NCBI GenBank assembly: GCA_024697225.1
Contig: JAILGA010000150.1
Coordinates: 1-52,626 of the forward strand
Direction: 5' to 3'
DNA: 52,626 nt
From: Lachnospiraceae bacterium
GTDB lineage: Bacteria > Bacillota > Clostridia > Lachnospirales > Lachnospiraceae
Shown here: positions 1 to 52,626 of the stretch, one piece after another
Layout: every line of letters starts with the position of its first letter
Numbering within the stretch: position 1 is the stretch's first letter
Notes under the pieces: model-generated
Database searches by the model: none
Seen by the model: the letters and a program-made list of their open reading frames with translations, nothing else
What the model was told of the DNA's origin: nothing
Translations under genes and position numbers: made by a program

Positions 1-21
1 CCATTCTCGGCAGGTGAGAAA

Positions 22-1239
22 GTGAAGGATCGGGGATCATCCAAAAGTAGATTTTCCGCGGTTCACTCCGGGGTATTTCTCCTTGTCTCAACCAAGGTGG
101 TAGGAAACCGGAAAAACCAGATCTACGATGTGGTGAGTACACTGGCGCTTATCGTAAATCTGGCGGCAGGTTTCGCACTGACTTTCGATAGCATGGCGGT
201 GGGCATGGGACCGGCTCTGAAATGGATCGAGGCGGTCACCGTGGCCTTTTTTGCCGTTGATTACCTGATGAGATGCTTCACGGCGGATCTTCTGTACCCT
301 GAGTTGTCAAGTCCGAAGGCTCAGTTAAGATATATGTTTTCATTCAGCGGATTGGTAGACCTGCTGTCGTTTCTTCCGTACTATCTGCCGTTCTTTTTCC
401 CGTCCGGAGCCGCAGCCTTCAGGATGTTCAGGGTTGCCAGGATATTCAGGCTTTTCAGGATAAATGCCTATTATGATTCCCTGAATGTAATAACATATGT
501 TATTGCAAGCAAGAGGCAGCAGCTTTTGTCTTCTTTCTTCATTTTGCTGGTGCTGATGACCGGTTCGAGCCTCTGTATGTATTCTCTTGAACATGAGGCG
601 CAGCCGGATGTGTTTTCTAATGCGTTTTCGGGTATATGGTGGTCGGTGTCTACACTGCTTACCGTCGGGTATGGTGATATTTATCCCGTGACCACTGCCG
701 GAAAGGTGATGGGAATACTTATAACCTTCATGGGCGTCGGTGTGGTGGCGATCCCTACAGGTATCATTTCGGCTGGCTTTGTTGAGCAATATACCCGTGT
801 AAAACGCATCGGTGAAATGGTGGATGAAGACATAAAATTTATTAAAACAGAATTAAAGAAAGGCGATGAATGGTGCGGTAAAGCGATTTCCGAACTTGGG
901 CTTCCGGAGGGTATACTCATTGCGTCAGTACAAAGAAACGGTGAGAACCTGATACCGAGGGGAGATCTGGTATTACAAATGACTGATGTAGTCATTCTTG
1001 CTGCGGATTCTGTGGACGGTGGGAAACCGGTCAACATCAGAGAAGTGATAGTGACCAAAAATCATATCTGGGATGGAGTTTCGATCCGGGACCTTGATAT
1101 ATCGAGACAGACGCTTATAGTAATGGTGAAGAGGGGCGAAAAAAGCATCGTTCCCACAGGAAGTCTTGTTATCAGAAGCGGAGACAGAGTATTTTTATAC
1201 TCCGAGGGAAGGTCGCTGTTTAAATCATTCGATTTCTGA
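22..1239 (+). CDS. Voltage-gated-type potassium channel with two C-terminal TrkA-C-like domains
   Basis: Predicted six-helix plasma-membrane K+ channel. The selectivity filter TVGYGD is at residues 214-219, flanked by a pore helix and the last membrane helix. A voltage-sensor-like S4 segment with regularly spaced arginines is at about 134-146. Hydrophobic segments at about 36-55 and 70-85 fit S1-S2. After the pore, about 285-405 looks like two successive TrkA-C (RCK-C) ligand-binding domains, each with the phrase 'IP-G' followed by a 'GD-V' turn. The annotated start is GTG with no clear ribosome-binding site, and the frame stays open to base 1, so the gene may begin before the window. The gene is convergent with proC, 10 bases away. 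A perfect 16-bp palindrome (489-504) lies inside it. Assignment as a K+ channel is firm; gating ligand is unknown. Confidence 0.9.
   Translation: MKDRGSSKSRFSAVHSGVFLLVSTKVVGNRKNQIYDVVSTLALIVNLAAGFALTFDSMAVGMGPALKWIEAVTVAFFAVDYLMRCFTADLLYPELSSPKAQLRYMFSFSGLVDLLSFLPYYLPFFFPSGAAAFRMFRVARIFRLFRINAYYDSLNVITYVIASKRQQLLSSFFILLVLMTGSSLCMYSLEHEAQPDVFSNAFSGIWWSVSTLLTVGYGDIYPVTTAGKVMGILITFMGVGVVAIPTGIISAGFVEQYTRVKRIGEMVDEDIKFIKTELKKGDEWCGKAISELGLPEGILIASVQRNGENLIPRGDLVLQMTDVVILAADSVDGGKPVNIREVIVTKNHIWDGVSIRDLDISRQTLIVMVKRGEKSIVPTGSLVIRSGDRVFLYSEGRSLFKSFDF
490..503. repeat. Palindrome site ATAWC-N4-GWTAT, intragenic
   Basis: The core is ATAACATATGTTAT. With one base on each side it is a perfect 16-bp palindrome, AATAACATATGTTATT. 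It lies inside the K+ channel gene and is read there as part of the coding sequence. One of 20 exact copies of the motif in this window. Confidence 0.75.
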
Positions 1240-1249
1240 ATCTCGTACC

Positions 1250-2050
1250 TTACTTTTTTTCCATTATCGCATCAATGCTTGCCATACAGGCGGATCTGAG
1301 TCCGTGATCCTCAAGCGCCTGAACCCCTCTTATTGTTGTTCCTGACGGGGAACATACCTGATCCTTGAGGACACCGGGATGAAGACCTGTCTGCTGCTGC
1401 AGCTTTGCAGAGCCGAGAAGCGCCTGAGAGATCAGAGAGTACGCATCCTGTCTGGATATGCCGTATTTTACCGCGGCATCGGCGTATGCTTCAATGAACA
1501 TGTCCGCAAAGGCGGGAAAACAGCCGGTGACTGCACCGCCTATGCCCATGAGGGATGCGGGGAGCTCGTGAACGAGCCCCAGAGGTTTGAGCATGGATAT
1601 CAGAGCCTCCCGCTCATCGTCTCTCAATGTATTTGCAGCTTCGATGAGGAATACTCCTTCACCGACCATTGCGGGCGTGTTGGGCATTATGGTCTGTACC
1701 CTGACGGGGGAGCGAAGATCCGGTATGCCGGAGAGCATTTCGTTATAGCGTTCCAGTGACCATCCTGCAGCCACAGACACCAGAGCTTTTCCGCTGAGCG
1801 AGGATCCGATCCCGGTGAGGGCATCTTCTATCTGATATGGCTTGCAGCAGATGAACAGCATTTCGCAGCCCTCTGCCAGTTCCTTTGATGACGGACACGG
1901 AGTGAAACCGATACTTGCTGCATTCTGTTCCAGTTTTTCGCGATGCGGTGCATAGGCGAAAATGTCCGCCCTGTCAGCGGTACCGGAACTTATAAAGCCC
2001 CGGCACAGCGCCTGAGCCATATTGCCCATACCCAGGAAACCGATTTTCAT
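1250..2050 (-). CDS. proC: Pyrroline-5-carboxylate reductase
   Basis: Catalyses the last step of proline synthesis, NAD(P)H-dependent reduction of 1-pyrroline-5-carboxylate in the cytoplasm. The 266-residue product begins MKIGFLGMGNMAQ, a Rossmann dinucleotide-binding loop, and has the C-terminal family region around 'GSAKLQQQTGLHPGVL' and 'CSPSGTTIRGVQALE' that forms the dimer and active site. An upstream in-frame ATG would add ten residues, but a GGAGGT ribosome-binding site lies 8 bases before this ATG, so the shorter start is chosen. Length matches the family. It is the last gene of a minus-strand run PBP - yfbR-like - proC and ends 10 bases from the convergent K+ channel gene. Confidence 0.95.
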   Translation of the reverse strand: MKIGFLGMGNMAQALCRGFISSGTADRADIFAYAPHREKLEQNAASIGFTPCPSSKELAEGCEMLFICCKPYQIEDALTGIGSSLSGKALVSVAAGWSLERYNEMLSGIPDLRSPVRVQTIMPNTPAMVGEGVFLIEAANTLRDDEREALISMLKPLGLVHELPASLMGIGGAVTGCFPAFADMFIEAYADAAVKYGISRQDAYSLISQALLGSAKLQQQTGLHPGVLKDQVCSPSGTTIRGVQALEDHGLRSACMASIDAIMEKK

Positions 2051-2120
2051 GCAATCATACCTCCGATCCTGTTGATCCACAAAGGATGTTTATCCCGGCC
2101 TGACTCTTTTTCCGTTAAAC

Positions 2121-2723
2121 TTATCCGTTTTTTACAAGTTCATCGAGCGTATTGCCGTATGAGGGGAGAAACTCAATCATGAAGTCTTTTACTTCGGGGA
2201 GTTCTCTGCTCATCCGTTCGATGGATTCTCTTGTGGCATTCTCTGCGGTACGGAATTCAAGATTGCCGGCATCCCTTTCTTCCATGCATTTTATCAGCGC
2301 CGAGAATTTGTCGGCCGCTTTTACAAGCTTTCGCATATATGCATCGTTTTCCTCGCCGCTCTCGAAGAATACCGTGCTGTAGGCACCTCTGAGATCCTCG
2401 GGCAGCATTCTCAGAAGCTGGTCCTCTGCGACGGCTTCCACCTCTTTATATGCCCGCCTCAGATCACTGGTATAATACTTCACCGGTGTTGGCATATCAC
2501 CTGTTATTATTTCTGAAGCATCGTGATAGAGGCCGATAAGGGCAGCTCTGTCGGCGTTGAGATTCTTTCCATAACGGATGTTACCGATCGTACACAGGGC
2601 GTGCGCGATCATGGCAACTTCTAGAGAGTGTTCGCTTAGATTTTCCTGTCTTGCGTTTCTCATCAGCGCCCAGCGGTCGATATATTTCAGGCGCGAAAGG
2701 GTTGCAAAAAATGAGTAGCTCAT
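2121..2723 (-). CDS. yfbR: YfbR-like HD-domain 5'-deoxynucleotidase
   Basis: A 200-residue HD-superfamily phosphohydrolase resembling E. coli YfbR, which dephosphorylates deoxynucleoside 5'-monophosphates. Visible family features are the N-terminal 'RWALMRNARQENLSEHS' segment with metal ligand H32, the HD pair H67-D68 in 'LYHDASEI', and the following 'GDMPTPVKY' loop. The start ATG is 2 bases past the PBP stop codon. A GGGAGG ribosome-binding site six bases upstream overlaps the last PBP codons, so the two genes are very probably translationally coupled. A motif site (2494-2507) lies inside the gene. Substrate preference cannot be read from sequence. Confidence 0.88.
   Translation of the reverse strand: MSYSFFATLSRLKYIDRWALMRNARQENLSEHSLEVAMIAHALCTIGNIRYGKNLNADRAALIGLYHDASEIITGDMPTPVKYYTSDLRRAYKEVEAVAEDQLLRMLPEDLRGAYSTVFFESGEENDAYMRKLVKAADKFSALIKCMEERDAGNLEFRTAENATRESIERMSRELPEVKDFMIEFLPSYGNTLDELVKNG
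2494..2507. repeat. Palindrome site ATAWC-N4-GWTAT, intragenic
   Basis: ATATCACCTGTTAT, inside the yfbR-like gene. Exact match to the window-wide motif. Confidence 0.6.
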
Positions 2724-2725
2724 AA

Positions 2726-5479
2726 TCAGCCTCCCGGATCAGGTGCGGGCTGTTCTTCGGCCGGAGGAGGCGGCGGAGCTGCAGCAGCTGCTGCAGCGGC
2801 TGCTGCTGCGGCCGCCGCGTCCAACTGTGCCTGCTGGCTCGCGATGATCTCGGCGGAATTCTCCTGCGCAAAGAATGTCTCGTCGTGCTGGCAGTGGCTT
2901 TGGACGCTTACCACATTGCCTTCCGCGTCGGTCACAGTGGCATCGGTGGTCACTGCTTCAGGCTCTATGCCTGCGGCCAGTGCGGTACCTCTTGCGAGTG
3001 CCTGGGGTTCGGGCAAGGGAAGCTCGAAAACACCGTCCTGTTTGAAAGGACACATTTCAGCGGCGGGCTTGCCGTCAAACCGGCATATACTTCCCTGGTA
3101 ATGCACGTTGCAGGTTTCGGTGGGTACTGTGCCGTCTGCGAATATCTCTGTTTTGAGATGTGCATCGCACAGACCCGGTATCGGAAGCTTCCCGGATTTT
3201 GAACAGATGGTGGCGCTGACTATGCCTTCAGGTTTAGTGAAGTCCCGGGATTCCAGATTCTCGTGAACCTGTCCCATTACCAGACGCCAGAATCTCTTTG
3301 CGAGCATTGATTCCTCGGAATCAAGCTTGGCGTTGTTGTTGTCAAAACCTGCCCAGGTAGCGGCGGTATAATAGTCGGTATATCCTGCGAACCATACATC
3401 GTTATTGGCGGTGGTGGTGCCGGTCTTACCCGCTATGGGAGTCGTACCGAAGTTTACGCTGCCGCCGGTGCCGGAAGGGCCGGATACGACATCCTTCATT
3501 GCGCTGGTCAGCAGATAGGCGGTGGTCTCCTTGAGCACGCGGTGGGATTTCGGTGCGGTATTGTCGATTATGATGTTGTTGTCATGGTCGACTATTTTGG
3601 TGTAGAGCTTGGGCTTGATGTATTCGCCGCCGTTTGCTATGGTGGCATAGGCCGCGGTCAGTTCTATGTTTTTGACGCCGAAAGTCACGCCGCCGAGCGC
3701 CAGTGTCTGGTTGACGTCTCCGAAGATCTGGTCTCCGACCTGTACGCCCTCGGTGAGGGTTGTGAATCCGAAATTCTGCAGGTATTCAAAGCCAAGCTGA
3801 GGGGTTATCACAGTCAGCGTTTTGACGGCTATGATATTCAGTGACTCCATTATACCCCTGCGGAAGGAGCAGATTCCCCTGTATCCGTTGGAATACCAGT
3901 TTCTGACCGGTCGTCCGCCGTCGTAACAGAAGGGTGCATCATTATATACGGTGGCCAGAGTCTGTCCGGCGCTGTCGAGTGCCGGGGCATATGCAGCGAC
4001 GACCTTGAAGGTGGAACCCGGCTGCCTGAATGCATCTGTTGCTCTGTTGAAGGTCCGGCTCGCATCTTTGGGGCCGCGGCCGCCTTCCATTGCAACCACG
4101 TTACCTGTATGCTGGTCTATTATGGTCATGGAGATCTGCGGTTCAGGCGTGAGGCGCACGTTTTCCTTGAAGATCTCGTCTCCTGCGCCAAGGAGAGATT
4201 CCTCATATTCCTTTACGGCGTCATAGGCATCGTCCTGAGAAGAAAAGAGCATGTTGAACGAAGGATGGGACTCCTTGTACCAGGCCTTGAACATCTCGGA
4301 ACTGAAGTTCTCCTTTTCACCATTCCCTCTGGATATCGTCAGGGCAAAGTCGAGATCCCATTTGGTATTGGCGGGATAATTGCCCTCGTCCTGGAAGGCA
4401 TCATCCATGATCTTCTGGATCGCGGGATCCTGGGTTGAATAGATCTTAAGACCGCCGCTGTACAAAAGGGAATATGCCTGGGTCTCGTTATAGCCGTATT
4501 CTATAAGATCGTCCAGAACATCGTTAGTCAAGGCATCGACAAAATATGAGTTGACAGAGTTGTCAATGACGGTCTCGTTGGTCGTCTGTATCCTTGAATA
4601 CACGTCGTCGGCAAGGGCATCATCGTATGCGTCCTGATCGATAAAACCTGCCTCGAGCATGTTCCTGAGTACCTTTTTCCGGCGCTCCCCGTTCTTGTCG
4701 GGGTGGGTGATGGGATTGAGAGCGCTGGGATTCTGGGTTATGGAGGCTATGACCGCGCACTCCGACAGGTTGAGCGTGCTGACTGATTTGTTGAAGTAGC
4801 GAAGTGACGCCGCCTGCACACCGAGTGTATTCTGACCGAGGTTTATGGTGTTGAGATAGTTGACCAGAATGTCATCCTTGCTCATGGTCTTTTCCAGCTG
4901 GACTGCCAGATACTGCTCCTGGATTTTTCGTCTAAGGCTTGCGATATTGAGACCGAATATCCGGCTCTCGGTTTCGCCCTCGGAGGTCCAGGTCGTAAAG
5001 ACATTGTTCTTAAGCAGCTGCTGGGTTATGGTAGAGGCGCCTTCCGTGAAGTGCAGGCCGTTCCTTATGCCGACAACCCCGGCGCGGATGATGCCCTGGA
5101 TATCGATGCCGCGGTGTTCATAATACCTTGAGTCCTCTATTGCGACAAAAGCATGCTGAAGGTTTAAGGGGATCATATCCAGAGTTACGGGAATGCGGTT
5201 TGAATCCGTGGAAACGAGCTTGGCGGTCTGATTGCCCTCGGTGTCATAAACAAAGGTTGAGAAGCCGCTCGGCGTGACATCGATGAGTTCTATGTCAGGG
5301 GAGGTGTTGATGATGCCTCTTAACAGACCCATACCGCCGCTGAAGCCGGTCAGAGATATTCCGATTATGCCGAGCAAAAGCGCACCCTGGATGAGAACCC
5401 AGAGCTTCATGCCCCATTTACCGCCTGATGCGGCGATCTGATGCTGTTGTGCGCGTATACCCTGTCTGGAGTAGTTCAT
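2726..5479 (-). CDS. ponA: Class A penicillin-binding protein (glycosyltransferase/transpeptidase)
   Basis: Bifunctional peptidoglycan synthase anchored by one N-terminal helix (about residues 26-45). It polymerises glycan strands and cross-links stem peptides outside the membrane. The GT51 domain shows 'EDSRYYEHRGID' (catalytic Glu about 115) and 'GASTITQQLLKNN'. The transpeptidase domain shows STFK with nucleophile S489, an SLN motif, and KTGT at K685. The C-terminus carries an uninterrupted run of 15 alanines followed by five prolines and an acidic Pro-rich tail, which is unusual. ATG at 5479 (917 residues) is preferred over a start 13 codons upstream, because that extension would lie on top of a near-perfect promoter (-10 at 5490-5495). 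With this start the mRNA would have a leader of only a few bases. An internal ATG at codon 24 is an alternative. Confidence 0.93.
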   Translation of the reverse strand: MNYSRQGIRAQQHQIAASGGKWGMKLWVLIQGALLLGIIGISLTGFSGGMGLLRGIINTSPDIELIDVTPSGFSTFVYDTEGNQTAKLVSTDSNRIPVTLDMIPLNLQHAFVAIEDSRYYEHRGIDIQGIIRAGVVGIRNGLHFTEGASTITQQLLKNNVFTTWTSEGETESRIFGLNIASLRRKIQEQYLAVQLEKTMSKDDILVNYLNTINLGQNTLGVQAASLRYFNKSVSTLNLSECAVIASITQNPSALNPITHPDKNGERRKKVLRNMLEAGFIDQDAYDDALADDVYSRIQTTNETVIDNSVNSYFVDALTNDVLDDLIEYGYNETQAYSLLYSGGLKIYSTQDPAIQKIMDDAFQDEGNYPANTKWDLDFALTISRGNGEKENFSSEMFKAWYKESHPSFNMLFSSQDDAYDAVKEYEESLLGAGDEIFKENVRLTPEPQISMTIIDQHTGNVVAMEGGRGPKDASRTFNRATDAFRQPGSTFKVVAAYAPALDSAGQTLATVYNDAPFCYDGGRPVRNWYSNGYRGICSFRRGIMESLNIIAVKTLTVITPQLGFEYLQNFGFTTLTEGVQVGDQIFGDVNQTLALGGVTFGVKNIELTAAYATIANGGEYIKPKLYTKIVDHDNNIIIDNTAPKSHRVLKETTAYLLTSAMKDVVSGPSGTGGSVNFGTTPIAGKTGTTTANNDVWFAGYTDYYTAATWAGFDNNNAKLDSEESMLAKRFWRLVMGQVHENLESRDFTKPEGIVSATICSKSGKLPIPGLCDAHLKTEIFADGTVPTETCNVHYQGSICRFDGKPAAEMCPFKQDGVFELPLPEPQALARGTALAAGIEPEAVTTDATVTDAEGNVVSVQSHCQHDETFFAQENSAEIIASQQAQLDAAAAAAAAAAAAAAPPPPPAEEQPAPDPGG

Positions 5480-5489
5480 AATCTTTCGT

Positions 5490-5518
5490 ATTATAATACA
5501 TGCCCATTCGGTTGACAA
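5490..5518 (-). promoter_or_regulatory. Sigma-70-type promoter for the PBP operon
   Basis: Read on the minus strand: -35 TTGTCA (5518-5513), exactly 17 bases, -10 TATAAT (5495-5490). The expected transcription start falls near 5483, about four bases before the chosen ATG. The -35 shares five of its six base pairs with the -35 of the opposite promoter. Confidence 0.8.
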
Positions 5519-5541
5519 GCCTGCGCGAAACGCATTATTAT
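5512..5541 (+). promoter_or_regulatory. Divergent promoter for the SGNH gene
   Basis: -35 TTGACA (5512-5517, consensus), 18-base spacer, -10 TATTAT (5536-5541). The expected start is about 5548, which is the A of the ATG, so the transcript would be leaderless. There is no ribosome-binding site between -10 and ATG. Confidence 0.7.
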
Positions 5542-5547
5542 TAAGAA

Positions 5548-7053
5548 ATGATTAATCGCAGGACAGTTTTCAAGATATTACTTTTCAGCGCGCTTCTGAC
5601 AGCACTTCTGCTTCTGTGTGCATTTATACTTGAGCGCAAGGAGAGCATCCGCAGGTACGCCGATATGAAGGAGGCGTCAAAGGGTACGGATGTGCTGATC
5701 CTTGGATCCTCTCATGTGATAAACGGCCTGAATCCTGTTGTGATGTACGAGGATAAGGGGATCGCCGCTTATAATCTTGGTGGACACGGGAGCATCATAC
5801 CTGTAAGCTATTATGAGTTCCTTCTTGCTCTCAGGGATTTTGATCCGTCGCTTGTGATCCTTGACGGCTATATGATGGAGAGAGATTATCATTTCCTGGA
5901 CGTGATGACGGATGAATATACGGATGAGAACAGAAAGGACGCCGTCAGCCAGCTGCATTTGTGTCTGGACGCCTTTCCGCTTTGCAGGATCAAGCTGCAT
6001 GCCGTGAGAGATCTGGTCTCGGACAACGGCACGAGACTGAGGCTCCTGTTCCCGTTCATGCTGTATCACAACAGATGGTCATCGCTTTCCGCCGACGATC
6101 TGGTGCCCGCCGGTATGTCCGCACAGGACAACAGACTGCTGGGCGCCCAGATAAGATACGGCCTTGACTGGAGGATAGCGGAACACAGCATGGATACCGG
6201 CGAAGAGGACGAGACCATCAGCGAGGGCGAGCGGTATCTGCAAATGATACTGGCAGCCTGCAGGGAGAGGGACATCAGACTTGCGCTGACATATCTTGCC
6301 TGTAATTCCACCGAAGCGGACAGAAGAGCTGCCGAAAGACTGGGTGTCCTGGCCGCCTCCGAGGGGCTGCCGTATCTGAATATGCTCTCGGATGATCCCA
6401 CTGATATGCGCACGGACTACAGCGACGAAGGGCATCTGAACCTTCTGGGAATGGTCAGGGCGACACGTGCCGTTGAGGAATTCATAGTTCAAAACACTCC
6501 TGTTCCGGACAGAAGAGGCGAAGACGGTTATTCGCTCTGGCAGAGGAGAGCGGAGCAGTACCATTTATCTCTGGATGAGAGACTGCTGGAGGCCGGGAGC
6601 CTTACAGAGGCTCTGCTTATCCTTGGTGCGGATCCCGGACACGCGGATGCGCTTCTGTATATGCCCGGGACCGGAATGGCCTCCGGGGATCCGGCTGTAT
6701 GCAGACTGCTGGATTCGTATGTGCCGGATAACGGTGTGCGGAAGGCACACTGCGATGGCGAACCTTCTTTCGTGGTCATAGGTTCAAATAATAACATGTG
6801 TGATTTTTGCGGATATTCTGTTAATGACCCGACGGACGTTGGCCTCGGTTCCGGAAAGACACTGGAACTGATACAGGTCGAGAATTTCACCGGTGCATAT
6901 CTTGATGGTGATGAATCGGAAAACCTGCTGGATATGGAGGACGGCCGGCTTTCGGATGCACAGCTGGTCCTTTTGGATCCGGACAACGGAGAGGTAAGAA
7001 AACGACTGCTATTTAATTATCCGACAGGGACGGCCCCTGACGAGGAACAATAA
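5548..7053 (+). CDS. Membrane-anchored SGNH/GDSL-fold protein (DltD/AlgX-like)
   Basis: The 501-residue product has one N-terminal membrane helix (about 9-27) followed by an SGNH-hydrolase-like domain facing outward. Block I is 'ILGSSHVINGLNP' with the candidate nucleophile at S54 or S55. A 'GGHG' turn fits block II, and 'DEGHLN' (D293, H296) fits the C-terminal catalytic Asp-His pair. Such proteins usually act with membrane acyltransferases in O-acylation of surface polymers; an MBOAT is encoded at 38.8 kb but not next to this gene. The C-terminal ~150 residues are not recognised. The start has no ribosome-binding site; see the promoter. mntP follows after 8 bases. Confidence 0.75.
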   Translation: MINRRTVFKILLFSALLTALLLLCAFILERKESIRRYADMKEASKGTDVLILGSSHVINGLNPVVMYEDKGIAAYNLGGHGSIIPVSYYEFLLALRDFDPSLVILDGYMMERDYHFLDVMTDEYTDENRKDAVSQLHLCLDAFPLCRIKLHAVRDLVSDNGTRLRLLFPFMLYHNRWSSLSADDLVPAGMSAQDNRLLGAQIRYGLDWRIAEHSMDTGEEDETISEGERYLQMILAACRERDIRLALTYLACNSTEADRRAAERLGVLAASEGLPYLNMLSDDPTDMRTDYSDEGHLNLLGMVRATRAVEEFIVQNTPVPDRRGEDGYSLWQRRAEQYHLSLDERLLEAGSLTEALLILGADPGHADALLYMPGTGMASGDPAVCRLLDSYVPDNGVRKAHCDGEPSFVVIGSNNNMCDFCGYSVNDPTDVGLGSGKTLELIQVENFTGAYLDGDESENLLDMEDGRLSDAQLVLLDPDNGEVRKRLLFNYPTGTAPDEEQ

Positions 7054-7063
7054 CACACGTTAT
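7050..7063. repeat. Palindrome site overlapping the mntP start codon
   Basis: ATAACACACGTTAT. Its last bases are the AT of the mntP ATG (7062-7064). It also sits in the 8-base gap after the SGNH gene. Confidence 0.7.
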
Positions 7064-7694
7064 GGAAATGCTTCTATTCACAGTTAACAGCGTGGCTTTG
7101 GGAATCGGCCTTGCGATGGATGCTTTCTCGGTGTCCATTACTAACGGCTTGAGAGAACCGGGAATGAAAAGAAAACGCATGTTATTTATTTCCGGAACGT
7201 ATGCGTTTTTTCAGTTTATCATGCCGGTGACCGGCTGGTTCCTGGTAAGGAGAGCAACAGATGTCTTTTCGTTCCTGGAGCCTGCTATTCCGTGGACGGC
7301 GCTGATACTGCTTAGTGTGATAGGCGGCAAGATGTTTGCGGAGGGTATCGCACAGATCATCAGGGACCGGAATATGGCTGAAGCGGGAGAGGATAAGGAC
7401 ACAGAAGAAGGTGCGGAAGGATTTAAGCCGGTGAGTCTGTCGGAGCTTGCGGGACAGGGCGTAGCCACTGCGATAGATGCACTGTCCGTGGGGCTTACAA
7501 CAGAAAAGTATTCTTTGCCGGCGGCTTTTGGATCGGCGCTCATCATAGCGGCAGTCACCTGGGTGATATGTATGGCGGGCCTTAAGCTGGGCAAGATGTT
7601 TGGCATGAAGCTGGCACACAGGGGAGCCGTTGTCGGGGGTGCGATCCTTGTGGGGATAGGCGTGGAGATCTTTGTCAGAGGTGTATTCTTATGA
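7062..7694 (+). CDS. mntP: Manganese efflux pump MntP
   Basis: Six-helix inner-membrane exporter of Mn2+ of the MntP (DUF204) family. The two internally repeated signature motifs are visible: 'GLAMDAFSVSI' near residues 16-26, with D20, and 'ATAIDALSVGL' near 136-146. They contribute the acidic residues needed for transport in characterised members. A charged cytoplasmic loop (about 105-120, rich in Glu and Asp) separates the two halves. Length is slightly above the usual ~190. The start codon lies inside a palindromic site, and GAGGA is 15 bases upstream, which is long; ATG at 7068 is an alternative. No yybP-type manganese riboswitch is present, since the gene follows its neighbour after 8 bases. 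Confidence 0.93.
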   Translation: MEMLLFTVNSVALGIGLAMDAFSVSITNGLREPGMKRKRMLFISGTYAFFQFIMPVTGWFLVRRATDVFSFLEPAIPWTALILLSVIGGKMFAEGIAQIIRDRNMAEAGEDKDTEEGAEGFKPVSLSELAGQGVATAIDALSVGLTTEKYSLPAAFGSALIIAAVTWVICMAGLKLGKMFGMKLAHRGAVVGGAILVGIGVEIFVRGVFL

Positions 7695-9808
7695 CTAACA
7701 GAGTAGTTAAGGCCGGAACTGTATTTTACGAGGCGGGAAAGGACGTGGTCAGAAGCCTTGATATCGTTGCCAAGGGGACGGTAAAGGCTTCCAGGGTCAA
7801 TTGTTCTATCGATATCCCGGCGGGGGGCGTGATCGGTATCGGTGAAGATCCTCTGGAACCCTATACGCTTACCTATGAAGCGGAGGATGATGTTTCGCTG
7901 TTTTCCTATCCGTATGAGTCAGAGGCCTCGCTGGTGGCACTGTTCAAAGCCAATCCCAAGCTCCTTTCCACTCTGGTGAGCGGAGCCGCGCGTTTTGCAA
8001 AGAACCTGCAGTCCGCTGCGCTGGATGCCATGGAACAGGCGAGGACCAGGCACGCCCGCATAATGGAGGCGGCGGCCGGTTACAAGAACCTGGCGGTATC
8101 GCTGGGGGTGCCTGTTAAGGATTTCGGCGGCATGTCCGCGCTGCCGGCTCCCAACATGCTGGATCCGGCAAGGGGCTGGCACAGGGATTTTGTTGAGGAT
8201 CTCTGCGCAAATGAGGCAAAACTCAAGAAGGATTTCTTTTCGATACCGAGTCTGGGGCTCGGGATAGGGCTCACAGTCAACACCTATGCTCTTGAATCAA
8301 GGGCATTCGCATCCAAGATATTTGATTATATAGGCACTCTTGAAAAGATGTCCTCCGAGTTCATGACGGAATACAACAATCTGAAGAGCAGGGCGGAGTC
8401 CGGTGATTCCGCCGTCAGTGCGCAGATCGAGGACGATCCCTCGATCCATAATTGTCTTGAGACGATAATGGAATTCTGTGCTCCCGATCACAAGATACTC
8501 GACAGGTTTGATGCAAATATACGGCTGTTTAAGAAATCCGGTGACAGATACGGCTCGGACGATATGGCAAGAAGACTCAGGCGCGATATTTCCGGGGATT
8601 TTTACGAACTGTATACGGCCGTATTTCTTGAGGCGGTTCAGACTGATTGGAATGACATACCCGTGGGCGTGAGGATGTTCCTTCTGTTCGGCTATGTTGA
8701 TGAAGATCTGGCGGGGGCGGAAAATGCGGTCAAGCTCGCCGGGATCGCAAGGACGGTGAGACCCGGCCGCGATACACGTGTGGTCACCATTTTTGAGTGG
8801 CTCACGCTTATTTACAGGGGAAAGACCGTACCCTCCAAGAATGAGTTTGACCTGGAATATCCGGCTTACCTCAGAAGTCTCAGGCAAAACGGCGATATCA
8901 GCGAAATGGAGGAACAGAGGTTACTTTCCAACCGCGAGAACATGCTCAGATACGAGATAAAGAACATGTTCGCCACCGGAAACCGCATGACCTACGGTCA
9001 GATAACGACTTTTGTGCCGGTGTTTGACGGCGATCATGTGATAAAGAAGATAGAACAGGCATATCTGGATTCGCAGCTTCTCGGCGAAAAGATAGAGGCC
9101 ATCAGAAATATCGATCCGCGGGCATTCTGCAGACAGGGTGTTTTCTCGTTACCCGAAGCCGGGGTAAATGCGTATTATACGATCGATGAGGTCCTGCCTT
9201 ATATCATACTGATGCCCAATATCGGCTCAAGAGCTTCCCTGTGGCAGGAGATAGATTCCAAAAAGAGGAGTACCCCCGGACGCATGATCATTTCCATACT
9301 TCATACCGAAAATCTTGATGATACGCTGTTCAAGCTTGTGGGTGATTTCCGGTGGGAGATGTGCAAAACGGAGCAGGGTGTCCATTGGAACGACATCACC
9401 GATCCCTCGCTTACATCCATGTATTGCGATTACCTGCAGTTTTACAGGAAAAACAGCGCCCTGTCCACAGAGACAAAGGAAAAGATATCGATAGCGCTGA
9501 AGAACAATTCCAATAATTTTAAGAAGGTCTTCGTTTCGGATTATGTAACCTATATGAAATATGAAGCCACGGGAGCCTTAAGACTCACCAAGGCGGCCAG
9601 GGAGATACTTTTCGCCTATTGTCCCTTTGCGGCATCCATAAGGGAAAAGCTCGCCGACAATCCGCAGTTCACCCAGCTCATCAAGCTTCACGACAACAAG
9701 GTACAGGCAAAGCAGAAAACGCTTCAGAATCTGTTCCAGAAGATAGGCAAGACAGGAAATCCCATCCCTCAAAGACTGCGTGATGAGATGGAATTTCTTG
9801 AAAAGTGA
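7691..9808 (+). CDS. Large protein with cyclic-nucleotide-binding-like N-terminus, function unknown
   Basis: 705 residues, not recognised over most of its length. Residues 1-100 read like the beta-roll of a cyclic-nucleotide-binding domain: 'GTVFYEAGKDV' opening strand, alternating hydrophobic strands, 'IPAGGVIGIGED', and a closing strand before helices. There is no DNA-binding helix-turn-helix as in Crp. The rest is mainly alpha-helical and soluble, with no catalytic motif I can name. Its ATG overlaps the mntP stop by four bases (ATGA), so it is translationally coupled to mntP. The YigZ gene follows after 9 bases. A role in signal sensing is inference only. Confidence 0.7.
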   Translation: MTNRVVKAGTVFYEAGKDVVRSLDIVAKGTVKASRVNCSIDIPAGGVIGIGEDPLEPYTLTYEAEDDVSLFSYPYESEASLVALFKANPKLLSTLVSGAARFAKNLQSAALDAMEQARTRHARIMEAAAGYKNLAVSLGVPVKDFGGMSALPAPNMLDPARGWHRDFVEDLCANEAKLKKDFFSIPSLGLGIGLTVNTYALESRAFASKIFDYIGTLEKMSSEFMTEYNNLKSRAESGDSAVSAQIEDDPSIHNCLETIMEFCAPDHKILDRFDANIRLFKKSGDRYGSDDMARRLRRDISGDFYELYTAVFLEAVQTDWNDIPVGVRMFLLFGYVDEDLAGAENAVKLAGIARTVRPGRDTRVVTIFEWLTLIYRGKTVPSKNEFDLEYPAYLRSLRQNGDISEMEEQRLLSNRENMLRYEIKNMFATGNRMTYGQITTFVPVFDGDHVIKKIEQAYLDSQLLGEKIEAIRNIDPRAFCRQGVFSLPEAGVNAYYTIDEVLPYIILMPNIGSRASLWQEIDSKKRSTPGRMIISILHTENLDDTLFKLVGDFRWEMCKTEQGVHWNDITDPSLTSMYCDYLQFYRKNSALSTETKEKISIALKNNSNNFKKVFVSDYVTYMKYEATGALRLTKAAREILFAYCPFAASIREKLADNPQFTQLIKLHDNKVQAKQKTLQNLFQKIGKTGNPIPQRLRDEMEFLEK

Positions 9809-9817
9809 GAACCCGGG

Positions 9818-10450
9818 ATGAGCGGACAGCATCCGGCATATAATACGGTCGCGATTCCCGGAAGCGGTGAGATCACTGAGAAAAAGTCGAGGTTTATCGG
9901 CGATATACTGCCTGTGAGTTCCGAAAAGGAGGTACAGGAGCACATAGCCTCGATAAAAAAGAGATACTATGATGCAAGACATCACTGCTACGCTTTTTCC
10001 ATCGGCCCGGGATGTGAGCTGGTAAGGTCAAGCGACGACGGCGAACCCTCAGGTACAGCGGGAAGACCCATCATGTCGGTCCTGACCGGTGCCGGTCTGA
10101 CGGATACCCTGATCGTAGTCACCAGGTACTTCGGTGGAACGCTCCTCGGAGCCGGGGGGCTGGTGAGAGCATATACGCAGGCTGCCCAGGAGGCACTAAA
10201 GGCCGCAAAGGTAGTCCGGGCAGAGTGGTGTACCGATCTTGAGGTCACGGTCGACTACAGTCTGGTAACGCCCGTTCAGAGATTTTTTGAGCTAAATGCC
10301 ATAGCTTTGGATGGGAGCGTTTATGATGATAAGGCACATTTTTCAATACATATAATAACAGACGATATTGAAAAAGTGTCAGCTTCTCTTGTGAGCCTGA
10401 CGGAGGGAAGGGCAGTAATAGACCGGGGGGGCGAGGGATATCGCCGATAA
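9818..10450 (+). CDS. yigZ: YigZ/IMPACT family protein
   Basis: 210-residue member of the YigZ (UPF0029, IMPACT) family, conserved proteins of uncertain function proposed to bind nucleic acid or ribosomes. The N-terminal domain shows the signature 'KKSRFIGDI', 'DARHHCYAF', 'DDGEPSGTAGRPIM' and 'VTRYFGGTLLGAGGLVRAY'. The smaller ferredoxin-like C-terminal domain follows from about 140. Length is typical. There is no strong ribosome-binding site before the ATG. A motif site lies near the 3' end. Confidence 0.92.
   Translation: MSGQHPAYNTVAIPGSGEITEKKSRFIGDILPVSSEKEVQEHIASIKKRYYDARHHCYAFSIGPGCELVRSSDDGEPSGTAGRPIMSVLTGAGLTDTLIVVTRYFGGTLLGAGGLVRAYTQAAQEALKAAKVVRAEWCTDLEVTVDYSLVTPVQRFFELNAIALDGSVYDDKAHFSIHIITDDIEKVSASLVSLTEGRAVIDRGGEGYRR
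10355..10368. repeat. Palindrome site ATAWC-N4-GWTAT, intragenic
   Basis: ATAACAGACGATAT in the 3' part of the yigZ gene. Flanking bases (ATATA before, TGAA after) resemble those at 24502 and 25709. Confidence 0.65.
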
Positions 10451-10462
10451 GAGGTTTTTGCC

Positions 10463-13400
10463 GTGAAACTGAGCACATTAGAGAACAGACTTGATGAATA
10501 TGCCGCATACAGCGCCGAGATAAGCCGCCTGTCATTGCTCAGACCGGATTCTGATATGGCGGAGGCCTGCGGAAGGATACGTGAACTGGGCGACAGAAAC
10601 CGCAGGATACTGTCGGAGGTATTGTATCCGCTTATAGATCAGAGGGAGCATATCTCCCGGGCTTATGCGGACGCTCTCAGGGACTTTTGTGAAAACATCA
10701 CGTCCGATAATTTCGGAAGCGAGATAGATCTGATGCTGGCCTTCCGGATATCAGACAAGCTTGTCGGCGAGTATGCGTTCCTCGGTGATATGGATGCTGT
10801 CGCCATACAGATCAATAAGCATGTCATGATCTGTTACTCCGTGGTTAATATGATATCAAGAATGAGCGGTTCGGAGGAGCTTGCGGAGAAATATATGTCC
10901 GAGGGGCTCTCGGCTGCGGATATTGCCTGTGAGATAGTACGGGACAAAAAGATGTTTCTGGAGCTCGGCGATGAAGCGAGAAACAAAATGCTTCGTACAG
11001 TCAGGTTCTATCCGGCTCTCTATGATATGAGCTTCGGCGATAAAACGACGAATACCGTCAGGATTGAGGCCTACAAAAGCGCCCTGGAGCTTGCTGACGA
11101 TCCCTGGTACAGGGAAAATGTAAATGATTATGACTGGACCATGCACAGAGTGCGGTGCATCGAGCATATGGGACAGCTCACCGAGCGCGGCAACAGGTGG
11201 GGGGTGACCGGCAGTCAGTGTGAGGAGATATGCGGATTTATCGACAGTATTAAGGACGACTGGGAGAGTGATGCCTATGTGAGGGAACTGCTTCCAAAAT
11301 CGCATTATCTGCTCATAAAATACAGGAATTACTATTATGCCGGAAGGATGGACGGCAACGCATACAGGGAAAAGCTGAAGCTGCTGTATGAAAGCTTTGA
11401 GGGAAATGCTTATGACCTGTACGGAGTCCAGGAGAATCTGCTCCTTCCCGCGGAATACCTGTTTTCTCTCGCCGGAACAAAACCGGGAGCCGAGGAGGAG
11501 GACAGGATCCGCCGCATTTATTTCAGCGTTAGCGAATACATATTAAAGTCGGCGGACAGCGATACCCTGAATCTGTTAAAGGAGTACCTGATCGCTTTTC
11601 TTGACGCGTTTATCGAGATACCGGGCGTCATGACATTTTATGAGATGGCAGTCAGGAGTATCGCCGTTCTTCATACACGCACATATGTGCACAGCTTTAT
11701 GACGGCGGCTCTGACCAGGAATCTTGCAAACCATCTGATCAGGACAAGCCCCGGACTCTTTACCGGTCTGTGCGGGACAAAGAATGACGAAGAGGTGAAG
11801 CAGAAGAAGAGCGAGATCATGAAGCTGGCATACAGGTGCGGTTTGCTGCACGATTTCGGCAAGATGATCATCATCGATACCCTGACTGTCTATAACCGCG
11901 ATCTGATGAAGGATGAGGAGAGTATCATAAAGCTTCATCCGGTGTACGCATTTCTGGTTCTGGACAGACACGGGAGTACAAAAGATGTGGCAAGGGTGGC
12001 GCTGTATCACCATGTTTACTACGATAAAAGCGGAGGTTATCCCGTTGATCTGCCGCCGATACCGGAAGGGGAGAAAACTCTTGCGGATATGGTAGCTGTC
12101 GCCGATTCGATAGATGCGGCGACCGACCCCACGGGAGTATGCTTCCGTGAAGTAAAGAGTCTGGAGGATATACTCGGAGAACTGAAAAAGGGTGCCGGAA
12201 GCAGATATGCGCCCTGGGTAAAGGATCTTGCGGACAAAGAGGACTTCCTTTGCGATGTCAGATGGCTAATAAGGAACGGAAGGGCGGATGCCGGTCTGGA
12301 GGGCGGCAGGATATTGAAGAGCGTCCTTGAGAATGCCAGAGGTCAGAGAAGCGGTGACAAAGATGCGGATATCGTAAAAATACACGCTCTTCTCGAGGAA
12401 GAGGAGCGTTATAAAAGGATGGCAAAGATCATCCGCAATGACATGGAGACCGCCTGCCCGAAGGCTGCGATGGACAGCCAGGGCGAACTGGCGGCACTTC
12501 TTGAGAACAGTGCGTTCAAGATAAGAAACAGCGATGAGTACAAAAATCTTCTGAGCAGGATACTGTTAAAGTATGATGAGCTTCCTGAGTGGGACAGAGC
12601 CATGGCCGGTCACCTTCGAAGGAACAGGCTCATTGAGAAGAATATAACTCCGGAAGCGGCGCTTGAGTTTTCGCTCATCGAGAAAAAGGCTTACCTCTCG
12701 TGGCAGGATGCGGTGGAAAGATCGGATTACGGCATTTTTGAAAAGGATCTCTCCGATGTGATAAAAATAAACAGGGAGAAATGCAGACTCAGAGAGCTGG
12801 AGCCCGCTGAGAGATCCAGGTTGCATTGTGATTACGATATGCTGCTTGACCTTTTTGAGAGGGGCATGTCGGAGGACAAGCTGGACCCGCTGTTTGAGTC
12901 ATGTGCCAGAAGGCTCTCCGGGATCATAAATAATATCGGAAAGAGCAAAAAGAAGATACGCACGGATTTCCTTTCCAGGCCGGTACCGGAATACAAGCAG
13001 AAAATGGTCTCGGAGTACCTGATGGATGTACTGGGACTGGACAGGACGAGGGGGGCACTCGCCTACTCGATACACGCATACTCCGAGATGATGGGGAAAA
13101 ATGATGTCCGGATAGTCTCATATATACTGCCGGGGAGCTTTATTTCCAATATATATTCGGTGATACATGAGACGGGACATGCGCTTTTTGAACTGCTTCA
13201 GCCGGTGGAAAACTTTGACAATCATATCACCGGGGCAAAAACACTTGGAATGCATGAATCGGTATCCAGGTTCTATGAGAATATTCTGGGCAGGTCCGAG
13301 GCATTTATAGATCTAATCTTTCCGAAGCTTAAGGAACTCATGCCTGAAGCGCTTCATGACGTCACCGCCAGAGAGTTTTACGAGGCTGTCAATCTTGTGG

Positions 13401-15808
13401 TTCCGAGCCTTATACGCACCGAGGCGGATGAAGTGACTTATTCCATGCATATTATCATCAGATATGAGCTTGAGAAGAGGCTCTTTGCGGGCGAGCTCTC
13501 CACTGAGGAGCTTCCCGGGGCGTGGAACGAACTCTACATGAAATATCTCGGGATATGCCCAAAGAACGACGCCGAGGGAGTTCTTCAGGATGTTCACTGG
13601 ACCAGCGACTTCGGGTATTTCCCCACATATCTTCTGGGAAATCTTTACGGAGCCATGTACTATGAGGTCATGAGGGAGGATATCGACGTCGAGGCTGCGG
13701 TGCGCAGCGGAAATATCGGGGTCGTAAACGCCTGGATGAAGGAGAAAGTGTTTGAGAAGGCAGACAGGCTTTCCCCGGATGAGTGGATAAGACAGATCAC
13801 GGGAAGGGATATCTCGGCAGATTCATTTATAGAGTATATTGAGGAAAAGTATTCGGGGATCTATGATCTTGGCAGTGTCAGAACCGGTACAAGCCGCTCC
13901 TTTGACGGATATGTGCGGCGCATGATCCGTATAAGGCAGCTGTCGTCCCCGCAGCTCGGACTTGTGAACACAGCGGATGCATACAGGCTGACACTGTCTG
14001 AAAACTTCAGGAATATCGGTGAGCTTGCGGGAGAAAACAGACGGCTGCTTAAGGAAGTGATAGATCCGATCCTCTCCAGTGATGAGCTTCTCTCTGACAG
14101 CACGGTCGAGCAGCTTAAGTCCCTCAACGCCAATCTGATGGATGCCTGGGCCATGGACAATGTGGATCTCCCCGTGATGGCGCAGCTGTCGGAGCGGTTG
14201 AAAAAGGATGCGATGGCAAAGGGCGATGACGATTATCTGGTCAGACAGCTGGATGAGGAGATTGTCGCCTGTTATGCTCTGATAGTACAGACCAGGCGCA
14301 TAATCACCAGACCTGAGATCACCGACTCCGTGAGGAAACGGGGTGTGGATGCGCTGGACAGGCTTCTGTCCTATCTGGATAAGGATAAATATCTGAAACT
14401 GTCGATGGAGAGCAGGGAACTTGTCATGATCAACTCCCGCTACGGCATCGGCATGTTCCATACCATGCTTCCGCTGTCCAAAGCGGAAAGAAGACGCAGA
14501 ATGAAGCTTCTTGAGACCTCGATGTCACTGGCCGACGATCCGTGGTATCAGAAGGCTCTTCCCGACTATGACTGGGATTATCACAGATACCGTATACATA
14601 TGTATTACTCTGAACTCGATGAGTACGGGAACTGTGCGGGAAATGATGAAAAGGAGCTGGCTGTCATTGCCGATCACGGAGAAAAAGCGGAGGAGATATG
14701 GCTCTCCGACAGTAAGAAGTATGAGAAACTTGACAAATATTCAAATATACATGCTCACGTGATGAGAAACAGGCTGCATGCCGGGCGGATCTCCGGGGAG
14801 GAGTACAGGAAGCTTCTGCTGGAGGTCTACGAGAAGAGAGATGCATCCCGCTATGATGTGGATTCGATCGTGGACAATATTGAGTTTCCCAGGGAGTATA
14901 TAGCTGCGCTTGACAGGGATGCGATGACTGAGGAGCAGAGAAATATCGTCGGGGGCATGTATGAGTCGGTTTTATCCTACATCTTCGACATGCCCAAGCT
15001 GGGAGTCTTTTATGAGCTTCTGGATTACTTTGCCTCACTAATATTCAATTTTATCGAGATACCCGGCGGAATGACATTTGAAGAGATGTCGCTGAAGGCC
15101 TTTGCTGCCTTTCATCCCCCCACCTACATTCATTCAATGATGGTGGCGGCGATCACCAGAAGGCTCACGATACATCTCCTCTCAAAGAAACCGGAGCTCT
15201 TTGTCGGGATGCCGGGCATAACTACCGTGGCAGAGGCCGTAAAGAAGGCACCGGAAATAGAGGAGTATGCCTATCATGCGGCGTTGTGCCACGATTTCGG
15301 GAAGCTCCTGATAATAGATACGATCTTTGTCTACGGAAGAAAGATTCTGGATTTTGAATTTGACATCATCAAGCAGCACCCGGAGCTGGGCGCGGTCCTG
15401 ATGGAGCGCTACGACTCGACCAGGGAATATGCTGATATCGCCAGAGGGCATCATATATGGTACAACAAAGAGGGCGGCTACCCCTCCGGTTTCGATCTGT
15501 CCGCGAGTCCGTATAAGACGGTTACGGATATAGTTGCCTGCGCCGACTGTATGGATGCGGCAACGGATGTGATAGGAAGAAGCTACAGAAAAGGTAAGTC
15601 TCTCGAGGAATTTATCAGCGAGCTTGAGGAGGGTGCCGGAACGCGGTACGCCCCGTGGCTTGTGGAACTGGTAAGGGATGAGGAGGTGCTTTCGGATCTT
15701 CGGTTCATCCTCACAAAGGGGCGGGAGGAGAACTACCGGAACGCTTATATACTGCTGAAAGAGGTCAAGGAGAGAGACAGCGGTCTATTCATATATGACA
15801 GACTTTGA
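10463..15808 (+). CDS. Giant fusion: HD module - M32 carboxypeptidase - HD module
   Basis: One uninterrupted 1781-codon frame, start GTG with AGAGG eight bases upstream. Residues ~1-640 are a helical region ending in an HD-type phosphohydrolase domain: 'LLHDFGKM' (H463-D464), then 'YHHVYYDKSGGYP', a variant of the HD-GYP signature, and 'ADSIDAATDP'. Residues ~640-1140 match M32 (carboxypeptidase Taq) metallopeptidases: HETGH at 902-906, 'GMHESVSRFYEN', and the C-terminal 'QDVHWTSDFGYFPTYLLGN'. Residues ~1150-1781 repeat the first module: H1610-D1611 in 'LCHDFGKL', 'HHIWYNKEGGYP', 'ADCMDAATDV'. Both HD units also share 'DDPWY', 'DYDW' and 'FIEIPGG/VMTF' phrases. Catalytic residues appear intact in all three. 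Partner and substrate are unknown. M32 enzymes are normally about 500 residues and stand alone. Confidence 0.85.
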   Translation: MKLSTLENRLDEYAAYSAEISRLSLLRPDSDMAEACGRIRELGDRNRRILSEVLYPLIDQREHISRAYADALRDFCENITSDNFGSEIDLMLAFRISDKLVGEYAFLGDMDAVAIQINKHVMICYSVVNMISRMSGSEELAEKYMSEGLSAADIACEIVRDKKMFLELGDEARNKMLRTVRFYPALYDMSFGDKTTNTVRIEAYKSALELADDPWYRENVNDYDWTMHRVRCIEHMGQLTERGNRWGVTGSQCEEICGFIDSIKDDWESDAYVRELLPKSHYLLIKYRNYYYAGRMDGNAYREKLKLLYESFEGNAYDLYGVQENLLLPAEYLFSLAGTKPGAEEEDRIRRIYFSVSEYILKSADSDTLNLLKEYLIAFLDAFIEIPGVMTFYEMAVRSIAVLHTRTYVHSFMTAALTRNLANHLIRTSPGLFTGLCGTKNDEEVKQKKSEIMKLAYRCGLLHDFGKMIIIDTLTVYNRDLMKDEESIIKLHPVYAFLVLDRHGSTKDVARVALYHHVYYDKSGGYPVDLPPIPEGEKTLADMVAVADSIDAATDPTGVCFREVKSLEDILGELKKGAGSRYAPWVKDLADKEDFLCDVRWLIRNGRADAGLEGGRILKSVLENARGQRSGDKDADIVKIHALLEEEERYKRMAKIIRNDMETACPKAAMDSQGELAALLENSAFKIRNSDEYKNLLSRILLKYDELPEWDRAMAGHLRRNRLIEKNITPEAALEFSLIEKKAYLSWQDAVERSDYGIFEKDLSDVIKINREKCRLRELEPAERSRLHCDYDMLLDLFERGMSEDKLDPLFESCARRLSGIINNIGKSKKKIRTDFLSRPVPEYKQKMVSEYLMDVLGLDRTRGALAYSIHAYSEMMGKNDVRIVSYILPGSFISNIYSVIHETGHALFELLQPVENFDNHITGAKTLGMHESVSRFYENILGRSEAFIDLIFPKLKELMPEALHDVTAREFYEAVNLVVPSLIRTEADEVTYSMHIIIRYELEKRLFAGELSTEELPGAWNELYMKYLGICPKNDAEGVLQDVHWTSDFGYFPTYLLGNLYGAMYYEVMREDIDVEAAVRSGNIGVVNAWMKEKVFEKADRLSPDEWIRQITGRDISADSFIEYIEEKYSGIYDLGSVRTGTSRSFDGYVRRMIRIRQLSSPQLGLVNTADAYRLTLSENFRNIGELAGENRRLLKEVIDPILSSDELLSDSTVEQLKSLNANLMDAWAMDNVDLPVMAQLSERLKKDAMAKGDDDYLVRQLDEEIVACYALIVQTRRIITRPEITDSVRKRGVDALDRLLSYLDKDKYLKLSMESRELVMINSRYGIGMFHTMLPLSKAERRRRMKLLETSMSLADDPWYQKALPDYDWDYHRYRIHMYYSELDEYGNCAGNDEKELAVIADHGEKAEEIWLSDSKKYEKLDKYSNIHAHVMRNRLHAGRISGEEYRKLLLEVYEKRDASRYDVDSIVDNIEFPREYIAALDRDAMTEEQRNIVGGMYESVLSYIFDMPKLGVFYELLDYFASLIFNFIEIPGGMTFEEMSLKAFAAFHPPTYIHSMMVAAITRRLTIHLLSKKPELFVGMPGITTVAEAVKKAPEIEEYAYHAALCHDFGKLLIIDTIFVYGRKILDFEFDIIKQHPELGAVLMERYDSTREYADIARGHHIWYNKEGGYPSGFDLSASPYKTVTDIVACADCMDAATDVIGRSYRKGKSLEEFISELEEGAGTRYAPWLVELVRDEEVLSDLRFILTKGREENYRNAYILLKEVKERDSGLFIYDRL

Positions 15809-15817
15809 GACACATAA

Positions 15818-15847
15818 AGAGAGCCGGGGCTTATTGCCCGGCTCTCT
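15818..15847. terminator. Bidirectional terminator hairpin between convergent genes
   Basis: An 11-bp perfect stem (AGAGAGCCGGG at 15818-15828 with CCCGGCTCTCT at 15837-15847) around an 8-base loop. It sits between the end of the giant fusion and the end of typA; the typA stop codon is in the loop. Only short T runs follow on either side (GTTT forward, TTTAT reverse), so termination efficiency is uncertain. Confidence 0.65.
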
Positions 15848-17681
15848 GTTTCGCTGCGATATTGGCTCTCTTCCTGAGGGTCGGATCAAGGATGCGCTTG
15901 CGTATCCTTAGGGATGTGGGGGTGACCTCCAGAAGCTCGTCGGTGTCGATAAACTCTATGCACTGTTCGAGGCTCATCTGTTTAGGGGGTGTAAGCCTTA
16001 ATGCCTCATCCGAGGAGGAGGTTCTGGTATTTGTCAGGTGCTTGGTCTTGCAGACATTGACCTCTATGTCCTCGCCTCTTGAACTCTCACCGATGACCAT
16101 GCCGGAATATACCTTTTCACCGGGGCCGATAAAGAGGGCGCCGCGTTCCTGTGCGTTGAACAGACCGTAGGTCACGGCCTCTCCGCTCTCAAAGGCGATC
16201 AGGGAGCCCTGGCCGCGGTAGCTGATATCTCCCTTATAGGGCTCATAGCCGTCAAAGATGGTGTTCATTACGCCGTTGCCCTTTGTGTCAGTGAGGAAGT
16301 CTCCTCTGTAGCCGATAAGGCCTCTGGAGGGTATTGAGAACTCAAGTCTGGTATTGGCACTTTCGCCGATCGGCGTCATGGATATGAGTTCACCCTTTCT
16401 CATTCCAAGCTTCTGGATGACATTTCCCGAGAATTCATCGGGTACATCGATGAAACAGCGCTCCATGGGTTCGAGACGCTTGCCGTTCTCATCGGTACGG
16501 TAGATGACCTCGGCCTTGCTGACAGCGAATTCGTAGCCCTCCCTGCGCATGTTCTCAATGAGGACGGACAGGTGAAGCTCACCCCTGCCGGATACCTTGA
16601 AGGCTTCTGTTGTGTCTGTGTCCTCCACCCTTAAGGACACATCCGTGTTGAGCTCTCTGTAGAGCCTGTCGCGGATATGCCTGCTGGTGACATATTTGCC
16701 TTCCTGTCCGGCGAGGGGAGAGTCATTGACGATGAAGTTCATGGATATCGTAGGCTCGGATATCTTCTGGAAGGGAATCGCTTTGGGCTCCTCGGGTGAG
16801 CAAAGGGTGTCGCCTATCCTTATCTCGTCTATGCCGGATATGGCAACTATCGAGCCGATATCGGCTTTTTTGACTTCGGTCTTGCTTAAACCGTCAAATT
16901 CATAGAGCTTGCTGACTCTTGTCTTTACAAGCTTTGATGAGTCGTGGTGGTTTACTATCACCACATCCTGTCCCACATAGAGAGAACCGTTGTCAATCTT
17001 ACCGACTCCGATGCGCCCGACATACTCATTGTAATCTATGGTGGATATGAGCATCTGGGTGCCTGCCTCGGGATCGCCGACAGGAGCGGGAATGTAGTTG
17101 ATTATGGTATCAAGCAGAGGTTTTAAGTCGGTTCCTGCTTCCTCGGGGTCCATGGAAGAAGTACCGGCCTTGGCGGAGGCAAAGACGAAGGGGCAGTCTA
17201 TCTGCTTGTCGTCGGCACCCAGATCCATCAGAAGCTCGAGTACCTCATCTATGACCTCCTTGGGCCGCGCCTCCGGGCGGTCGATCTTATTGATGCAGAC
17301 GATCACGGGGAGTCTCAGCTCCATTGCCTTTCTGAGCACAAAGCGGGTCTGGGGCATGGGGCCTTCAAAGGCATCGACTACCAGTATGACACCGTTCACC
17401 ATCTTGAGAACCCGCTCGACTTCTCCGCCGAAATCGGCGTGTCCGGGCGTGTCGATGATGTTTATTTTTATATCTTTGTATGTGATGGCGGTATTTTTGG
17501 AGAGGATGGTGATGCCGCGTTCTCTTTCTATGGCGTTGGAATCCATCACGCGCTCGGCCACTTCCTCGTTGTCCCTGAAGATACCGCTCTGTCTGAGAAG
17601 ACCATCGACAAGAGTAGTCTTGCCGTGATCGACATGTGCTATTATTGCTACATTTCTGATATCATTCCTCGTCTGTTTCAT
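15831..17681 (-). CDS. typA: Translational GTPase TypA/BipA
   Basis: Ribosome-associated GTPase of the EF-G family involved in stress adaptation and ribosome assembly. 616 residues, typical length. P-loop AHVDHGKT at 15-22, switch region 'RERGITILSKNT', 'DTPGHADFGGEV' and 'NKIDRPEA' make up the G domain. Domain II and the EF-G-like domains III and V follow, with the BipA-specific C-terminal region (around 'TKHLTNTR' and 'LEQCIEFI'). The start ATG is preceded by AAGGAG at ten bases. It is monocistronic by position. Its upstream region has several copies of the window-wide palindrome. Confidence 0.97.
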   Translation of the reverse strand: MKQTRNDIRNVAIIAHVDHGKTTLVDGLLRQSGIFRDNEEVAERVMDSNAIERERGITILSKNTAITYKDIKINIIDTPGHADFGGEVERVLKMVNGVILVVDAFEGPMPQTRFVLRKAMELRLPVIVCINKIDRPEARPKEVIDEVLELLMDLGADDKQIDCPFVFASAKAGTSSMDPEEAGTDLKPLLDTIINYIPAPVGDPEAGTQMLISTIDYNEYVGRIGVGKIDNGSLYVGQDVVIVNHHDSSKLVKTRVSKLYEFDGLSKTEVKKADIGSIVAISGIDEIRIGDTLCSPEEPKAIPFQKISEPTISMNFIVNDSPLAGQEGKYVTSRHIRDRLYRELNTDVSLRVEDTDTTEAFKVSGRGELHLSVLIENMRREGYEFAVSKAEVIYRTDENGKRLEPMERCFIDVPDEFSGNVIQKLGMRKGELISMTPIGESANTRLEFSIPSRGLIGYRGDFLTDTKGNGVMNTIFDGYEPYKGDISYRGQGSLIAFESGEAVTYGLFNAQERGALFIGPGEKVYSGMVIGESSRGEDIEVNVCKTKHLTNTRTSSSDEALRLTPPKQMSLEQCIEFIDTDELLEVTPTSLRIRKRILDPTLRKRANIAAKQRAGQ

Positions 17682-17724
17682 CTTTTTTTCTCTCCTTGAT
17701 CATTTCTGTATGCGAATAGGTATA

Positions 17725-17753
17725 AGATTAATCCTTTATACCGGTTGTGTCAA
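17725..17753 (-). promoter_or_regulatory. Probable typA promoter
   Basis: Minus strand: -35 TTGACA (17753-17748), 17 bases, weak -10 TAATCT (17730-17725). The -35 is perfect but the -10 matches poorly. A palindrome site (17756-17769) begins two bases upstream of the -35. Confidence 0.5.
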
Positions 17754-17755
17754 TC

Positions 17756-17950
17756 ATAACAAGTGTTATAATAGCGCAAAATGCGAGTTTCATTCAATAA
17801 CATACGATATTATTGCCACATCCACACAAACATAACATATGATATCGATAAAACGAGGCAGCAGACGTCTTTAATAACACGTGGTATTTTATGAAATCCG
17901 CTGATCATGGGATTGTAAAGCCCGCCATATAATAAAATATCATTTGCTAC
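17756..17950. repeat. Cluster of palindrome sites in the typA upstream gap
   Basis: Three exact copies of ATAWC-N4-GWTAT at 17756-17769, 17797-17810 and 17832-17845, plus two imperfect ones at 17874-17887 (GGTAT right arm) and 17937-17950 (GCTAC right arm). Start-to-start spacings are 41, 35, 42 and 63 bases. The region is AT-rich and otherwise empty. Confidence 0.75.
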
Positions 17951-18048
17951 ATAACGATTTTTCGTTGCTTTTTTCGACTTTTTCACGTACTATATACCAT
18001 AAGGAATCTGTACCCTTTTTTTGTCCGGATAAAGGTTTAACTGACATA

Positions 18049-19407
18049 ATGTACGGCAACAATGGACAAATGCGGCGACCGCCCCGCCATAAGATTAAGC
18101 TAACCCCGCTGGAAAAGCTGAATATCGCTCTCTGGTCGGTTTTTTGCGTCTTTCTTGTGAGCGTTTTTGTGTTTATGACCTGGTACATGTATAATCCAAG
18201 GAGCCGTCTCGCACACAACCTGAAATACGGAAAGAGATATCTCGTCCAGGCGGATTACAACAAGGCTGTGGCTGAGTTCAAGCGGGTTCTTTCGGTGGAT
18301 TCGGGAAACGAAGAGGCCTACAGGGGTCTTATGGAGGCGGCACTGGAAACCGAGGACACGGATACGGCGCTGTCCCTGTACGGGCGTGCCGAATCGGCGC
18401 TCTCTTCGTACAAGGAGCCGCTGCTTTCCCTGCTGATGGTAAGAGCGGTTGACAGATTGGGGCAGAGCGATTATGACGGAGCTCTTTCCGTGGCAAAGAC
18501 CGTTTCGGTGGCGACCGGTGATGAAAATGAAGCTTCCCGCATCCGGGCGCTGGTTGTTGAAAAGATGATCTCCGATGCCTCGGGGAAGGAGCCCGAGGAG
18601 GCGCTGGCGCTGTACAGACGCCTGCTTGAGATGGACAATATCGATGCGGCGGCGATTTACAAAATGATGGCTGATGTCTATACCGGCGAAGGGGATCATT
18701 CCGGTGCGGTAAGCATAATGGAGGAAGGGATATCGGCCACCGGATCCGAAGAGCTTGCACTCCTTAAGGACGAGTATATCAGGGAGCACGCGGAGGTATT
18801 CTTCCCGGACAGCTTTGTGAAGGAACTCAATGATGATATGGCTGCGGCAGATTTTGTTGCTGCCTCGCGGATCGTGAGAAATGATCTCTTCATGTACAGA
18901 ATGTCGCCGTATGAAGGCTTTGTTGACGAGCTCGGGGAGAGTGTCTACGATCTTTCTCCGATACAGCCGGCGGATATGAATACCACTGTCTATGCCGAAC
19001 ACACGGGCGATGGTAACATATTGATGCTCATAGTTGACTGGGCGAGGAATACCGACAGGGAAGCGGTGTTCAATGAGATGGTATATGTCCCCGAGGGCGG
19101 CTATATTCTGGCGATGTCGGAGAATCAGAAGGTCACGGAGGCCAATACCCTTGCGGACGAGCTTCACTACTGGGAGATAGGTGAGGATGGCCTCACCGAG
19201 ATAACGGAAGAAGATTACTTTAACAGACTTTCGGGACTTTTTGAGAATCAGTTCAGTGCGCAGCTGCAGGATGAGGCGTTTGCCGAGAGTTATCATTCGA
19301 TTGTAGATGATCCGGACAGCGCGGAGTATTACGATGTCTCCGCTGATTACTATGATGACAGCGGGGGATTTGACGATACGCTGCAGGAGGAGATCTCGGG
19401 TGCATAG
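18049..19407 (+). CDS. Single-pass membrane TPR protein, function unknown
   Basis: 452 residues from ATG 18049, preferred to a TTG 35 codons upstream that lacks any ribosome-binding site and would add low-quality sequence. A short basic cytoplasmic N-terminus (RRPPRHKIK) is followed by one membrane helix (about 25-47). Next come tetratricopeptide-like helical repeats (about 58-240; 'YLVQADYNKAVAEFKRVLSVD' is the clearest, preceding 'EALALYRRLLEMD'). Residues 260-430 are an acidic region of unknown fold ending in a Tyr/Asp-rich tail. By topology the TPRs face outward. It lies 24 bases before the IMP cyclohydrolase gene on the same strand, but no functional link is evident. Confidence 0.7.
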   Translation: MYGNNGQMRRPPRHKIKLTPLEKLNIALWSVFCVFLVSVFVFMTWYMYNPRSRLAHNLKYGKRYLVQADYNKAVAEFKRVLSVDSGNEEAYRGLMEAALETEDTDTALSLYGRAESALSSYKEPLLSLLMVRAVDRLGQSDYDGALSVAKTVSVATGDENEASRIRALVVEKMISDASGKEPEEALALYRRLLEMDNIDAAAIYKMMADVYTGEGDHSGAVSIMEEGISATGSEELALLKDEYIREHAEVFFPDSFVKELNDDMAAADFVAASRIVRNDLFMYRMSPYEGFVDELGESVYDLSPIQPADMNTTVYAEHTGDGNILMLIVDWARNTDREAVFNEMVYVPEGGYILAMSENQKVTEANTLADELHYWEIGEDGLTEITEEDYFNRLSGLFENQFSAQLQDEAFAESYHSIVDDPDSAEYYDVSADYYDDSGGFDDTLQEEISGA

Positions 19408-19431
19408 TTACAGATAAAGGGAGGTAATGAA

Positions 19432-20157
19432 TTGAAAACGATCGATCTGGCACAGGAAATTGGAAGACTTGAATATCCGGGGCGGGGCATTGTGCTCGGG
19501 CTCTCGGCCGACGGGAAAAACGCAGCGATAGCATACTTCATCATGGGCAGAAGCGTCAACAGCAGAAACAGGATTTTTGTCACGGAGAATGACGGGATCA
19601 GGACGGAGGCATTTGATCCCGCGCTCCTTGAGGATCCAAGTCTCATAATCTATGCTCCCGTGAGAACGCTCGGGAATTATACGGTCGTCACGAACGGCGA
19701 TCAGACAGATACGATAATCGATGGTCTGGATGCTCAGATGACATGGGCGGAGGCTTTGTCCACCAGAGAGTTTGAGCCCGATAAACCCAATTACACACCC
19801 AGGATCTCGGGGCTTGTACATGTGACAGGAGCAAGGCTTGATTACCAGCTCTCAATCCTGAAATCCGGGGATATGGATCCCGCAACCTGCCAGAGGTTCT
19901 ATTTCTCATATACATGCCCGAAGGCCGGTGAAGGACATTATATCCACACCTATGCGGGCGGCCTTGATGAGAACGGGGCGCTGTTAAGCTTCGAGGGTGA
20001 ACCCGTGCCTGTCACCATCGGCAATGATCCCGATGCATTTGCCGAAACCATATGGAATTCCCTTAATGAGGACAACAAGGTTTCGCTTTTCACACGCTTT
20101 ATCGATCTGGAGACCGGAAAAGCGGTCTCAAAGATATACAATAAAAATATCAAGTGA
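19432..20157 (+). CDS. purO: Stand-alone IMP cyclohydrolase (PurO-type)
   Basis: Predicted to close the ring of FAICAR to IMP, the final step of de novo purine synthesis. 241 residues resembling the single-domain IMP cyclohydrolase family first known as archaeal PurO: N-terminal 'GRGIVLGLSADGKNAAIAYFIMGRS', 'SRNRIF', 'ALLEDPSLIIYAPVR', 'TNGDQTDTI' and 'YTPRISG'. It is unrelated to the MGS-like cyclohydrolase domain of ordinary PurH. The start is TTG, supported by GGGAGG seven bases upstream; the nearby ATG runs into a stop at once. The gene for the preceding step follows 35 bases downstream. The stop codon lies inside the first of three tandem palindromes. Confidence 0.88.
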   Translation: MKTIDLAQEIGRLEYPGRGIVLGLSADGKNAAIAYFIMGRSVNSRNRIFVTENDGIRTEAFDPALLEDPSLIIYAPVRTLGNYTVVTNGDQTDTIIDGLDAQMTWAEALSTREFEPDKPNYTPRISGLVHVTGARLDYQLSILKSGDMDPATCQRFYFSYTCPKAGEGHYIHTYAGGLDENGALLSFEGEPVPVTIGNDPDAFAETIWNSLNEDNKVSLFTRFIDLETGKAVSKIYNKNIK

Positions 20158-20190
20158 TATAATAACAAACGATATAATAACAGGAGGTAT
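20147..20190. repeat. Three tandem palindrome sites, 15-bp period, covering a ribosome-binding site
   Basis: Sites at 20147-20160 (ATATC AAGT GATAT), 20162-20175 (ATAAC AAAC GATAT) and 20177-20190 (ATAAC AGGA GGTAT, one mismatch). Each starts 15 bases after the previous one, with a single A between. The third contains the AGGAGG ribosome-binding site of the next gene; the first contains the stop codon of the previous one. Confidence 0.85.
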
Positions 20191-20192
20191 CA

Positions 20193-21371
20193 ATGAAAGA
20201 ACTGGAGTTAAAGTACGGCTGTAATCCCAATCAGAAACCATCCCGCATTTATATGCAGGATGGAGGTGAGCTTCCCATAGAAGTCCTTTGCGGAAGGCCC
20301 GGATACATCAACCTGCTGGATGCGTTCAACGGATGGCAGCTGGTTTCGGAGCTTGCGCGTTCCACGGGCGTGGTAGCCGCCACTTCCTTCAAGCATGTTT
20401 CACCTGCCGGATCAGCCATCGGCACCGAGCTTTCCGAGACAGACAGAAAGATCTGCAGGGTTGATGATATGGGAGATCTCTCTCCCATGGCATGTGCCTA
20501 TGCCAAGGCGAGAGGGTCGGACCGTATGTCGAGCTTCGGCGACTTTGTGGCGCTCTCTGACACCTGTGATGAGGATACCGCGAGGATATTAAAGAGAGAG
20601 GTTTCCGACGGTATAATCGCACCGGATTTCACGCCGGCAGCGCTTGAGATCTTGAAGGAAAAGAAGAAGGGTGCTTATGCGGTCATAAAGATCGACAGGG
20701 ATTATGTGCCTGCGGCGGAAGAGACCAAGATCGTCTTCGGCGTCACCTTTGCCCAGGGAAGAAATGATCTGAAGATTGATGATAAGATGCTCGAGAATAT
20801 CGTTACAAAGAATAAGGAGCTTGATGATGCGGCGAAGAAGGACCTGATCCTTTCGCTTATCACGCTTAAGTATACGCAGTCCAATTCGGTCTGCTATGCC
20901 AAAAACGGACAGGCTGTGGGCATCGGAGCCGGACAGCAGTCGAGGATCCACTGCACCAGACTTGCCGGCGACAAGGCAGACAGATGGTTCTTAAGGCAGT
21001 CGCCCCAGGTCCTTGAACTGCCCTTCAGAGCCGATATCAAAAGACCGGACAAGGACAATGCCATTGACCTGTACCTGGGCGAGGACGCCGACGATGTCCT
21101 GGCCGATGGAAAATGGCAGAATATCTTCGCGGTAAGGCCGGATCCCATGACGGCTGAGGAAAAGAGAGCATGGCTCGACAGAAACAGCGGCATGGCCCTC
21201 GGGAGCGATGCGTTCTTCCCCTTCGGAGACAACATCGAGCGCGCCGCAAGATCCGGCGTTAAGTATGTGGCTGAGCCCGGAGGCTCGGTCAGGGATGACA
21301 ATGTCATCGAGGCAGCTGATGCACACGGTATGGTCATGTGCTTCACCGGGATGAGACTGTTCCATCACTGA
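20193..21371 (+). CDS. purH: AICAR transformylase, stand-alone (PurH C-terminal domain)
   Basis: Transfers a formyl group from 10-formyl-THF to AICAR, giving FAICAR, the substrate of the cyclohydrolase encoded just upstream. The 392 residues correspond only to the transformylase half of bifunctional PurH (~510 residues); the N-terminal cyclohydrolase domain is absent. Family features: 'CNPNQKPSRIY' at the N-terminus, 'SFKHVSPAGSAIG' with the catalytic Lys-His, 'KYTQSNSVCYAKNGQ', 'GIGAGQQSRIHCTRLAG', 'SDAFFPFGDNI' and 'GGSVRDDNVI'. The ribosome-binding site is AGGAGG, seven bases from the ATG, inside the tandem palindrome block. addB follows 7 bases after the stop. Confidence 0.95.
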   Translation: MKELELKYGCNPNQKPSRIYMQDGGELPIEVLCGRPGYINLLDAFNGWQLVSELARSTGVVAATSFKHVSPAGSAIGTELSETDRKICRVDDMGDLSPMACAYAKARGSDRMSSFGDFVALSDTCDEDTARILKREVSDGIIAPDFTPAALEILKEKKKGAYAVIKIDRDYVPAAEETKIVFGVTFAQGRNDLKIDDKMLENIVTKNKELDDAAKKDLILSLITLKYTQSNSVCYAKNGQAVGIGAGQQSRIHCTRLAGDKADRWFLRQSPQVLELPFRADIKRPDKDNAIDLYLGEDADDVLADGKWQNIFAVRPDPMTAEEKRAWLDRNSGMALGSDAFFPFGDNIERAARSGVKYVAEPGGSVRDDNVIEAADAHGMVMCFTGMRLFHH

Positions 21372-21378
21372 TCCGGGA

Positions 21379-24300
21379 ATGCTGCGTTTTTGTTTCGGAC
21401 CTTCGGGGTCCGGAAAAAGTACGTTTCTTTATAAAGAAACGATAGAAAAGAGTCTTGAGGATCCGGCATCACAATTTCTGATCGTGGTGCCGGATCAGTA
21501 TACTCTGCAGGTTCAGCAGCGCATAGTACATATGCATCCCGCTCACGGGATCATGAACATTGACGTACTCAGCTTTTCGAGACTGGTCCACCGCGTTTTT
21601 GATGAGGTCGGAGCGCCCGAAGAGCCGGTACTTGATGATATGGGAAAGACCATGATCCTTCGCCACACGGCAGGGAAGATGGCCGACAGGCTCCCCCTCA
21701 TCGCAAAACGCATGAGACAGCCGGGCTTCATGGATGAGATCAAATCGCTGATCTCGGAGTGCCTTCAGTACGGAGTCGGGCCGGATGATCTGGAGGTGCT
21801 TATTGAAGCCTGCGGCAGACGGGGCGGGCTGAGGGCCAGACTTAAAGATCTAAAGGAGATCTTTGCTGCCTTTGAGGAAGAGATCAGAGGCAGATATATA
21901 ACATCCGAGGGAACGATGGGAGAACTGGCCCGCAGAATACCATCATCCTCTCTGATCAAAGATTCGGTCGTAGTCTTTGACGGGTTCACCGGCTTTACTC
22001 CTATACAATATCAAGTGTTATTATCAATAATGAGGACCGCCGCTTCGGTTACAGTCTCTCTTGTTCTGGATGACGGGGATGATCCCTGGGATTTATCTTC
22101 CGCATCCGAAAACAACCTTTTTCTCCTGAGCAAAAAGGCGGCCGCGGATCTGGAGCATGCCGCATTTCTTGCAGAGTGCGAAAAGGAAGAGGACGACAGC
22201 GGGAGCGCGTCCTGCGGCGCTGACACATCACCCGAGATGGAGATGCAGTGGTCTTTGAGAAGGCGAAAGATAGCAGGTGATATTTATATGAGTGGACGGC
22301 CTGTGGCAAGGTTGTCAGGTAATCCCGGACTGGCTTTTTTGGAACAGCATCTCTTCAGGGAGGAGGGGGCCGTATTCGGAGGAGGCGGTGCAGAGGGAGC
22401 CTCGCCCATCGTTCTTAAGGAGGCTGCGGATCCCTATGGTGAGTGCAGGGAGTGCTGCCTTGAGATAAGGAGCAGACTCCGGGAGGATGGGACACTCAGG
22501 TACGGGGATTTTGCCGTACTTTGCACGGATCCCGCTTCCTATACCCGGATACTGAAGAAGACCGCGGATCATTACGGAATTCCCATGTTTATTGACGAGA
22601 CCGGAGACATAGGAGTCGATCCGCTCGTGGAACTGATGGAGAGCGCGGTTGAGACGGTGCGGACCGGTTATGCGCCGGAGGCCGTTTTCCGGTTCATGCG
22701 CTGTCCGCTCTCCGGGTTTGACCGGATGATGACGGACAGGATGGAGCAGTATGTCAGGGAACTGGGGATCAGGGGCAGGAGAAAATGGAGTGAAAAGTTC
22801 ATTCGCACCGTCTGGCTTGACCGCCCGGAGACAGAGCAGGCAAAACTCCTCGATTCCGTTAATACAATGCGGGAGCGCCTGTACAGCCTGATCGAGCCGC
22901 TGTATGAGGCTGGCAGCGGGACGGTCAGGGAAGTCAGCGTTGGCCTGATAAACCTCTTTGACAGTCTGGGAGTGCAGGCTGCTCTCAGGGAGATGTCGAA
23001 GGCGAGAGAGGCTTGCGGTGATGTCGCAGGACAGAGGGAATTCGGCCAGATTTACCGGGCGATCATTGGATTAATGGATCAGATGGTGGCGATTTTGGGC
23101 GAAGAGCGGGTCTCTCTGAGAGAGTATCTGGATCTGCTGCGGGTCGGGATAAATAAAATATCAATTGGTATGATTCCGGGCAGCATGGATAGGGTTACTG
23201 TCGGTGATCTGGAGCGAACGAGACTGGGTGAAGTCAGAGTACTGATCCTCCTCGGTGCCAATGACACTCTCCTGCCGGCTGTCTCCGACGGCGGCGGGTA
23301 TCTCAGCGAACTGGACAGGCGGTATCTGAGAGAAGCTCAGGACAGAGTCAGGTTGTCGCCGGATCCGGGTGAAAAACTGCGGTATGAACGTCAGTACATA
23401 TATATGAACGTGACCGCACCGACGGATGCCCTTATTCTGTTCTGGAGCAGGATGGGCGGGAGCGGGACGCCCATGAGACCGGCGGATCTGGTTCTGCGGA
23501 TCAGGGACATGTTCCCGGAGGTGGATATCGGTATGAGCGGACAGGGGGATGTCCTGTCCGGCATCTGGACCGTAAGGAATGCGGAATCAAAAGCAGCAGA
23601 AATGATCAGGGCTTATGCCGATGGAGAGCTGGGGGAGGAGGAAAAGGAGACCTTTCTTGCTCTCGTGGCAGCAATAGGCGGTGCGGACGGTGAGAGCTTT
23701 CTCGACAAGCTTACAGGAGCCGCGTACTATAAATATCAACCGTTATCATTAAAATTCTCCACTGCTGTATCGCTTTACGGAAAGGATATTGAGAACAGCG
23801 TCAGCCGTCTTGAGATGTTTGCGGAGTGTCCGTTTGAGCATTTTGCCAGATTTGGACTCAGGCTGCGGGAAGATGTGCGCTTCGAAGTGGGCTCCGGAGA
23901 CCTGGGCAATCTGTATCACGAGGCGCTCGAGGGCTTTGACAGAGAACTGGCCGTAAGGGGGCTGGACTGGAGATCGATACAGGAAGAGCAGGCCCGGAGT
24001 CTGATGAGAGAAATCCTCACCGGGAAGGCGGCATCATACAGAAATGATCTTTTCCTTTCAAGCTCAAGATACAGACAGATGCTTGGAAGAACTCTTAGGA
24101 TACTGGACCGGTCCGTCAACACTCTGCAGTATCAGATAAAGAAGGGCGATTTCCTGCCGTCGGCAGTCGAATGGGATTTCAGATCGGCGGGAAGCATGCC
24201 TGAGACGGTGGTACCCTTAAGCGACGGCACAGGCGGCAGGATATTGCTCCATGGCAGGATCGACAGGGTCGATGTGTGCGATAACGCGAATGAGAAGCTT

Positions 24301-24942
24301 TTCAGGGTGATAGATTTCAAATCCGGTTCCAGAACAATGGATCCTGCTCTTATCTATCATGGGATAGAGCTCCAGCTCATGCTTTATCTTCGCGTCTATT
24401 CAGCGGCGCTTTCGAAAAGCGCCCCCGGATTCAGGGTGACCCCTGCGGGAGTTTTTTATTACAGGATAGATGACCCGGTGATCACCGCGGACAGCGATAC
24501 AATAACAAATGATATCGAACAGCAGATACGAAAGAAGTTGGCCTTTACGGGCATTTCAAACAATGATGAGGGAATAATCCTCAGGATGGACAGGGAGTTG
24601 GGAGCCGGCGTGACTTCGGATGTGATACCGGTGGGCTATAACAGAAACGGGTCCATGAAGGCGGCTTCAAAGGTGTTTTCCACGGCGGATTTTGATACAG
24701 TGTCGGAACATGTGGGCAGAAAGATCGTCGATCTGGGCGGGAGGATACACCGCGGTGAGATAGGCATAAGTCCGTATGCCTACGGAAAAAAGAGCGCATG
24801 TACCTTCTGCGCGTACAGGGGTGTCTGCGGATTCGACACCAGACTTCCGGGCTTCGGATACAGATTCCTCGGCAGGATGAAAGAGGATGAGATGCTTCAG
24901 AGGATGCGAGCAGACAAAGATGCACAGGTAAAAGATGGCTGA
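21379..24942 (+). CDS. addB: ATP-dependent helicase/nuclease subunit B (AddB)
   Basis: Subunit of the AddAB helicase-nuclease that processes double-strand ends for recombination. 1187 residues. A P-loop at the N-terminus (GPSGSGKST, 7-15) heads an inactivated-helicase-like fold. The C-terminal RecB-type nuclease region includes 'RVIDFKSG'. The four cysteines that hold the Fe-S cluster in AddB are present: C817 ('AECPFEHFARF') and C1141, C1144, C1150 ('ACTFCAYRGVCGF'). The start ATG is 7 bases after the transformylase stop with only a weak ribosome-binding site, suggesting coupling. It overlaps addA by eight bases. Two exact and two one-mismatch palindrome sites fall in the first ~2.4 kb. Confidence 0.95.
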   Translation: MLRFCFGPSGSGKSTFLYKETIEKSLEDPASQFLIVVPDQYTLQVQQRIVHMHPAHGIMNIDVLSFSRLVHRVFDEVGAPEEPVLDDMGKTMILRHTAGKMADRLPLIAKRMRQPGFMDEIKSLISECLQYGVGPDDLEVLIEACGRRGGLRARLKDLKEIFAAFEEEIRGRYITSEGTMGELARRIPSSSLIKDSVVVFDGFTGFTPIQYQVLLSIMRTAASVTVSLVLDDGDDPWDLSSASENNLFLLSKKAAADLEHAAFLAECEKEEDDSGSASCGADTSPEMEMQWSLRRRKIAGDIYMSGRPVARLSGNPGLAFLEQHLFREEGAVFGGGGAEGASPIVLKEAADPYGECRECCLEIRSRLREDGTLRYGDFAVLCTDPASYTRILKKTADHYGIPMFIDETGDIGVDPLVELMESAVETVRTGYAPEAVFRFMRCPLSGFDRMMTDRMEQYVRELGIRGRRKWSEKFIRTVWLDRPETEQAKLLDSVNTMRERLYSLIEPLYEAGSGTVREVSVGLINLFDSLGVQAALREMSKAREACGDVAGQREFGQIYRAIIGLMDQMVAILGEERVSLREYLDLLRVGINKISIGMIPGSMDRVTVGDLERTRLGEVRVLILLGANDTLLPAVSDGGGYLSELDRRYLREAQDRVRLSPDPGEKLRYERQYIYMNVTAPTDALILFWSRMGGSGTPMRPADLVLRIRDMFPEVDIGMSGQGDVLSGIWTVRNAESKAAEMIRAYADGELGEEEKETFLALVAAIGGADGESFLDKLTGAAYYKYQPLSLKFSTAVSLYGKDIENSVSRLEMFAECPFEHFARFGLRLREDVRFEVGSGDLGNLYHEALEGFDRELAVRGLDWRSIQEEQARSLMREILTGKAASYRNDLFLSSSRYRQMLGRTLRILDRSVNTLQYQIKKGDFLPSAVEWDFRSAGSMPETVVPLSDGTGGRILLHGRIDRVDVCDNANEKLFRVIDFKSGSRTMDPALIYHGIELQLMLYLRVYSAALSKSAPGFRVTPAGVFYYRIDDPVITADSDTITNDIEQQIRKKLAFTGISNNDEGIILRMDRELGAGVTSDVIPVGYNRNGSMKAASKVFSTADFDTVSEHVGRKIVDLGGRIHRGEIGISPYAYGKKSACTFCAYRGVCGFDTRLPGFGYRFLGRMKEDEMLQRMRADKDAQVKDG
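22008..22021. repeat. Palindrome site ATAWC-N4-GWTAT in addB
   Basis: ATATCAAGTGTTAT, inside addB. A one-mismatch relative (ATAGC AGGT GATAT) lies at 22270-22283. Confidence 0.6.
23733..23746. repeat. Palindrome site ATAWC-N4-GWTAT in addB
   Basis: ATATCAACCGTTAT. A one-mismatch relative (ATATC AATT GGTAT) is at 23158-23171. Local sequence is more AT-rich than the surrounding addB. Confidence 0.6.
24502..24515. repeat. Palindrome site with extended flanks in addB
   Basis: ATAACAAATGATAT preceded by GATACA and followed by CGAA. It encodes DTITNDIE; the site at 25709 has the same flanks and encodes DTITADIE. Confidence 0.7.
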
Positions 24943-27900
24943 AAAGAAGAAAAAGATCCGTTTTACAGAGGAACAGAAAGAGGTCATAGAGTCCCGGAGG
25001 CAGAACCTCCTTGTTTCGGCTGCCGCAGGCTCCGGAAAGACAGCCGTGCTGACCGAGCGCATTATCAGGCTCGTATCTGACGGGGATGAGCCGGCGGATA
25101 TTGACCGGATACTGGTCGTCACCTTTACGAGAGCGGCTGCGGCTCAGATGAAGGAGAGGATTTCCGCTGCTCTCTCCGCAAGGATCGCCGACGATCCCGG
25201 AAACAGGCATCTGAGGCGGCAGGAACTGTTGCTTCCCCATGCCAGGATAATGACGATAGACGCATTCTGTCAGTATATATTGAGAAATGAATTCGACGCG
25301 GCGGGAATAGATCCGTCCTTCAGGGTCGCCGATGACGGCGAGATCGAGCTATTGAAGAACGAGGCCGTGGGCGAGATCCTGGAGGAGGAGTATGAAAAAG
25401 CTACGCCGGAGTTTCTGGAGCTTGCGGACGCAATGTCCCCGGGAGCCCTTGACAAGGCGCTTGAAACACAGATAAAGAGACTCGGAGGCTTTGCCGAAAG
25501 TATGCCCTGGCCGGAACTCTGGCTGAGAAAGGAGAGGGATAAGCTTGCGGGAACCGCTCGCAGAGGACTGGTCGAATGCGCGGGGAATGAATGGATAACA
25601 GATGTTATCAAAAGAACTGAAAAGGAACTCGCGTGCTGTATCGACGAACTCACTGCAGCAATGAGAATTTCGGAGTCCCCGGACGGACCATATATGTACA
25701 CTGATACAATAACAGCCGATATTGAAAATCTGAAGCATATATATACTGCCGGGGATCTGAAGGAGCTCGGCGAACGATTCCGGACGGATATATTCGGGAA
25801 GCTTTCATCCAGACGGGATGATGCCGTATCTCCCGGAAAGAGGGCGGAAGTTAAAGATATAAGGGACAATGTAAAGGACACTGTTAATAAAATAAAGTCA
25901 CGCTATTTTTCCGCCCCTTATGATGAGATGGAACAAAGAGAGCATATGACGGTGCCGGTGCTCACCGAACTGATTGAGGTGACTCTGAAATACAGGAAGA
26001 GACTGGAGGAAAAAAAGAGGGAGAAGAGCGTGATAGACTTTTCCGATATGGAGCACCTTGCGCTCGGAGTGTTCCTGAAGGAACCGGAGGATCCTGAGGA
26101 TATCGATGAACCGGAGATCACGGATATTGCCCGATCCTATGCCGAATATTTCACGGAAATAATGGTGGACGAGTATCAGGACAGCAATTTCGTCCAGGAA
26201 CTGATACTGGGAGCTATTGCGGGAGAATCTGCCGGAAGACACGACCGTTTCATGGTGGGAGATATAAAACAGAGCATATACAGATTCAGGCTCGCAAGAC
26301 CCGAGATATTCATGGATAAGCTTGGGAGGTATCACAGGGATCCCGGTTTTTCCGACAGGCGCATCGATCTTCACAGAAACTTCCGGAGCAGTGGGCAGAT
26401 CATCGATTTCGTGAATGCGATCTTCCGGGGGATCATGCTCAGGGATGTCGGGGGAGTGGATTACGATGAGGATGCGATGCTTGTGGCCGGAGAGGGTGCA
26501 GGTCCGGGTCTGCCGGATAATATACCCGAGATCATGCTGCTCGATCTGAATTCCGGTGGAGATAGTGATGACAGGCAGGGCGGCGCAGCCGACACGGACG
26601 GACCGGATAACGAACCGGATGGGCAGGATGACGAGCTTCTGACACAGGATATGTCAAAGGAGGAGGCAGAGGCATCCATGATCGCCGGCCGTATACTTGA
26701 ACTCGTTTCGACGGGGACGCTTGAGGATAAGAACGGCGGAGTGCGCAGGGTGCGGTGGGGAGATATTGTGATCCTGTTAAGGGCTACGTCGGGAGTGGAT
26801 GAGATATATCGCAATGTGCTGGATGCGGCAGGCATTCCGGTATATATAGAGTCCAGGAAGGGATATTTTCAGGCCCGTGAGATCAGACTGATGCTCGATC
26901 TTATGAGAGTGATAGTCAATCCTCTTAGCGATATTCCCCTGGCAGGGGTACTGAGATCGGCGCCTTTCGGCGGATTTGATGATGAAGAACTTGCGCTGGT
27001 ACGCGTTTTTGGTATGAGATCGGGAAATCTGCCGGCAGGAGTAGGATTGTATGAGTGTCTCTCGGCATGTGCCTCAGGCGCATCCCCGGTATTGAACGGC
27101 ATCCCGGCTTTTGCCGAAAGCGGCATTGATGATGCGCTTTCGCAAAAATGCATAGGATTTCTGGACAGGCTTGATTCCTGGCGTGAAGCGGCAGGATGGC
27201 TCTCAGTCAGGGAACTGCTCGACAATATTATAGAAGAAACACGCTTTGAGGAATATGTTGCCGCCCTGCCCGGAGGCGCGAGAAGGAGTGCAAACGTCCG
27301 CATTCTTCTCGGCTGGGCGGACAATATGGCAATGAGTGTCGGAGCGGGGCTCACTGATTTTATGAACAGGGTTGAGCAGTACAGGCTTATAGACGTGGAT
27401 CAGGGTGAGGCTAATGTCCTGCCGGAGAATGCCGATGTGGTGCGCATAATGAGCATACATAAGAGCAAGGGTCTTGAGTTTCCTGTTGTCTTTGCCGCAG
27501 GTCTGTCAAGAAACTTCAACAGGCAGGATGAGCGGAGCGCGGTTTTGCTCGATGACATTATCGGGCCGGCAATATATGCTTTCGACCGTGAAAACAGGGT
27601 CCGCTATTCTACCCTTAAGAGACTGGCGGTGGCGGATAAGCAGAGAGAAGAGAGCCTCGGCGAAGAGATAAGAGTTCTCTATGTTGCAATGACAAGAGCT
27701 GAGCAGAAACTTATCCTTACAGCGGCGGAGAAGGATATTTCAAAATGGGCGGATATGGCTGCGGGGAAGGTGCCGGTGTCATATTTGAAGAGGGCGCATG
27801 CCTCTTGCTTCCTTGATCTGATCCGCGAGGCTGCAAAGAGTTGCCCCGGCCTTTTCAGGCTGACATGCGTCAGAAAAGATGAAATATCGACATATGAGAC

Positions 27901-28735
27901 TGCGGGAACCGGCGCAGGAGAATATGGCTGCAGTGAACTGCTTGACGCGGCACGAAGTAAAAATATCAACAGTTATCTAATGAACAGGATCACAGAAAGA
28001 CTGGATGAGAAATATGCACATCCGGAGCTTGAGAAGTTGGAAATAAAAACAACTGTTACCGAATTAAAGGAAAGATCACTCGAAGAGGAAGAAGATAAAC
28101 TCCACACCCATCGACTCATACAGTCAACGGAAGAGGGTGATATCGTACCTGATTTCATGAGAGAAACCAGGATCATGAAGAAAACAGAAAGAGGAACAGC
28201 CTACCATAAGGTGATGGAAATTTTGGACGCAGAAATACTAGAAGATGACAGTATCACAAATCGTGATTTGATTAATAAAAATCGAAATATCGTTCAAAAA
28301 TGGATGAAAAATAAAGAAGAATCCGGATTACTCTCGAAAGGTTATTCGAATGCTGTCAGAGCAGAGGATGTACTGGTGTTTTTGTCTTCGGATCTGGGAC
28401 AAAGGATGCGGGAGGCGTTTCTTATGGACAGATTGTTCAGGGAGAAACAGTTCATGATGGAAATCCCGGCGGCAAGAGTGACAAGAGATGCGCCGGAGAA
28501 TGGCACAACGCTGATTCAGGGTGTGATAGACGCATATTTCGTCTCCGGTGAGGGTGCCGTAGAGTTGGTGGATTACAAGACGGATGCCGGGGTCGATGAT
28601 GAAGAACTTGTAAAAAGATACGGCGTACAGCTTTCACTGTACGCCGAGGCGATCGAACGCATACTTGATCTAAAGGTGAAGGAAAAATGGATCTGGTCCT
28701 TTACGCTGGGACATGCGATTCCTCTTCCAAAATGA
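24935..28735 (+). CDS. addA: ATP-dependent helicase/nuclease subunit A (AddA)
   Basis: UvrD-type 3'-5' helicase plus nuclease, partner of AddB. 1266 residues. Motif I AAAGSGKT at 29-36, 'VVTFTRAAAAQMKERI' (Ia), 'MVDEYQDSN' (motif II, D412-E413), 'VGDIKQSIYRFRLARPEIF' (III), 'IMSIHKSKGLEFPVVF' (V) and 'LYVAMTRAEQKLIL' (VI). The C-terminal nuclease has 'VELVDYKTD' (D1213, K1215). The start overlaps addB by eight bases. The 3' end overlaps the convergent thiN end by 35 bases. Three exact palindrome sites are inside. A stretch at about 27955-28335 is markedly AT-rich with A-ending codons, unlike the rest of the gene. Confidence 0.96.
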   Translation: MAEKKKKIRFTEEQKEVIESRRQNLLVSAAAGSGKTAVLTERIIRLVSDGDEPADIDRILVVTFTRAAAAQMKERISAALSARIADDPGNRHLRRQELLLPHARIMTIDAFCQYILRNEFDAAGIDPSFRVADDGEIELLKNEAVGEILEEEYEKATPEFLELADAMSPGALDKALETQIKRLGGFAESMPWPELWLRKERDKLAGTARRGLVECAGNEWITDVIKRTEKELACCIDELTAAMRISESPDGPYMYTDTITADIENLKHIYTAGDLKELGERFRTDIFGKLSSRRDDAVSPGKRAEVKDIRDNVKDTVNKIKSRYFSAPYDEMEQREHMTVPVLTELIEVTLKYRKRLEEKKREKSVIDFSDMEHLALGVFLKEPEDPEDIDEPEITDIARSYAEYFTEIMVDEYQDSNFVQELILGAIAGESAGRHDRFMVGDIKQSIYRFRLARPEIFMDKLGRYHRDPGFSDRRIDLHRNFRSSGQIIDFVNAIFRGIMLRDVGGVDYDEDAMLVAGEGAGPGLPDNIPEIMLLDLNSGGDSDDRQGGAADTDGPDNEPDGQDDELLTQDMSKEEAEASMIAGRILELVSTGTLEDKNGGVRRVRWGDIVILLRATSGVDEIYRNVLDAAGIPVYIESRKGYFQAREIRLMLDLMRVIVNPLSDIPLAGVLRSAPFGGFDDEELALVRVFGMRSGNLPAGVGLYECLSACASGASPVLNGIPAFAESGIDDALSQKCIGFLDRLDSWREAAGWLSVRELLDNIIEETRFEEYVAALPGGARRSANVRILLGWADNMAMSVGAGLTDFMNRVEQYRLIDVDQGEANVLPENADVVRIMSIHKSKGLEFPVVFAAGLSRNFNRQDERSAVLLDDIIGPAIYAFDRENRVRYSTLKRLAVADKQREESLGEEIRVLYVAMTRAEQKLILTAAEKDISKWADMAAGKVPVSYLKRAHASCFLDLIREAAKSCPGLFRLTCVRKDEISTYETAGTGAGEYGCSELLDAARSKNINSYLMNRITERLDEKYAHPELEKLEIKTTVTELKERSLEEEEDKLHTHRLIQSTEEGDIVPDFMRETRIMKKTERGTAYHKVMEILDAEILEDDSITNRDLINKNRNIVQKWMKNKEESGLLSKGYSNAVRAEDVLVFLSSDLGQRMREAFLMDRLFREKQFMMEIPAARVTRDAPENGTTLIQGVIDAYFVSGEGAVELVDYKTDAGVDDEELVKRYGVQLSLYAEAIERILDLKVKEKWIWSFTLGHAIPLPK
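25595..25608. repeat. Palindrome site ATAWC-N4-GWTAT in addA
   Basis: ATAACAGATGTTAT; 16 bp including flanking G and C form GATAACAGATGTTATC, symmetric except at the centre. Confidence 0.65.
25709..25722. repeat. Palindrome site with extended flanks in addA
   Basis: ATAACAGCCGATAT with the same GATACA / TGAA-type flanks as the addB site at 24502. Confidence 0.7.
27963..27976. repeat. Palindrome site ATAWC-N4-GWTAT in addA
   Basis: ATATCAACAGTTAT, at the start of the AT-rich stretch of addA. Confidence 0.6.
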
Positions 28736-29348
28736 TCAGGATCTCGCCGGAGTGCACGGTGATCTCAGCAGGATCACCGGTGAAATGATTACTTACCCCG
28801 AGTGGCCAGGTGCGCTTCAGCTTACCGTGATCGAGAGGGTAGAACAGACCCCGGATGCTGATCTCAGAGCTTTCTGACAGAGAAAAGAGCGAGATAAATC
28901 CGCGGGTCTTCGCATCGAAGCGTTCAATATGCCCTGCAGAGCGGATGAAAAGTCTTGTACTTCCCGATATGAGCTCGGCTTCACCGCCATTCTCACGGAT
29001 CCATGACAGGAGCTGGATATTGGCGATCGTGTGGGACAGCCTGGCTCCGCCTGCCCCGCCGTAGATCCGGAATTTGCGATATCCCAGACGTAATCCTTCC
29101 CTGACGGCGTAACCGGTATCCGTATCATCCTTGACGGTGGGGAGGATGATTTTGGGAGGGGAGACGGATGCCGGCTCCTCCATTGAATCAAAATCACCGA
29201 TCAAAAGATCCGGCTGCTGTCCTGCAGCATTCAGATGACGGTATCCGGCGTCTGCCGCGCACAGAAAATCTCCGGGTGAGCGCTTTACGGGAAGATCTCC
29301 TTCCCCGATATCGCCGGCTCCGACTATGATGAAATAACCGTCTTTCAT
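28701..29348 (-). CDS. thiN: Thiamine pyrophosphokinase
   Basis: Converts thiamine plus ATP to thiamine pyrophosphate in the cytoplasm. 215 residues. Family motifs: 'CAADAGYRHL', 'PDLLIGDFDSM', 'DDTDTGYAVREGLRLGY', 'YGGAGGARLSHTIANIQLL' in the catalytic domain, and the beta-sandwich thiamine-binding domain with 'FISLFSLS' and 'GVSNHFTG'. It lies 6 bases after thiT on the same strand, so it belongs to the TPP-riboswitch operon and lets imported thiamine be activated. Its 3' end overlaps the addA 3' end by 35 bases on opposite strands. Confidence 0.95.
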   Translation of the reverse strand: MKDGYFIIVGAGDIGEGDLPVKRSPGDFLCAADAGYRHLNAAGQQPDLLIGDFDSMEEPASVSPPKIILPTVKDDTDTGYAVREGLRLGYRKFRIYGGAGGARLSHTIANIQLLSWIRENGGEAELISGSTRLFIRSAGHIERFDAKTRGFISLFSLSESSEISIRGLFYPLDHGKLKRTWPLGVSNHFTGDPAEITVHSGEILIILEEESHVPA

Positions 29349-29354
29349 GGTTGA

Positions 29355-30176
29355 TCAGGTTCCGGCTTTCCTGTTGGCGGAAATTATCATTACAATAAAG
29401 CAGACGATGCCTGCGGCGGTGATGATCCCGAGGAGAGGCAGATTGACTTCGGCAAATCCCGTGGCGTCAAAAGCACCGGTTTCCGCATTTTGCAGTTTGG
29501 AAAAGACCAGAACGGCATCGATGACAATGGCTGCCGCGAAGATCAGCCCGCCGATACCCTTTAAAAGAAGGGAGGACCTGCTGACGGAGGAGCCGCCGTA
29601 GGACGTGATCTGATCGCTGCCAAAGTCGAGCATGGAGCCGAGATAAAAGGCGAGAACCGCGGTCACTATGGTCTCCGGAAGCATATAGGTCGCGTTGTAT
29701 CCGATGGAGTACAGGAGTGCTGCGTTGGTCGGAATCGACAGGCCGGCCCAGACCGTTGCGCCGGACAGGACATGGCAGGCATAACGCAGCAGACAGACGA
29801 ATACGGTGCCGGCAAGCAGAGCGGTGGGTTGCTTCGCATGTTTGCGGAAGATGCCGCCCAACCCGATGACCATGAATGCGAACATGTAATCCAGCAGGAT
29901 GACGGCCACGATCGATTGCCAGGTGGTCACATAGGAAAGATTCTTAAGGCCGAGCAGCTGTTCGATCACCGCGAAGACAAATCCGGTCAGCGTTCCCCAT
30001 TTCAGTCCGTGTCTGTAAGAGATGATGATCACCGGGAGCATGCTGCCGATCGTCACCGATCCTCCGTAGGGAAGATCAAGCAGCTTGACCAGTGACAGGA
30101 CGGTGGCGACTGCCACCATCAGCGCGGATTCCACCAGGATCCTCGATCTGCTCATACTTTGTTTTACTGTTGCCAT
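29355..30176 (-). CDS. thiT: Thiamine transporter ThiT (ECF S component), with C-terminal extension
   Basis: Substrate-binding membrane component of an ECF vitamin transporter. The first ~190 residues have six hydrophobic segments and ThiT-type features such as 'LPYGGSVTIGSMLPVIIISYRHG' split around the Gly-rich turn, the 'GFVFAVIEQLL' helix, and the later Trp- and Tyr-containing substrate region. The C-terminal ~75 residues add two further hydrophobic helices (about 202-222 and 245-263), making it 273 residues against ~190 in the usual protein. The start at 30176 is chosen because AAAGGAGG lies seven bases upstream; a start ten codons earlier would include the ribosome-binding site. The energising ECF module is not in this window. 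Confidence 0.88.
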   Translation of the reverse strand: MATVKQSMSRSRILVESALMVAVATVLSLVKLLDLPYGGSVTIGSMLPVIIISYRHGLKWGTLTGFVFAVIEQLLGLKNLSYVTTWQSIVAVILLDYMFAFMVIGLGGIFRKHAKQPTALLAGTVFVCLLRYACHVLSGATVWAGLSIPTNAALLYSIGYNATYMLPETIVTAVLAFYLGSMLDFGSDQITSYGGSSVSRSSLLLKGIGGLIFAAAIVIDAVLVFSKLQNAETGAFDATGFAEVNLPLLGIITAAGIVCFIVMIISANRKAGT

Positions 30177-30179
30177 GAA

Positions 30180-30216
30180 AAAACCTCCTTTGCATGTGGT
30201 TGCCAAAGAAGGTTTT
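30180..30216 (-). promoter_or_regulatory. Hairpin masking the thiT ribosome-binding site
   Basis: On the minus strand, AAAACCTTCTTTG (30216-30204) can pair over 13 positions, one a G-U, with CAAAGGAGGTTTT (30192-30180), which contains the thiT ribosome-binding site. The loop is 11 bases. Run-on T residues follow the stem, so it could also act as a terminator. It is the likely expression platform of the TPP riboswitch. Confidence 0.75.
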
Positions 30217-30240
30217 ATTAAATATCGCGCGATATTTAAT
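30217..30240. repeat. Perfect 24-bp palindrome between riboswitch and thiT hairpin
   Basis: Symmetric sequence with arms ATTAAATATC / GATATTTAAT around GCGC. It contains an exact ATAWC-N4-GWTAT core at 30222-30235. As RNA it can form a 10-bp stem with a four-base loop, directly between the aptamer and the ribosome-binding-site hairpin. Confidence 0.8.
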
Positions 30241-30352
30241 CCGCCTCCCTACGCCGGTATTATCCGGTTCAGGTGATAAGGGTCTGGCAGCGGGCAAATA
30301 TCCTTAATTAAGAAAGCCCTAAAAACCGCCATCTCAGCGACGCTCCCCTGGC
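30241..30352 (-). promoter_or_regulatory. TPP riboswitch aptamer
   Basis: Read on the minus strand it has the conserved THI-box elements in order: GGGGAGC at the 5' end, GCTGAGATGGCGG, a variable P3 region, then ACCTGAACCGGATAATACC and GGCGTAGGGA at the 3' end. It lies 65 bases before the thiT ATG and is expected to lower expression of thiT-thiN when thiamine pyrophosphate is abundant. Confidence 0.95.
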
Positions 30353-30383
30353 AAAAATTAAGTTATGATTTGATAAAATACCA

Positions 30384-30407
30384 AAACGCACGTTATTTTA
30401 TGCGTTT
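30384..30407 (-). terminator. Possible weak terminator after asnA
   Basis: Minus strand: seven-base arms AAACGCA and TGCGTTT around a ten-base loop, 9 bases after the asnA stop, followed by TGGTATTTTAT. The stem is short and the T run interrupted. It also contains an imperfect copy of the window motif (30383-30396). Confidence 0.35.
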
Positions 30408-30415
30408 ATATCGGT

Positions 30416-31423
30416 TTAAAGCAGGTTCAATCCAAGCTTTCCTGCTTCTTCCATGGTTTCCACCGGCCACAGCGAACTCTGAACCTCGCCGATGTGGGCT
30501 TTTCTGAGGAAGAACATGCACAGTCTGGACTGCCCGATGCCGCCCCCTATTGTCAGAGGCAGCGTCCCCTCAAGGATCCCCTTCTGGAACGGAAGCTCTG
30601 CCCTCTCCGGGCAGCCGGCTTTTTCAAGCTGTTCTTTAAGAGAAGTCTCATCAACTCTTATGCCCATCGAAGACAGCTCCAGAGCGATGTCCATGACCGG
30701 ATAATATACGAGAATGTCGCAGTTGAGCTTCCAGTCATCATAGTCCGGCGCGCGGCCGTCGTGCTTCTGACCTGATTCGAGCAGATCGCCGATCTGCATT
30801 ATGCACACGGCGCCCTTGGCCTTGGCAATGTAGTATTCCCTTTCCTTAGGCGTGTTGTCGGGGAACATATCCTCGAGCTCCTGAGTCGTGATGAAGAAGA
30901 TATCGTGAGGCAGGATCTCCTCGATATAATCATAGCTTATCGCCATATACTTTTCTGTCTTGCGCAGCACTTTGTAGATGGTCCGGACGGTCTCTTTAAG
31001 ATATTCGGGGTTTCTGTCCTCCCTGTTGATTATCCGCTCCCAGTCCCACTGATCAACATATACAGAGTGGATGTTGTCCGTTATCTCGTCGCGGCGGATA
31101 GCATTCATGTCGGTGTAGAGCCCTTCGCCCGTCTTAAAACCGTAGTATTTAAGCGCATAGCGCTTCCACTTGGCAAGTGACTGTACGATCTGGGCATTTC
31201 TGTTCCCGTCGGCTATCGTGAAATCCACGGGACGCTCGACGCCGTTCAGATCATCATTGAGGCCGCTCGCGGGGTCCACAAAGAGAGGCGCGGTTACCCT
31301 CAAAAGCCCCAGGCGCTCGGCAAAGAGATTCTGAAAAAAATCCTTGACGGTCTTTATCGCCACCTGTGTTTCGTGTATCGAGAGTGCCGAAGTATATCCG
31401 GCAGGCAGTTTCAGATTGTTCAT
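30416..31423 (-). CDS. asnA: Aspartate--ammonia ligase (asparagine synthetase A)
   Basis: Makes asparagine from aspartate, ammonia and ATP; class II aminoacyl-tRNA-synthetase-like fold. 335 residues, the normal length. Recognisable blocks: 'HETQVAIKTVKDFFQ', 'LFVDPASGLNDDLNGVERPV', 'SLAKWKRYAL', 'TDMNAIRRDE', 'SVYVDQWDWE', and the C-terminal 'GGGIGQSRLCMFFLRKAHIGEVQ'-type end, quoted here only in part. AGGAG lies seven bases before the ATG. It is divergent from the nuclease-helicase gene. Confidence 0.97.
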   Translation of the reverse strand: MNNLKLPAGYTSALSIHETQVAIKTVKDFFQNLFAERLGLLRVTAPLFVDPASGLNDDLNGVERPVDFTIADGNRNAQIVQSLAKWKRYALKYYGFKTGEGLYTDMNAIRRDEITDNIHSVYVDQWDWERIINREDRNPEYLKETVRTIYKVLRKTEKYMAISYDYIEEILPHDIFFITTQELEDMFPDNTPKEREYYIAKAKGAVCIMQIGDLLESGQKHDGRAPDYDDWKLNCDILVYYPVMDIALELSSMGIRVDETSLKEQLEKAGCPERAELPFQKGILEGTLPLTIGGGIGQSRLCMFFLRKAHIGEVQSSLWPVETMEEAGKLGLNLL

Positions 31424-31470
31424 AACAATACTCCTGTAAAATATGGTTTCACCGTTACAACCAGTCTACT

Positions 31471-31499
31471 ATTTAACCCTATTTTGGGATATAATTCAA
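31471..31499 (-). promoter_or_regulatory. Possible asnA promoter
   Basis: Minus strand: TTGAAT (31499-31494), 17 bases, TTAAAT (31476-31471). Each hexamer matches consensus at four positions. The -35 overlaps the -10 of the opposite promoter. Confidence 0.45.
31490..31495 (+). promoter_or_regulatory. Probable -10 element of the nuclease-helicase gene
   Basis: Consensus TATAAT ten bases before the ATG, with no recognisable -35. If used, transcription would start about 2-3 bases before the start codon. Confidence 0.45.
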
Positions 31500-31504
31500 G
31501 AGAA

Positions 31505-34036
31505 ATGGAAACAAAAACGACAAATTCGTACAGGATATCAGTCCGCGGCCTGGTGGAATTTGTACTGCGGGAGGGGGATATAGACAACCGCGCCCGCGGT
31601 GACCGCATGCAGGCGATGCTTGACGGGTCAAGAGTCCACCGCATGATACAGAAGAGGCAGGGGGCGGGATACCGGGCCGAGGTGCCGCTGTCTCATACGG
31701 TCGACATGGACGGTTACAGGCTCGTGGTGGAGGGCCGGGCGGACGGCATAGCCGACAGGGACAGCGCTCCCGCGGAGCAGATTCAGATGGAGCTTGAAAC
31801 CTGGCTCGACAAAGATCCCGGAACGCTTCATGTCACGGAAGAGATATTATGGGAAAAGGCGCCCGTCATTGATGAGATTAAGGGCACCTACAGGGATATA
31901 AAAAAGCTTGCCGATGCCGATCCGGTGCATCTGGCCCAGGCTAAGTGCTATGCGTTTTTTTATGCCTTTGATACCGGTCTTGAAGCCGTGAGGATCAGAA
32001 TGACCTACTGCAGCCTTGAGACGGGGGAGATAAGGTATTTCAGATACAGATACAGAACAGGAGAACTTGCGGATTTCTTTGACGGAGTTATAGAGGGCTA
32101 CAGGCGCTTCGCCGATGATCTGCACGCCAGAAAAGGAAAAAAGACAGCTTCCGCAAAAGCCCTGGAATTCCCTTTTGAATACAGAAAAGGCCAAAAAAAG
32201 CTCGCAGGATACGTGTACCGCACCATAGAAAGAGGGAGAAGGCTTTTCCTTGAGGCGCCGACCGGGGCGGGTAAGACTCTTGCGGTCCTCTTTCCCGCGA
32301 TAAAGGCAGTGGGTGAGGAGCGCGCCGACCGCATTTTCTACCTAACGGCCAAGACCATAGCCAGGACTGCGCCCGAGCAGGCTTTTGAGATATTGAGAAG
32401 CGGAGGGCTTATCTTCAGAACGGTCACTCTGACAGCAAAGGAGAAAATATGCATCCTTGATAAGCCGGCGTGTGATCCGCACGGCTGCCCGCGGGCAAAG
32501 GGGCACTATGACAGGGTTAATGATGCTCTCTACGATCTGCTGCGTGAGGGGGACGGCCTCACAAGGGAAGTGATAACCCGGATAGCCAGAGAGCACATGG
32601 TATGTCCGTTTGAACTCTCGCTTGATCTTGCGCTGTTCGCTGACGGCGTGATCTGTGATTTCAATTACGCTTTTGATCCATTCGTATATCTAAGGCGCTT
32701 TTTTGCTGAAAACACGCGAAGTGACGCCATTTTTCTCGTTGATGAGGCACATAACCTTCTGGACCGCGGCCGTGAGATGTACAGCGCCGATCTTACTCTC
32801 GAGGAGCTTGAGGAGGCAAAGGTTTCGATCTGTATGAGCGCGAGGAAAACAGATGAGGCCCCGGCTCTGAAAAAGGCCTTTGAAAAAGCTGTTTTGGCCT
32901 TCGAAAATGCATTATCTCAGGTGCCGGGACGAAAACCGGTGATCATTTACGACATAGAAGGTCTTTTGGCAGTGTTGCAGAAGCTCCTCCAGGTAATGGC
33001 GGATCTTTTGGGCGAGAGGAACAGAGAGAGCACGGACGGGGAACTGACGTTTTATTTCAAATTGTTCAGGTTCAGCGAGACGGCCGCTCATATGGACGAG
33101 CGCTATTATATACAGGCTGAGAGAACGGGCCGCAGACAGGGCAGGATAAAGCTGTTCTGCGCCGATCCGTCCGGACGTCTTCGGGAGGCAATGGACAGAG
33201 CGGCAGCCACAGTTCTTTTCTCCGCGACCATGCTGCCGATAAGGTATTATAAAGCTCTTTTGGGTGGAACAGACGAGGATTATGAGGCATACGCCGAGAC
33301 CTCTTTTGATCTGGCAAGACAGATGGGCGTGTTCATAGGCACCGATGTGACGACAAAGTACAGTGAACGCGGTGATGCACAGTATGCAAGGATCGCACAT
33401 TATCTGACGGAGACGGTGTCTGCCAGACCCGGAAAGTATATGGCTTTCTTTCCGTCCTGGAAGGTGCTGTACGCGGTGAGGGCAGCCATGACAGAAACGC
33501 TCTCCTTTCCGGACGGCGCCGAGATAATAATGCAGCAGGAAAATATGACAGAGGATGGCAGGGAGGAATTCCTGTCCCATTTCGGTGAGGGGAGCGGTGC
33601 GGATTTCGGCGGCATTATCGGCATGGATGTGGAAGTGGACGAAGACCGGGCTGTACTCGGTATGTGCGTACTCGGCGGAATATTCGGCGAGGGCATAGAT
33701 CTCAGGGGAGAAAGTCTGATAGGAGTTATCATCGCGGGCACCGGACTTCCGCAGGTTTCCGGGGAAAGGGAGCTTATGCGTGAGTGGTTCGGATCAAGGG
33801 GCAGCGACGGATTTGACAACGCATACCGCTATCCGGGTATGAACAGGGTGCTTCAGGCGGCAGGAAGGCTTATACGCACGGAAAATGACTGCGGTGTACT
33901 GCTTCTCCTCGATGAGAGATTCCGTGAGCCCGCATATACATGTCTGTTCCCGAAGGAGTGGAAAAATATTAAAAACGTCACGACCAGTACGGTCAAAAAC
34001 GAGCTGAATGCTTATTGGAGCGGGATAGACGGATAA
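31505..34036 (+). CDS. Nuclease-helicase fusion: PD-(D/E)XK domain plus DinG/XPD-type Fe-S helicase
   Basis: 843 residues from ATG 31505; an upstream extension of 44 codons covers the promoter and is rejected. Residues ~1-200 look like a RecB/Cas4-type nuclease: a conserved His in 'SRVHRMIQ', then 'VVEGRADGI', 'VIDEIKG' and 'AQAKCYAFFYA'. The rest is a superfamily 2 helicase of the Rad3/XPD/DinG class: Walker A APTGAGKT (251-258), four cysteines for a 4Fe-4S cluster (C316, C323, C328, C367), DEAH at 413-416, and motif VI 'QAAGRLIRTE'. Enzymes of this class unwind 5'-3'. A role in repair of damaged or branched DNA is inference. It stands alone in its orientation; a 480-base gap follows before valS. 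Confidence 0.87.
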   Translation: METKTTNSYRISVRGLVEFVLREGDIDNRARGDRMQAMLDGSRVHRMIQKRQGAGYRAEVPLSHTVDMDGYRLVVEGRADGIADRDSAPAEQIQMELETWLDKDPGTLHVTEEILWEKAPVIDEIKGTYRDIKKLADADPVHLAQAKCYAFFYAFDTGLEAVRIRMTYCSLETGEIRYFRYRYRTGELADFFDGVIEGYRRFADDLHARKGKKTASAKALEFPFEYRKGQKKLAGYVYRTIERGRRLFLEAPTGAGKTLAVLFPAIKAVGEERADRIFYLTAKTIARTAPEQAFEILRSGGLIFRTVTLTAKEKICILDKPACDPHGCPRAKGHYDRVNDALYDLLREGDGLTREVITRIAREHMVCPFELSLDLALFADGVICDFNYAFDPFVYLRRFFAENTRSDAIFLVDEAHNLLDRGREMYSADLTLEELEEAKVSICMSARKTDEAPALKKAFEKAVLAFENALSQVPGRKPVIIYDIEGLLAVLQKLLQVMADLLGERNRESTDGELTFYFKLFRFSETAAHMDERYYIQAERTGRRQGRIKLFCADPSGRLREAMDRAAATVLFSATMLPIRYYKALLGGTDEDYEAYAETSFDLARQMGVFIGTDVTTKYSERGDAQYARIAHYLTETVSARPGKYMAFFPSWKVLYAVRAAMTETLSFPDGAEIIMQQENMTEDGREEFLSHFGEGSGADFGGIIGMDVEVDEDRAVLGMCVLGGIFGEGIDLRGESLIGVIIAGTGLPQVSGERELMREWFGSRGSDGFDNAYRYPGMNRVLQAAGRLIRTENDCGVLLLLDERFREPAYTCLFPKEWKNIKNVTTSTVKNELNAYWSGIDG

Positions 34037-34072
34037 TGCATAAAATCGCTTGCTGTGCGTTATAACGATAAC

Positions 34073-34086
34073 ATAACACCGGTTAT
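34073..34086. repeat. Palindrome site ATAWC-N4-GWTAT, intergenic
   Basis: ATAACACCGGTTAT, 37 bases after the nuclease-helicase stop codon. Confidence 0.65.
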
Positions 34087-34394
34087 TAGTCAAGGTTACA
34101 TAAAACGATGGAGTAACATATTATGTAAACAAAAAACACTGCCAAATTGTTCGAATTGTGCATGAAATTGATTCGAAACAGGGAAAAAATTAAAACTGAA
34201 CGTTTAAGAACACACATTCGGATATGTGGAAAACTATGTGGAAATTGTGGGCATTTGAGAAGCCGGTAAATTTATGTCAACATTCATGCGGGTTTTGGGA
34301 CTTAACGGAAAATTGTAACTCGAATTATGTGATTCCATACAAAACTTCAGAAGTCAAATATTTTATGTAAACTAAATACCGGCCTTAACATACA

Positions 34395-34408
34395 ATAACG
34401 CATGATAT
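34395..34408. repeat. Palindrome site ATAWC-N4-GWTAT, intergenic
   Basis: ATAACGCATGATAT, about 110 bases before valS, with the ATACA left flank also seen at 24502 and 25709. Confidence 0.65.
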
Positions 34409-34517
34409 CATACAGAGGGGCCATGAATTCGTGTGTTATTGATATCTGTGAATCTTGACATTTAGGGCATTATTGTGAAAAATGTATAACTGTATATAAA
34501 TAAGGAGGCATAATGAT

Positions 34518-37199
34518 ATGAGTAAAGAGCTTGCAAAAGCCTATGATCCCAAGGGTCTCGAGGACAGATTATACGAGAAATGGGAAAAGAGCGGCTATTT
34601 CCATGCGGAACCCGAGGAGGGACGTAAGAAATTCACTGTTGTGATACCCCCGCCGAATGTTACCGGCATACTGCATATGGGACATGCGTTTGATGAAACG
34701 GTCCAGGATATCCTGGTACGCTGGAAGAGGATGCAGGGATACAATACGCTATGGCAGCCCGGAACGGATCATGCTTCCATATCCACCGAGGTCAGGATCA
34801 CCAACGAACTCAAGGAAGAGGGTATAGATAAGCATGAACTGGGCCGCGAGAAGTTTCTGGAGAGAGCCTGGGAGTGGAAGAGGAAATACGGCGGAACAAT
34901 TGTTTCGCAGCTGAAAAAGCTGGGAAGCTCCTGTGACTGGGAGAGGGAGCGCTTCACGATGGATGAGGGCTGCAACCGCGCAGTCACCGAAGCATTTGTC
35001 CGCATGTACGAAAAGGGCTACATATACAAGGGGAACAGGATCATCAACTGGTGCCCGGTGTGCAATACTTCGCTCTCGGACGCGGAAGTTCTCTATGAGG
35101 AGCAGCAGGGACATCTCTGGCACATTAAATACCCGCTGATCAATGAGGACGGCAGTGTCAGCAGCACGGAATTCCTTGAGTTCGCGACCACAAGACCCGA
35201 GACGATGCTCGGGGATACCGCGGTGGCGGTCAATCCTGCCGATGAGAGATATAAGGGGCTGGCAGGGAGAAAGGTTCTTCTTCCTATAGTCAACAGACAG
35301 ATACCCGTAGTCGAGGATGAGTATGTTGATATGGAATTCGGCACCGGCGTCGTAAAGATTACCCCGGCACACGACCCCAATGACTTCGAGGTCGGTAAGA
35401 GACACGGCCTCGAGGAGATAAACATCCTGAATGATGATGCCACGATCAACGAAAACGGCGGCAAATATGCCGGAATGGACCGCTATGAGTGCAGAAAGGC
35501 CATAGTGAAGGAACTGGAGGAGCTTGGGCTCCTTGTCGGCATAGAGGATTATTCCCACAATGTGGGTACACATGACCGCTGCCATACGACTGTCGAGCCG
35601 CTTATCAAAAAGCAGTGGTTCGTCAGAATGGACGAGCTCATCAAGCCCGCCGTCAAGGCGGTGCAGGAGGGAGAGATCCGTCTGGTGCCGGACAGCGCAA
35701 AGAAGAGATACTTCAACTGGACCGATAACATTAAGGACTGGTGCATCTCAAGACAGCTTTGGTGGGGACACAGGATACCCGCGTGGACGTGTGAGGACTG
35801 CGGAGAGATCATTGTTTCAAGGACCGCGCCCGAAGTCTGCCCCAAGTGCGGAAAGAACCATCTGACACAGGACCCCGACGTGCTTGATACCTGGTTCTCA
35901 TCGGCGCTGTGGCCTTTTGAGACCCTGGGATGGCCGGATGATACGCCAGATCTGAGGTATTTCTTCCCTACGGATGTACTGGTCACGGGATGGGATATCA
36001 TTTTCTTCTGGGTCATAAGGATGATATTCTCCAGTTACGAGCAGATGGGAACCTATCCTTTCCATACGGTTATATTCCACGGACTCGTGCGCGATTCCCA
36101 GGGACGAAAGATGAGCAAATCCCTCGGGAACGGCATAGATCCGCTCGAGGTTATCGGGCAGTACGGCGCGGATGCACTGAGACTGACGCTTGTGACCGGC
36201 AACGACATGGGCAGCGACATGCGTTTCTACAGGGAGCGTGTGGAGAACAGCCGCAATTTTGCCAATAAGATATGGAATGCGTCCAGATTCATCATGATGA
36301 ACAGAAAGGAGGGCGAGGAGGAGCGCTTCGGCAAACCTGTGCCCGCTTCTCTTGAGCCTGAAGACAAGTGGATACTCTCCAGATTTAACCGGCTGGTGAA
36401 GGAAGCAACCGAGAATATGGAGCGGTACGAGCTGGGCATCGCCGTTCAGAAGGTCTACGATTTCATATGGGAGGAATTCTGTGACTGGTATATCGAGATG
36501 GTCAAGCCCAGACTTTACGGCGAAGGCATGGAAGCGTCGAGGGATCAGGCGATGTACTGCCTTGAAAATGTCCTCGGCGGCGCCATGAAGCTGCTTCACC
36601 CTTATATGCCCTTCATCACCGAGGAGATATTCTGCACGCTGCAGAGCGGCGAGCCCTCGATAATGATATCCTCATGGCCGGAATTCAGGAACGATCTGGA
36701 CTTCCCCGAGGAGGAGAGGAGTATCGAGACGATAAAAGAAGCAGTGCGCGGTATCCGCGGCGTGAGAAACAGCATGAACGTGGCGCCTTCCAAGCGCGTA
36801 CCGATCGTGATCGTAAGCCCCGATCCCGCGGTAAGAAAGATATTTGCTGACGGTAAACTGTTCTTCGAGAGTCTTGCGGGCGCCTCGTCATCGGCCTGTC
36901 AGGAGGACCGCGAGGGTGTTTCGGACAGCGCTGTGTCGGTGTCGATCCCCGGAGCAACCCTGTTCATGCCGCTTGAGGATCTGGTCGACATTGACGCCGA
37001 GATCGAGAGGCTGACAAAGGAGTTAAAGCGCCTGGACGGAGAACTCATCCGCTCGGATAAGATGCTTTCCAATGAGAAGTTCCTTGCTTCCGCCAAACCG
37101 GAAAAGGTTCAGGAGGAAAAGGAAAAGAAGGCAAGATACGAGCAGATGCACTCTCAGGTAAGCGAGCAGCTTGACAGGCTTAAGAAGAGCAGGCAGTGA
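34518..37199 (+). CDS. valS: Valine--tRNA ligase
   Basis: Class I aminoacyl-tRNA synthetase charging tRNA-Val. 893 residues. HIGH-type motif HMGH at 53-56, editing-domain segment 'ATTRPETMLGDTAVAVNP', a zinc-ribbon-like CxxC pair around 'WTCEDCGE' and 'CPKCGKN', KMSKS at 531-535, the anticodon-binding helical domain ('EFCDWYIEMVK') and a C-terminal coiled coil as in bacterial ValRS. AAGGAGG lies about ten bases before the ATG. Length and order are typical. Confidence 0.98.
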   Translation: MSKELAKAYDPKGLEDRLYEKWEKSGYFHAEPEEGRKKFTVVIPPPNVTGILHMGHAFDETVQDILVRWKRMQGYNTLWQPGTDHASISTEVRITNELKEEGIDKHELGREKFLERAWEWKRKYGGTIVSQLKKLGSSCDWERERFTMDEGCNRAVTEAFVRMYEKGYIYKGNRIINWCPVCNTSLSDAEVLYEEQQGHLWHIKYPLINEDGSVSSTEFLEFATTRPETMLGDTAVAVNPADERYKGLAGRKVLLPIVNRQIPVVEDEYVDMEFGTGVVKITPAHDPNDFEVGKRHGLEEINILNDDATINENGGKYAGMDRYECRKAIVKELEELGLLVGIEDYSHNVGTHDRCHTTVEPLIKKQWFVRMDELIKPAVKAVQEGEIRLVPDSAKKRYFNWTDNIKDWCISRQLWWGHRIPAWTCEDCGEIIVSRTAPEVCPKCGKNHLTQDPDVLDTWFSSALWPFETLGWPDDTPDLRYFFPTDVLVTGWDIIFFWVIRMIFSSYEQMGTYPFHTVIFHGLVRDSQGRKMSKSLGNGIDPLEVIGQYGADALRLTLVTGNDMGSDMRFYRERVENSRNFANKIWNASRFIMMNRKEGEEERFGKPVPASLEPEDKWILSRFNRLVKEATENMERYELGIAVQKVYDFIWEEFCDWYIEMVKPRLYGEGMEASRDQAMYCLENVLGGAMKLLHPYMPFITEEIFCTLQSGEPSIMISSWPEFRNDLDFPEEERSIETIKEAVRGIRGVRNSMNVAPSKRVPIVIVSPDPAVRKIFADGKLFFESLAGASSSACQEDREGVSDSAVSVSIPGATLFMPLEDLVDIDAEIERLTKELKRLDGELIRSDKMLSNEKFLASAKPEKVQEEKEKKARYEQMHSQVSEQLDRLKKSRQ

Positions 37200-37227
37200 T
37201 TATCGGCGATATACAGGACATAAGCTA

Positions 37228-37416
37228 ATGATCAATTTTGATGAAGAACTGAAGAAATTTCATCCAAGCCTGGAGTTGGAGCAGGTACAGGAAGTGATTC
37301 AAAACCGCAACCTCGATGATGTTTCCGATATCCTGATAGAGCTCATGGGGAACCGGGGTCAGACATCTGCCGCGGCAAAGCCGGGCGGCAGTCAAAGATC
37401 CGGTCGCAGGGAGTAG
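37228..37416 (+). CDS. Small conserved-looking protein, function unknown
   Basis: 62 residues beginning MINFDEELKKFHPSLELEQ. The start at 37228 is chosen over an upstream in-frame ATG that overlaps valS and has no homology-like character. Predicted as amphipathic helices (residues 5-45) with a charged, Gly/Ser-rich tail. It is not recognised. It sits between valS (28 bases) and the zinc-ribbon TPR gene (5 bases) on the same strand, so it is probably cotranscribed with the latter. The ribosome-binding site is weak. Confidence 0.6.
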   Translation: MINFDEELKKFHPSLELEQVQEVIQNRNLDDVSDILIELMGNRGQTSAAAKPGGSQRSGRRE

Positions 37417-37421
37417 TTTTC

Positions 37422-38822
37422 GTGCAATGCTATTCCTGCGGAAATGAGCTGACGGAAAAGGATTACTGCACCGCGTGCGGTGCCGATGTCGGTTTCTATA
37501 AAAACATTCATTACCTCTCATTGAAGCTTTATAATGAGGGGCTTGACAGAGCGCGCGTGAGAGACCTGTCCGGCGCCGCAAGATGTCTCAGGGAGAGCAT
37601 CAGCTTAAACAAGAACAATATTGATGCCAGAAATCTACTGGGACTTGTCTATTACGAGACGGGTGAGGTTGTAGCGGCACTCATCGAATGGGTCATCAGC
37701 AAAAATCTCCGCGAGGAGAAGAATCTTGCCGGCGACTATCTTGCCGAGATGCAGAAGGACCCCCAGAGACTTGAAACTCTGGGACGTACGGCAAAGAAGT
37801 TCAATCTGGCCCTGAGGTACGCCGAACAGGAGAGTTACGACCTGGCGGTGATACAGCTCAAGAGGATACTGCAGCTCAACCCCGGTTTTCTGCGGGCCAG
37901 GCAGCTGCTGGCTCTGCTCTATATCAGATCCGGAGATTTCGACCGGGCTAAGCATGAGTGTGCGAGGTGCCTCAGGATCGACAGCGGCGACACAGTCGCA
38001 AGAAGATATATGAGGGAAGCGGATACCGAGAGCCTTCCCGGCATCCAGACAAACCGCAGACGGGAAGCACAGCCCGTGCGCTACCAGAGCGGCAACGAGA
38101 TGATAATCCAGCCGCCCTCAAGGGGACCGGGTGCCGGAGTGTGGACCTTCGGAGCGGCTGTGGCCGGTATATGCGCCGGGATAGCGGTTGCGTGGTTTTT
38201 GATACTGCCCGCTCGCGCAACCCGCATCCGCGAGGCAGCAAGAGGAGAGATCGCGGCGGTATGCGAGGAATCCGATGCCAAAAGTGCTCAGATAACAGAT
38301 CTGGAGCGGAAGATTTCCAAGCTTGAGTCCACGATAAGCGAGATGGAAAAGGAGCAGGAGTCTGCGGAAGAGGTCGATTATCATTCCGCAACAGCGCTGC
38401 TTGAGGCGGTGTCCGCATATCTGAAGACCCCTGAGGATCTGGGTACCGTGAGTGAGATCCTGCTCGGGATGGAAGTCGATGCCCCCGAGCTGAAGGATGA
38501 AGGCGCGGCCGCCCTGTATGATGCATTCACGGATATGGCGGGCGAGGAGCTTGCCGAGAAATTCCGTCAGGCGGGTCTCGCGGCATTCAGGGAAGAGGAC
38601 GATGAGACAGCAGTCAAAAATCTCCTGTGGGCATCGGAACTTAAGAGTGACGATCCCGAGGTCCTGTTCATTCTGGGAAGGGCTTATTACAGGAGCGGAG
38701 ACAACGGCGGCGCCAGAGAGGCGTTTGAAAAGCTGGTGTCGGATTTTCCGGACACCAAGGAGGCGTCTCAGGCTCAGGATCTTCTGGCGGAGATAAACAA
38801 TACTGTAGATCAGACGGATTGA
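37422..38822 (+). CDS. Zinc-ribbon/TPR membrane protein
   Basis: 466 residues, start GTG with GGGAG eight bases upstream. The N-terminal zinc ribbon has two CxxC pairs (C3-C6 in 'CYSCG' and 'CTACG'). Two TPR blocks follow: about 45-215 on the cytoplasmic side, then one membrane helix (about 241-263), a coiled coil (about 290-315), and another TPR block (about 365-460) outside. Zinc ribbon plus TPR plus membrane helix is a recurring architecture in Firmicutes proteins of unknown role. It follows the 62-residue gene after five bases and is followed after 11 bases by the MBOAT gene, so it could be part of an envelope operon; this is inference. Confidence 0.72.
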   Translation: MQCYSCGNELTEKDYCTACGADVGFYKNIHYLSLKLYNEGLDRARVRDLSGAARCLRESISLNKNNIDARNLLGLVYYETGEVVAALIEWVISKNLREEKNLAGDYLAEMQKDPQRLETLGRTAKKFNLALRYAEQESYDLAVIQLKRILQLNPGFLRARQLLALLYIRSGDFDRAKHECARCLRIDSGDTVARRYMREADTESLPGIQTNRRREAQPVRYQSGNEMIIQPPSRGPGAGVWTFGAAVAGICAGIAVAWFLILPARATRIREAARGEIAAVCEESDAKSAQITDLERKISKLESTISEMEKEQESAEEVDYHSATALLEAVSAYLKTPEDLGTVSEILLGMEVDAPELKDEGAAALYDAFTDMAGEELAEKFRQAGLAAFREEDDETAVKNLLWASELKSDDPEVLFILGRAYYRSGDNGGAREAFEKLVSDFPDTKEASQAQDLLAEINNTVDQTD

Positions 38823-38833
38823 TCAAATAACTG

Positions 38834-40222
38834 ATGAGTTTTACGGATCTGAATTTTGTGTTCCGGTTTCTGCCGGTATTTCTTTTGCTGTATTATATCT
38901 TTCCCGTTTCGTTCAGACCATATGTTCTGGCTGCCGGGAGTCTGGTTTTTTATGCCTTTGCCGACCCGCGCTGTCTTCCCGTTCTTATAATGATGGGTAT
39001 ATGGAACTGCATAATGGCGCCGGCCTGTGCAAAGAAGGACAAGGCCGCGCTCTGCTTCGGGGTGGGACTGGACATTGTTCTTCTTTGTGCGGCAAAGATA
39101 CTTGCAGCGACGTATGATCCGGTTTTTCTGCCTGTGGGGATGAGCTTCTACACCTTCAGGATGATCGCTTTTCTTGCGGATTCCTACAGGGGAAAGATAC
39201 CTTCCTCCGACGGATGGGGAGGCGGGACGTCCTTTGCGGATGCACTGTGTTACTTCTTTATGTTTCCGCAGCTTGCCATGGGGCCGATCATGAGGTTTTC
39301 GGATTACAGAAAATGCGCGGCGTTCAGAACACCTGTCGTGATTAAGAAGTCCGTAAGATTCCGAAACCTCATACAGAGGCTCGAGAACGGCATGACGTTT
39401 TTCATTGCGGGAATGGCTTTCAAGGTGCTGTTGGCGGACCATCTTGAGCCGCTGTGGCAAAGCCTCAACACGGCCGGCTACGAGAGTATATCCACGCCTC
39501 TGGCCTGGCTCGGGATAGCCTCGAGATCGATGCAGATCTACTATGATTTTATGGGATATTCGTTAATGGCCGCCGGACTCGGGGTGATGCTGGGATTTCC
39601 TTTTGTAAAGAATTTCGACCAGCCCTATGCGGCTGGATCGGTCAGCGAATTCTACCGCAGATGGCATATGACACTGGGGAGCTTTTTCAGGGATTATGTA
39701 TACATACCTATGGGAGGAAGCAGGTGCGGCTGGGCCAGGACCGCGGCCAATCTCGCTTTTGTCTGGCTTCTGACCGGGATCTGGCACGGCATCACACCGG
39801 GCTTCTTTATCTGGTCGGGAAGCCTGCTGCTTCTGATCCTGGTGGAAAAAGCCCTTGACGAGAGAGGCCTGAAGAGAAAAAAGGTGATCGGAAGGATAAA
39901 TGTGCTCTTTTTCATCCCTCTGACCTGGTGTGCTTTTTCCATAGATGCTCCGGGAAGACTTGCGGCTTATTTCCTGCGTCTGTTTCCGATTCTGGGAGAT
40001 TCGGCGGGAATAGTATACAGGGGCGATTTTAAAGCGGCTCTGGAGGAATACGGGATTTATCTTTTCTTTTCGCTTGTTTTTCTCTTTCCGCAAGTCTATC
40101 ATTATTTCGGAAAGAAACGGAGAAAACCCGCCGTCACGGTTCTGTTTATTGTGCTGTTCGCGCTTTGCGTGATCAGTGTAAAAAGAACGGGCAGCAATCC
40201 GTTCATGTATGCCGGGTTTTGA
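38834..40222 (+). CDS. MBOAT-family membrane O-acyltransferase
   Basis: 462-residue multi-span protein of the AlgI/DltB/PatA class, which moves acyl groups across the membrane to surface polymers. Typical signatures: 'LPVGMSFYTFRMIAFLADSYRG' in the first half, 'FYRRWHMTLGSFFRDYVYIPMGG' (split here by mention only), and 'LLTGIWHGITPGFF' with the catalytic His at 318. About ten hydrophobic segments. The next gene, 9 bases on, encodes a secreted SGNH hydrolase, the usual extracellular partner in such acetylation systems. Target polymer unknown. Confidence 0.92.
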   Translation: MSFTDLNFVFRFLPVFLLLYYIFPVSFRPYVLAAGSLVFYAFADPRCLPVLIMMGIWNCIMAPACAKKDKAALCFGVGLDIVLLCAAKILAATYDPVFLPVGMSFYTFRMIAFLADSYRGKIPSSDGWGGGTSFADALCYFFMFPQLAMGPIMRFSDYRKCAAFRTPVVIKKSVRFRNLIQRLENGMTFFIAGMAFKVLLADHLEPLWQSLNTAGYESISTPLAWLGIASRSMQIYYDFMGYSLMAAGLGVMLGFPFVKNFDQPYAAGSVSEFYRRWHMTLGSFFRDYVYIPMGGSRCGWARTAANLAFVWLLTGIWHGITPGFFIWSGSLLLLILVEKALDERGLKRKKVIGRINVLFFIPLTWCAFSIDAPGRLAAYFLRLFPILGDSAGIVYRGDFKAALEEYGIYLFFSLVFLFPQVYHYFGKKRRKPAVTVLFIVLFALCVISVKRTGSNPFMYAGF

Positions 40223-40231
40223 GGATAAGAT

Positions 40232-41476
40232 ATGCGATTTGGCTTTAAATGCCCTTTGATACTCGCGGCCACGGCCGCCGCGGTGATATACGGATTTACG
40301 GGATTCTCCTTTGTCGCAGGGGACGATCTTTCGATGCCCGATGTGTTCGCCGTGGCATCCGGAGCGGAGAATGGTACTGCGGCGGAGATAATCGCCGTCG
40401 CGCAGGATGCCTGTGAAGCTTTGGCAGAGGAAGCATCAGAGACTGACCGTAAGTTATCCGGTGATGATATAATAATAGATGCTGCGCCTTCTGAAGAAAC
40501 AGCAGACATTGCAGAAGAGACAGCAGACACTGCAGAAGAGACTGCAGACATTGCAGAAGAGACAGCAGACACTGCAGAAGAGACTGCAGACACCGCAGAA
40601 GATACAGCAGACACTGCAGAAGAGACAGCAGATATTGCAGAAGAGACAGCAGATATTGCAGAAGAGACAGCAGACACAGCAGAAGAAACCGCAGAAGCGG
40701 AAACCGGAGAAACTGTAGATAAAGAGGACGGACCCGGGGAAACGGCGGACAAAGAAGAGGGCTTCGAAGAGAGAGCTGACACTGCCGTGATTCCCGAAGA
40801 AGAAACCTCATTGCCTCCGGTACAAAAAGCTGCCGTGACTGATGAGAAGCCCTGGGAGCGGAGTGTGGTGCACACCGCGACGGACACCGTGGAAGCGGAC
40901 TATTTTGCAGATGCTTTGTTCATCGGTGATTCAAGAACGGTGGGACTGTCGCAGTACTGCCCCGAGCTTGATGAACAGGCCGAGTTTTATTCAAAGGTTT
41001 CGCTCACGGTGAAGGGCGCTCTGGATAAACCCTTTGTCAAAACCGAGGACGGCAGGAAAACCGTTGATGAGATGCTCTCGGACGGCAGGCAGTTCGGGAA
41101 GATCTATATCATGCTCGGAATAAACGAAATCGGCGGGGGGAGCGATGAGAGCTTCGCAGACGACTACTCCGCGATGATAGACAGGATAAGGGAAAAGCAG
41201 CCGAATGCCATGATATTCATCCAGAGCATCATGCATGTAACAAAGAGAAAGAGCGACAGCGACCGCCACATAAACAATCCGAGGATCGATTCGCGAAACG
41301 CTGCCATAGCGCGGCTGGCTGATGCCGAAAAGGGCATTTATTATGTGGATATAAACCAGGCGGTGGATGATGGAGAGGGCAATCTGACCGCTGATCTGTC
41401 CTTTGATGAGGTACATCTTAAGGCAGTATCCTACGGATTGTGGTATGATTTCCTCAAGACCCACGCTCATATATGA
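40232..41476 (+). CDS. Exported SGNH/GDSL hydrolase with heptad-repeat linker
   Basis: 414 residues. An N-terminal signal/anchor helix (about 5-28) is followed by a low-complexity linker of ten tandem heptads, consensus EETADxA (residues 88-157), then a C-terminal SGNH domain. Block I is 'FIGDSRTVGLS' with nucleophile S234, 'GINEIGGG' is block III, and 'DEVHL' (D392, H395) the catalytic Asp-His. Together with the upstream MBOAT it is expected to acetylate or deacetylate an envelope polymer. The linker probably spaces the enzyme from the membrane and may vary in copy number. Confidence 0.85.
   Translation: MRFGFKCPLILAATAAAVIYGFTGFSFVAGDDLSMPDVFAVASGAENGTAAEIIAVAQDACEALAEEASETDRKLSGDDIIIDAAPSEETADIAEETADTAEETADIAEETADTAEETADTAEDTADTAEETADIAEETADIAEETADTAEETAEAETGETVDKEDGPGETADKEEGFEERADTAVIPEEETSLPPVQKAAVTDEKPWERSVVHTATDTVEADYFADALFIGDSRTVGLSQYCPELDEQAEFYSKVSLTVKGALDKPFVKTEDGRKTVDEMLSDGRQFGKIYIMLGINEIGGGSDESFADDYSAMIDRIREKQPNAMIFIQSIMHVTKRKSDSDRHINNPRIDSRNAAIARLADAEKGIYYVDINQAVDDGEGNLTADLSFDEVHLKAVSYGLWYDFLKTHAHI
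40493..40702 (+). repeat. Ten 21-bp in-frame tandem repeats in the SGNH gene
   Basis: Units of 21 bases of the type GAAGAGACAGCAGACAYTGCA, each coding for EETAD(I/T)A; unit 6 has EDTADTA and unit 10 is degenerate (EETAEAE). Several units are near-identical at DNA level, as expected for slippage or recombination. Confidence 0.9.
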
Positions 41477-41493
41477 TATGAAGGACAGTTGTG

Positions 41494-41739
41494 ATGGCGA
41501 GAGAGATGATATTCAAAATGGAGCGCACGGGTTTTCTTGATGTCGGAGAGAGAGTCAATCTGACAGAAGGGGTGCTTCCCAGCGCATATTATTATACACT
41601 TGACGCAGAGCGCGCGAGATCACTTGCGATGTCGCCCAATATCCCTCTCAATGAGAGGCTCACATCGAAGGAGGGCATCGTGAGATCCATAGATGAGAAC
41701 GAACGCGGCTTTTATGTAACGGTAGAAATAGGAGGTTGA
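41494..41739 (+). CDS. Small conserved-looking protein, function unknown
   Basis: 81 residues, ATG at 41494 with AAGGA eight bases upstream (a GTG three bases earlier is possible). Predicted beta-rich: 'MIFKMERTGFLDVGERVNL' followed by a region ending 'VRSIDENERGFYVTVEI'. Not recognised. It ends two bases before the ridA ATG and carries the ridA ribosome-binding site in its last codons, so the two are coupled. Confidence 0.65.
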   Translation: MAREMIFKMERTGFLDVGERVNLTEGVLPSAYYYTLDAERARSLAMSPNIPLNERLTSKEGIVRSIDENERGFYVTVEIGG

Positions 41740-41741
41740 TC

Positions 41742-42128
41742 ATGAGAGGAGAATTGGGAACAGTCTCGACGGACAGGGCACCCGCTGCCATAGGACCGTA
41801 TTCACAGGCAAAGACGGCCGGCGGTTTTCTTTTTGCATCGGGACAGATAGCCATAGATCCCGCAACGGGAGAAATGAACGGCAATGACATAAAGACACAG
41901 GCCGCGCAGGTCATGGCCAATGTGGGTGCCATACTTGATGAAGCGGGACTCACCGAGGCAGATGTTGTGAGAACCTGCTGCTACCTTGCGGATATAAATG
42001 ACTTTGCGGCCTTCAACGAGGTTTACGGAGAGTTCTTCAAAAGTAAGCCCGCAAGGAGCTGCGTAGCCGTCAGATCGCTTCCCAAGGGGGCGCTCTGCGA
42101 GGTCGAGATTACAGCATTTGCCGGATGA
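41742..42128 (+). CDS. ridA: RidA family enamine/imine deaminase
   Basis: Hydrolyses reactive 2-aminoacrylate-type intermediates released by PLP enzymes. 128 residues, trimeric family. Signatures: 'APAAIGPYSQA', 'FLFASGQIAIDPATGE', 'VVRTCCYLADINDF', and 'PARSCVAVRSLPKGALCEVEITA' (in part) with the substrate-binding Arg. ATG at 41742 with GGAGG six bases upstream is preferred over TTG 41736. It overlaps the lipoprotein gene by four bases. Confidence 0.96.
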   Translation: MRGELGTVSTDRAPAAIGPYSQAKTAGGFLFASGQIAIDPATGEMNGNDIKTQAAQVMANVGAILDEAGLTEADVVRTCCYLADINDFAAFNEVYGEFFKSKPARSCVAVRSLPKGALCEVEITAFAG

Positions 42129-43273
42129 GAAGAGCCGCGGTTAAAACTTTTGCGGCTATGATGCTTGCCGTCACGCTCTCCGGCTGTACGCTGCCGGAGA
42201 TCTTCGGGGTCAATGAGGAGAACGCGCTGAACGCGGGTCTGACGGCGCTTGAGAATCTTGAGTTCAGGGATGCTCTCTCAAGCTTTTCCCTTGCCGAGTC
42301 GCAGGGAGAGGACACGGTGGCGCTGTATCGCGGAAAGGGCATCGCGGAGTATAACCTGGCGGATTATGAGGCCGCAGGGAAGGATTTTGCCACAGCTCTT
42401 GACAGGTGCAACGGCATACCGGATGAGACCACCTATGATATAGCATACTATTATGCCCAGTCGCTGGTGAATCTTGAGAAATATGACGAGGCGGCGGCGG
42501 TATATGATGCGATCCTGGGCTTAAGATCCGGCGAAGACCAGGCCAGATATCTCAGGGGGCTGTGCTATCTGAACATGGGCGAGCACGACAAGGCATCCGA
42601 GGACTTTAAGACGGTAGTGGATGCGGTCCCCCGTAATTATGACAGGATATTTTCCATATATGATGCGCTGTGCAGGGCGGGTTATAAGCCGGAAGCCGAC
42701 AGCATGCTGAACGACATAATGAGTGTCAGCGGTACGACCATGACTTCGTATGAGAAAGGCCGTCTCTTCTATTATCTCGGAGACAAGGAAAAAGCGAGAA
42801 CCTCGCTTGAGGAAGCGCTTGGCGAAAGCGCCGATAAAAAGTCATCCGAAAAAATACCGATTGTTATTTTATTAGGAGAGGTTGTTCAGGATCTCGGCGA
42901 TGACGAATATGCCATAAGTGTGTACCGGCGCTTTCTGCAGGATGACCAGAGTGAGGCCTGCATTTACAATGCGCTTGGCGTGTGTGAGATCAGGATGGGG
43001 AGTTATGCGGATGCCGTGTCCGATCTGCAGATAGGACTGGCGCTCGATGATCCGGAACAGAACGCCGCGCTTTTGAGAAATCTTATCGTCGCTTATGAAA
43101 ACATAGGAAATTATGATATCGCTGCCCAGAGGATGAGCGAGTATCTGGAGCTTGTACCCGGTGATGAAGAAGCAAGGAGGGAGAATATTTTCCTTTCCAC
43201 GCGTCTTTTGCAGAGCGGGGAACCCGAGGTGGATGACGCCGAGGGTGTGACTGACGCGGAAACATCTGACTGA
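42125..43273 (+). CDS. TPR-containing lipoprotein
   Basis: 382 residues with a lipoprotein signal: positive N-terminus, hydrophobic stretch, lipobox LSGC with lipidated C21. The mature part is a chain of TPR units (e.g. 'ALYRGKGIAEYNLADYEAA', 'ARYLRGLCYLNMGEHDKA', 'YNALGVCEIRMGSYADA') with an acidic C-terminal tail. Predicted to sit on the outer face of the membrane as a binding scaffold. ATGA overlap with ridA. A near-match to the window palindrome (42854-42867, ATACC left arm) lies inside. Confidence 0.85.
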   Translation: MRRAAVKTFAAMMLAVTLSGCTLPEIFGVNEENALNAGLTALENLEFRDALSSFSLAESQGEDTVALYRGKGIAEYNLADYEAAGKDFATALDRCNGIPDETTYDIAYYYAQSLVNLEKYDEAAAVYDAILGLRSGEDQARYLRGLCYLNMGEHDKASEDFKTVVDAVPRNYDRIFSIYDALCRAGYKPEADSMLNDIMSVSGTTMTSYEKGRLFYYLGDKEKARTSLEEALGESADKKSSEKIPIVILLGEVVQDLGDDEYAISVYRRFLQDDQSEACIYNALGVCEIRMGSYADAVSDLQIGLALDDPEQNAALLRNLIVAYENIGNYDIAAQRMSEYLELVPGDEEARRENIFLSTRLLQSGEPEVDDAEGVTDAETSD

Positions 43274-43302
43274 CAGATCCCGCGGGTGAATCAGGAGGTT
43301 AT

Positions 43303-44730
43303 ATGGGAGGTTTTTTTGCTGCTGCGCTTAAAACAGACTGCATGTTCGATCTGTTTTTCGGAACGGATTACCATTCGCATCTTGGGACCAGGAGAGCCGG
43401 CCTTGCGGTCTACGGCAAGGACAAAGGCTTTGACCGGTCGATACACAACATAGAAAACTCGCCGTTCAGAACCAAATTTGAATCCGAGATGAAGGAGATG
43501 TACGGAAATCTCGGTATAGGATGCATATCGGACTACGAACCCCAGCCCCTCATAGTGCGCTCACACCACGGTACCTATGCGATCACGACCGTCGGAAAGA
43601 TAAACAATACCGAGGAACTGGCCTACGAGATCGTGGGAAAGGGCACGCATTTCCTCGAGATGAGCGGCGGAACCATTAATGCCACGGAGCTGGTGGCCGC
43701 TCTCATAAACAAGATGGATCATCTGGTGGAGGGCATACAGTACGCACAGGAGCGGATCAAGGGCTCCATGACTATACTCGTCCTCACACCGAATGCGGTA
43801 TATGCCGCCAGGGACAGGCTCGGAAGGACACCTGTCATCCTTGGAAAGAAGGACGACGGCTACTGCGCGTCATTTGAATCCTTTGCATATATGAACCTGG
43901 GTTATGAGACCTACAGGGAACTGGGCCCCGGGGAAATATGCGCGATAACGCCTGACGCCGTCACAACCCTTGTGAAGCCTGGAAGCGACATGAAGATCTG
44001 TACCTTCCTGTGGGTATATTACGGCTATCCGTCCTCCTTCTACGAGGGAGTTTCCGTTGAGGAGATGAGGTACAGATGCGGAGCGAGCATGGCGGCCCGC
44101 GATGGATTTGACGGAAACGGCGATATACCCGACATAGATATAGTGGCCGGGGTTCCGGATTCCGGCACCGCACACGCGATAGGATATGCCAATGCATCGG
44201 GAGTTCCGTTCTCCAGACCCTTTATAAAGTATACTCCCACCTGGCCCAGATCCTTCATGCCCACGATACAGGAGAAGAGAAATCTCATCGCCAGGATGAA
44301 GCTTTTGCCGGTTCACGAGCTGATAGACGGGAAAAGGATACTTTTGATCGACGATTCGATAGTCAGGGGCACGCAGCTGCGTGAGACTACGGAGTTTCTG
44401 TATCACAGCGGGGCAAAGGAGGTACATGTGCGCCCGGCATGTCCGCCCATACTCTTCGGATGCAAATATATCAACTTCTCAAGATCCACCTCGGAGATGG
44501 AACTCATCGCAAGACGGGTGATACTTAAGGAAGAGGGCGAAGACGTGTCCAGAGACATCCTGACGGATTATGCGGATCCGGATTCCGGAAGATATGCGGT
44601 GATGCTTGAGCGCATAAAGGAGCAGCTGGGCTTCACCTCACTGTCCTACAACCGCCTGGACGACATGCTCGACGCGGTGGGAACAGGCAGGGACAAACTC
44701 TGCACCTATTGCTGGGACGGCAGGGAGTAA
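43303..44730 (+). CDS. purF: Amidophosphoribosyltransferase-like protein lacking the N-terminal cysteine
   Basis: 475 residues with the two-domain layout of PurF: an N-terminal glutamine-amidotransferase (Ntn) fold and a C-terminal phosphoribosyltransferase with PRPP loop 'ILLIDDSIVRGTQL' (346-359), 'PDSGTAHAIGYA' and C-terminal 'LCTYCW'. Ordinary PurF exposes Cys as residue 1 after processing; here the chain begins MGGFFAAALKTDCMFD, with no Cys at positions 1-2, so the usual glutaminase nucleophile is missing. 'YHSHLGTRRAGLAVYG' corresponds to the canonical 'QHRGQE' region. It may use free ammonia or have a regulatory or other role. Clustered with pyr and pur genes. The ribosome-binding site is AGGAGG, seven bases before the ATG. 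Confidence 0.8.
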   Translation: MGGFFAAALKTDCMFDLFFGTDYHSHLGTRRAGLAVYGKDKGFDRSIHNIENSPFRTKFESEMKEMYGNLGIGCISDYEPQPLIVRSHHGTYAITTVGKINNTEELAYEIVGKGTHFLEMSGGTINATELVAALINKMDHLVEGIQYAQERIKGSMTILVLTPNAVYAARDRLGRTPVILGKKDDGYCASFESFAYMNLGYETYRELGPGEICAITPDAVTTLVKPGSDMKICTFLWVYYGYPSSFYEGVSVEEMRYRCGASMAARDGFDGNGDIPDIDIVAGVPDSGTAHAIGYANASGVPFSRPFIKYTPTWPRSFMPTIQEKRNLIARMKLLPVHELIDGKRILLIDDSIVRGTQLRETTEFLYHSGAKEVHVRPACPPILFGCKYINFSRSTSEMELIARRVILKEEGEDVSRDILTDYADPDSGRYAVMLERIKEQLGFTSLSYNRLDDMLDAVGTGRDKLCTYCWDGRE

Positions 44731-44795
44731 GAGGCGCTTATCAGAAAAAAAACATAGTTGATCTGTTTCACATCGGCAAAGGAGGTTGACCCCGG

Positions 44796-45731
44796 GTGGT
44801 ATCGAGACTTAATGAAGAGATAAGAAAAAAGGAAGCTCCCATAGTCGTGGGACTTGATCCGAAACCGGAATTCATACCGGAAGGGATCAGAAAGAAGGCG
44901 TATGATGAGTTCGGCGAGACCGCAGAGGGCGTTGCCGAAGCATTCTGTCTGTTCAACGAGGCCATAATAGATGCCGTATGCGATCTGGTACCTGCCGTAA
45001 AACCCCAGATAGCCATGTATGAACAGTTTGGAATACCGGGGCTTGCGGCCTTTGACAGAACGGTCAGATATGCAAAGGAAAAGGGACTCATCGTAGTCGG
45101 AGATGCCAAGAGGGGAGACATAGGATCCACTTCCGCTTCATACGCGGAAGCACATCTCGGCGGGACAAGGATCGGAGATAAGACCGTGAGGGCCTTTGAC
45201 GAGGATTTCGTCACCGTGAATCCCTATCTTGGGAGCGATGGGGTTAAGCCCTTTATAGAGGTCGCAAAACGTGACAACAAGGGCATCTTTGTCCTGGTGA
45301 AAACCTCCAATCCCTCCAGCGGCGAGCTTCAGGATCTTATCGCAAGGGACAGCGAAGGAAAAGAGAGACCGGTATACGAGATAGTGGGCTCCCTGGTGGA
45401 TGAGTGGGGATCCGGGGCGATGGACGGGGATTACAGTGATGTCGGCGCCGTGGTAGGTGCCACCTATCCCGAACAGGGTGCGGCCTTAAGAAGGATTATG
45501 AAGCACGCGGTCATACTTGTGCCCGGCTACGGCGCACAGGGCGGAAAGGGCAGTGATCTGAAGCCCTTTTTCAACGAGGACGGCCTTGGCGCTCTTGTCA
45601 ATTCCTCAAGAGGGATAATCGCCGCGTGGAGAGAGGAGAGATATTCAAAATACGGAGCGGAGGCTTTTGCCGACGCATCCCGGGCTGCGGTCATCGCAAT
45701 GCGCGAGGATCTCAGGCAGGCGTATGAGTAA
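44796..45731 (+). CDS. pyrF: Orotidine 5'-phosphate decarboxylase
   Basis: Final step of UMP synthesis. 311 residues, the longer subfamily of OMP decarboxylases. Signature 'GDAKRGDIGS' with the catalytic Asp-Lys-Asp (D103, K105, D108), 'VGLDPKPEFIP' at the N-terminus and 'ILVPGYGAQGG' at the phosphate-binding end. The start is GTG with GGAGG ten bases upstream. pyrE, the preceding enzyme in the pathway, follows 54 bases downstream. Confidence 0.96.
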   Translation: MVSRLNEEIRKKEAPIVVGLDPKPEFIPEGIRKKAYDEFGETAEGVAEAFCLFNEAIIDAVCDLVPAVKPQIAMYEQFGIPGLAAFDRTVRYAKEKGLIVVGDAKRGDIGSTSASYAEAHLGGTRIGDKTVRAFDEDFVTVNPYLGSDGVKPFIEVAKRDNKGIFVLVKTSNPSSGELQDLIARDSEGKERPVYEIVGSLVDEWGSGAMDGDYSDVGAVVGATYPEQGAALRRIMKHAVILVPGYGAQGGKGSDLKPFFNEDGLGALVNSSRGIIAAWREERYSKYGAEAFADASRAAVIAMREDLRQAYE

Positions 45732-45752
45732 CAGAGCGCGGGCGGATATAGG

Positions 45753-45780
45753 ATAACAATTGTTACATAACAGAGGATAT
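45753..45780. repeat. Tandem pair of palindrome sites at the pyrE ribosome-binding site
   Basis: 45753-45766 (ATAAC AATT GTTAC, one mismatch) directly abuts 45767-45780 (ATAAC AGAG GATAT, exact). The second includes the AGAGG likely used as pyrE ribosome-binding site. pyrE starts six bases on. Confidence 0.75.
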
Positions 45781-45785
45781 TAAAT

Positions 45786-46463
45786 ATGGAAGCATACAAA
45801 GAAGAATTCGTTAAGTTCATGGTGGAAAGCGATGTCCTGAAATTCGGGGAATTCACCCTGAAGAGCGGCAGGAAGTCGCCCTTCTTTATGAATGCCGGAG
45901 CCTATAACACCGGATCCCAGCTTCTGAGACTGGGAGAATATTATGCAAGGGCTATAAACGAGGCCTTCGGATGTGATTTTGATGTCATCTTTGGACCTGC
46001 CTACAAGGGGATACCACTTGCAGTGTGCACCGCCGAGGCCATGAGCAGGATCTTCGGGAAGGACGTGAGATACTGCGCAAACCGCAAGGAGGAGAAGGAT
46101 CACGGCGATAAGGGTGCGCTCCTTGGAGCGAAGCTTTGTGACGGCGACAGAGTGCTCATGATAGAGGATGTCACCACAAGCGGAAAATCCGTCGAGGAGA
46201 CCGTGCCCATCCTCAGAGCCCAGGCTGATGTTGACATCGTGGGTCTCATCGTGTCCTTAAACCGCGAGGAAAAAGGACTGGTCTCTGATAAGAGCGCGCT
46301 GGCGGAGATAGAGGAGAGATGGGGCTTCCCGGCAAGAGCCATAGTCACGATGAGCGAGGTGACGGAGGTTCTGTACAACAGGGAGATAAACGGGCAGATA
46401 GTCATAGACGATGCCGTAAAAAAGGCGATGGATGCTTATTATGCCGAGTACGGCTGCAGATAA
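45786..46463 (+). CDS. pyrE: Orotate phosphoribosyltransferase
   Basis: Joins orotate and PRPP to give OMP, the substrate of the upstream pyrF product. 225 residues. Motifs: 'FTLKSGRKSPFFMNAG', 'GPAYKGIPLA', 'NRKEEKDHGDKGALLGA', and PRPP-binding 'VLMIEDVTTSGKSV'. Length matches the family. AGAGG lies nine bases before the ATG, inside a palindrome site. Confidence 0.97.
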   Translation: MEAYKEEFVKFMVESDVLKFGEFTLKSGRKSPFFMNAGAYNTGSQLLRLGEYYARAINEAFGCDFDVIFGPAYKGIPLAVCTAEAMSRIFGKDVRYCANRKEEKDHGDKGALLGAKLCDGDRVLMIEDVTTSGKSVEETVPILRAQADVDIVGLIVSLNREEKGLVSDKSALAEIEERWGFPARAIVTMSEVTEVLYNREINGQIVIDDAVKKAMDAYYAEYGCR

Positions 46464-46484
46464 CGCGGGAGTTTCCGATCAGAT

Positions 46485-46829
46485 TTGCGGCCGATAAAGA
46501 TAAAAAAGAGCAGACACTCGGACCGGTTCATGTTTACCGACAGGAGCAATCCCGGAGGGGCGTATGTCTCATGCCTTCTCGGATTGTCCGGTATAGCCGC
46601 TCTCGTGTTCTGCCTCATAAGAATATATCGCGCGGACGGTGCGGTGGGGGCGTCCCAGACGCTCACTGCGGCGCTTGCCGCCGTATATGGCTTTGCGGGG
46701 CTGATCCTCGGCATAGTCATGTTCGCAAAGAGAGATTCCCTGCCTTTTTTTCCGGCTCTGGGGATCGTTCTTAATTCGATACTCATTGTTCTCATAGCAG
46801 GTCTGGTGGCTTGGGGATTTCTGGGATAG
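46485..46829 (+). CDS. Small three-helix membrane protein, function unknown
   Basis: Up to 114 residues. A basic N-terminus is followed by three hydrophobic segments (about 27-47, 59-79, 88-112). The TTG start at 46485 has GGGAG 13 bases upstream, which is long; ATG at 46530 would give 99 residues and keep all helices. Not recognised with certainty. It sits between pyrE and purE on the same strand, 69 bases before purE. Confidence 0.6.
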   Translation: MRPIKIKKSRHSDRFMFTDRSNPGGAYVSCLLGLSGIAALVFCLIRIYRADGAVGASQTLTAALAAVYGFAGLILGIVMFAKRDSLPFFPALGIVLNSILIVLIAGLVAWGFLG

Positions 46830-46836
46830 AATGCCG

Positions 46837-46867
46837 GTCTGATCCGGCGCCCGACAACCGGTCAGAC
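46837..46867 (+). other. Stable hairpin in the purE leader
   Basis: GTCTGA, one bulged T, CCGG, a ten-base loop, CCGG, TCAGAC: ten base pairs. It begins eight bases after the preceding stop codon and ends about 30 bases before the purE ATG. No T run follows, so it is more likely an mRNA structure or processing site than a terminator. No known purine riboswitch elements are seen. Confidence 0.55.
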
Positions 46868-46898
46868 TGATCACGCAGCAAGCAAAGGAGGTAGAGTT

Positions 46899-47408
46899 AT
46901 GCCAATGGTTGGGATAGTTATGGGATCGGATTCCGATATGCCGGTCATGGCCAAGGCCGCCAAGGTCCTTGAGGATCTGGGGGTAAGCTTTGACATGAGG
47001 ATAATATCCGCGCACAGGGAACCGGAGGAGTTTTTTGAATATGCAAAGAGCGCGGAGGAAGCGGGCTATAAGGTGATCATAGCCGGCGCAGGCATGGCGG
47101 CGCATCTGCCGGGTATGTGTGCCGCGATCTTTCCGCTGCCGGTGATAGGAGTGCCGATGAAGACCACCGCTCTCGGGGGCAGGGATTCGCTTTATTCCAT
47201 AGTCCAGATGCCTGGCGGTGTTCCGGTTGCCACGGTCGCCATCGACGGAGGCGAAAACGCGGGCATACTTGCCGCAAAGATACTCGCAGTCAACGATCAG
47301 GCTCTGCTCGACAAGCTTAAGAAGAGGAGCGCCGAAATGAAGGAGACCGTGTCGCTCAAGGATGCAAGACTCACGGGAGTGGGTTACAGAGAATACATGA
47401 AGGGATAG
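46899..47408 (+). CDS. purE: 5-(Carboxyamino)imidazole ribonucleotide mutase
   Basis: 169 residues, PurE family. 'IVMGSDSDMPVM' and 'IISAHREPEEFFEYA' form the nucleotide-binding site, followed by 'IIAGAGMAAHLPGM' and 'GGRDSLYSIVQMPGGVPVATV'-type sequence (in part). It interconverts carboxylated forms of aminoimidazole ribonucleotide; no purK is in the window, so direct CO2 use cannot be excluded. AAAGGAGG is about eight bases before the ATG. First gene of the purE-M-N-D run. Confidence 0.97.
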   Translation: MPMVGIVMGSDSDMPVMAKAAKVLEDLGVSFDMRIISAHREPEEFFEYAKSAEEAGYKVIIAGAGMAAHLPGMCAAIFPLPVIGVPMKTTALGGRDSLYSIVQMPGGVPVATVAIDGGENAGILAAKILAVNDQALLDKLKKRSAEMKETVSLKDARLTGVGYREYMKG

Positions 47409-47420
47409 GAGGAGGCAATT

Positions 47421-48455
47421 ATGGCAATGGATTACAGATCCTCGGGAGTCGACATCGAAGCGGGCTATGAGTCCGTGGAGAGGATCCGCTCTCATGTGGC
47501 TGCGACGCTTCGGCCTGAGGTCATGGGCGGCATCGGCGGTTTCTCGGGCGCTTTTGATATATCTAAACTGAAGGACCTCGATGATCCGGTGCTCCTGTCC
47601 GGAACGGACGGAGTCGGAACGAAGCTCAAGCTGGCATTTATCCTTGATAAGCATGACACCATTGGCATCGACTGCGTCGCAATGTGTGTCAACGATGTGG
47701 CCTGCGCCGGCGGCGAGCCGCTGTTTTTCCTGGATTACATAGCCTGCGGCAAAAATGAGCCCGCCAAGATCGAACAGATCGTGGCAGGTGTCGCCGAGGG
47801 CTGCAAACAGGCGGGCTGCGCTCTTGTGGGCGGGGAAACCGCCGAGCATCCGGGACTTATGCCTGATGATGAATACGATCTTGCCGGGTTTACCGTGGGA
47901 GCCTGCGACAAAAAGGATCTGATAGACGGGAACTCCATCGCGCCGGGCGACGTGCTGATCGGTGCCTTTTCGTCGGGGGTTCATTCAAACGGTTTTTCAC
48001 TTGTCAGAAAAGTCTTTCCGATGACAAAGGAGAGACTTGAGACAAGAGAGGATAAGCTTGGCGGCAGGACACTCGGAGAGGTGCTTCTTGCACCCACTAA
48101 AATATATGTTAAGATGCTTAAGAAATTAAAGAGCTCGGGCATAGTATTAAAGGGTGTCAGCCACATAACCGGCGGCGGTTTCTACGAGAATATACCCCGC
48201 ATGCTCCCTGAGGGAGTTAAGGCAGTGGTCAGAAAGGACAGCTACGAGGTTCCCGCCATATTCGGAATGATAGCAGAGGCCGGAGATGTTGCGGAAAAAG
48301 TCATGTACAACACCTACAACATGGGAATAGGAATGGTACTTGCAGTCAGACCCGATGACGCCCCGCGCGCCCTCGAGGCGATAAGGAGTTCGGGTGAGGA
48401 CGGCGCCGTGATAGGAAGTATAGAGGCCGGAGACAAAGGAGTGGAACTTATATGA
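47421..48455 (+). CDS. purM: Phosphoribosylformylglycinamidine cyclo-ligase (AIR synthetase)
   Basis: Closes the imidazole ring of FGAM using ATP. 344 residues. Family blocks: '[18 protein letters not shown]', '[15 protein letters not shown]', '[20 protein letters not shown]', '[13 protein letters not shown]', '[13 protein letters not shown]', '[18 protein letters not shown]'. A ribosome-binding site (AGGAGG) precedes the ATG. It overlaps purN by four bases (ATGA). Confidence 0.98.
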
Positions 48456-49057
48456 ACGCGGTAGTGCTGGTGTCCGGCGGAGGCACGAACCTCCAGGCGA
48501 TCATTGACCGGATCGCCGACGGAACGATACATAATACTAAAATAACAGCTGTTATTTCAAATAACGCCGGTGCGGGTGCACTTATGAGGGCGGAGAAGGC
48601 AGGGATTCCTGCAGAGGTGGTTTCGCCTTCGGATTTTGAAGACAGAGAGAAGTTTAACATGGCGCTCCTTGAGAAGGTGGAGTCCTATGCTCCGGATCTC
48701 GTGGTTCTGGCCGGATTTCTTGTGAACATACCGCCTGCGATGGTGAAGAGATTTGCCGGGCGGATAATCAACATACACCCTTCGCTGATACCGTCCTTCT
48801 GCGGAAAAGGGTTTTACGGACTGAGGGTTCATGAGGCTGCGCTTAAGCGCGGCGTAAAGGTCACCGGTGCAACGGTCCATTTTGTCGATGAGGGAACGGA
48901 CACCGGGCCGATAATTCTTCAGAAAGCCGTGGAGGTAAAGGACGGCGACACTCCTGAGGTGCTTCAGAGGCGCGTCATGGAGGAAGCGGAGTGGAAGATA
49001 CTCCCCGGAGCCATCGACATGATCGCAACGGGTCGGATAAGCATTGGCAAAGCCTGA
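48452..49057 (+). CDS. purN: Phosphoribosylglycinamide formyltransferase
   Basis: Formylates GAR with 10-formyl-THF. 201 residues. '[13 protein letters not shown]' binds phosphate; '[17 protein letters not shown]' holds the catalytic Asn-His pair; '[19 protein letters not shown]' carries the catalytic Asp. 'VISNN' is encoded by the right end of a perfect palindrome (48541-48556). The start overlaps the purM stop; purD follows after 15 bases. Confidence 0.98.
48542..48555. repeat. Palindrome site ATAWC-N4-GWTAT, intragenic
   Basis: ATAACAGCTGTTAT; with one base on each side a perfect 16-bp palindrome, AATAACAGCTGTTATT. It lies inside purN. Confidence 0.75.
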
Positions 49058-49072
49058 GCGAGGAGGTGGAAA

Positions 49073-50350
49073 ATGGATATTCTTATAGTCGGCGGCGGCG
49101 GCAGAGAGCATGCGATCGCACGGAGTGTAAAAAAGAGTGCCCGCGCGGGCAGGATATACTGTGCACCGGGCAATGCCGGTATATCGGAGATTGCGGAGTG
49201 TGTCGACATCCGCCCCATGGAGTTTGACAGGCTCGTCGCCTTTGCAAAGGAAAAAAACATAGGTCTCACGATCGTTGGTATGGATGACCCGCTTGTCGGA
49301 GGAATCGTCGATGCCTTTGAGAAGGAGGGGTTAAGGGTCTTCGGACCTGATAAGAAGGCTGCGATAATAGAGGGAAGCAAGGCCTTTTCCAAGGATCTCA
49401 TGAAGAAATATAACATCCCCACAGCCGGTTATGAGACCTTTGACAATGCCGATGATGCCCGCGGATACATCGACGGGGACATCAGTTATCCTGTGGTATT
49501 AAAGGCCGACGGCCTTGCGCTCGGAAAGGGAGTTCTCATCTGCAATGACCGCGAAGAGGCACACGCCGGCATCTCGCAGATAATGGAGGAAAAGAAATTC
49601 GGCGATGCCGGAAACAGGCTCGTTGTGGAGGAGTTCCTCACAGGCCGCGAGGTTTCCGTACTCTCCTTTGTGGACGGGACCACGATAAAGACAATGACCT
49701 CTGCGCAGGATCACAAGAGAGCCGGCGACGGCGATACGGGCCCGAACACCGGCGGAATGGGCACTTTTTCACCCAGTCCCTTCTATACGGATGAGATACA
49801 CAATATATGTATGAAGACCATATATCAGCCGACAGTCGATGCCATGAAGGCCGAGGGCAGACCCTTCAGGGGAGTCCTGTTCTTCGGGCTGATGCTTACC
49901 GGAAAAGGACCGAAGGTTCTGGAATACAATGCGCGGTTCGGTGATCCCGAGGCGCAGGTGGTGCTGCCGAGACTCGAGAGCGATATCCTGGATATAATGG
50001 AAGCCTGCGTGGACGGCAGGCTTGACAGTGTTGATCTGAAATTCGCGGATAATGCGGCTGTCTGTGTGGTCGTGGCCTCGGGCGGTTATCCCGGTCACTA
50101 TGAGAAGGGTAAGGTGATAACCGGACTTGATTATTTTGACGGAAAGGAAAACGAGTTCTGTTTCCATGCGGGCACGGCCTTCGGCGCTGACGGCAGCGTG
50201 GTCACAAACGGCGGAAGAGTGCTTGGCATCACGGCTGTCGGAGCGGATCTGAAGTCGGCGAGAAGCCTGGCCTACGAGGCATCCGGGCATGTGAGCTTCG
50301 AGGGCGCGATGAAGCGGTCTGACATCGGAAAGGCCATTGATGAGGCTTAA
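49073..50350 (+). CDS. purD: Phosphoribosylamine--glycine ligase (GAR synthetase)
   Basis: ATP-grasp enzyme for the second purine step. 425 residues. 'ILIVGGGGREHAIA' at the N-terminus, 'VLKADGLALGKGVLIC' and 'EEFLTGREVSVLSFVDG' in the ATP-grasp domain, 'AQDHKRAGDGDTGPNTGGMG', and 'LEYNARFGDPEAQ' with metal ligands. GAGGAGG precedes the ATG. Last gene of the purine run. Confidence 0.98.
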   Translation: MDILIVGGGGREHAIARSVKKSARAGRIYCAPGNAGISEIAECVDIRPMEFDRLVAFAKEKNIGLTIVGMDDPLVGGIVDAFEKEGLRVFGPDKKAAIIEGSKAFSKDLMKKYNIPTAGYETFDNADDARGYIDGDISYPVVLKADGLALGKGVLICNDREEAHAGISQIMEEKKFGDAGNRLVVEEFLTGREVSVLSFVDGTTIKTMTSAQDHKRAGDGDTGPNTGGMGTFSPSPFYTDEIHNICMKTIYQPTVDAMKAEGRPFRGVLFFGLMLTGKGPKVLEYNARFGDPEAQVVLPRLESDILDIMEACVDGRLDSVDLKFADNAAVCVVVASGGYPGHYEKGKVITGLDYFDGKENEFCFHAGTAFGADGSVVTNGGRVLGITAVGADLKSARSLAYEASGHVSFEGAMKRSDIGKAIDEA

Positions 50351-50362
50351 TGCAAAAATACG

Positions 50363-50391
50363 TTGTACGATAAACTAAAAAGTGATATAAT
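50363..50391 (+). promoter_or_regulatory. Extended -10 promoter for the SH3b gene
   Basis: TTGTAC (50363-50368), 17 bases, TATAAT (50386-50391) with a TGA just upstream, i.e. a full extended -10 (TGnTATAAT). It lies 40 bases before the ATG, leaving a normal leader with AGGAGG at 50419-50424. Confidence 0.75.
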
Positions 50392-50431
50392 TTAATATCG
50401 TATGTTTTTCTTCACCACAGGAGGTTATTAG

Positions 50432-51466
50432 ATGAAGACAAGGCGGATTAACGGTGCGTTTGCGGGGATCATGGCGTTGGCACTGACGGTTTTACTGGCA
50501 GGTACGGCTTTCAGTGCGCTTAAATCCACAGCTTTGGCAGATGAAGTGACATCCATGAGCGCGCAGAGCGCAAAGATCAATCAGGACGGTATCCGCGCAA
50601 GAAGCAGCACAGATACGAGCAATAATGATAATGTCGTCGCAAGCGGCCTTACAACAGGGACGGAGGTCACTGTGACCGGTCAGGCCACCGCCGCGGACGG
50701 CAAGGTCTGGTATCAGGTGACTATGTCCGACGGCAAAGAGGCCTTTATCCGCAGTGATTTCCTTGAACTTGGAGAGGTGATAGAGGAGGAGACCCCGGAG
50801 CAGCCCGAGGAAACGGAGCCCGAGGTGGTCGAAGAGGAGGAGCCTGAAGAGGAGGTTCAGACCAACCCCATCGTGAGCAGCCAGTATGTGGCGCTCTATG
50901 AGGAAGATGATCAGGGGACCTACTTCTGGTATCTGCACAACAATGACGACGGTTACCGGGTAAAGATCGAGGATCTGCTGGATGCCGCAAGGAATGCCGA
51001 CGAGGTCGACGCTCTGGAAAAGAGCAACAAGACCCAGAAGACCGCCATCATCGTGATGGGTGTCGTGATAGTCGTACTTGTGATAATAATGATAATCCTG
51101 ATCTTCCGCCTCAGGGACTATATGTACTACGAGGATGATGAGGAAGAGGAGGAGCAGCCTGAGGAGGAGCCGCGGAAGGGAGCATTCTTCAAGAGGCGCA
51201 GGGATGAGGATATACTCGAGGACGAAGAGCCCGTGAGACCCCAGAGGGGAGTGTCGCGTCAGGATGCCGGCAGAGGCCGGGACGGCAGGGATTATGCTGA
51301 GGAGAGAGCAAGGAGCCAGAGACCAGTTTCTTCCAGGGTTTCCGATGACAGAGATGCCATGCCGCAAAGACCCCGCAGGGAGAGCGAGCAGACGAGACAT
51401 GCAAGGAACGTGATCAAGGAAGATGACGATCTCGAATATGAGTTTCTGAATATCGACGATAAGTGA
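50432..51466 (+). CDS. Exported SH3b-domain membrane protein
   Basis: 344 residues. N-terminal signal peptide (basic, then hydrophobic to about 28, likely cut near 'ALADE' at 34-38). A bacterial SH3 domain (about 40-112) with 'GIRARSSTDTSNNDNVVASG' (in part) and 'WYQVTMSDGKEAFIRSDFLEL'-like sequence (in part). An acidic Glu/Pro linker (115-145), a short region of unknown fold, one membrane helix (about 204-225) and a cytoplasmic tail of ~115 residues that is first acidic, then Arg-rich. Such SH3b domains bind cell wall peptides. The N-terminal signal plus later stop-transfer helix implies the SH3b part outside and a disordered tail inside. Confidence 0.82.
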   Translation: MKTRRINGAFAGIMALALTVLLAGTAFSALKSTALADEVTSMSAQSAKINQDGIRARSSTDTSNNDNVVASGLTTGTEVTVTGQATAADGKVWYQVTMSDGKEAFIRSDFLELGEVIEEETPEQPEETEPEVVEEEEPEEEVQTNPIVSSQYVALYEEDDQGTYFWYLHNNDDGYRVKIEDLLDAARNADEVDALEKSNKTQKTAIIVMGVVIVVLVIIMIILIFRLRDYMYYEDDEEEEEQPEEEPRKGAFFKRRRDEDILEDEEPVRPQRGVSRQDAGRGRDGRDYAEERARSQRPVSSRVSDDRDAMPQRPRRESEQTRHARNVIKEDDDLEYEFLNIDDK

Positions 51467-51481
51467 GCGGGATCCGCGCTC

Positions 51482-52282
51482 ATGATAAAGACCGTAGAAA
51501 TATCAGACCTGGATACGCTTTTCAAGATGGTCTCCGAGCAGGAGTACCGTCCCGACTTGAAGCGTTACCGCAATCTTTTCATCTACCGCGGCCAGCCTGA
51601 CATCGCATTTCACATGGAGACAGGTCTCCAGAGAACCTGCAAGCATAAAAAGCATTATCTGGAGTCCTGTATTCTTGATAATTTTACCAAATATGCCGCA
51701 CTGATAGAACCTACCATTGAGAGATCCGTGTGGCACAAGCTGATCCTGGGCCAGCATCACGGCCTCCCCACGAGGCTTCTGGACTGGTCATATTCCCCGC
51801 TCATAGCGCTCCATTTTGCCATGACCGAAGAGAATCTCGAAGTCATGGACGACCATGACTGCGTCGTATGGCGCATGGATGTCCATGAACTCCATTCGCT
51901 CCTTCCGGCCTCCTATCAGGCTGCCGAGGACAGATGCAAGACTACGGTCTTCTCGGTTGAGATGCTGCAGGAGCGCTGCCCGACTCTGGCTCAGTATGAC
52001 TCAGACATGAGCGACAGATCCATGGTAGTCATAGAGCCGCCGTCGGTAGATCCGAGGATTGCCAACCAGTACTCGTTTTTCTCAATTGTTCCCGATGCGA
52101 TGACGGATGTGGAAAAATTCCTCGACACCAACACGGATCAGACCGTAAGGTATCTGATAAAGAAGGAGCTGCGCTGGCAGATCAGGGATTTCCTCGATCA
52201 TCAGAATATAAACGAACGTCTCATCTATCCGGGCCTCGACGGCATATCAAAATGGCTCGGAAGGCATTACTTTGTGATGTAA
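51482..52282 (+). CDS. FRG-domain protein
   Basis: 266 residues with the FRG domain named for its F-x-R-G motif, here 'FIYRGQPD' (33-40), followed by the conserved 'QHHGLPTRLLDWSYSPLIAL' (91-110). The domain is widespread, sometimes in mobile or defence contexts; its biochemical function is not settled to my knowledge. No signal peptide or membrane helix. It starts 15 bases after the SH3b gene stop with only a GCGGGA-like ribosome-binding site. A tandem hairpin repeat array begins about 30 bases after the stop codon. Confidence 0.85.
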   Translation: MIKTVEISDLDTLFKMVSEQEYRPDLKRYRNLFIYRGQPDIAFHMETGLQRTCKHKKHYLESCILDNFTKYAALIEPTIERSVWHKLILGQHHGLPTRLLDWSYSPLIALHFAMTEENLEVMDDHDCVVWRMDVHELHSLLPASYQAAEDRCKTTVFSVEMLQERCPTLAQYDSDMSDRSMVVIEPPSVDPRIANQYSFFSIVPDAMTDVEKFLDTNTDQTVRYLIKKELRWQIRDFLDHQNINERLIYPGLDGISKWLGRHYFVM

Positions 52283-52313
52283 CTTCACTTTTGTAACGTG
52301 TTCTTGCTTTTCC

Positions 52314-52626
52314 CGACCGCTCTACGCCACAATTTCGGCATTTTTCGCAAGAATTGTGGCGCGGCATGGCCTTTAACGTCCGCTCTACGCCACAATTTCG
52401 GCATTCTTCGCAAGAATTGTGGCGTGACGCAGGCTTTAACGACCGCTCTACGCCACAATTTCGGCATTATTCGCAAGAATTGTGGCGTGGCGGGGTCTTT
52501 AACGACCGCTATACGCCACAATTTCAGCATTCTTCGCAAGAATTGTGGCGCGGCGGGGTCTTTAACGTCCACTCTACGCCACAATTTCGGCACTCTTCGC
52601 AAGAATTGTGGCGCGGCAGGGTCTTT
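52314..52626. repeat. Array of 63-bp hairpin repeats, continuing past the window end
   Basis: Five units with an exact 63-bp period; the palindromic cores start at 52325, 52388, 52451, 52514 and 52577. Each core is about 37 bases, arms CGCCACAATT and AATTGTGGCG around a 17-base loop (type TCGGCATTCTTCGCAAG). The 26-base connectors are also conserved (CTTTAACGNCCGCTCTA type), so they are not CRISPR spacers. Substitutions occur in the loop and connector while the arms stay constant. Confidence 0.92.

Follow-up and report, generated by a model that had tools for sequence, protein, structure and literature searches.

Regionally clustered, positionally conserved palindromes ATAWC-N4-GWTAT in Lachnospiraceae as candidate sites of a chromosome-organising protein

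Why should a degenerate 14-bp palindrome, ATAWC-N4-GWTAT, recur throughout one stretch of a Lachnospiraceae genome, inside genes as well as between them? The window, i.e. the whole stretch of 52,626 nt analysed here, holds 21 exact matches, against a mean of 0.20 and a maximum of 2 in 100 dinucleotide-preserving shuffles, which bears out the roughly 100-fold over-representation noticed in an earlier reading made from the sequence alone (hereafter the sequence-only reading). All 20 starts listed in that reading are exact matches, but its count was incomplete, as the site at 13543 had been overlooked. The four-base centre is mostly A-led, as had been described (18 of 21 sites, + strand), and ends in C or T in 17 of 21; because of these two preferences, the fuller consensus is ATAWC-RNNY-GWTAT. 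A/T-rich flanks surround the exact sites in a pooled set of 72 (nine site-rich contigs, three genomes, both strands).

Sites had been reported from both coding and intergenic DNA, and indeed 11 lie inside coding sequences (CDSs) and 10 are not fully within one, two of these overlapping a CDS end. Since non-coding DNA makes up 5.5% of the window by our gene calls, it is over-represented among the sites. Exact and near-consensus (PWM) sites in the window are as follows, listed without strand; "aligned" refers to sites of G015 and G034, two related species.

490–503, exact site in ion-channel gene (exact match and CDS call)
2494–2507, exact site in yfbR-like gene; the yfbR-like ORF of G015 C109 likewise holds a site
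2571–2584, near-consensus site in yfbR-like gene (PWM 13.4)
6791–6804, near-consensus site (PWM 19.8)
7050–7063, exact site at the junction preceding the mntP-like gene (exact match)
7172–7185, near-consensus site in mntP-like gene (PWM 16.9)
10355–10368, exact site in UPF0029 gene (exact match and CDS call)
13543–13556, exact site with centre TCGG and PWM score <13, the one overlooked earlier
17756–17769, exact site, unit 1 of the four-site intergenic array between typA and a TPR gene
17797–17810, exact site within the typA/TPR array (exact match)
17832–17845, exact site within the typA/TPR array (exact match)
17874–17887, near-consensus unit 4 of the typA/TPR array (PWM)
20147–20160, exact site, unit 1 of an array (15-bp period) in the spacer preceding the purH-like gene; no same-column site in relatives
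20162–20175, exact site, unit 2 of the purH-like-gene array; aligned in G015 and G034
20177–20190, near-consensus unit 3 of the purH-like-gene array, over the probable ribosome-binding site; counterparts aligned in G015 and G034
22008–22021, exact site within addB coding DNA; counterparts aligned in G015 and G034
22270–22283, near-consensus site in addB (PWM 18.5); aligned with a G034 site in one of two alignments
23158–23171, near-consensus site within addB; counterparts aligned in G015 and G034
23733–23746, exact site within addB; counterpart aligned in G034 alone
24502–24515, exact site within addB; counterparts aligned in G015 and G034
25595–25608, exact site within addA; counterpart aligned in G034 alone
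25709–25722, exact site within addA; counterparts aligned in G015 and G034
27963–27976, exact site within addA; counterparts aligned in G015 and G034
30222–30235, exact site at the thiT-like start, over a TPP riboswitch's 3' end; counterpart aligned in G034
30383–30396, near-consensus site in the asnA/thiT-like interval; counterparts aligned in G015 and G034
34073–34086, exact site in the dinG-like/valS interval; not conserved
34395–34408, exact site 5' of valS; aligned in G015
42854–42867, near-consensus site in TPR gene; aligned in G015 and G034
45753–45766, near-consensus site upstream of pyrE (PWM 13.1); not conserved
45767–45780, exact site immediately upstream of pyrE; no aligned site in relatives
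48542–48555, exact site within purN coding DNA; counterparts aligned in G015 and G034
50395–50408, near-consensus site after purD (PWM 15.4)

Site positions are mostly conserved. Among the 19 PWM sites of the window that fall in aligned DNA, 14 have a site in the same column of at least one relative (G015, G034), compared to 0.21 in a shifted-alignment control; 13 of the 19 are exact, and 10 of those 13 are conserved in at least one relative. Between aligned sites of diverged genes, the N4 centre mostly differs. The encoded proteins do not account for the pattern, in agreement with the sequence-only reading: the 11 CDS sites compare with 1.39 expected under synonymous shuffling (maximum 6 in 1000 runs), and coding sites occupy all three reading frames. 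Protein constraint alone was rejected on the basis of the shuffles. At eight coding loci, selected because at least two species share the site, the site is kept in 14 of 16 relative copies, and the chances of those 14, given the protein, sum to ∼1.3. At the W positions, 34 of 82 cases are complementary and 48 are not; because these positions do not pair, we read the half-sites as DNA and reject an RNA stem. Selection acts on site position at the DNA level, in and between genes, with half-sites read independently.

Sites also occur in tandem. The 15-bp spacing is found 12 times among 127 PWM sites on eleven contigs. The purO-purH array fills the short spacer between co-directional genes, and a four-site array precedes a family-2 glycosidase gene in G034. 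When viral contigs were scanned for two units at 15-bp spacing, a single contig piece was found, its genes appearing by eye to be unrelated phage genes.

The source genome contains 61 exact sites (5 for the pattern read backwards), and the window, 1.9% of the assembly, carries 21 of them where 1.14 would be expected under uniformity (P ∼1e-19), a concentration that does not support the suggested genome-wide, HIP1-like element. The syntenic region is likewise site-dense in G015 and G034, although most contigs used for PWM counts were picked for holding sites, so that their densities do not represent a random sample. Site-rich contigs of the clade formed by G000, G015, and G034 carry purL-carAB, malic enzyme, family-2 glycosidase, a polysaccharide locus, purH-addAB-valS, and purEMND, and those of their genes with homologues on contig C13 of the more distant G022 map to ∼21–107 kb there. 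In this same chromosomal block, G022 has 9 strong sites vs 0.83.

The sequence-only reading had proposed comparison with a background and with sister genomes: enrichment and positional conservation were found in close relatives, but most other same-genus genomes are site-poor. With part of the gene order in common, G019 and G024 have 2 vs 1.5 and 4 vs 1.33 strong sites, respectively (200 kb sampled each). In a family survey of 149 other genomes, one per genus, most were near control; G124 (104 vs 2) and G151 (112 vs 9) were strongly enriched, and G105, G144, G086, and some others mildly so. Two contigs of G086 chosen for their listed sites (C32 and C36) have 12 strong sites vs 0.00 in 70 kb, six short G124 contigs have none, and 200 kb read from G151 hold 7 exact sites, 6 of them in ORFs, and 5 strong PWM sites vs 2.0.

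Where the block lies on the chromosome was approached through skew and through parS. In the window, 25 of 26 two-kb blocks have positive skew and one stands at −0.002, with no clear switch; a 626-kb contig of G024 keeps one skew sign in all ten 20-kb samples. The purH locus of G019, a genome lacking enrichment, is ∼0.8 Mb from the skew switch, i.e. mid-replichore by skew. Canonical parS or NBS sites were rejected, as the window has no parS within 3 mismatches and a single NBS-like match, with 2 mismatches. Copies of parS (0–2 mismatches) adjoin soj in G015 and G034, and no exact palindrome was found in the 3.5–4.3-kb loci at soj (G015, G034) and dnaA (G015). On contig C258 of G034, which bears soj and parS, there is no match among the 64 A-led ones listed for that genome; the matches listed for G015 come from contigs ahead of C121, the one with its soj and dnaA. 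The site-rich region is separate from the soj/parS contigs. A search for ParB-family proteins returned none in the incomplete G000 and one, of Spo0J type, in G015, with no second in G015.

Among the explanations offered by the sequence-only reading, binding sites of a chromosome-organising protein fit best, given the regional clustering, the exact positional conservation in and between functionally unrelated genes, and the tandem arrays. Arguing by analogy, we put at about 50% the probability that the palindromes are sites of a putative protein marking a chromosome domain and working like matS/MatP or ram/RacA. They would be bound with high affinity by a homodimer that recognizes specific DNA sequence and marks one chromosomal domain; it would load at the sites and then bridge or coat the domain, which may thereby be folded, tethered, or segregated as MatP uses matS or RacA ram. 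Several observations count against domain marking: no binding protein came to light; there is little or no enrichment in the samples of G019 and G024 despite partly common gene order, and in G019 the purH locus lies away from both ori and ter; some non-CDS sites adjoin promoters or start codons in an operator-like manner; G004 has none of its listed places on the contig with the purH homologue, though two strong PWM sites occur there; and G151, with its many sites, showed no local cluster in the 200 kb read.

Such operator-like placement would be expected under the main alternative, that the sites are operators of a global transcription factor recognizing a 5-N4-5 palindrome (Crp/Fnr-, LexA-, or TetR-like), many of them gathered regionally by gene-order history, which is possible but doubtful. 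The share of sites not fully in CDSs points this way, as do the arrays at typA/TPR, before the purH-like gene, and before the G034 glycosidase gene, and a layout near those of the PrfA box TTAACANNTGTTAA and the Gram-positive LexA box. Immediately upstream of purL, G022 and G034 have a TetR-family gene, as does G015 at a distance of ∼11 kb, and the product of this gene is a possible binder; the window protein encoded at 7691–9808, whose start looks cyclic-nucleotide-domain-like by eye, had no Pfam match even at E 10. Operators fit poorly with the positionally conserved sites deep within addA, addB, and purN, with other intragenic sites in the purL, carB, and malic enzyme genes of G034 and G015, with the unrelated functions of the site-bearing genes, and with an array filling the short co-directional purO-purH spacer. 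A mutational, selfish, or methylation-driven palindrome of the HIP1 kind, though suggested by short length and many copies, is very improbable: the motif is regional, and single sites that keep their orthologous place in diverged genes while the centre mostly differs speak against a selfish element, one of the earlier proposals. That conserved protein motifs or RNA hairpins account for the sites is scarcely credible; recurring peptides such as TITxDIE give a site chance of 0.31–0.47 given the protein, and site 30222 overlaps the riboswitch end, but synonymous shuffles, the use of all three frames, and W positions without covariation speak against it.

Some relatives carry sites on chromid-like contigs, raising the alternative that the motif tags a Butyrivibrio-type chromid and serves its maintenance, the chromosomal block being tagged via DNA exchange or coupling. 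Contig C3 of G004 (271 kb), which we infer to be a chromid from its origin-type skew switch, ParA, small partner, and Rep3 initiator, carries 15 of the 22 places listed for that genome; the contig with the purH homologue carries none of the 22 listed places and has two strong PWM sites in 20 kb. Chromid-like contigs C14 and C35 of G022 hold 9 of 23 listed places, and a MATE gene next to hbs-par on G004 C3 shares 62–64% identity with its counterparts on site-rich G015 C5 and G034 C186. We nevertheless consider a chromid tag unlikely. The status of C3 is itself inferred, and the best PLSDB matches of its Rep3 are B. proteoclasticus plasmids (62% and 53%); its origin repeats differ in sequence (TATATGTTATATAA-like) and were rejected as the same motif; and C13 of G022 is largely collinear with other-species contigs taken as chromosomal. 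Neither Rep3 nor a second strong ParA was found in G000, G015, and G034, all incomplete MAGs (AAA_31 search: one match each above 230 bits in G015 and G034, others ≤52 bits), and G019 and G024 have a Rep3 gene yet whole-genome motif counts of 7 and 9. It is quite unlikely that one putative protein would tag both the chromosomal domain and the chromid, coupling the replicons through co-segregation, tethering, or replication timing, with a purely chromosomal tag in G000, G015, and G034.

To our knowledge, DNA sites that mark a domain have been described in few bacteria, and they lie chiefly at the origin or terminus. Were such a set, dense and conserved in position, to lie elsewhere on the chromosome and on a chromid, it would indicate that a major gut and rumen family has a chromosome-organising protein not yet described; the motif is a direct bait for finding the binder. 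Among the matches listed in a literature search, no paper concerned the motif in Lachnospiraceae, and five spellings of it were unmatched in open-licence papers.

Several known systems resemble these sites in part. HIP1 of cyanobacteria is likewise a short over-represented palindrome, but occurs genome-wide, whereas the clade motif is regional. The PrfA box and Crp-Fnr sites have the 14-bp, 5-N4-5 layout of the clade motif, the outer base of each half being the sole difference between TTAACANNTGTTAA and ATAACANNTGTTAT, and the Gram-positive LexA box is close in layout; known PrfA and Crp-Fnr boxes are promoter operators, whereas about half of the window sites are intragenic and the set is regional. 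The matS sequence is GTGACRNYGTCAC, from which the clade consensus differs, and ram is GC-rich. PMC7383237 gives parS and NBS as the consensus sites TGTTTCAC-GTGAAACA and TATTTCCC-GGGAAATA; as given there, these nucleation sites of ParB and Noc are also palindromic, and their half-site letters partly match RATAWCRN, but the centre of the clade motif is degenerate. In PMC3330122, matS is a 13-bp motif with 23 copies in the 800 kb of the Escherichia coli Ter macrodomain. The clade motif is similarly short, repeated, and concentrated in one chromosomal domain, but has another sequence, a higher density, and tandem arrays, and the purH locus lies mid-replichore in G019. For ram/RacA of Bacillus subtilis, PMC6593407 describes sites dense in one region near the origin and others elsewhere on the chromosome; the origin-near location is the difference, and dense regional sites with scattered ones elsewhere, in a Gram-positive, are the likeness.

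The window contains 21 exact matches to ATAWCNNNNGWTAT, compared with a mean of 0.20 and a maximum of 2 in 100 dinucleotide-preserving shuffles, confirming the over-representation claimed by a sequence-only reading, whose 20 coordinates were all correct but which had overlooked one site (13543). Across the source genome G000 (2.81 Mb in 165 contigs, judged 89% complete) we counted 61 sites, and 5 for the pattern read backwards. The window, which is one entire contig (C49), carries 21 of these 61 (expectation 1.14, P about 1e-19), so the clustering is regional rather than that of the genome-wide element suggested as one candidate. Another contig, C143, has 7 exact sites, and its right end matches genes immediately left of the C49 genes on contig C109 of the close relative G015. 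Genes on C37, C41, C146, and C58 (one to three sites each) map together with those of C49 to C13, a single contig of the more distantly related genome G022, placing part of the remaining G000 sites in the same region. The three key genomes (G000, G015, and the second close relative G034) are fragmented MAGs.

Pfam annotations identify the window as ordinary core chromosome, and no mobile-element or prophage families were seen among them. Of its 26 two-kb blocks, 25 have positive GC skew and one stands at −0.002.

Pfam-annotated genes of the window
Left part: ion channel, proC- and yfbR-like genes, penicillin-binding protein, mntP, typA
Middle: purO/purH-like genes, addB, addA, thiamin genes, asnA, dinG-like helicase, valS
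Right part: pyrF, pyrE, purE, purM, purN, purD

Other features of the window
10463–15808: single 1781-aa open frame with an M32 carboxypeptidase and an HD domain, an unusual fusion
30229–30359: TPP riboswitch upstream of a thiT-like gene, its 3' end overlapping site 30222
40493–40695: 21-bp tandem repeat, 9.7 copies, within a GDSL-lipase-like gene
52314–52626: 63-bp unit in five tandem copies reaching past the contig end, each containing an inverted repeat (CGCCACAATT...AATTGTGGCG)

Outside the window, carB, purL, malic enzyme, family-2 glycosidase, MATE, HU, and TetR were named by Pfam and other genes by eye. The nearest named records to addA in one scan were two from Butyrivibrio and one from an unclassified Lachnospiraceae (34–41% identity), suggesting that G000 is a Butyrivibrio-like Lachnospiraceae.

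Pooling 72 exact sites (three genomes, nine site-rich contigs) extends the motif to ATAWC-RNNY-GWTAT, flanked by A/T-rich DNA; its fixed core follows from how these sites were selected. The W positions are complementary in 34 of 82 sites and non-complementary in 48; the two half-sites are therefore read independently, as DNA, and an RNA stem, unpaired at W in those 48, is excluded. Neighboring sites are spaced 15 bp apart 12 times among 127 sites found with a weight matrix for near-consensus sites (PWM; eleven contigs), and also recur at 27–35 bp. The spacer before the purH-like gene holds three units in 15-bp steps in all three key genomes, and two of these units occupy shared alignment columns.

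Site arrays in the purH spacer
G000: 20147/20162/20177
G015 C5: 3941/3956/3971
G034 C186: 30121/30136/30151

A polysaccharide-type locus (named by eye), common to G000 C143 (L108–L109) and G015 C114 (L240–L241), has many sites, including 15-bp pairs in both genomes.

Conservation in sister genomes, proposed as a check by the sequence-only reading, was evident in G015 and G034, whose purH-like proteins share 83% and 82% identity with that of G000. G015 has 69 exact sites genome-wide (backwards pattern, 1), and G034 has 26 forward and 38 reverse matches to a narrower A-led pattern (backwards, 0); the region syntenic to the window is dense in sites in both, on contigs picked for holding sites. 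For 19 G000 PWM sites in 20 aligned segments, some of which were also in the PWM training set, a same-column site was present in G015 for 11, in G034 for 13, in either for 14, and in both for 10, compared with 0.21 in either relative when the alignment was shifted by 6–60 columns. The five lacking one are 20147, 22270, 34073, 45753, and 45767. Among exact sites alone (13 aligned), 10 are conserved in either relative and 6 in both.

Protein sequence is insufficient to explain the coding sites, as had been argued: 11 lie in CDSs, versus 1.39 under synonymous shuffling (1000 runs, maximum 6). At eight coding loci, picked for a site common to at least two species, the site is retained in 14 of 16 relative copies; given the protein, the chances for those 14 sum to about 1.3, with three of them (both copies at addA 774, one at addA 3028) at 0.22–0.47. 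The N4 centre has changed between species at most of the loci compared.

Among 36 other same-genus genomes, forward counts of ATAWCANNYGWTAT ranged from 2 to 47 (forward controls 0–6), highest in G015 (47 vs 0) and G034 (25 vs 0), followed by G029, G022, and G004, with most others at 2–15. Under a second-order Markov model, strong PWM sites are enriched on G022 C13 (9 vs 0.83), whose gene order largely matches that of contigs taken as chromosomal in other species, and on the chromid-like contigs C14 (12 vs 0.50) and C35 (6 vs 0.33). Sampled stretches of G019 and G024, where the gene order is shared in part, show little or no enrichment (2 vs 1.5 and 4 vs 1.33). In a family survey of 149 further genomes, one per genus, G124 (104 vs 2) and G151 (112 vs 9) stood out, some genomes were mildly enriched and most were not; G086 has local clusters at unrelated genes.

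Fifteen of the 22 listed G004 places fall on C3, a 271-kb contig that is probably a chromid-like replicon, judging from its origin-type skew switch, ParA with a small partner, and Rep3 initiator, which in PLSDB is best matched by B. proteoclasticus plasmids; chromids are known in Butyrivibrio (PMC6249431). Its chromid-like origin at the skew switch (166–173 kb, L160–L172) comprises an HU gene, the small ParA partner, ParA, AT-rich TATATGTTATATAA repeats, the Rep3 initiator, and a DUF815 ATPase. G004 is not bare outside C3, since samples of C2 and C16 hold 4 vs 0.67 and 2 vs 0.00 strong sites.

Independent, palindromic half-sites, conservation at the DNA level whatever the coding status or gene function, and confinement to one region suggest that a homodimeric sequence-specific protein binds the palindromes and so marks part of the chromosome. 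The most likely role of the sites would be to organise a chromosomal domain (by folding, tethering, or segregating it), at a probability of about 0.5. A chromosome-organising protein had already been among the proposed candidates; regional restriction and DNA-level conservation favour it. Ranked next, and only tentatively, the sites could serve a global transcription factor, consistent with their over-use of non-coding DNA and with some arrays standing ahead of genes.

As the putative binder, Spo0J appears unlikely because parS copies (0–2 mismatches) adjoin soj in G015 and G034, and no exact palindrome sites occur at these soj/parS loci. The TetR-family gene upstream of purL is a candidate, as a lead only, as is a Crp/Fnr- or LexA-like reader, suggested by the motif layout.

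A text search of open-licence papers for five motif spellings retrieved none. By sequence the palindrome is distinct from matS, parS, and NBS, and it is assigned to none of these systems. In mode of working, the set may nevertheless resemble matS/MatP, with a 13-bp site in 23 copies over 800 kb (PMC3330122), or ram/RacA, whose sites are dense in one region and also present elsewhere (PMC6593407), as are the sites described here.
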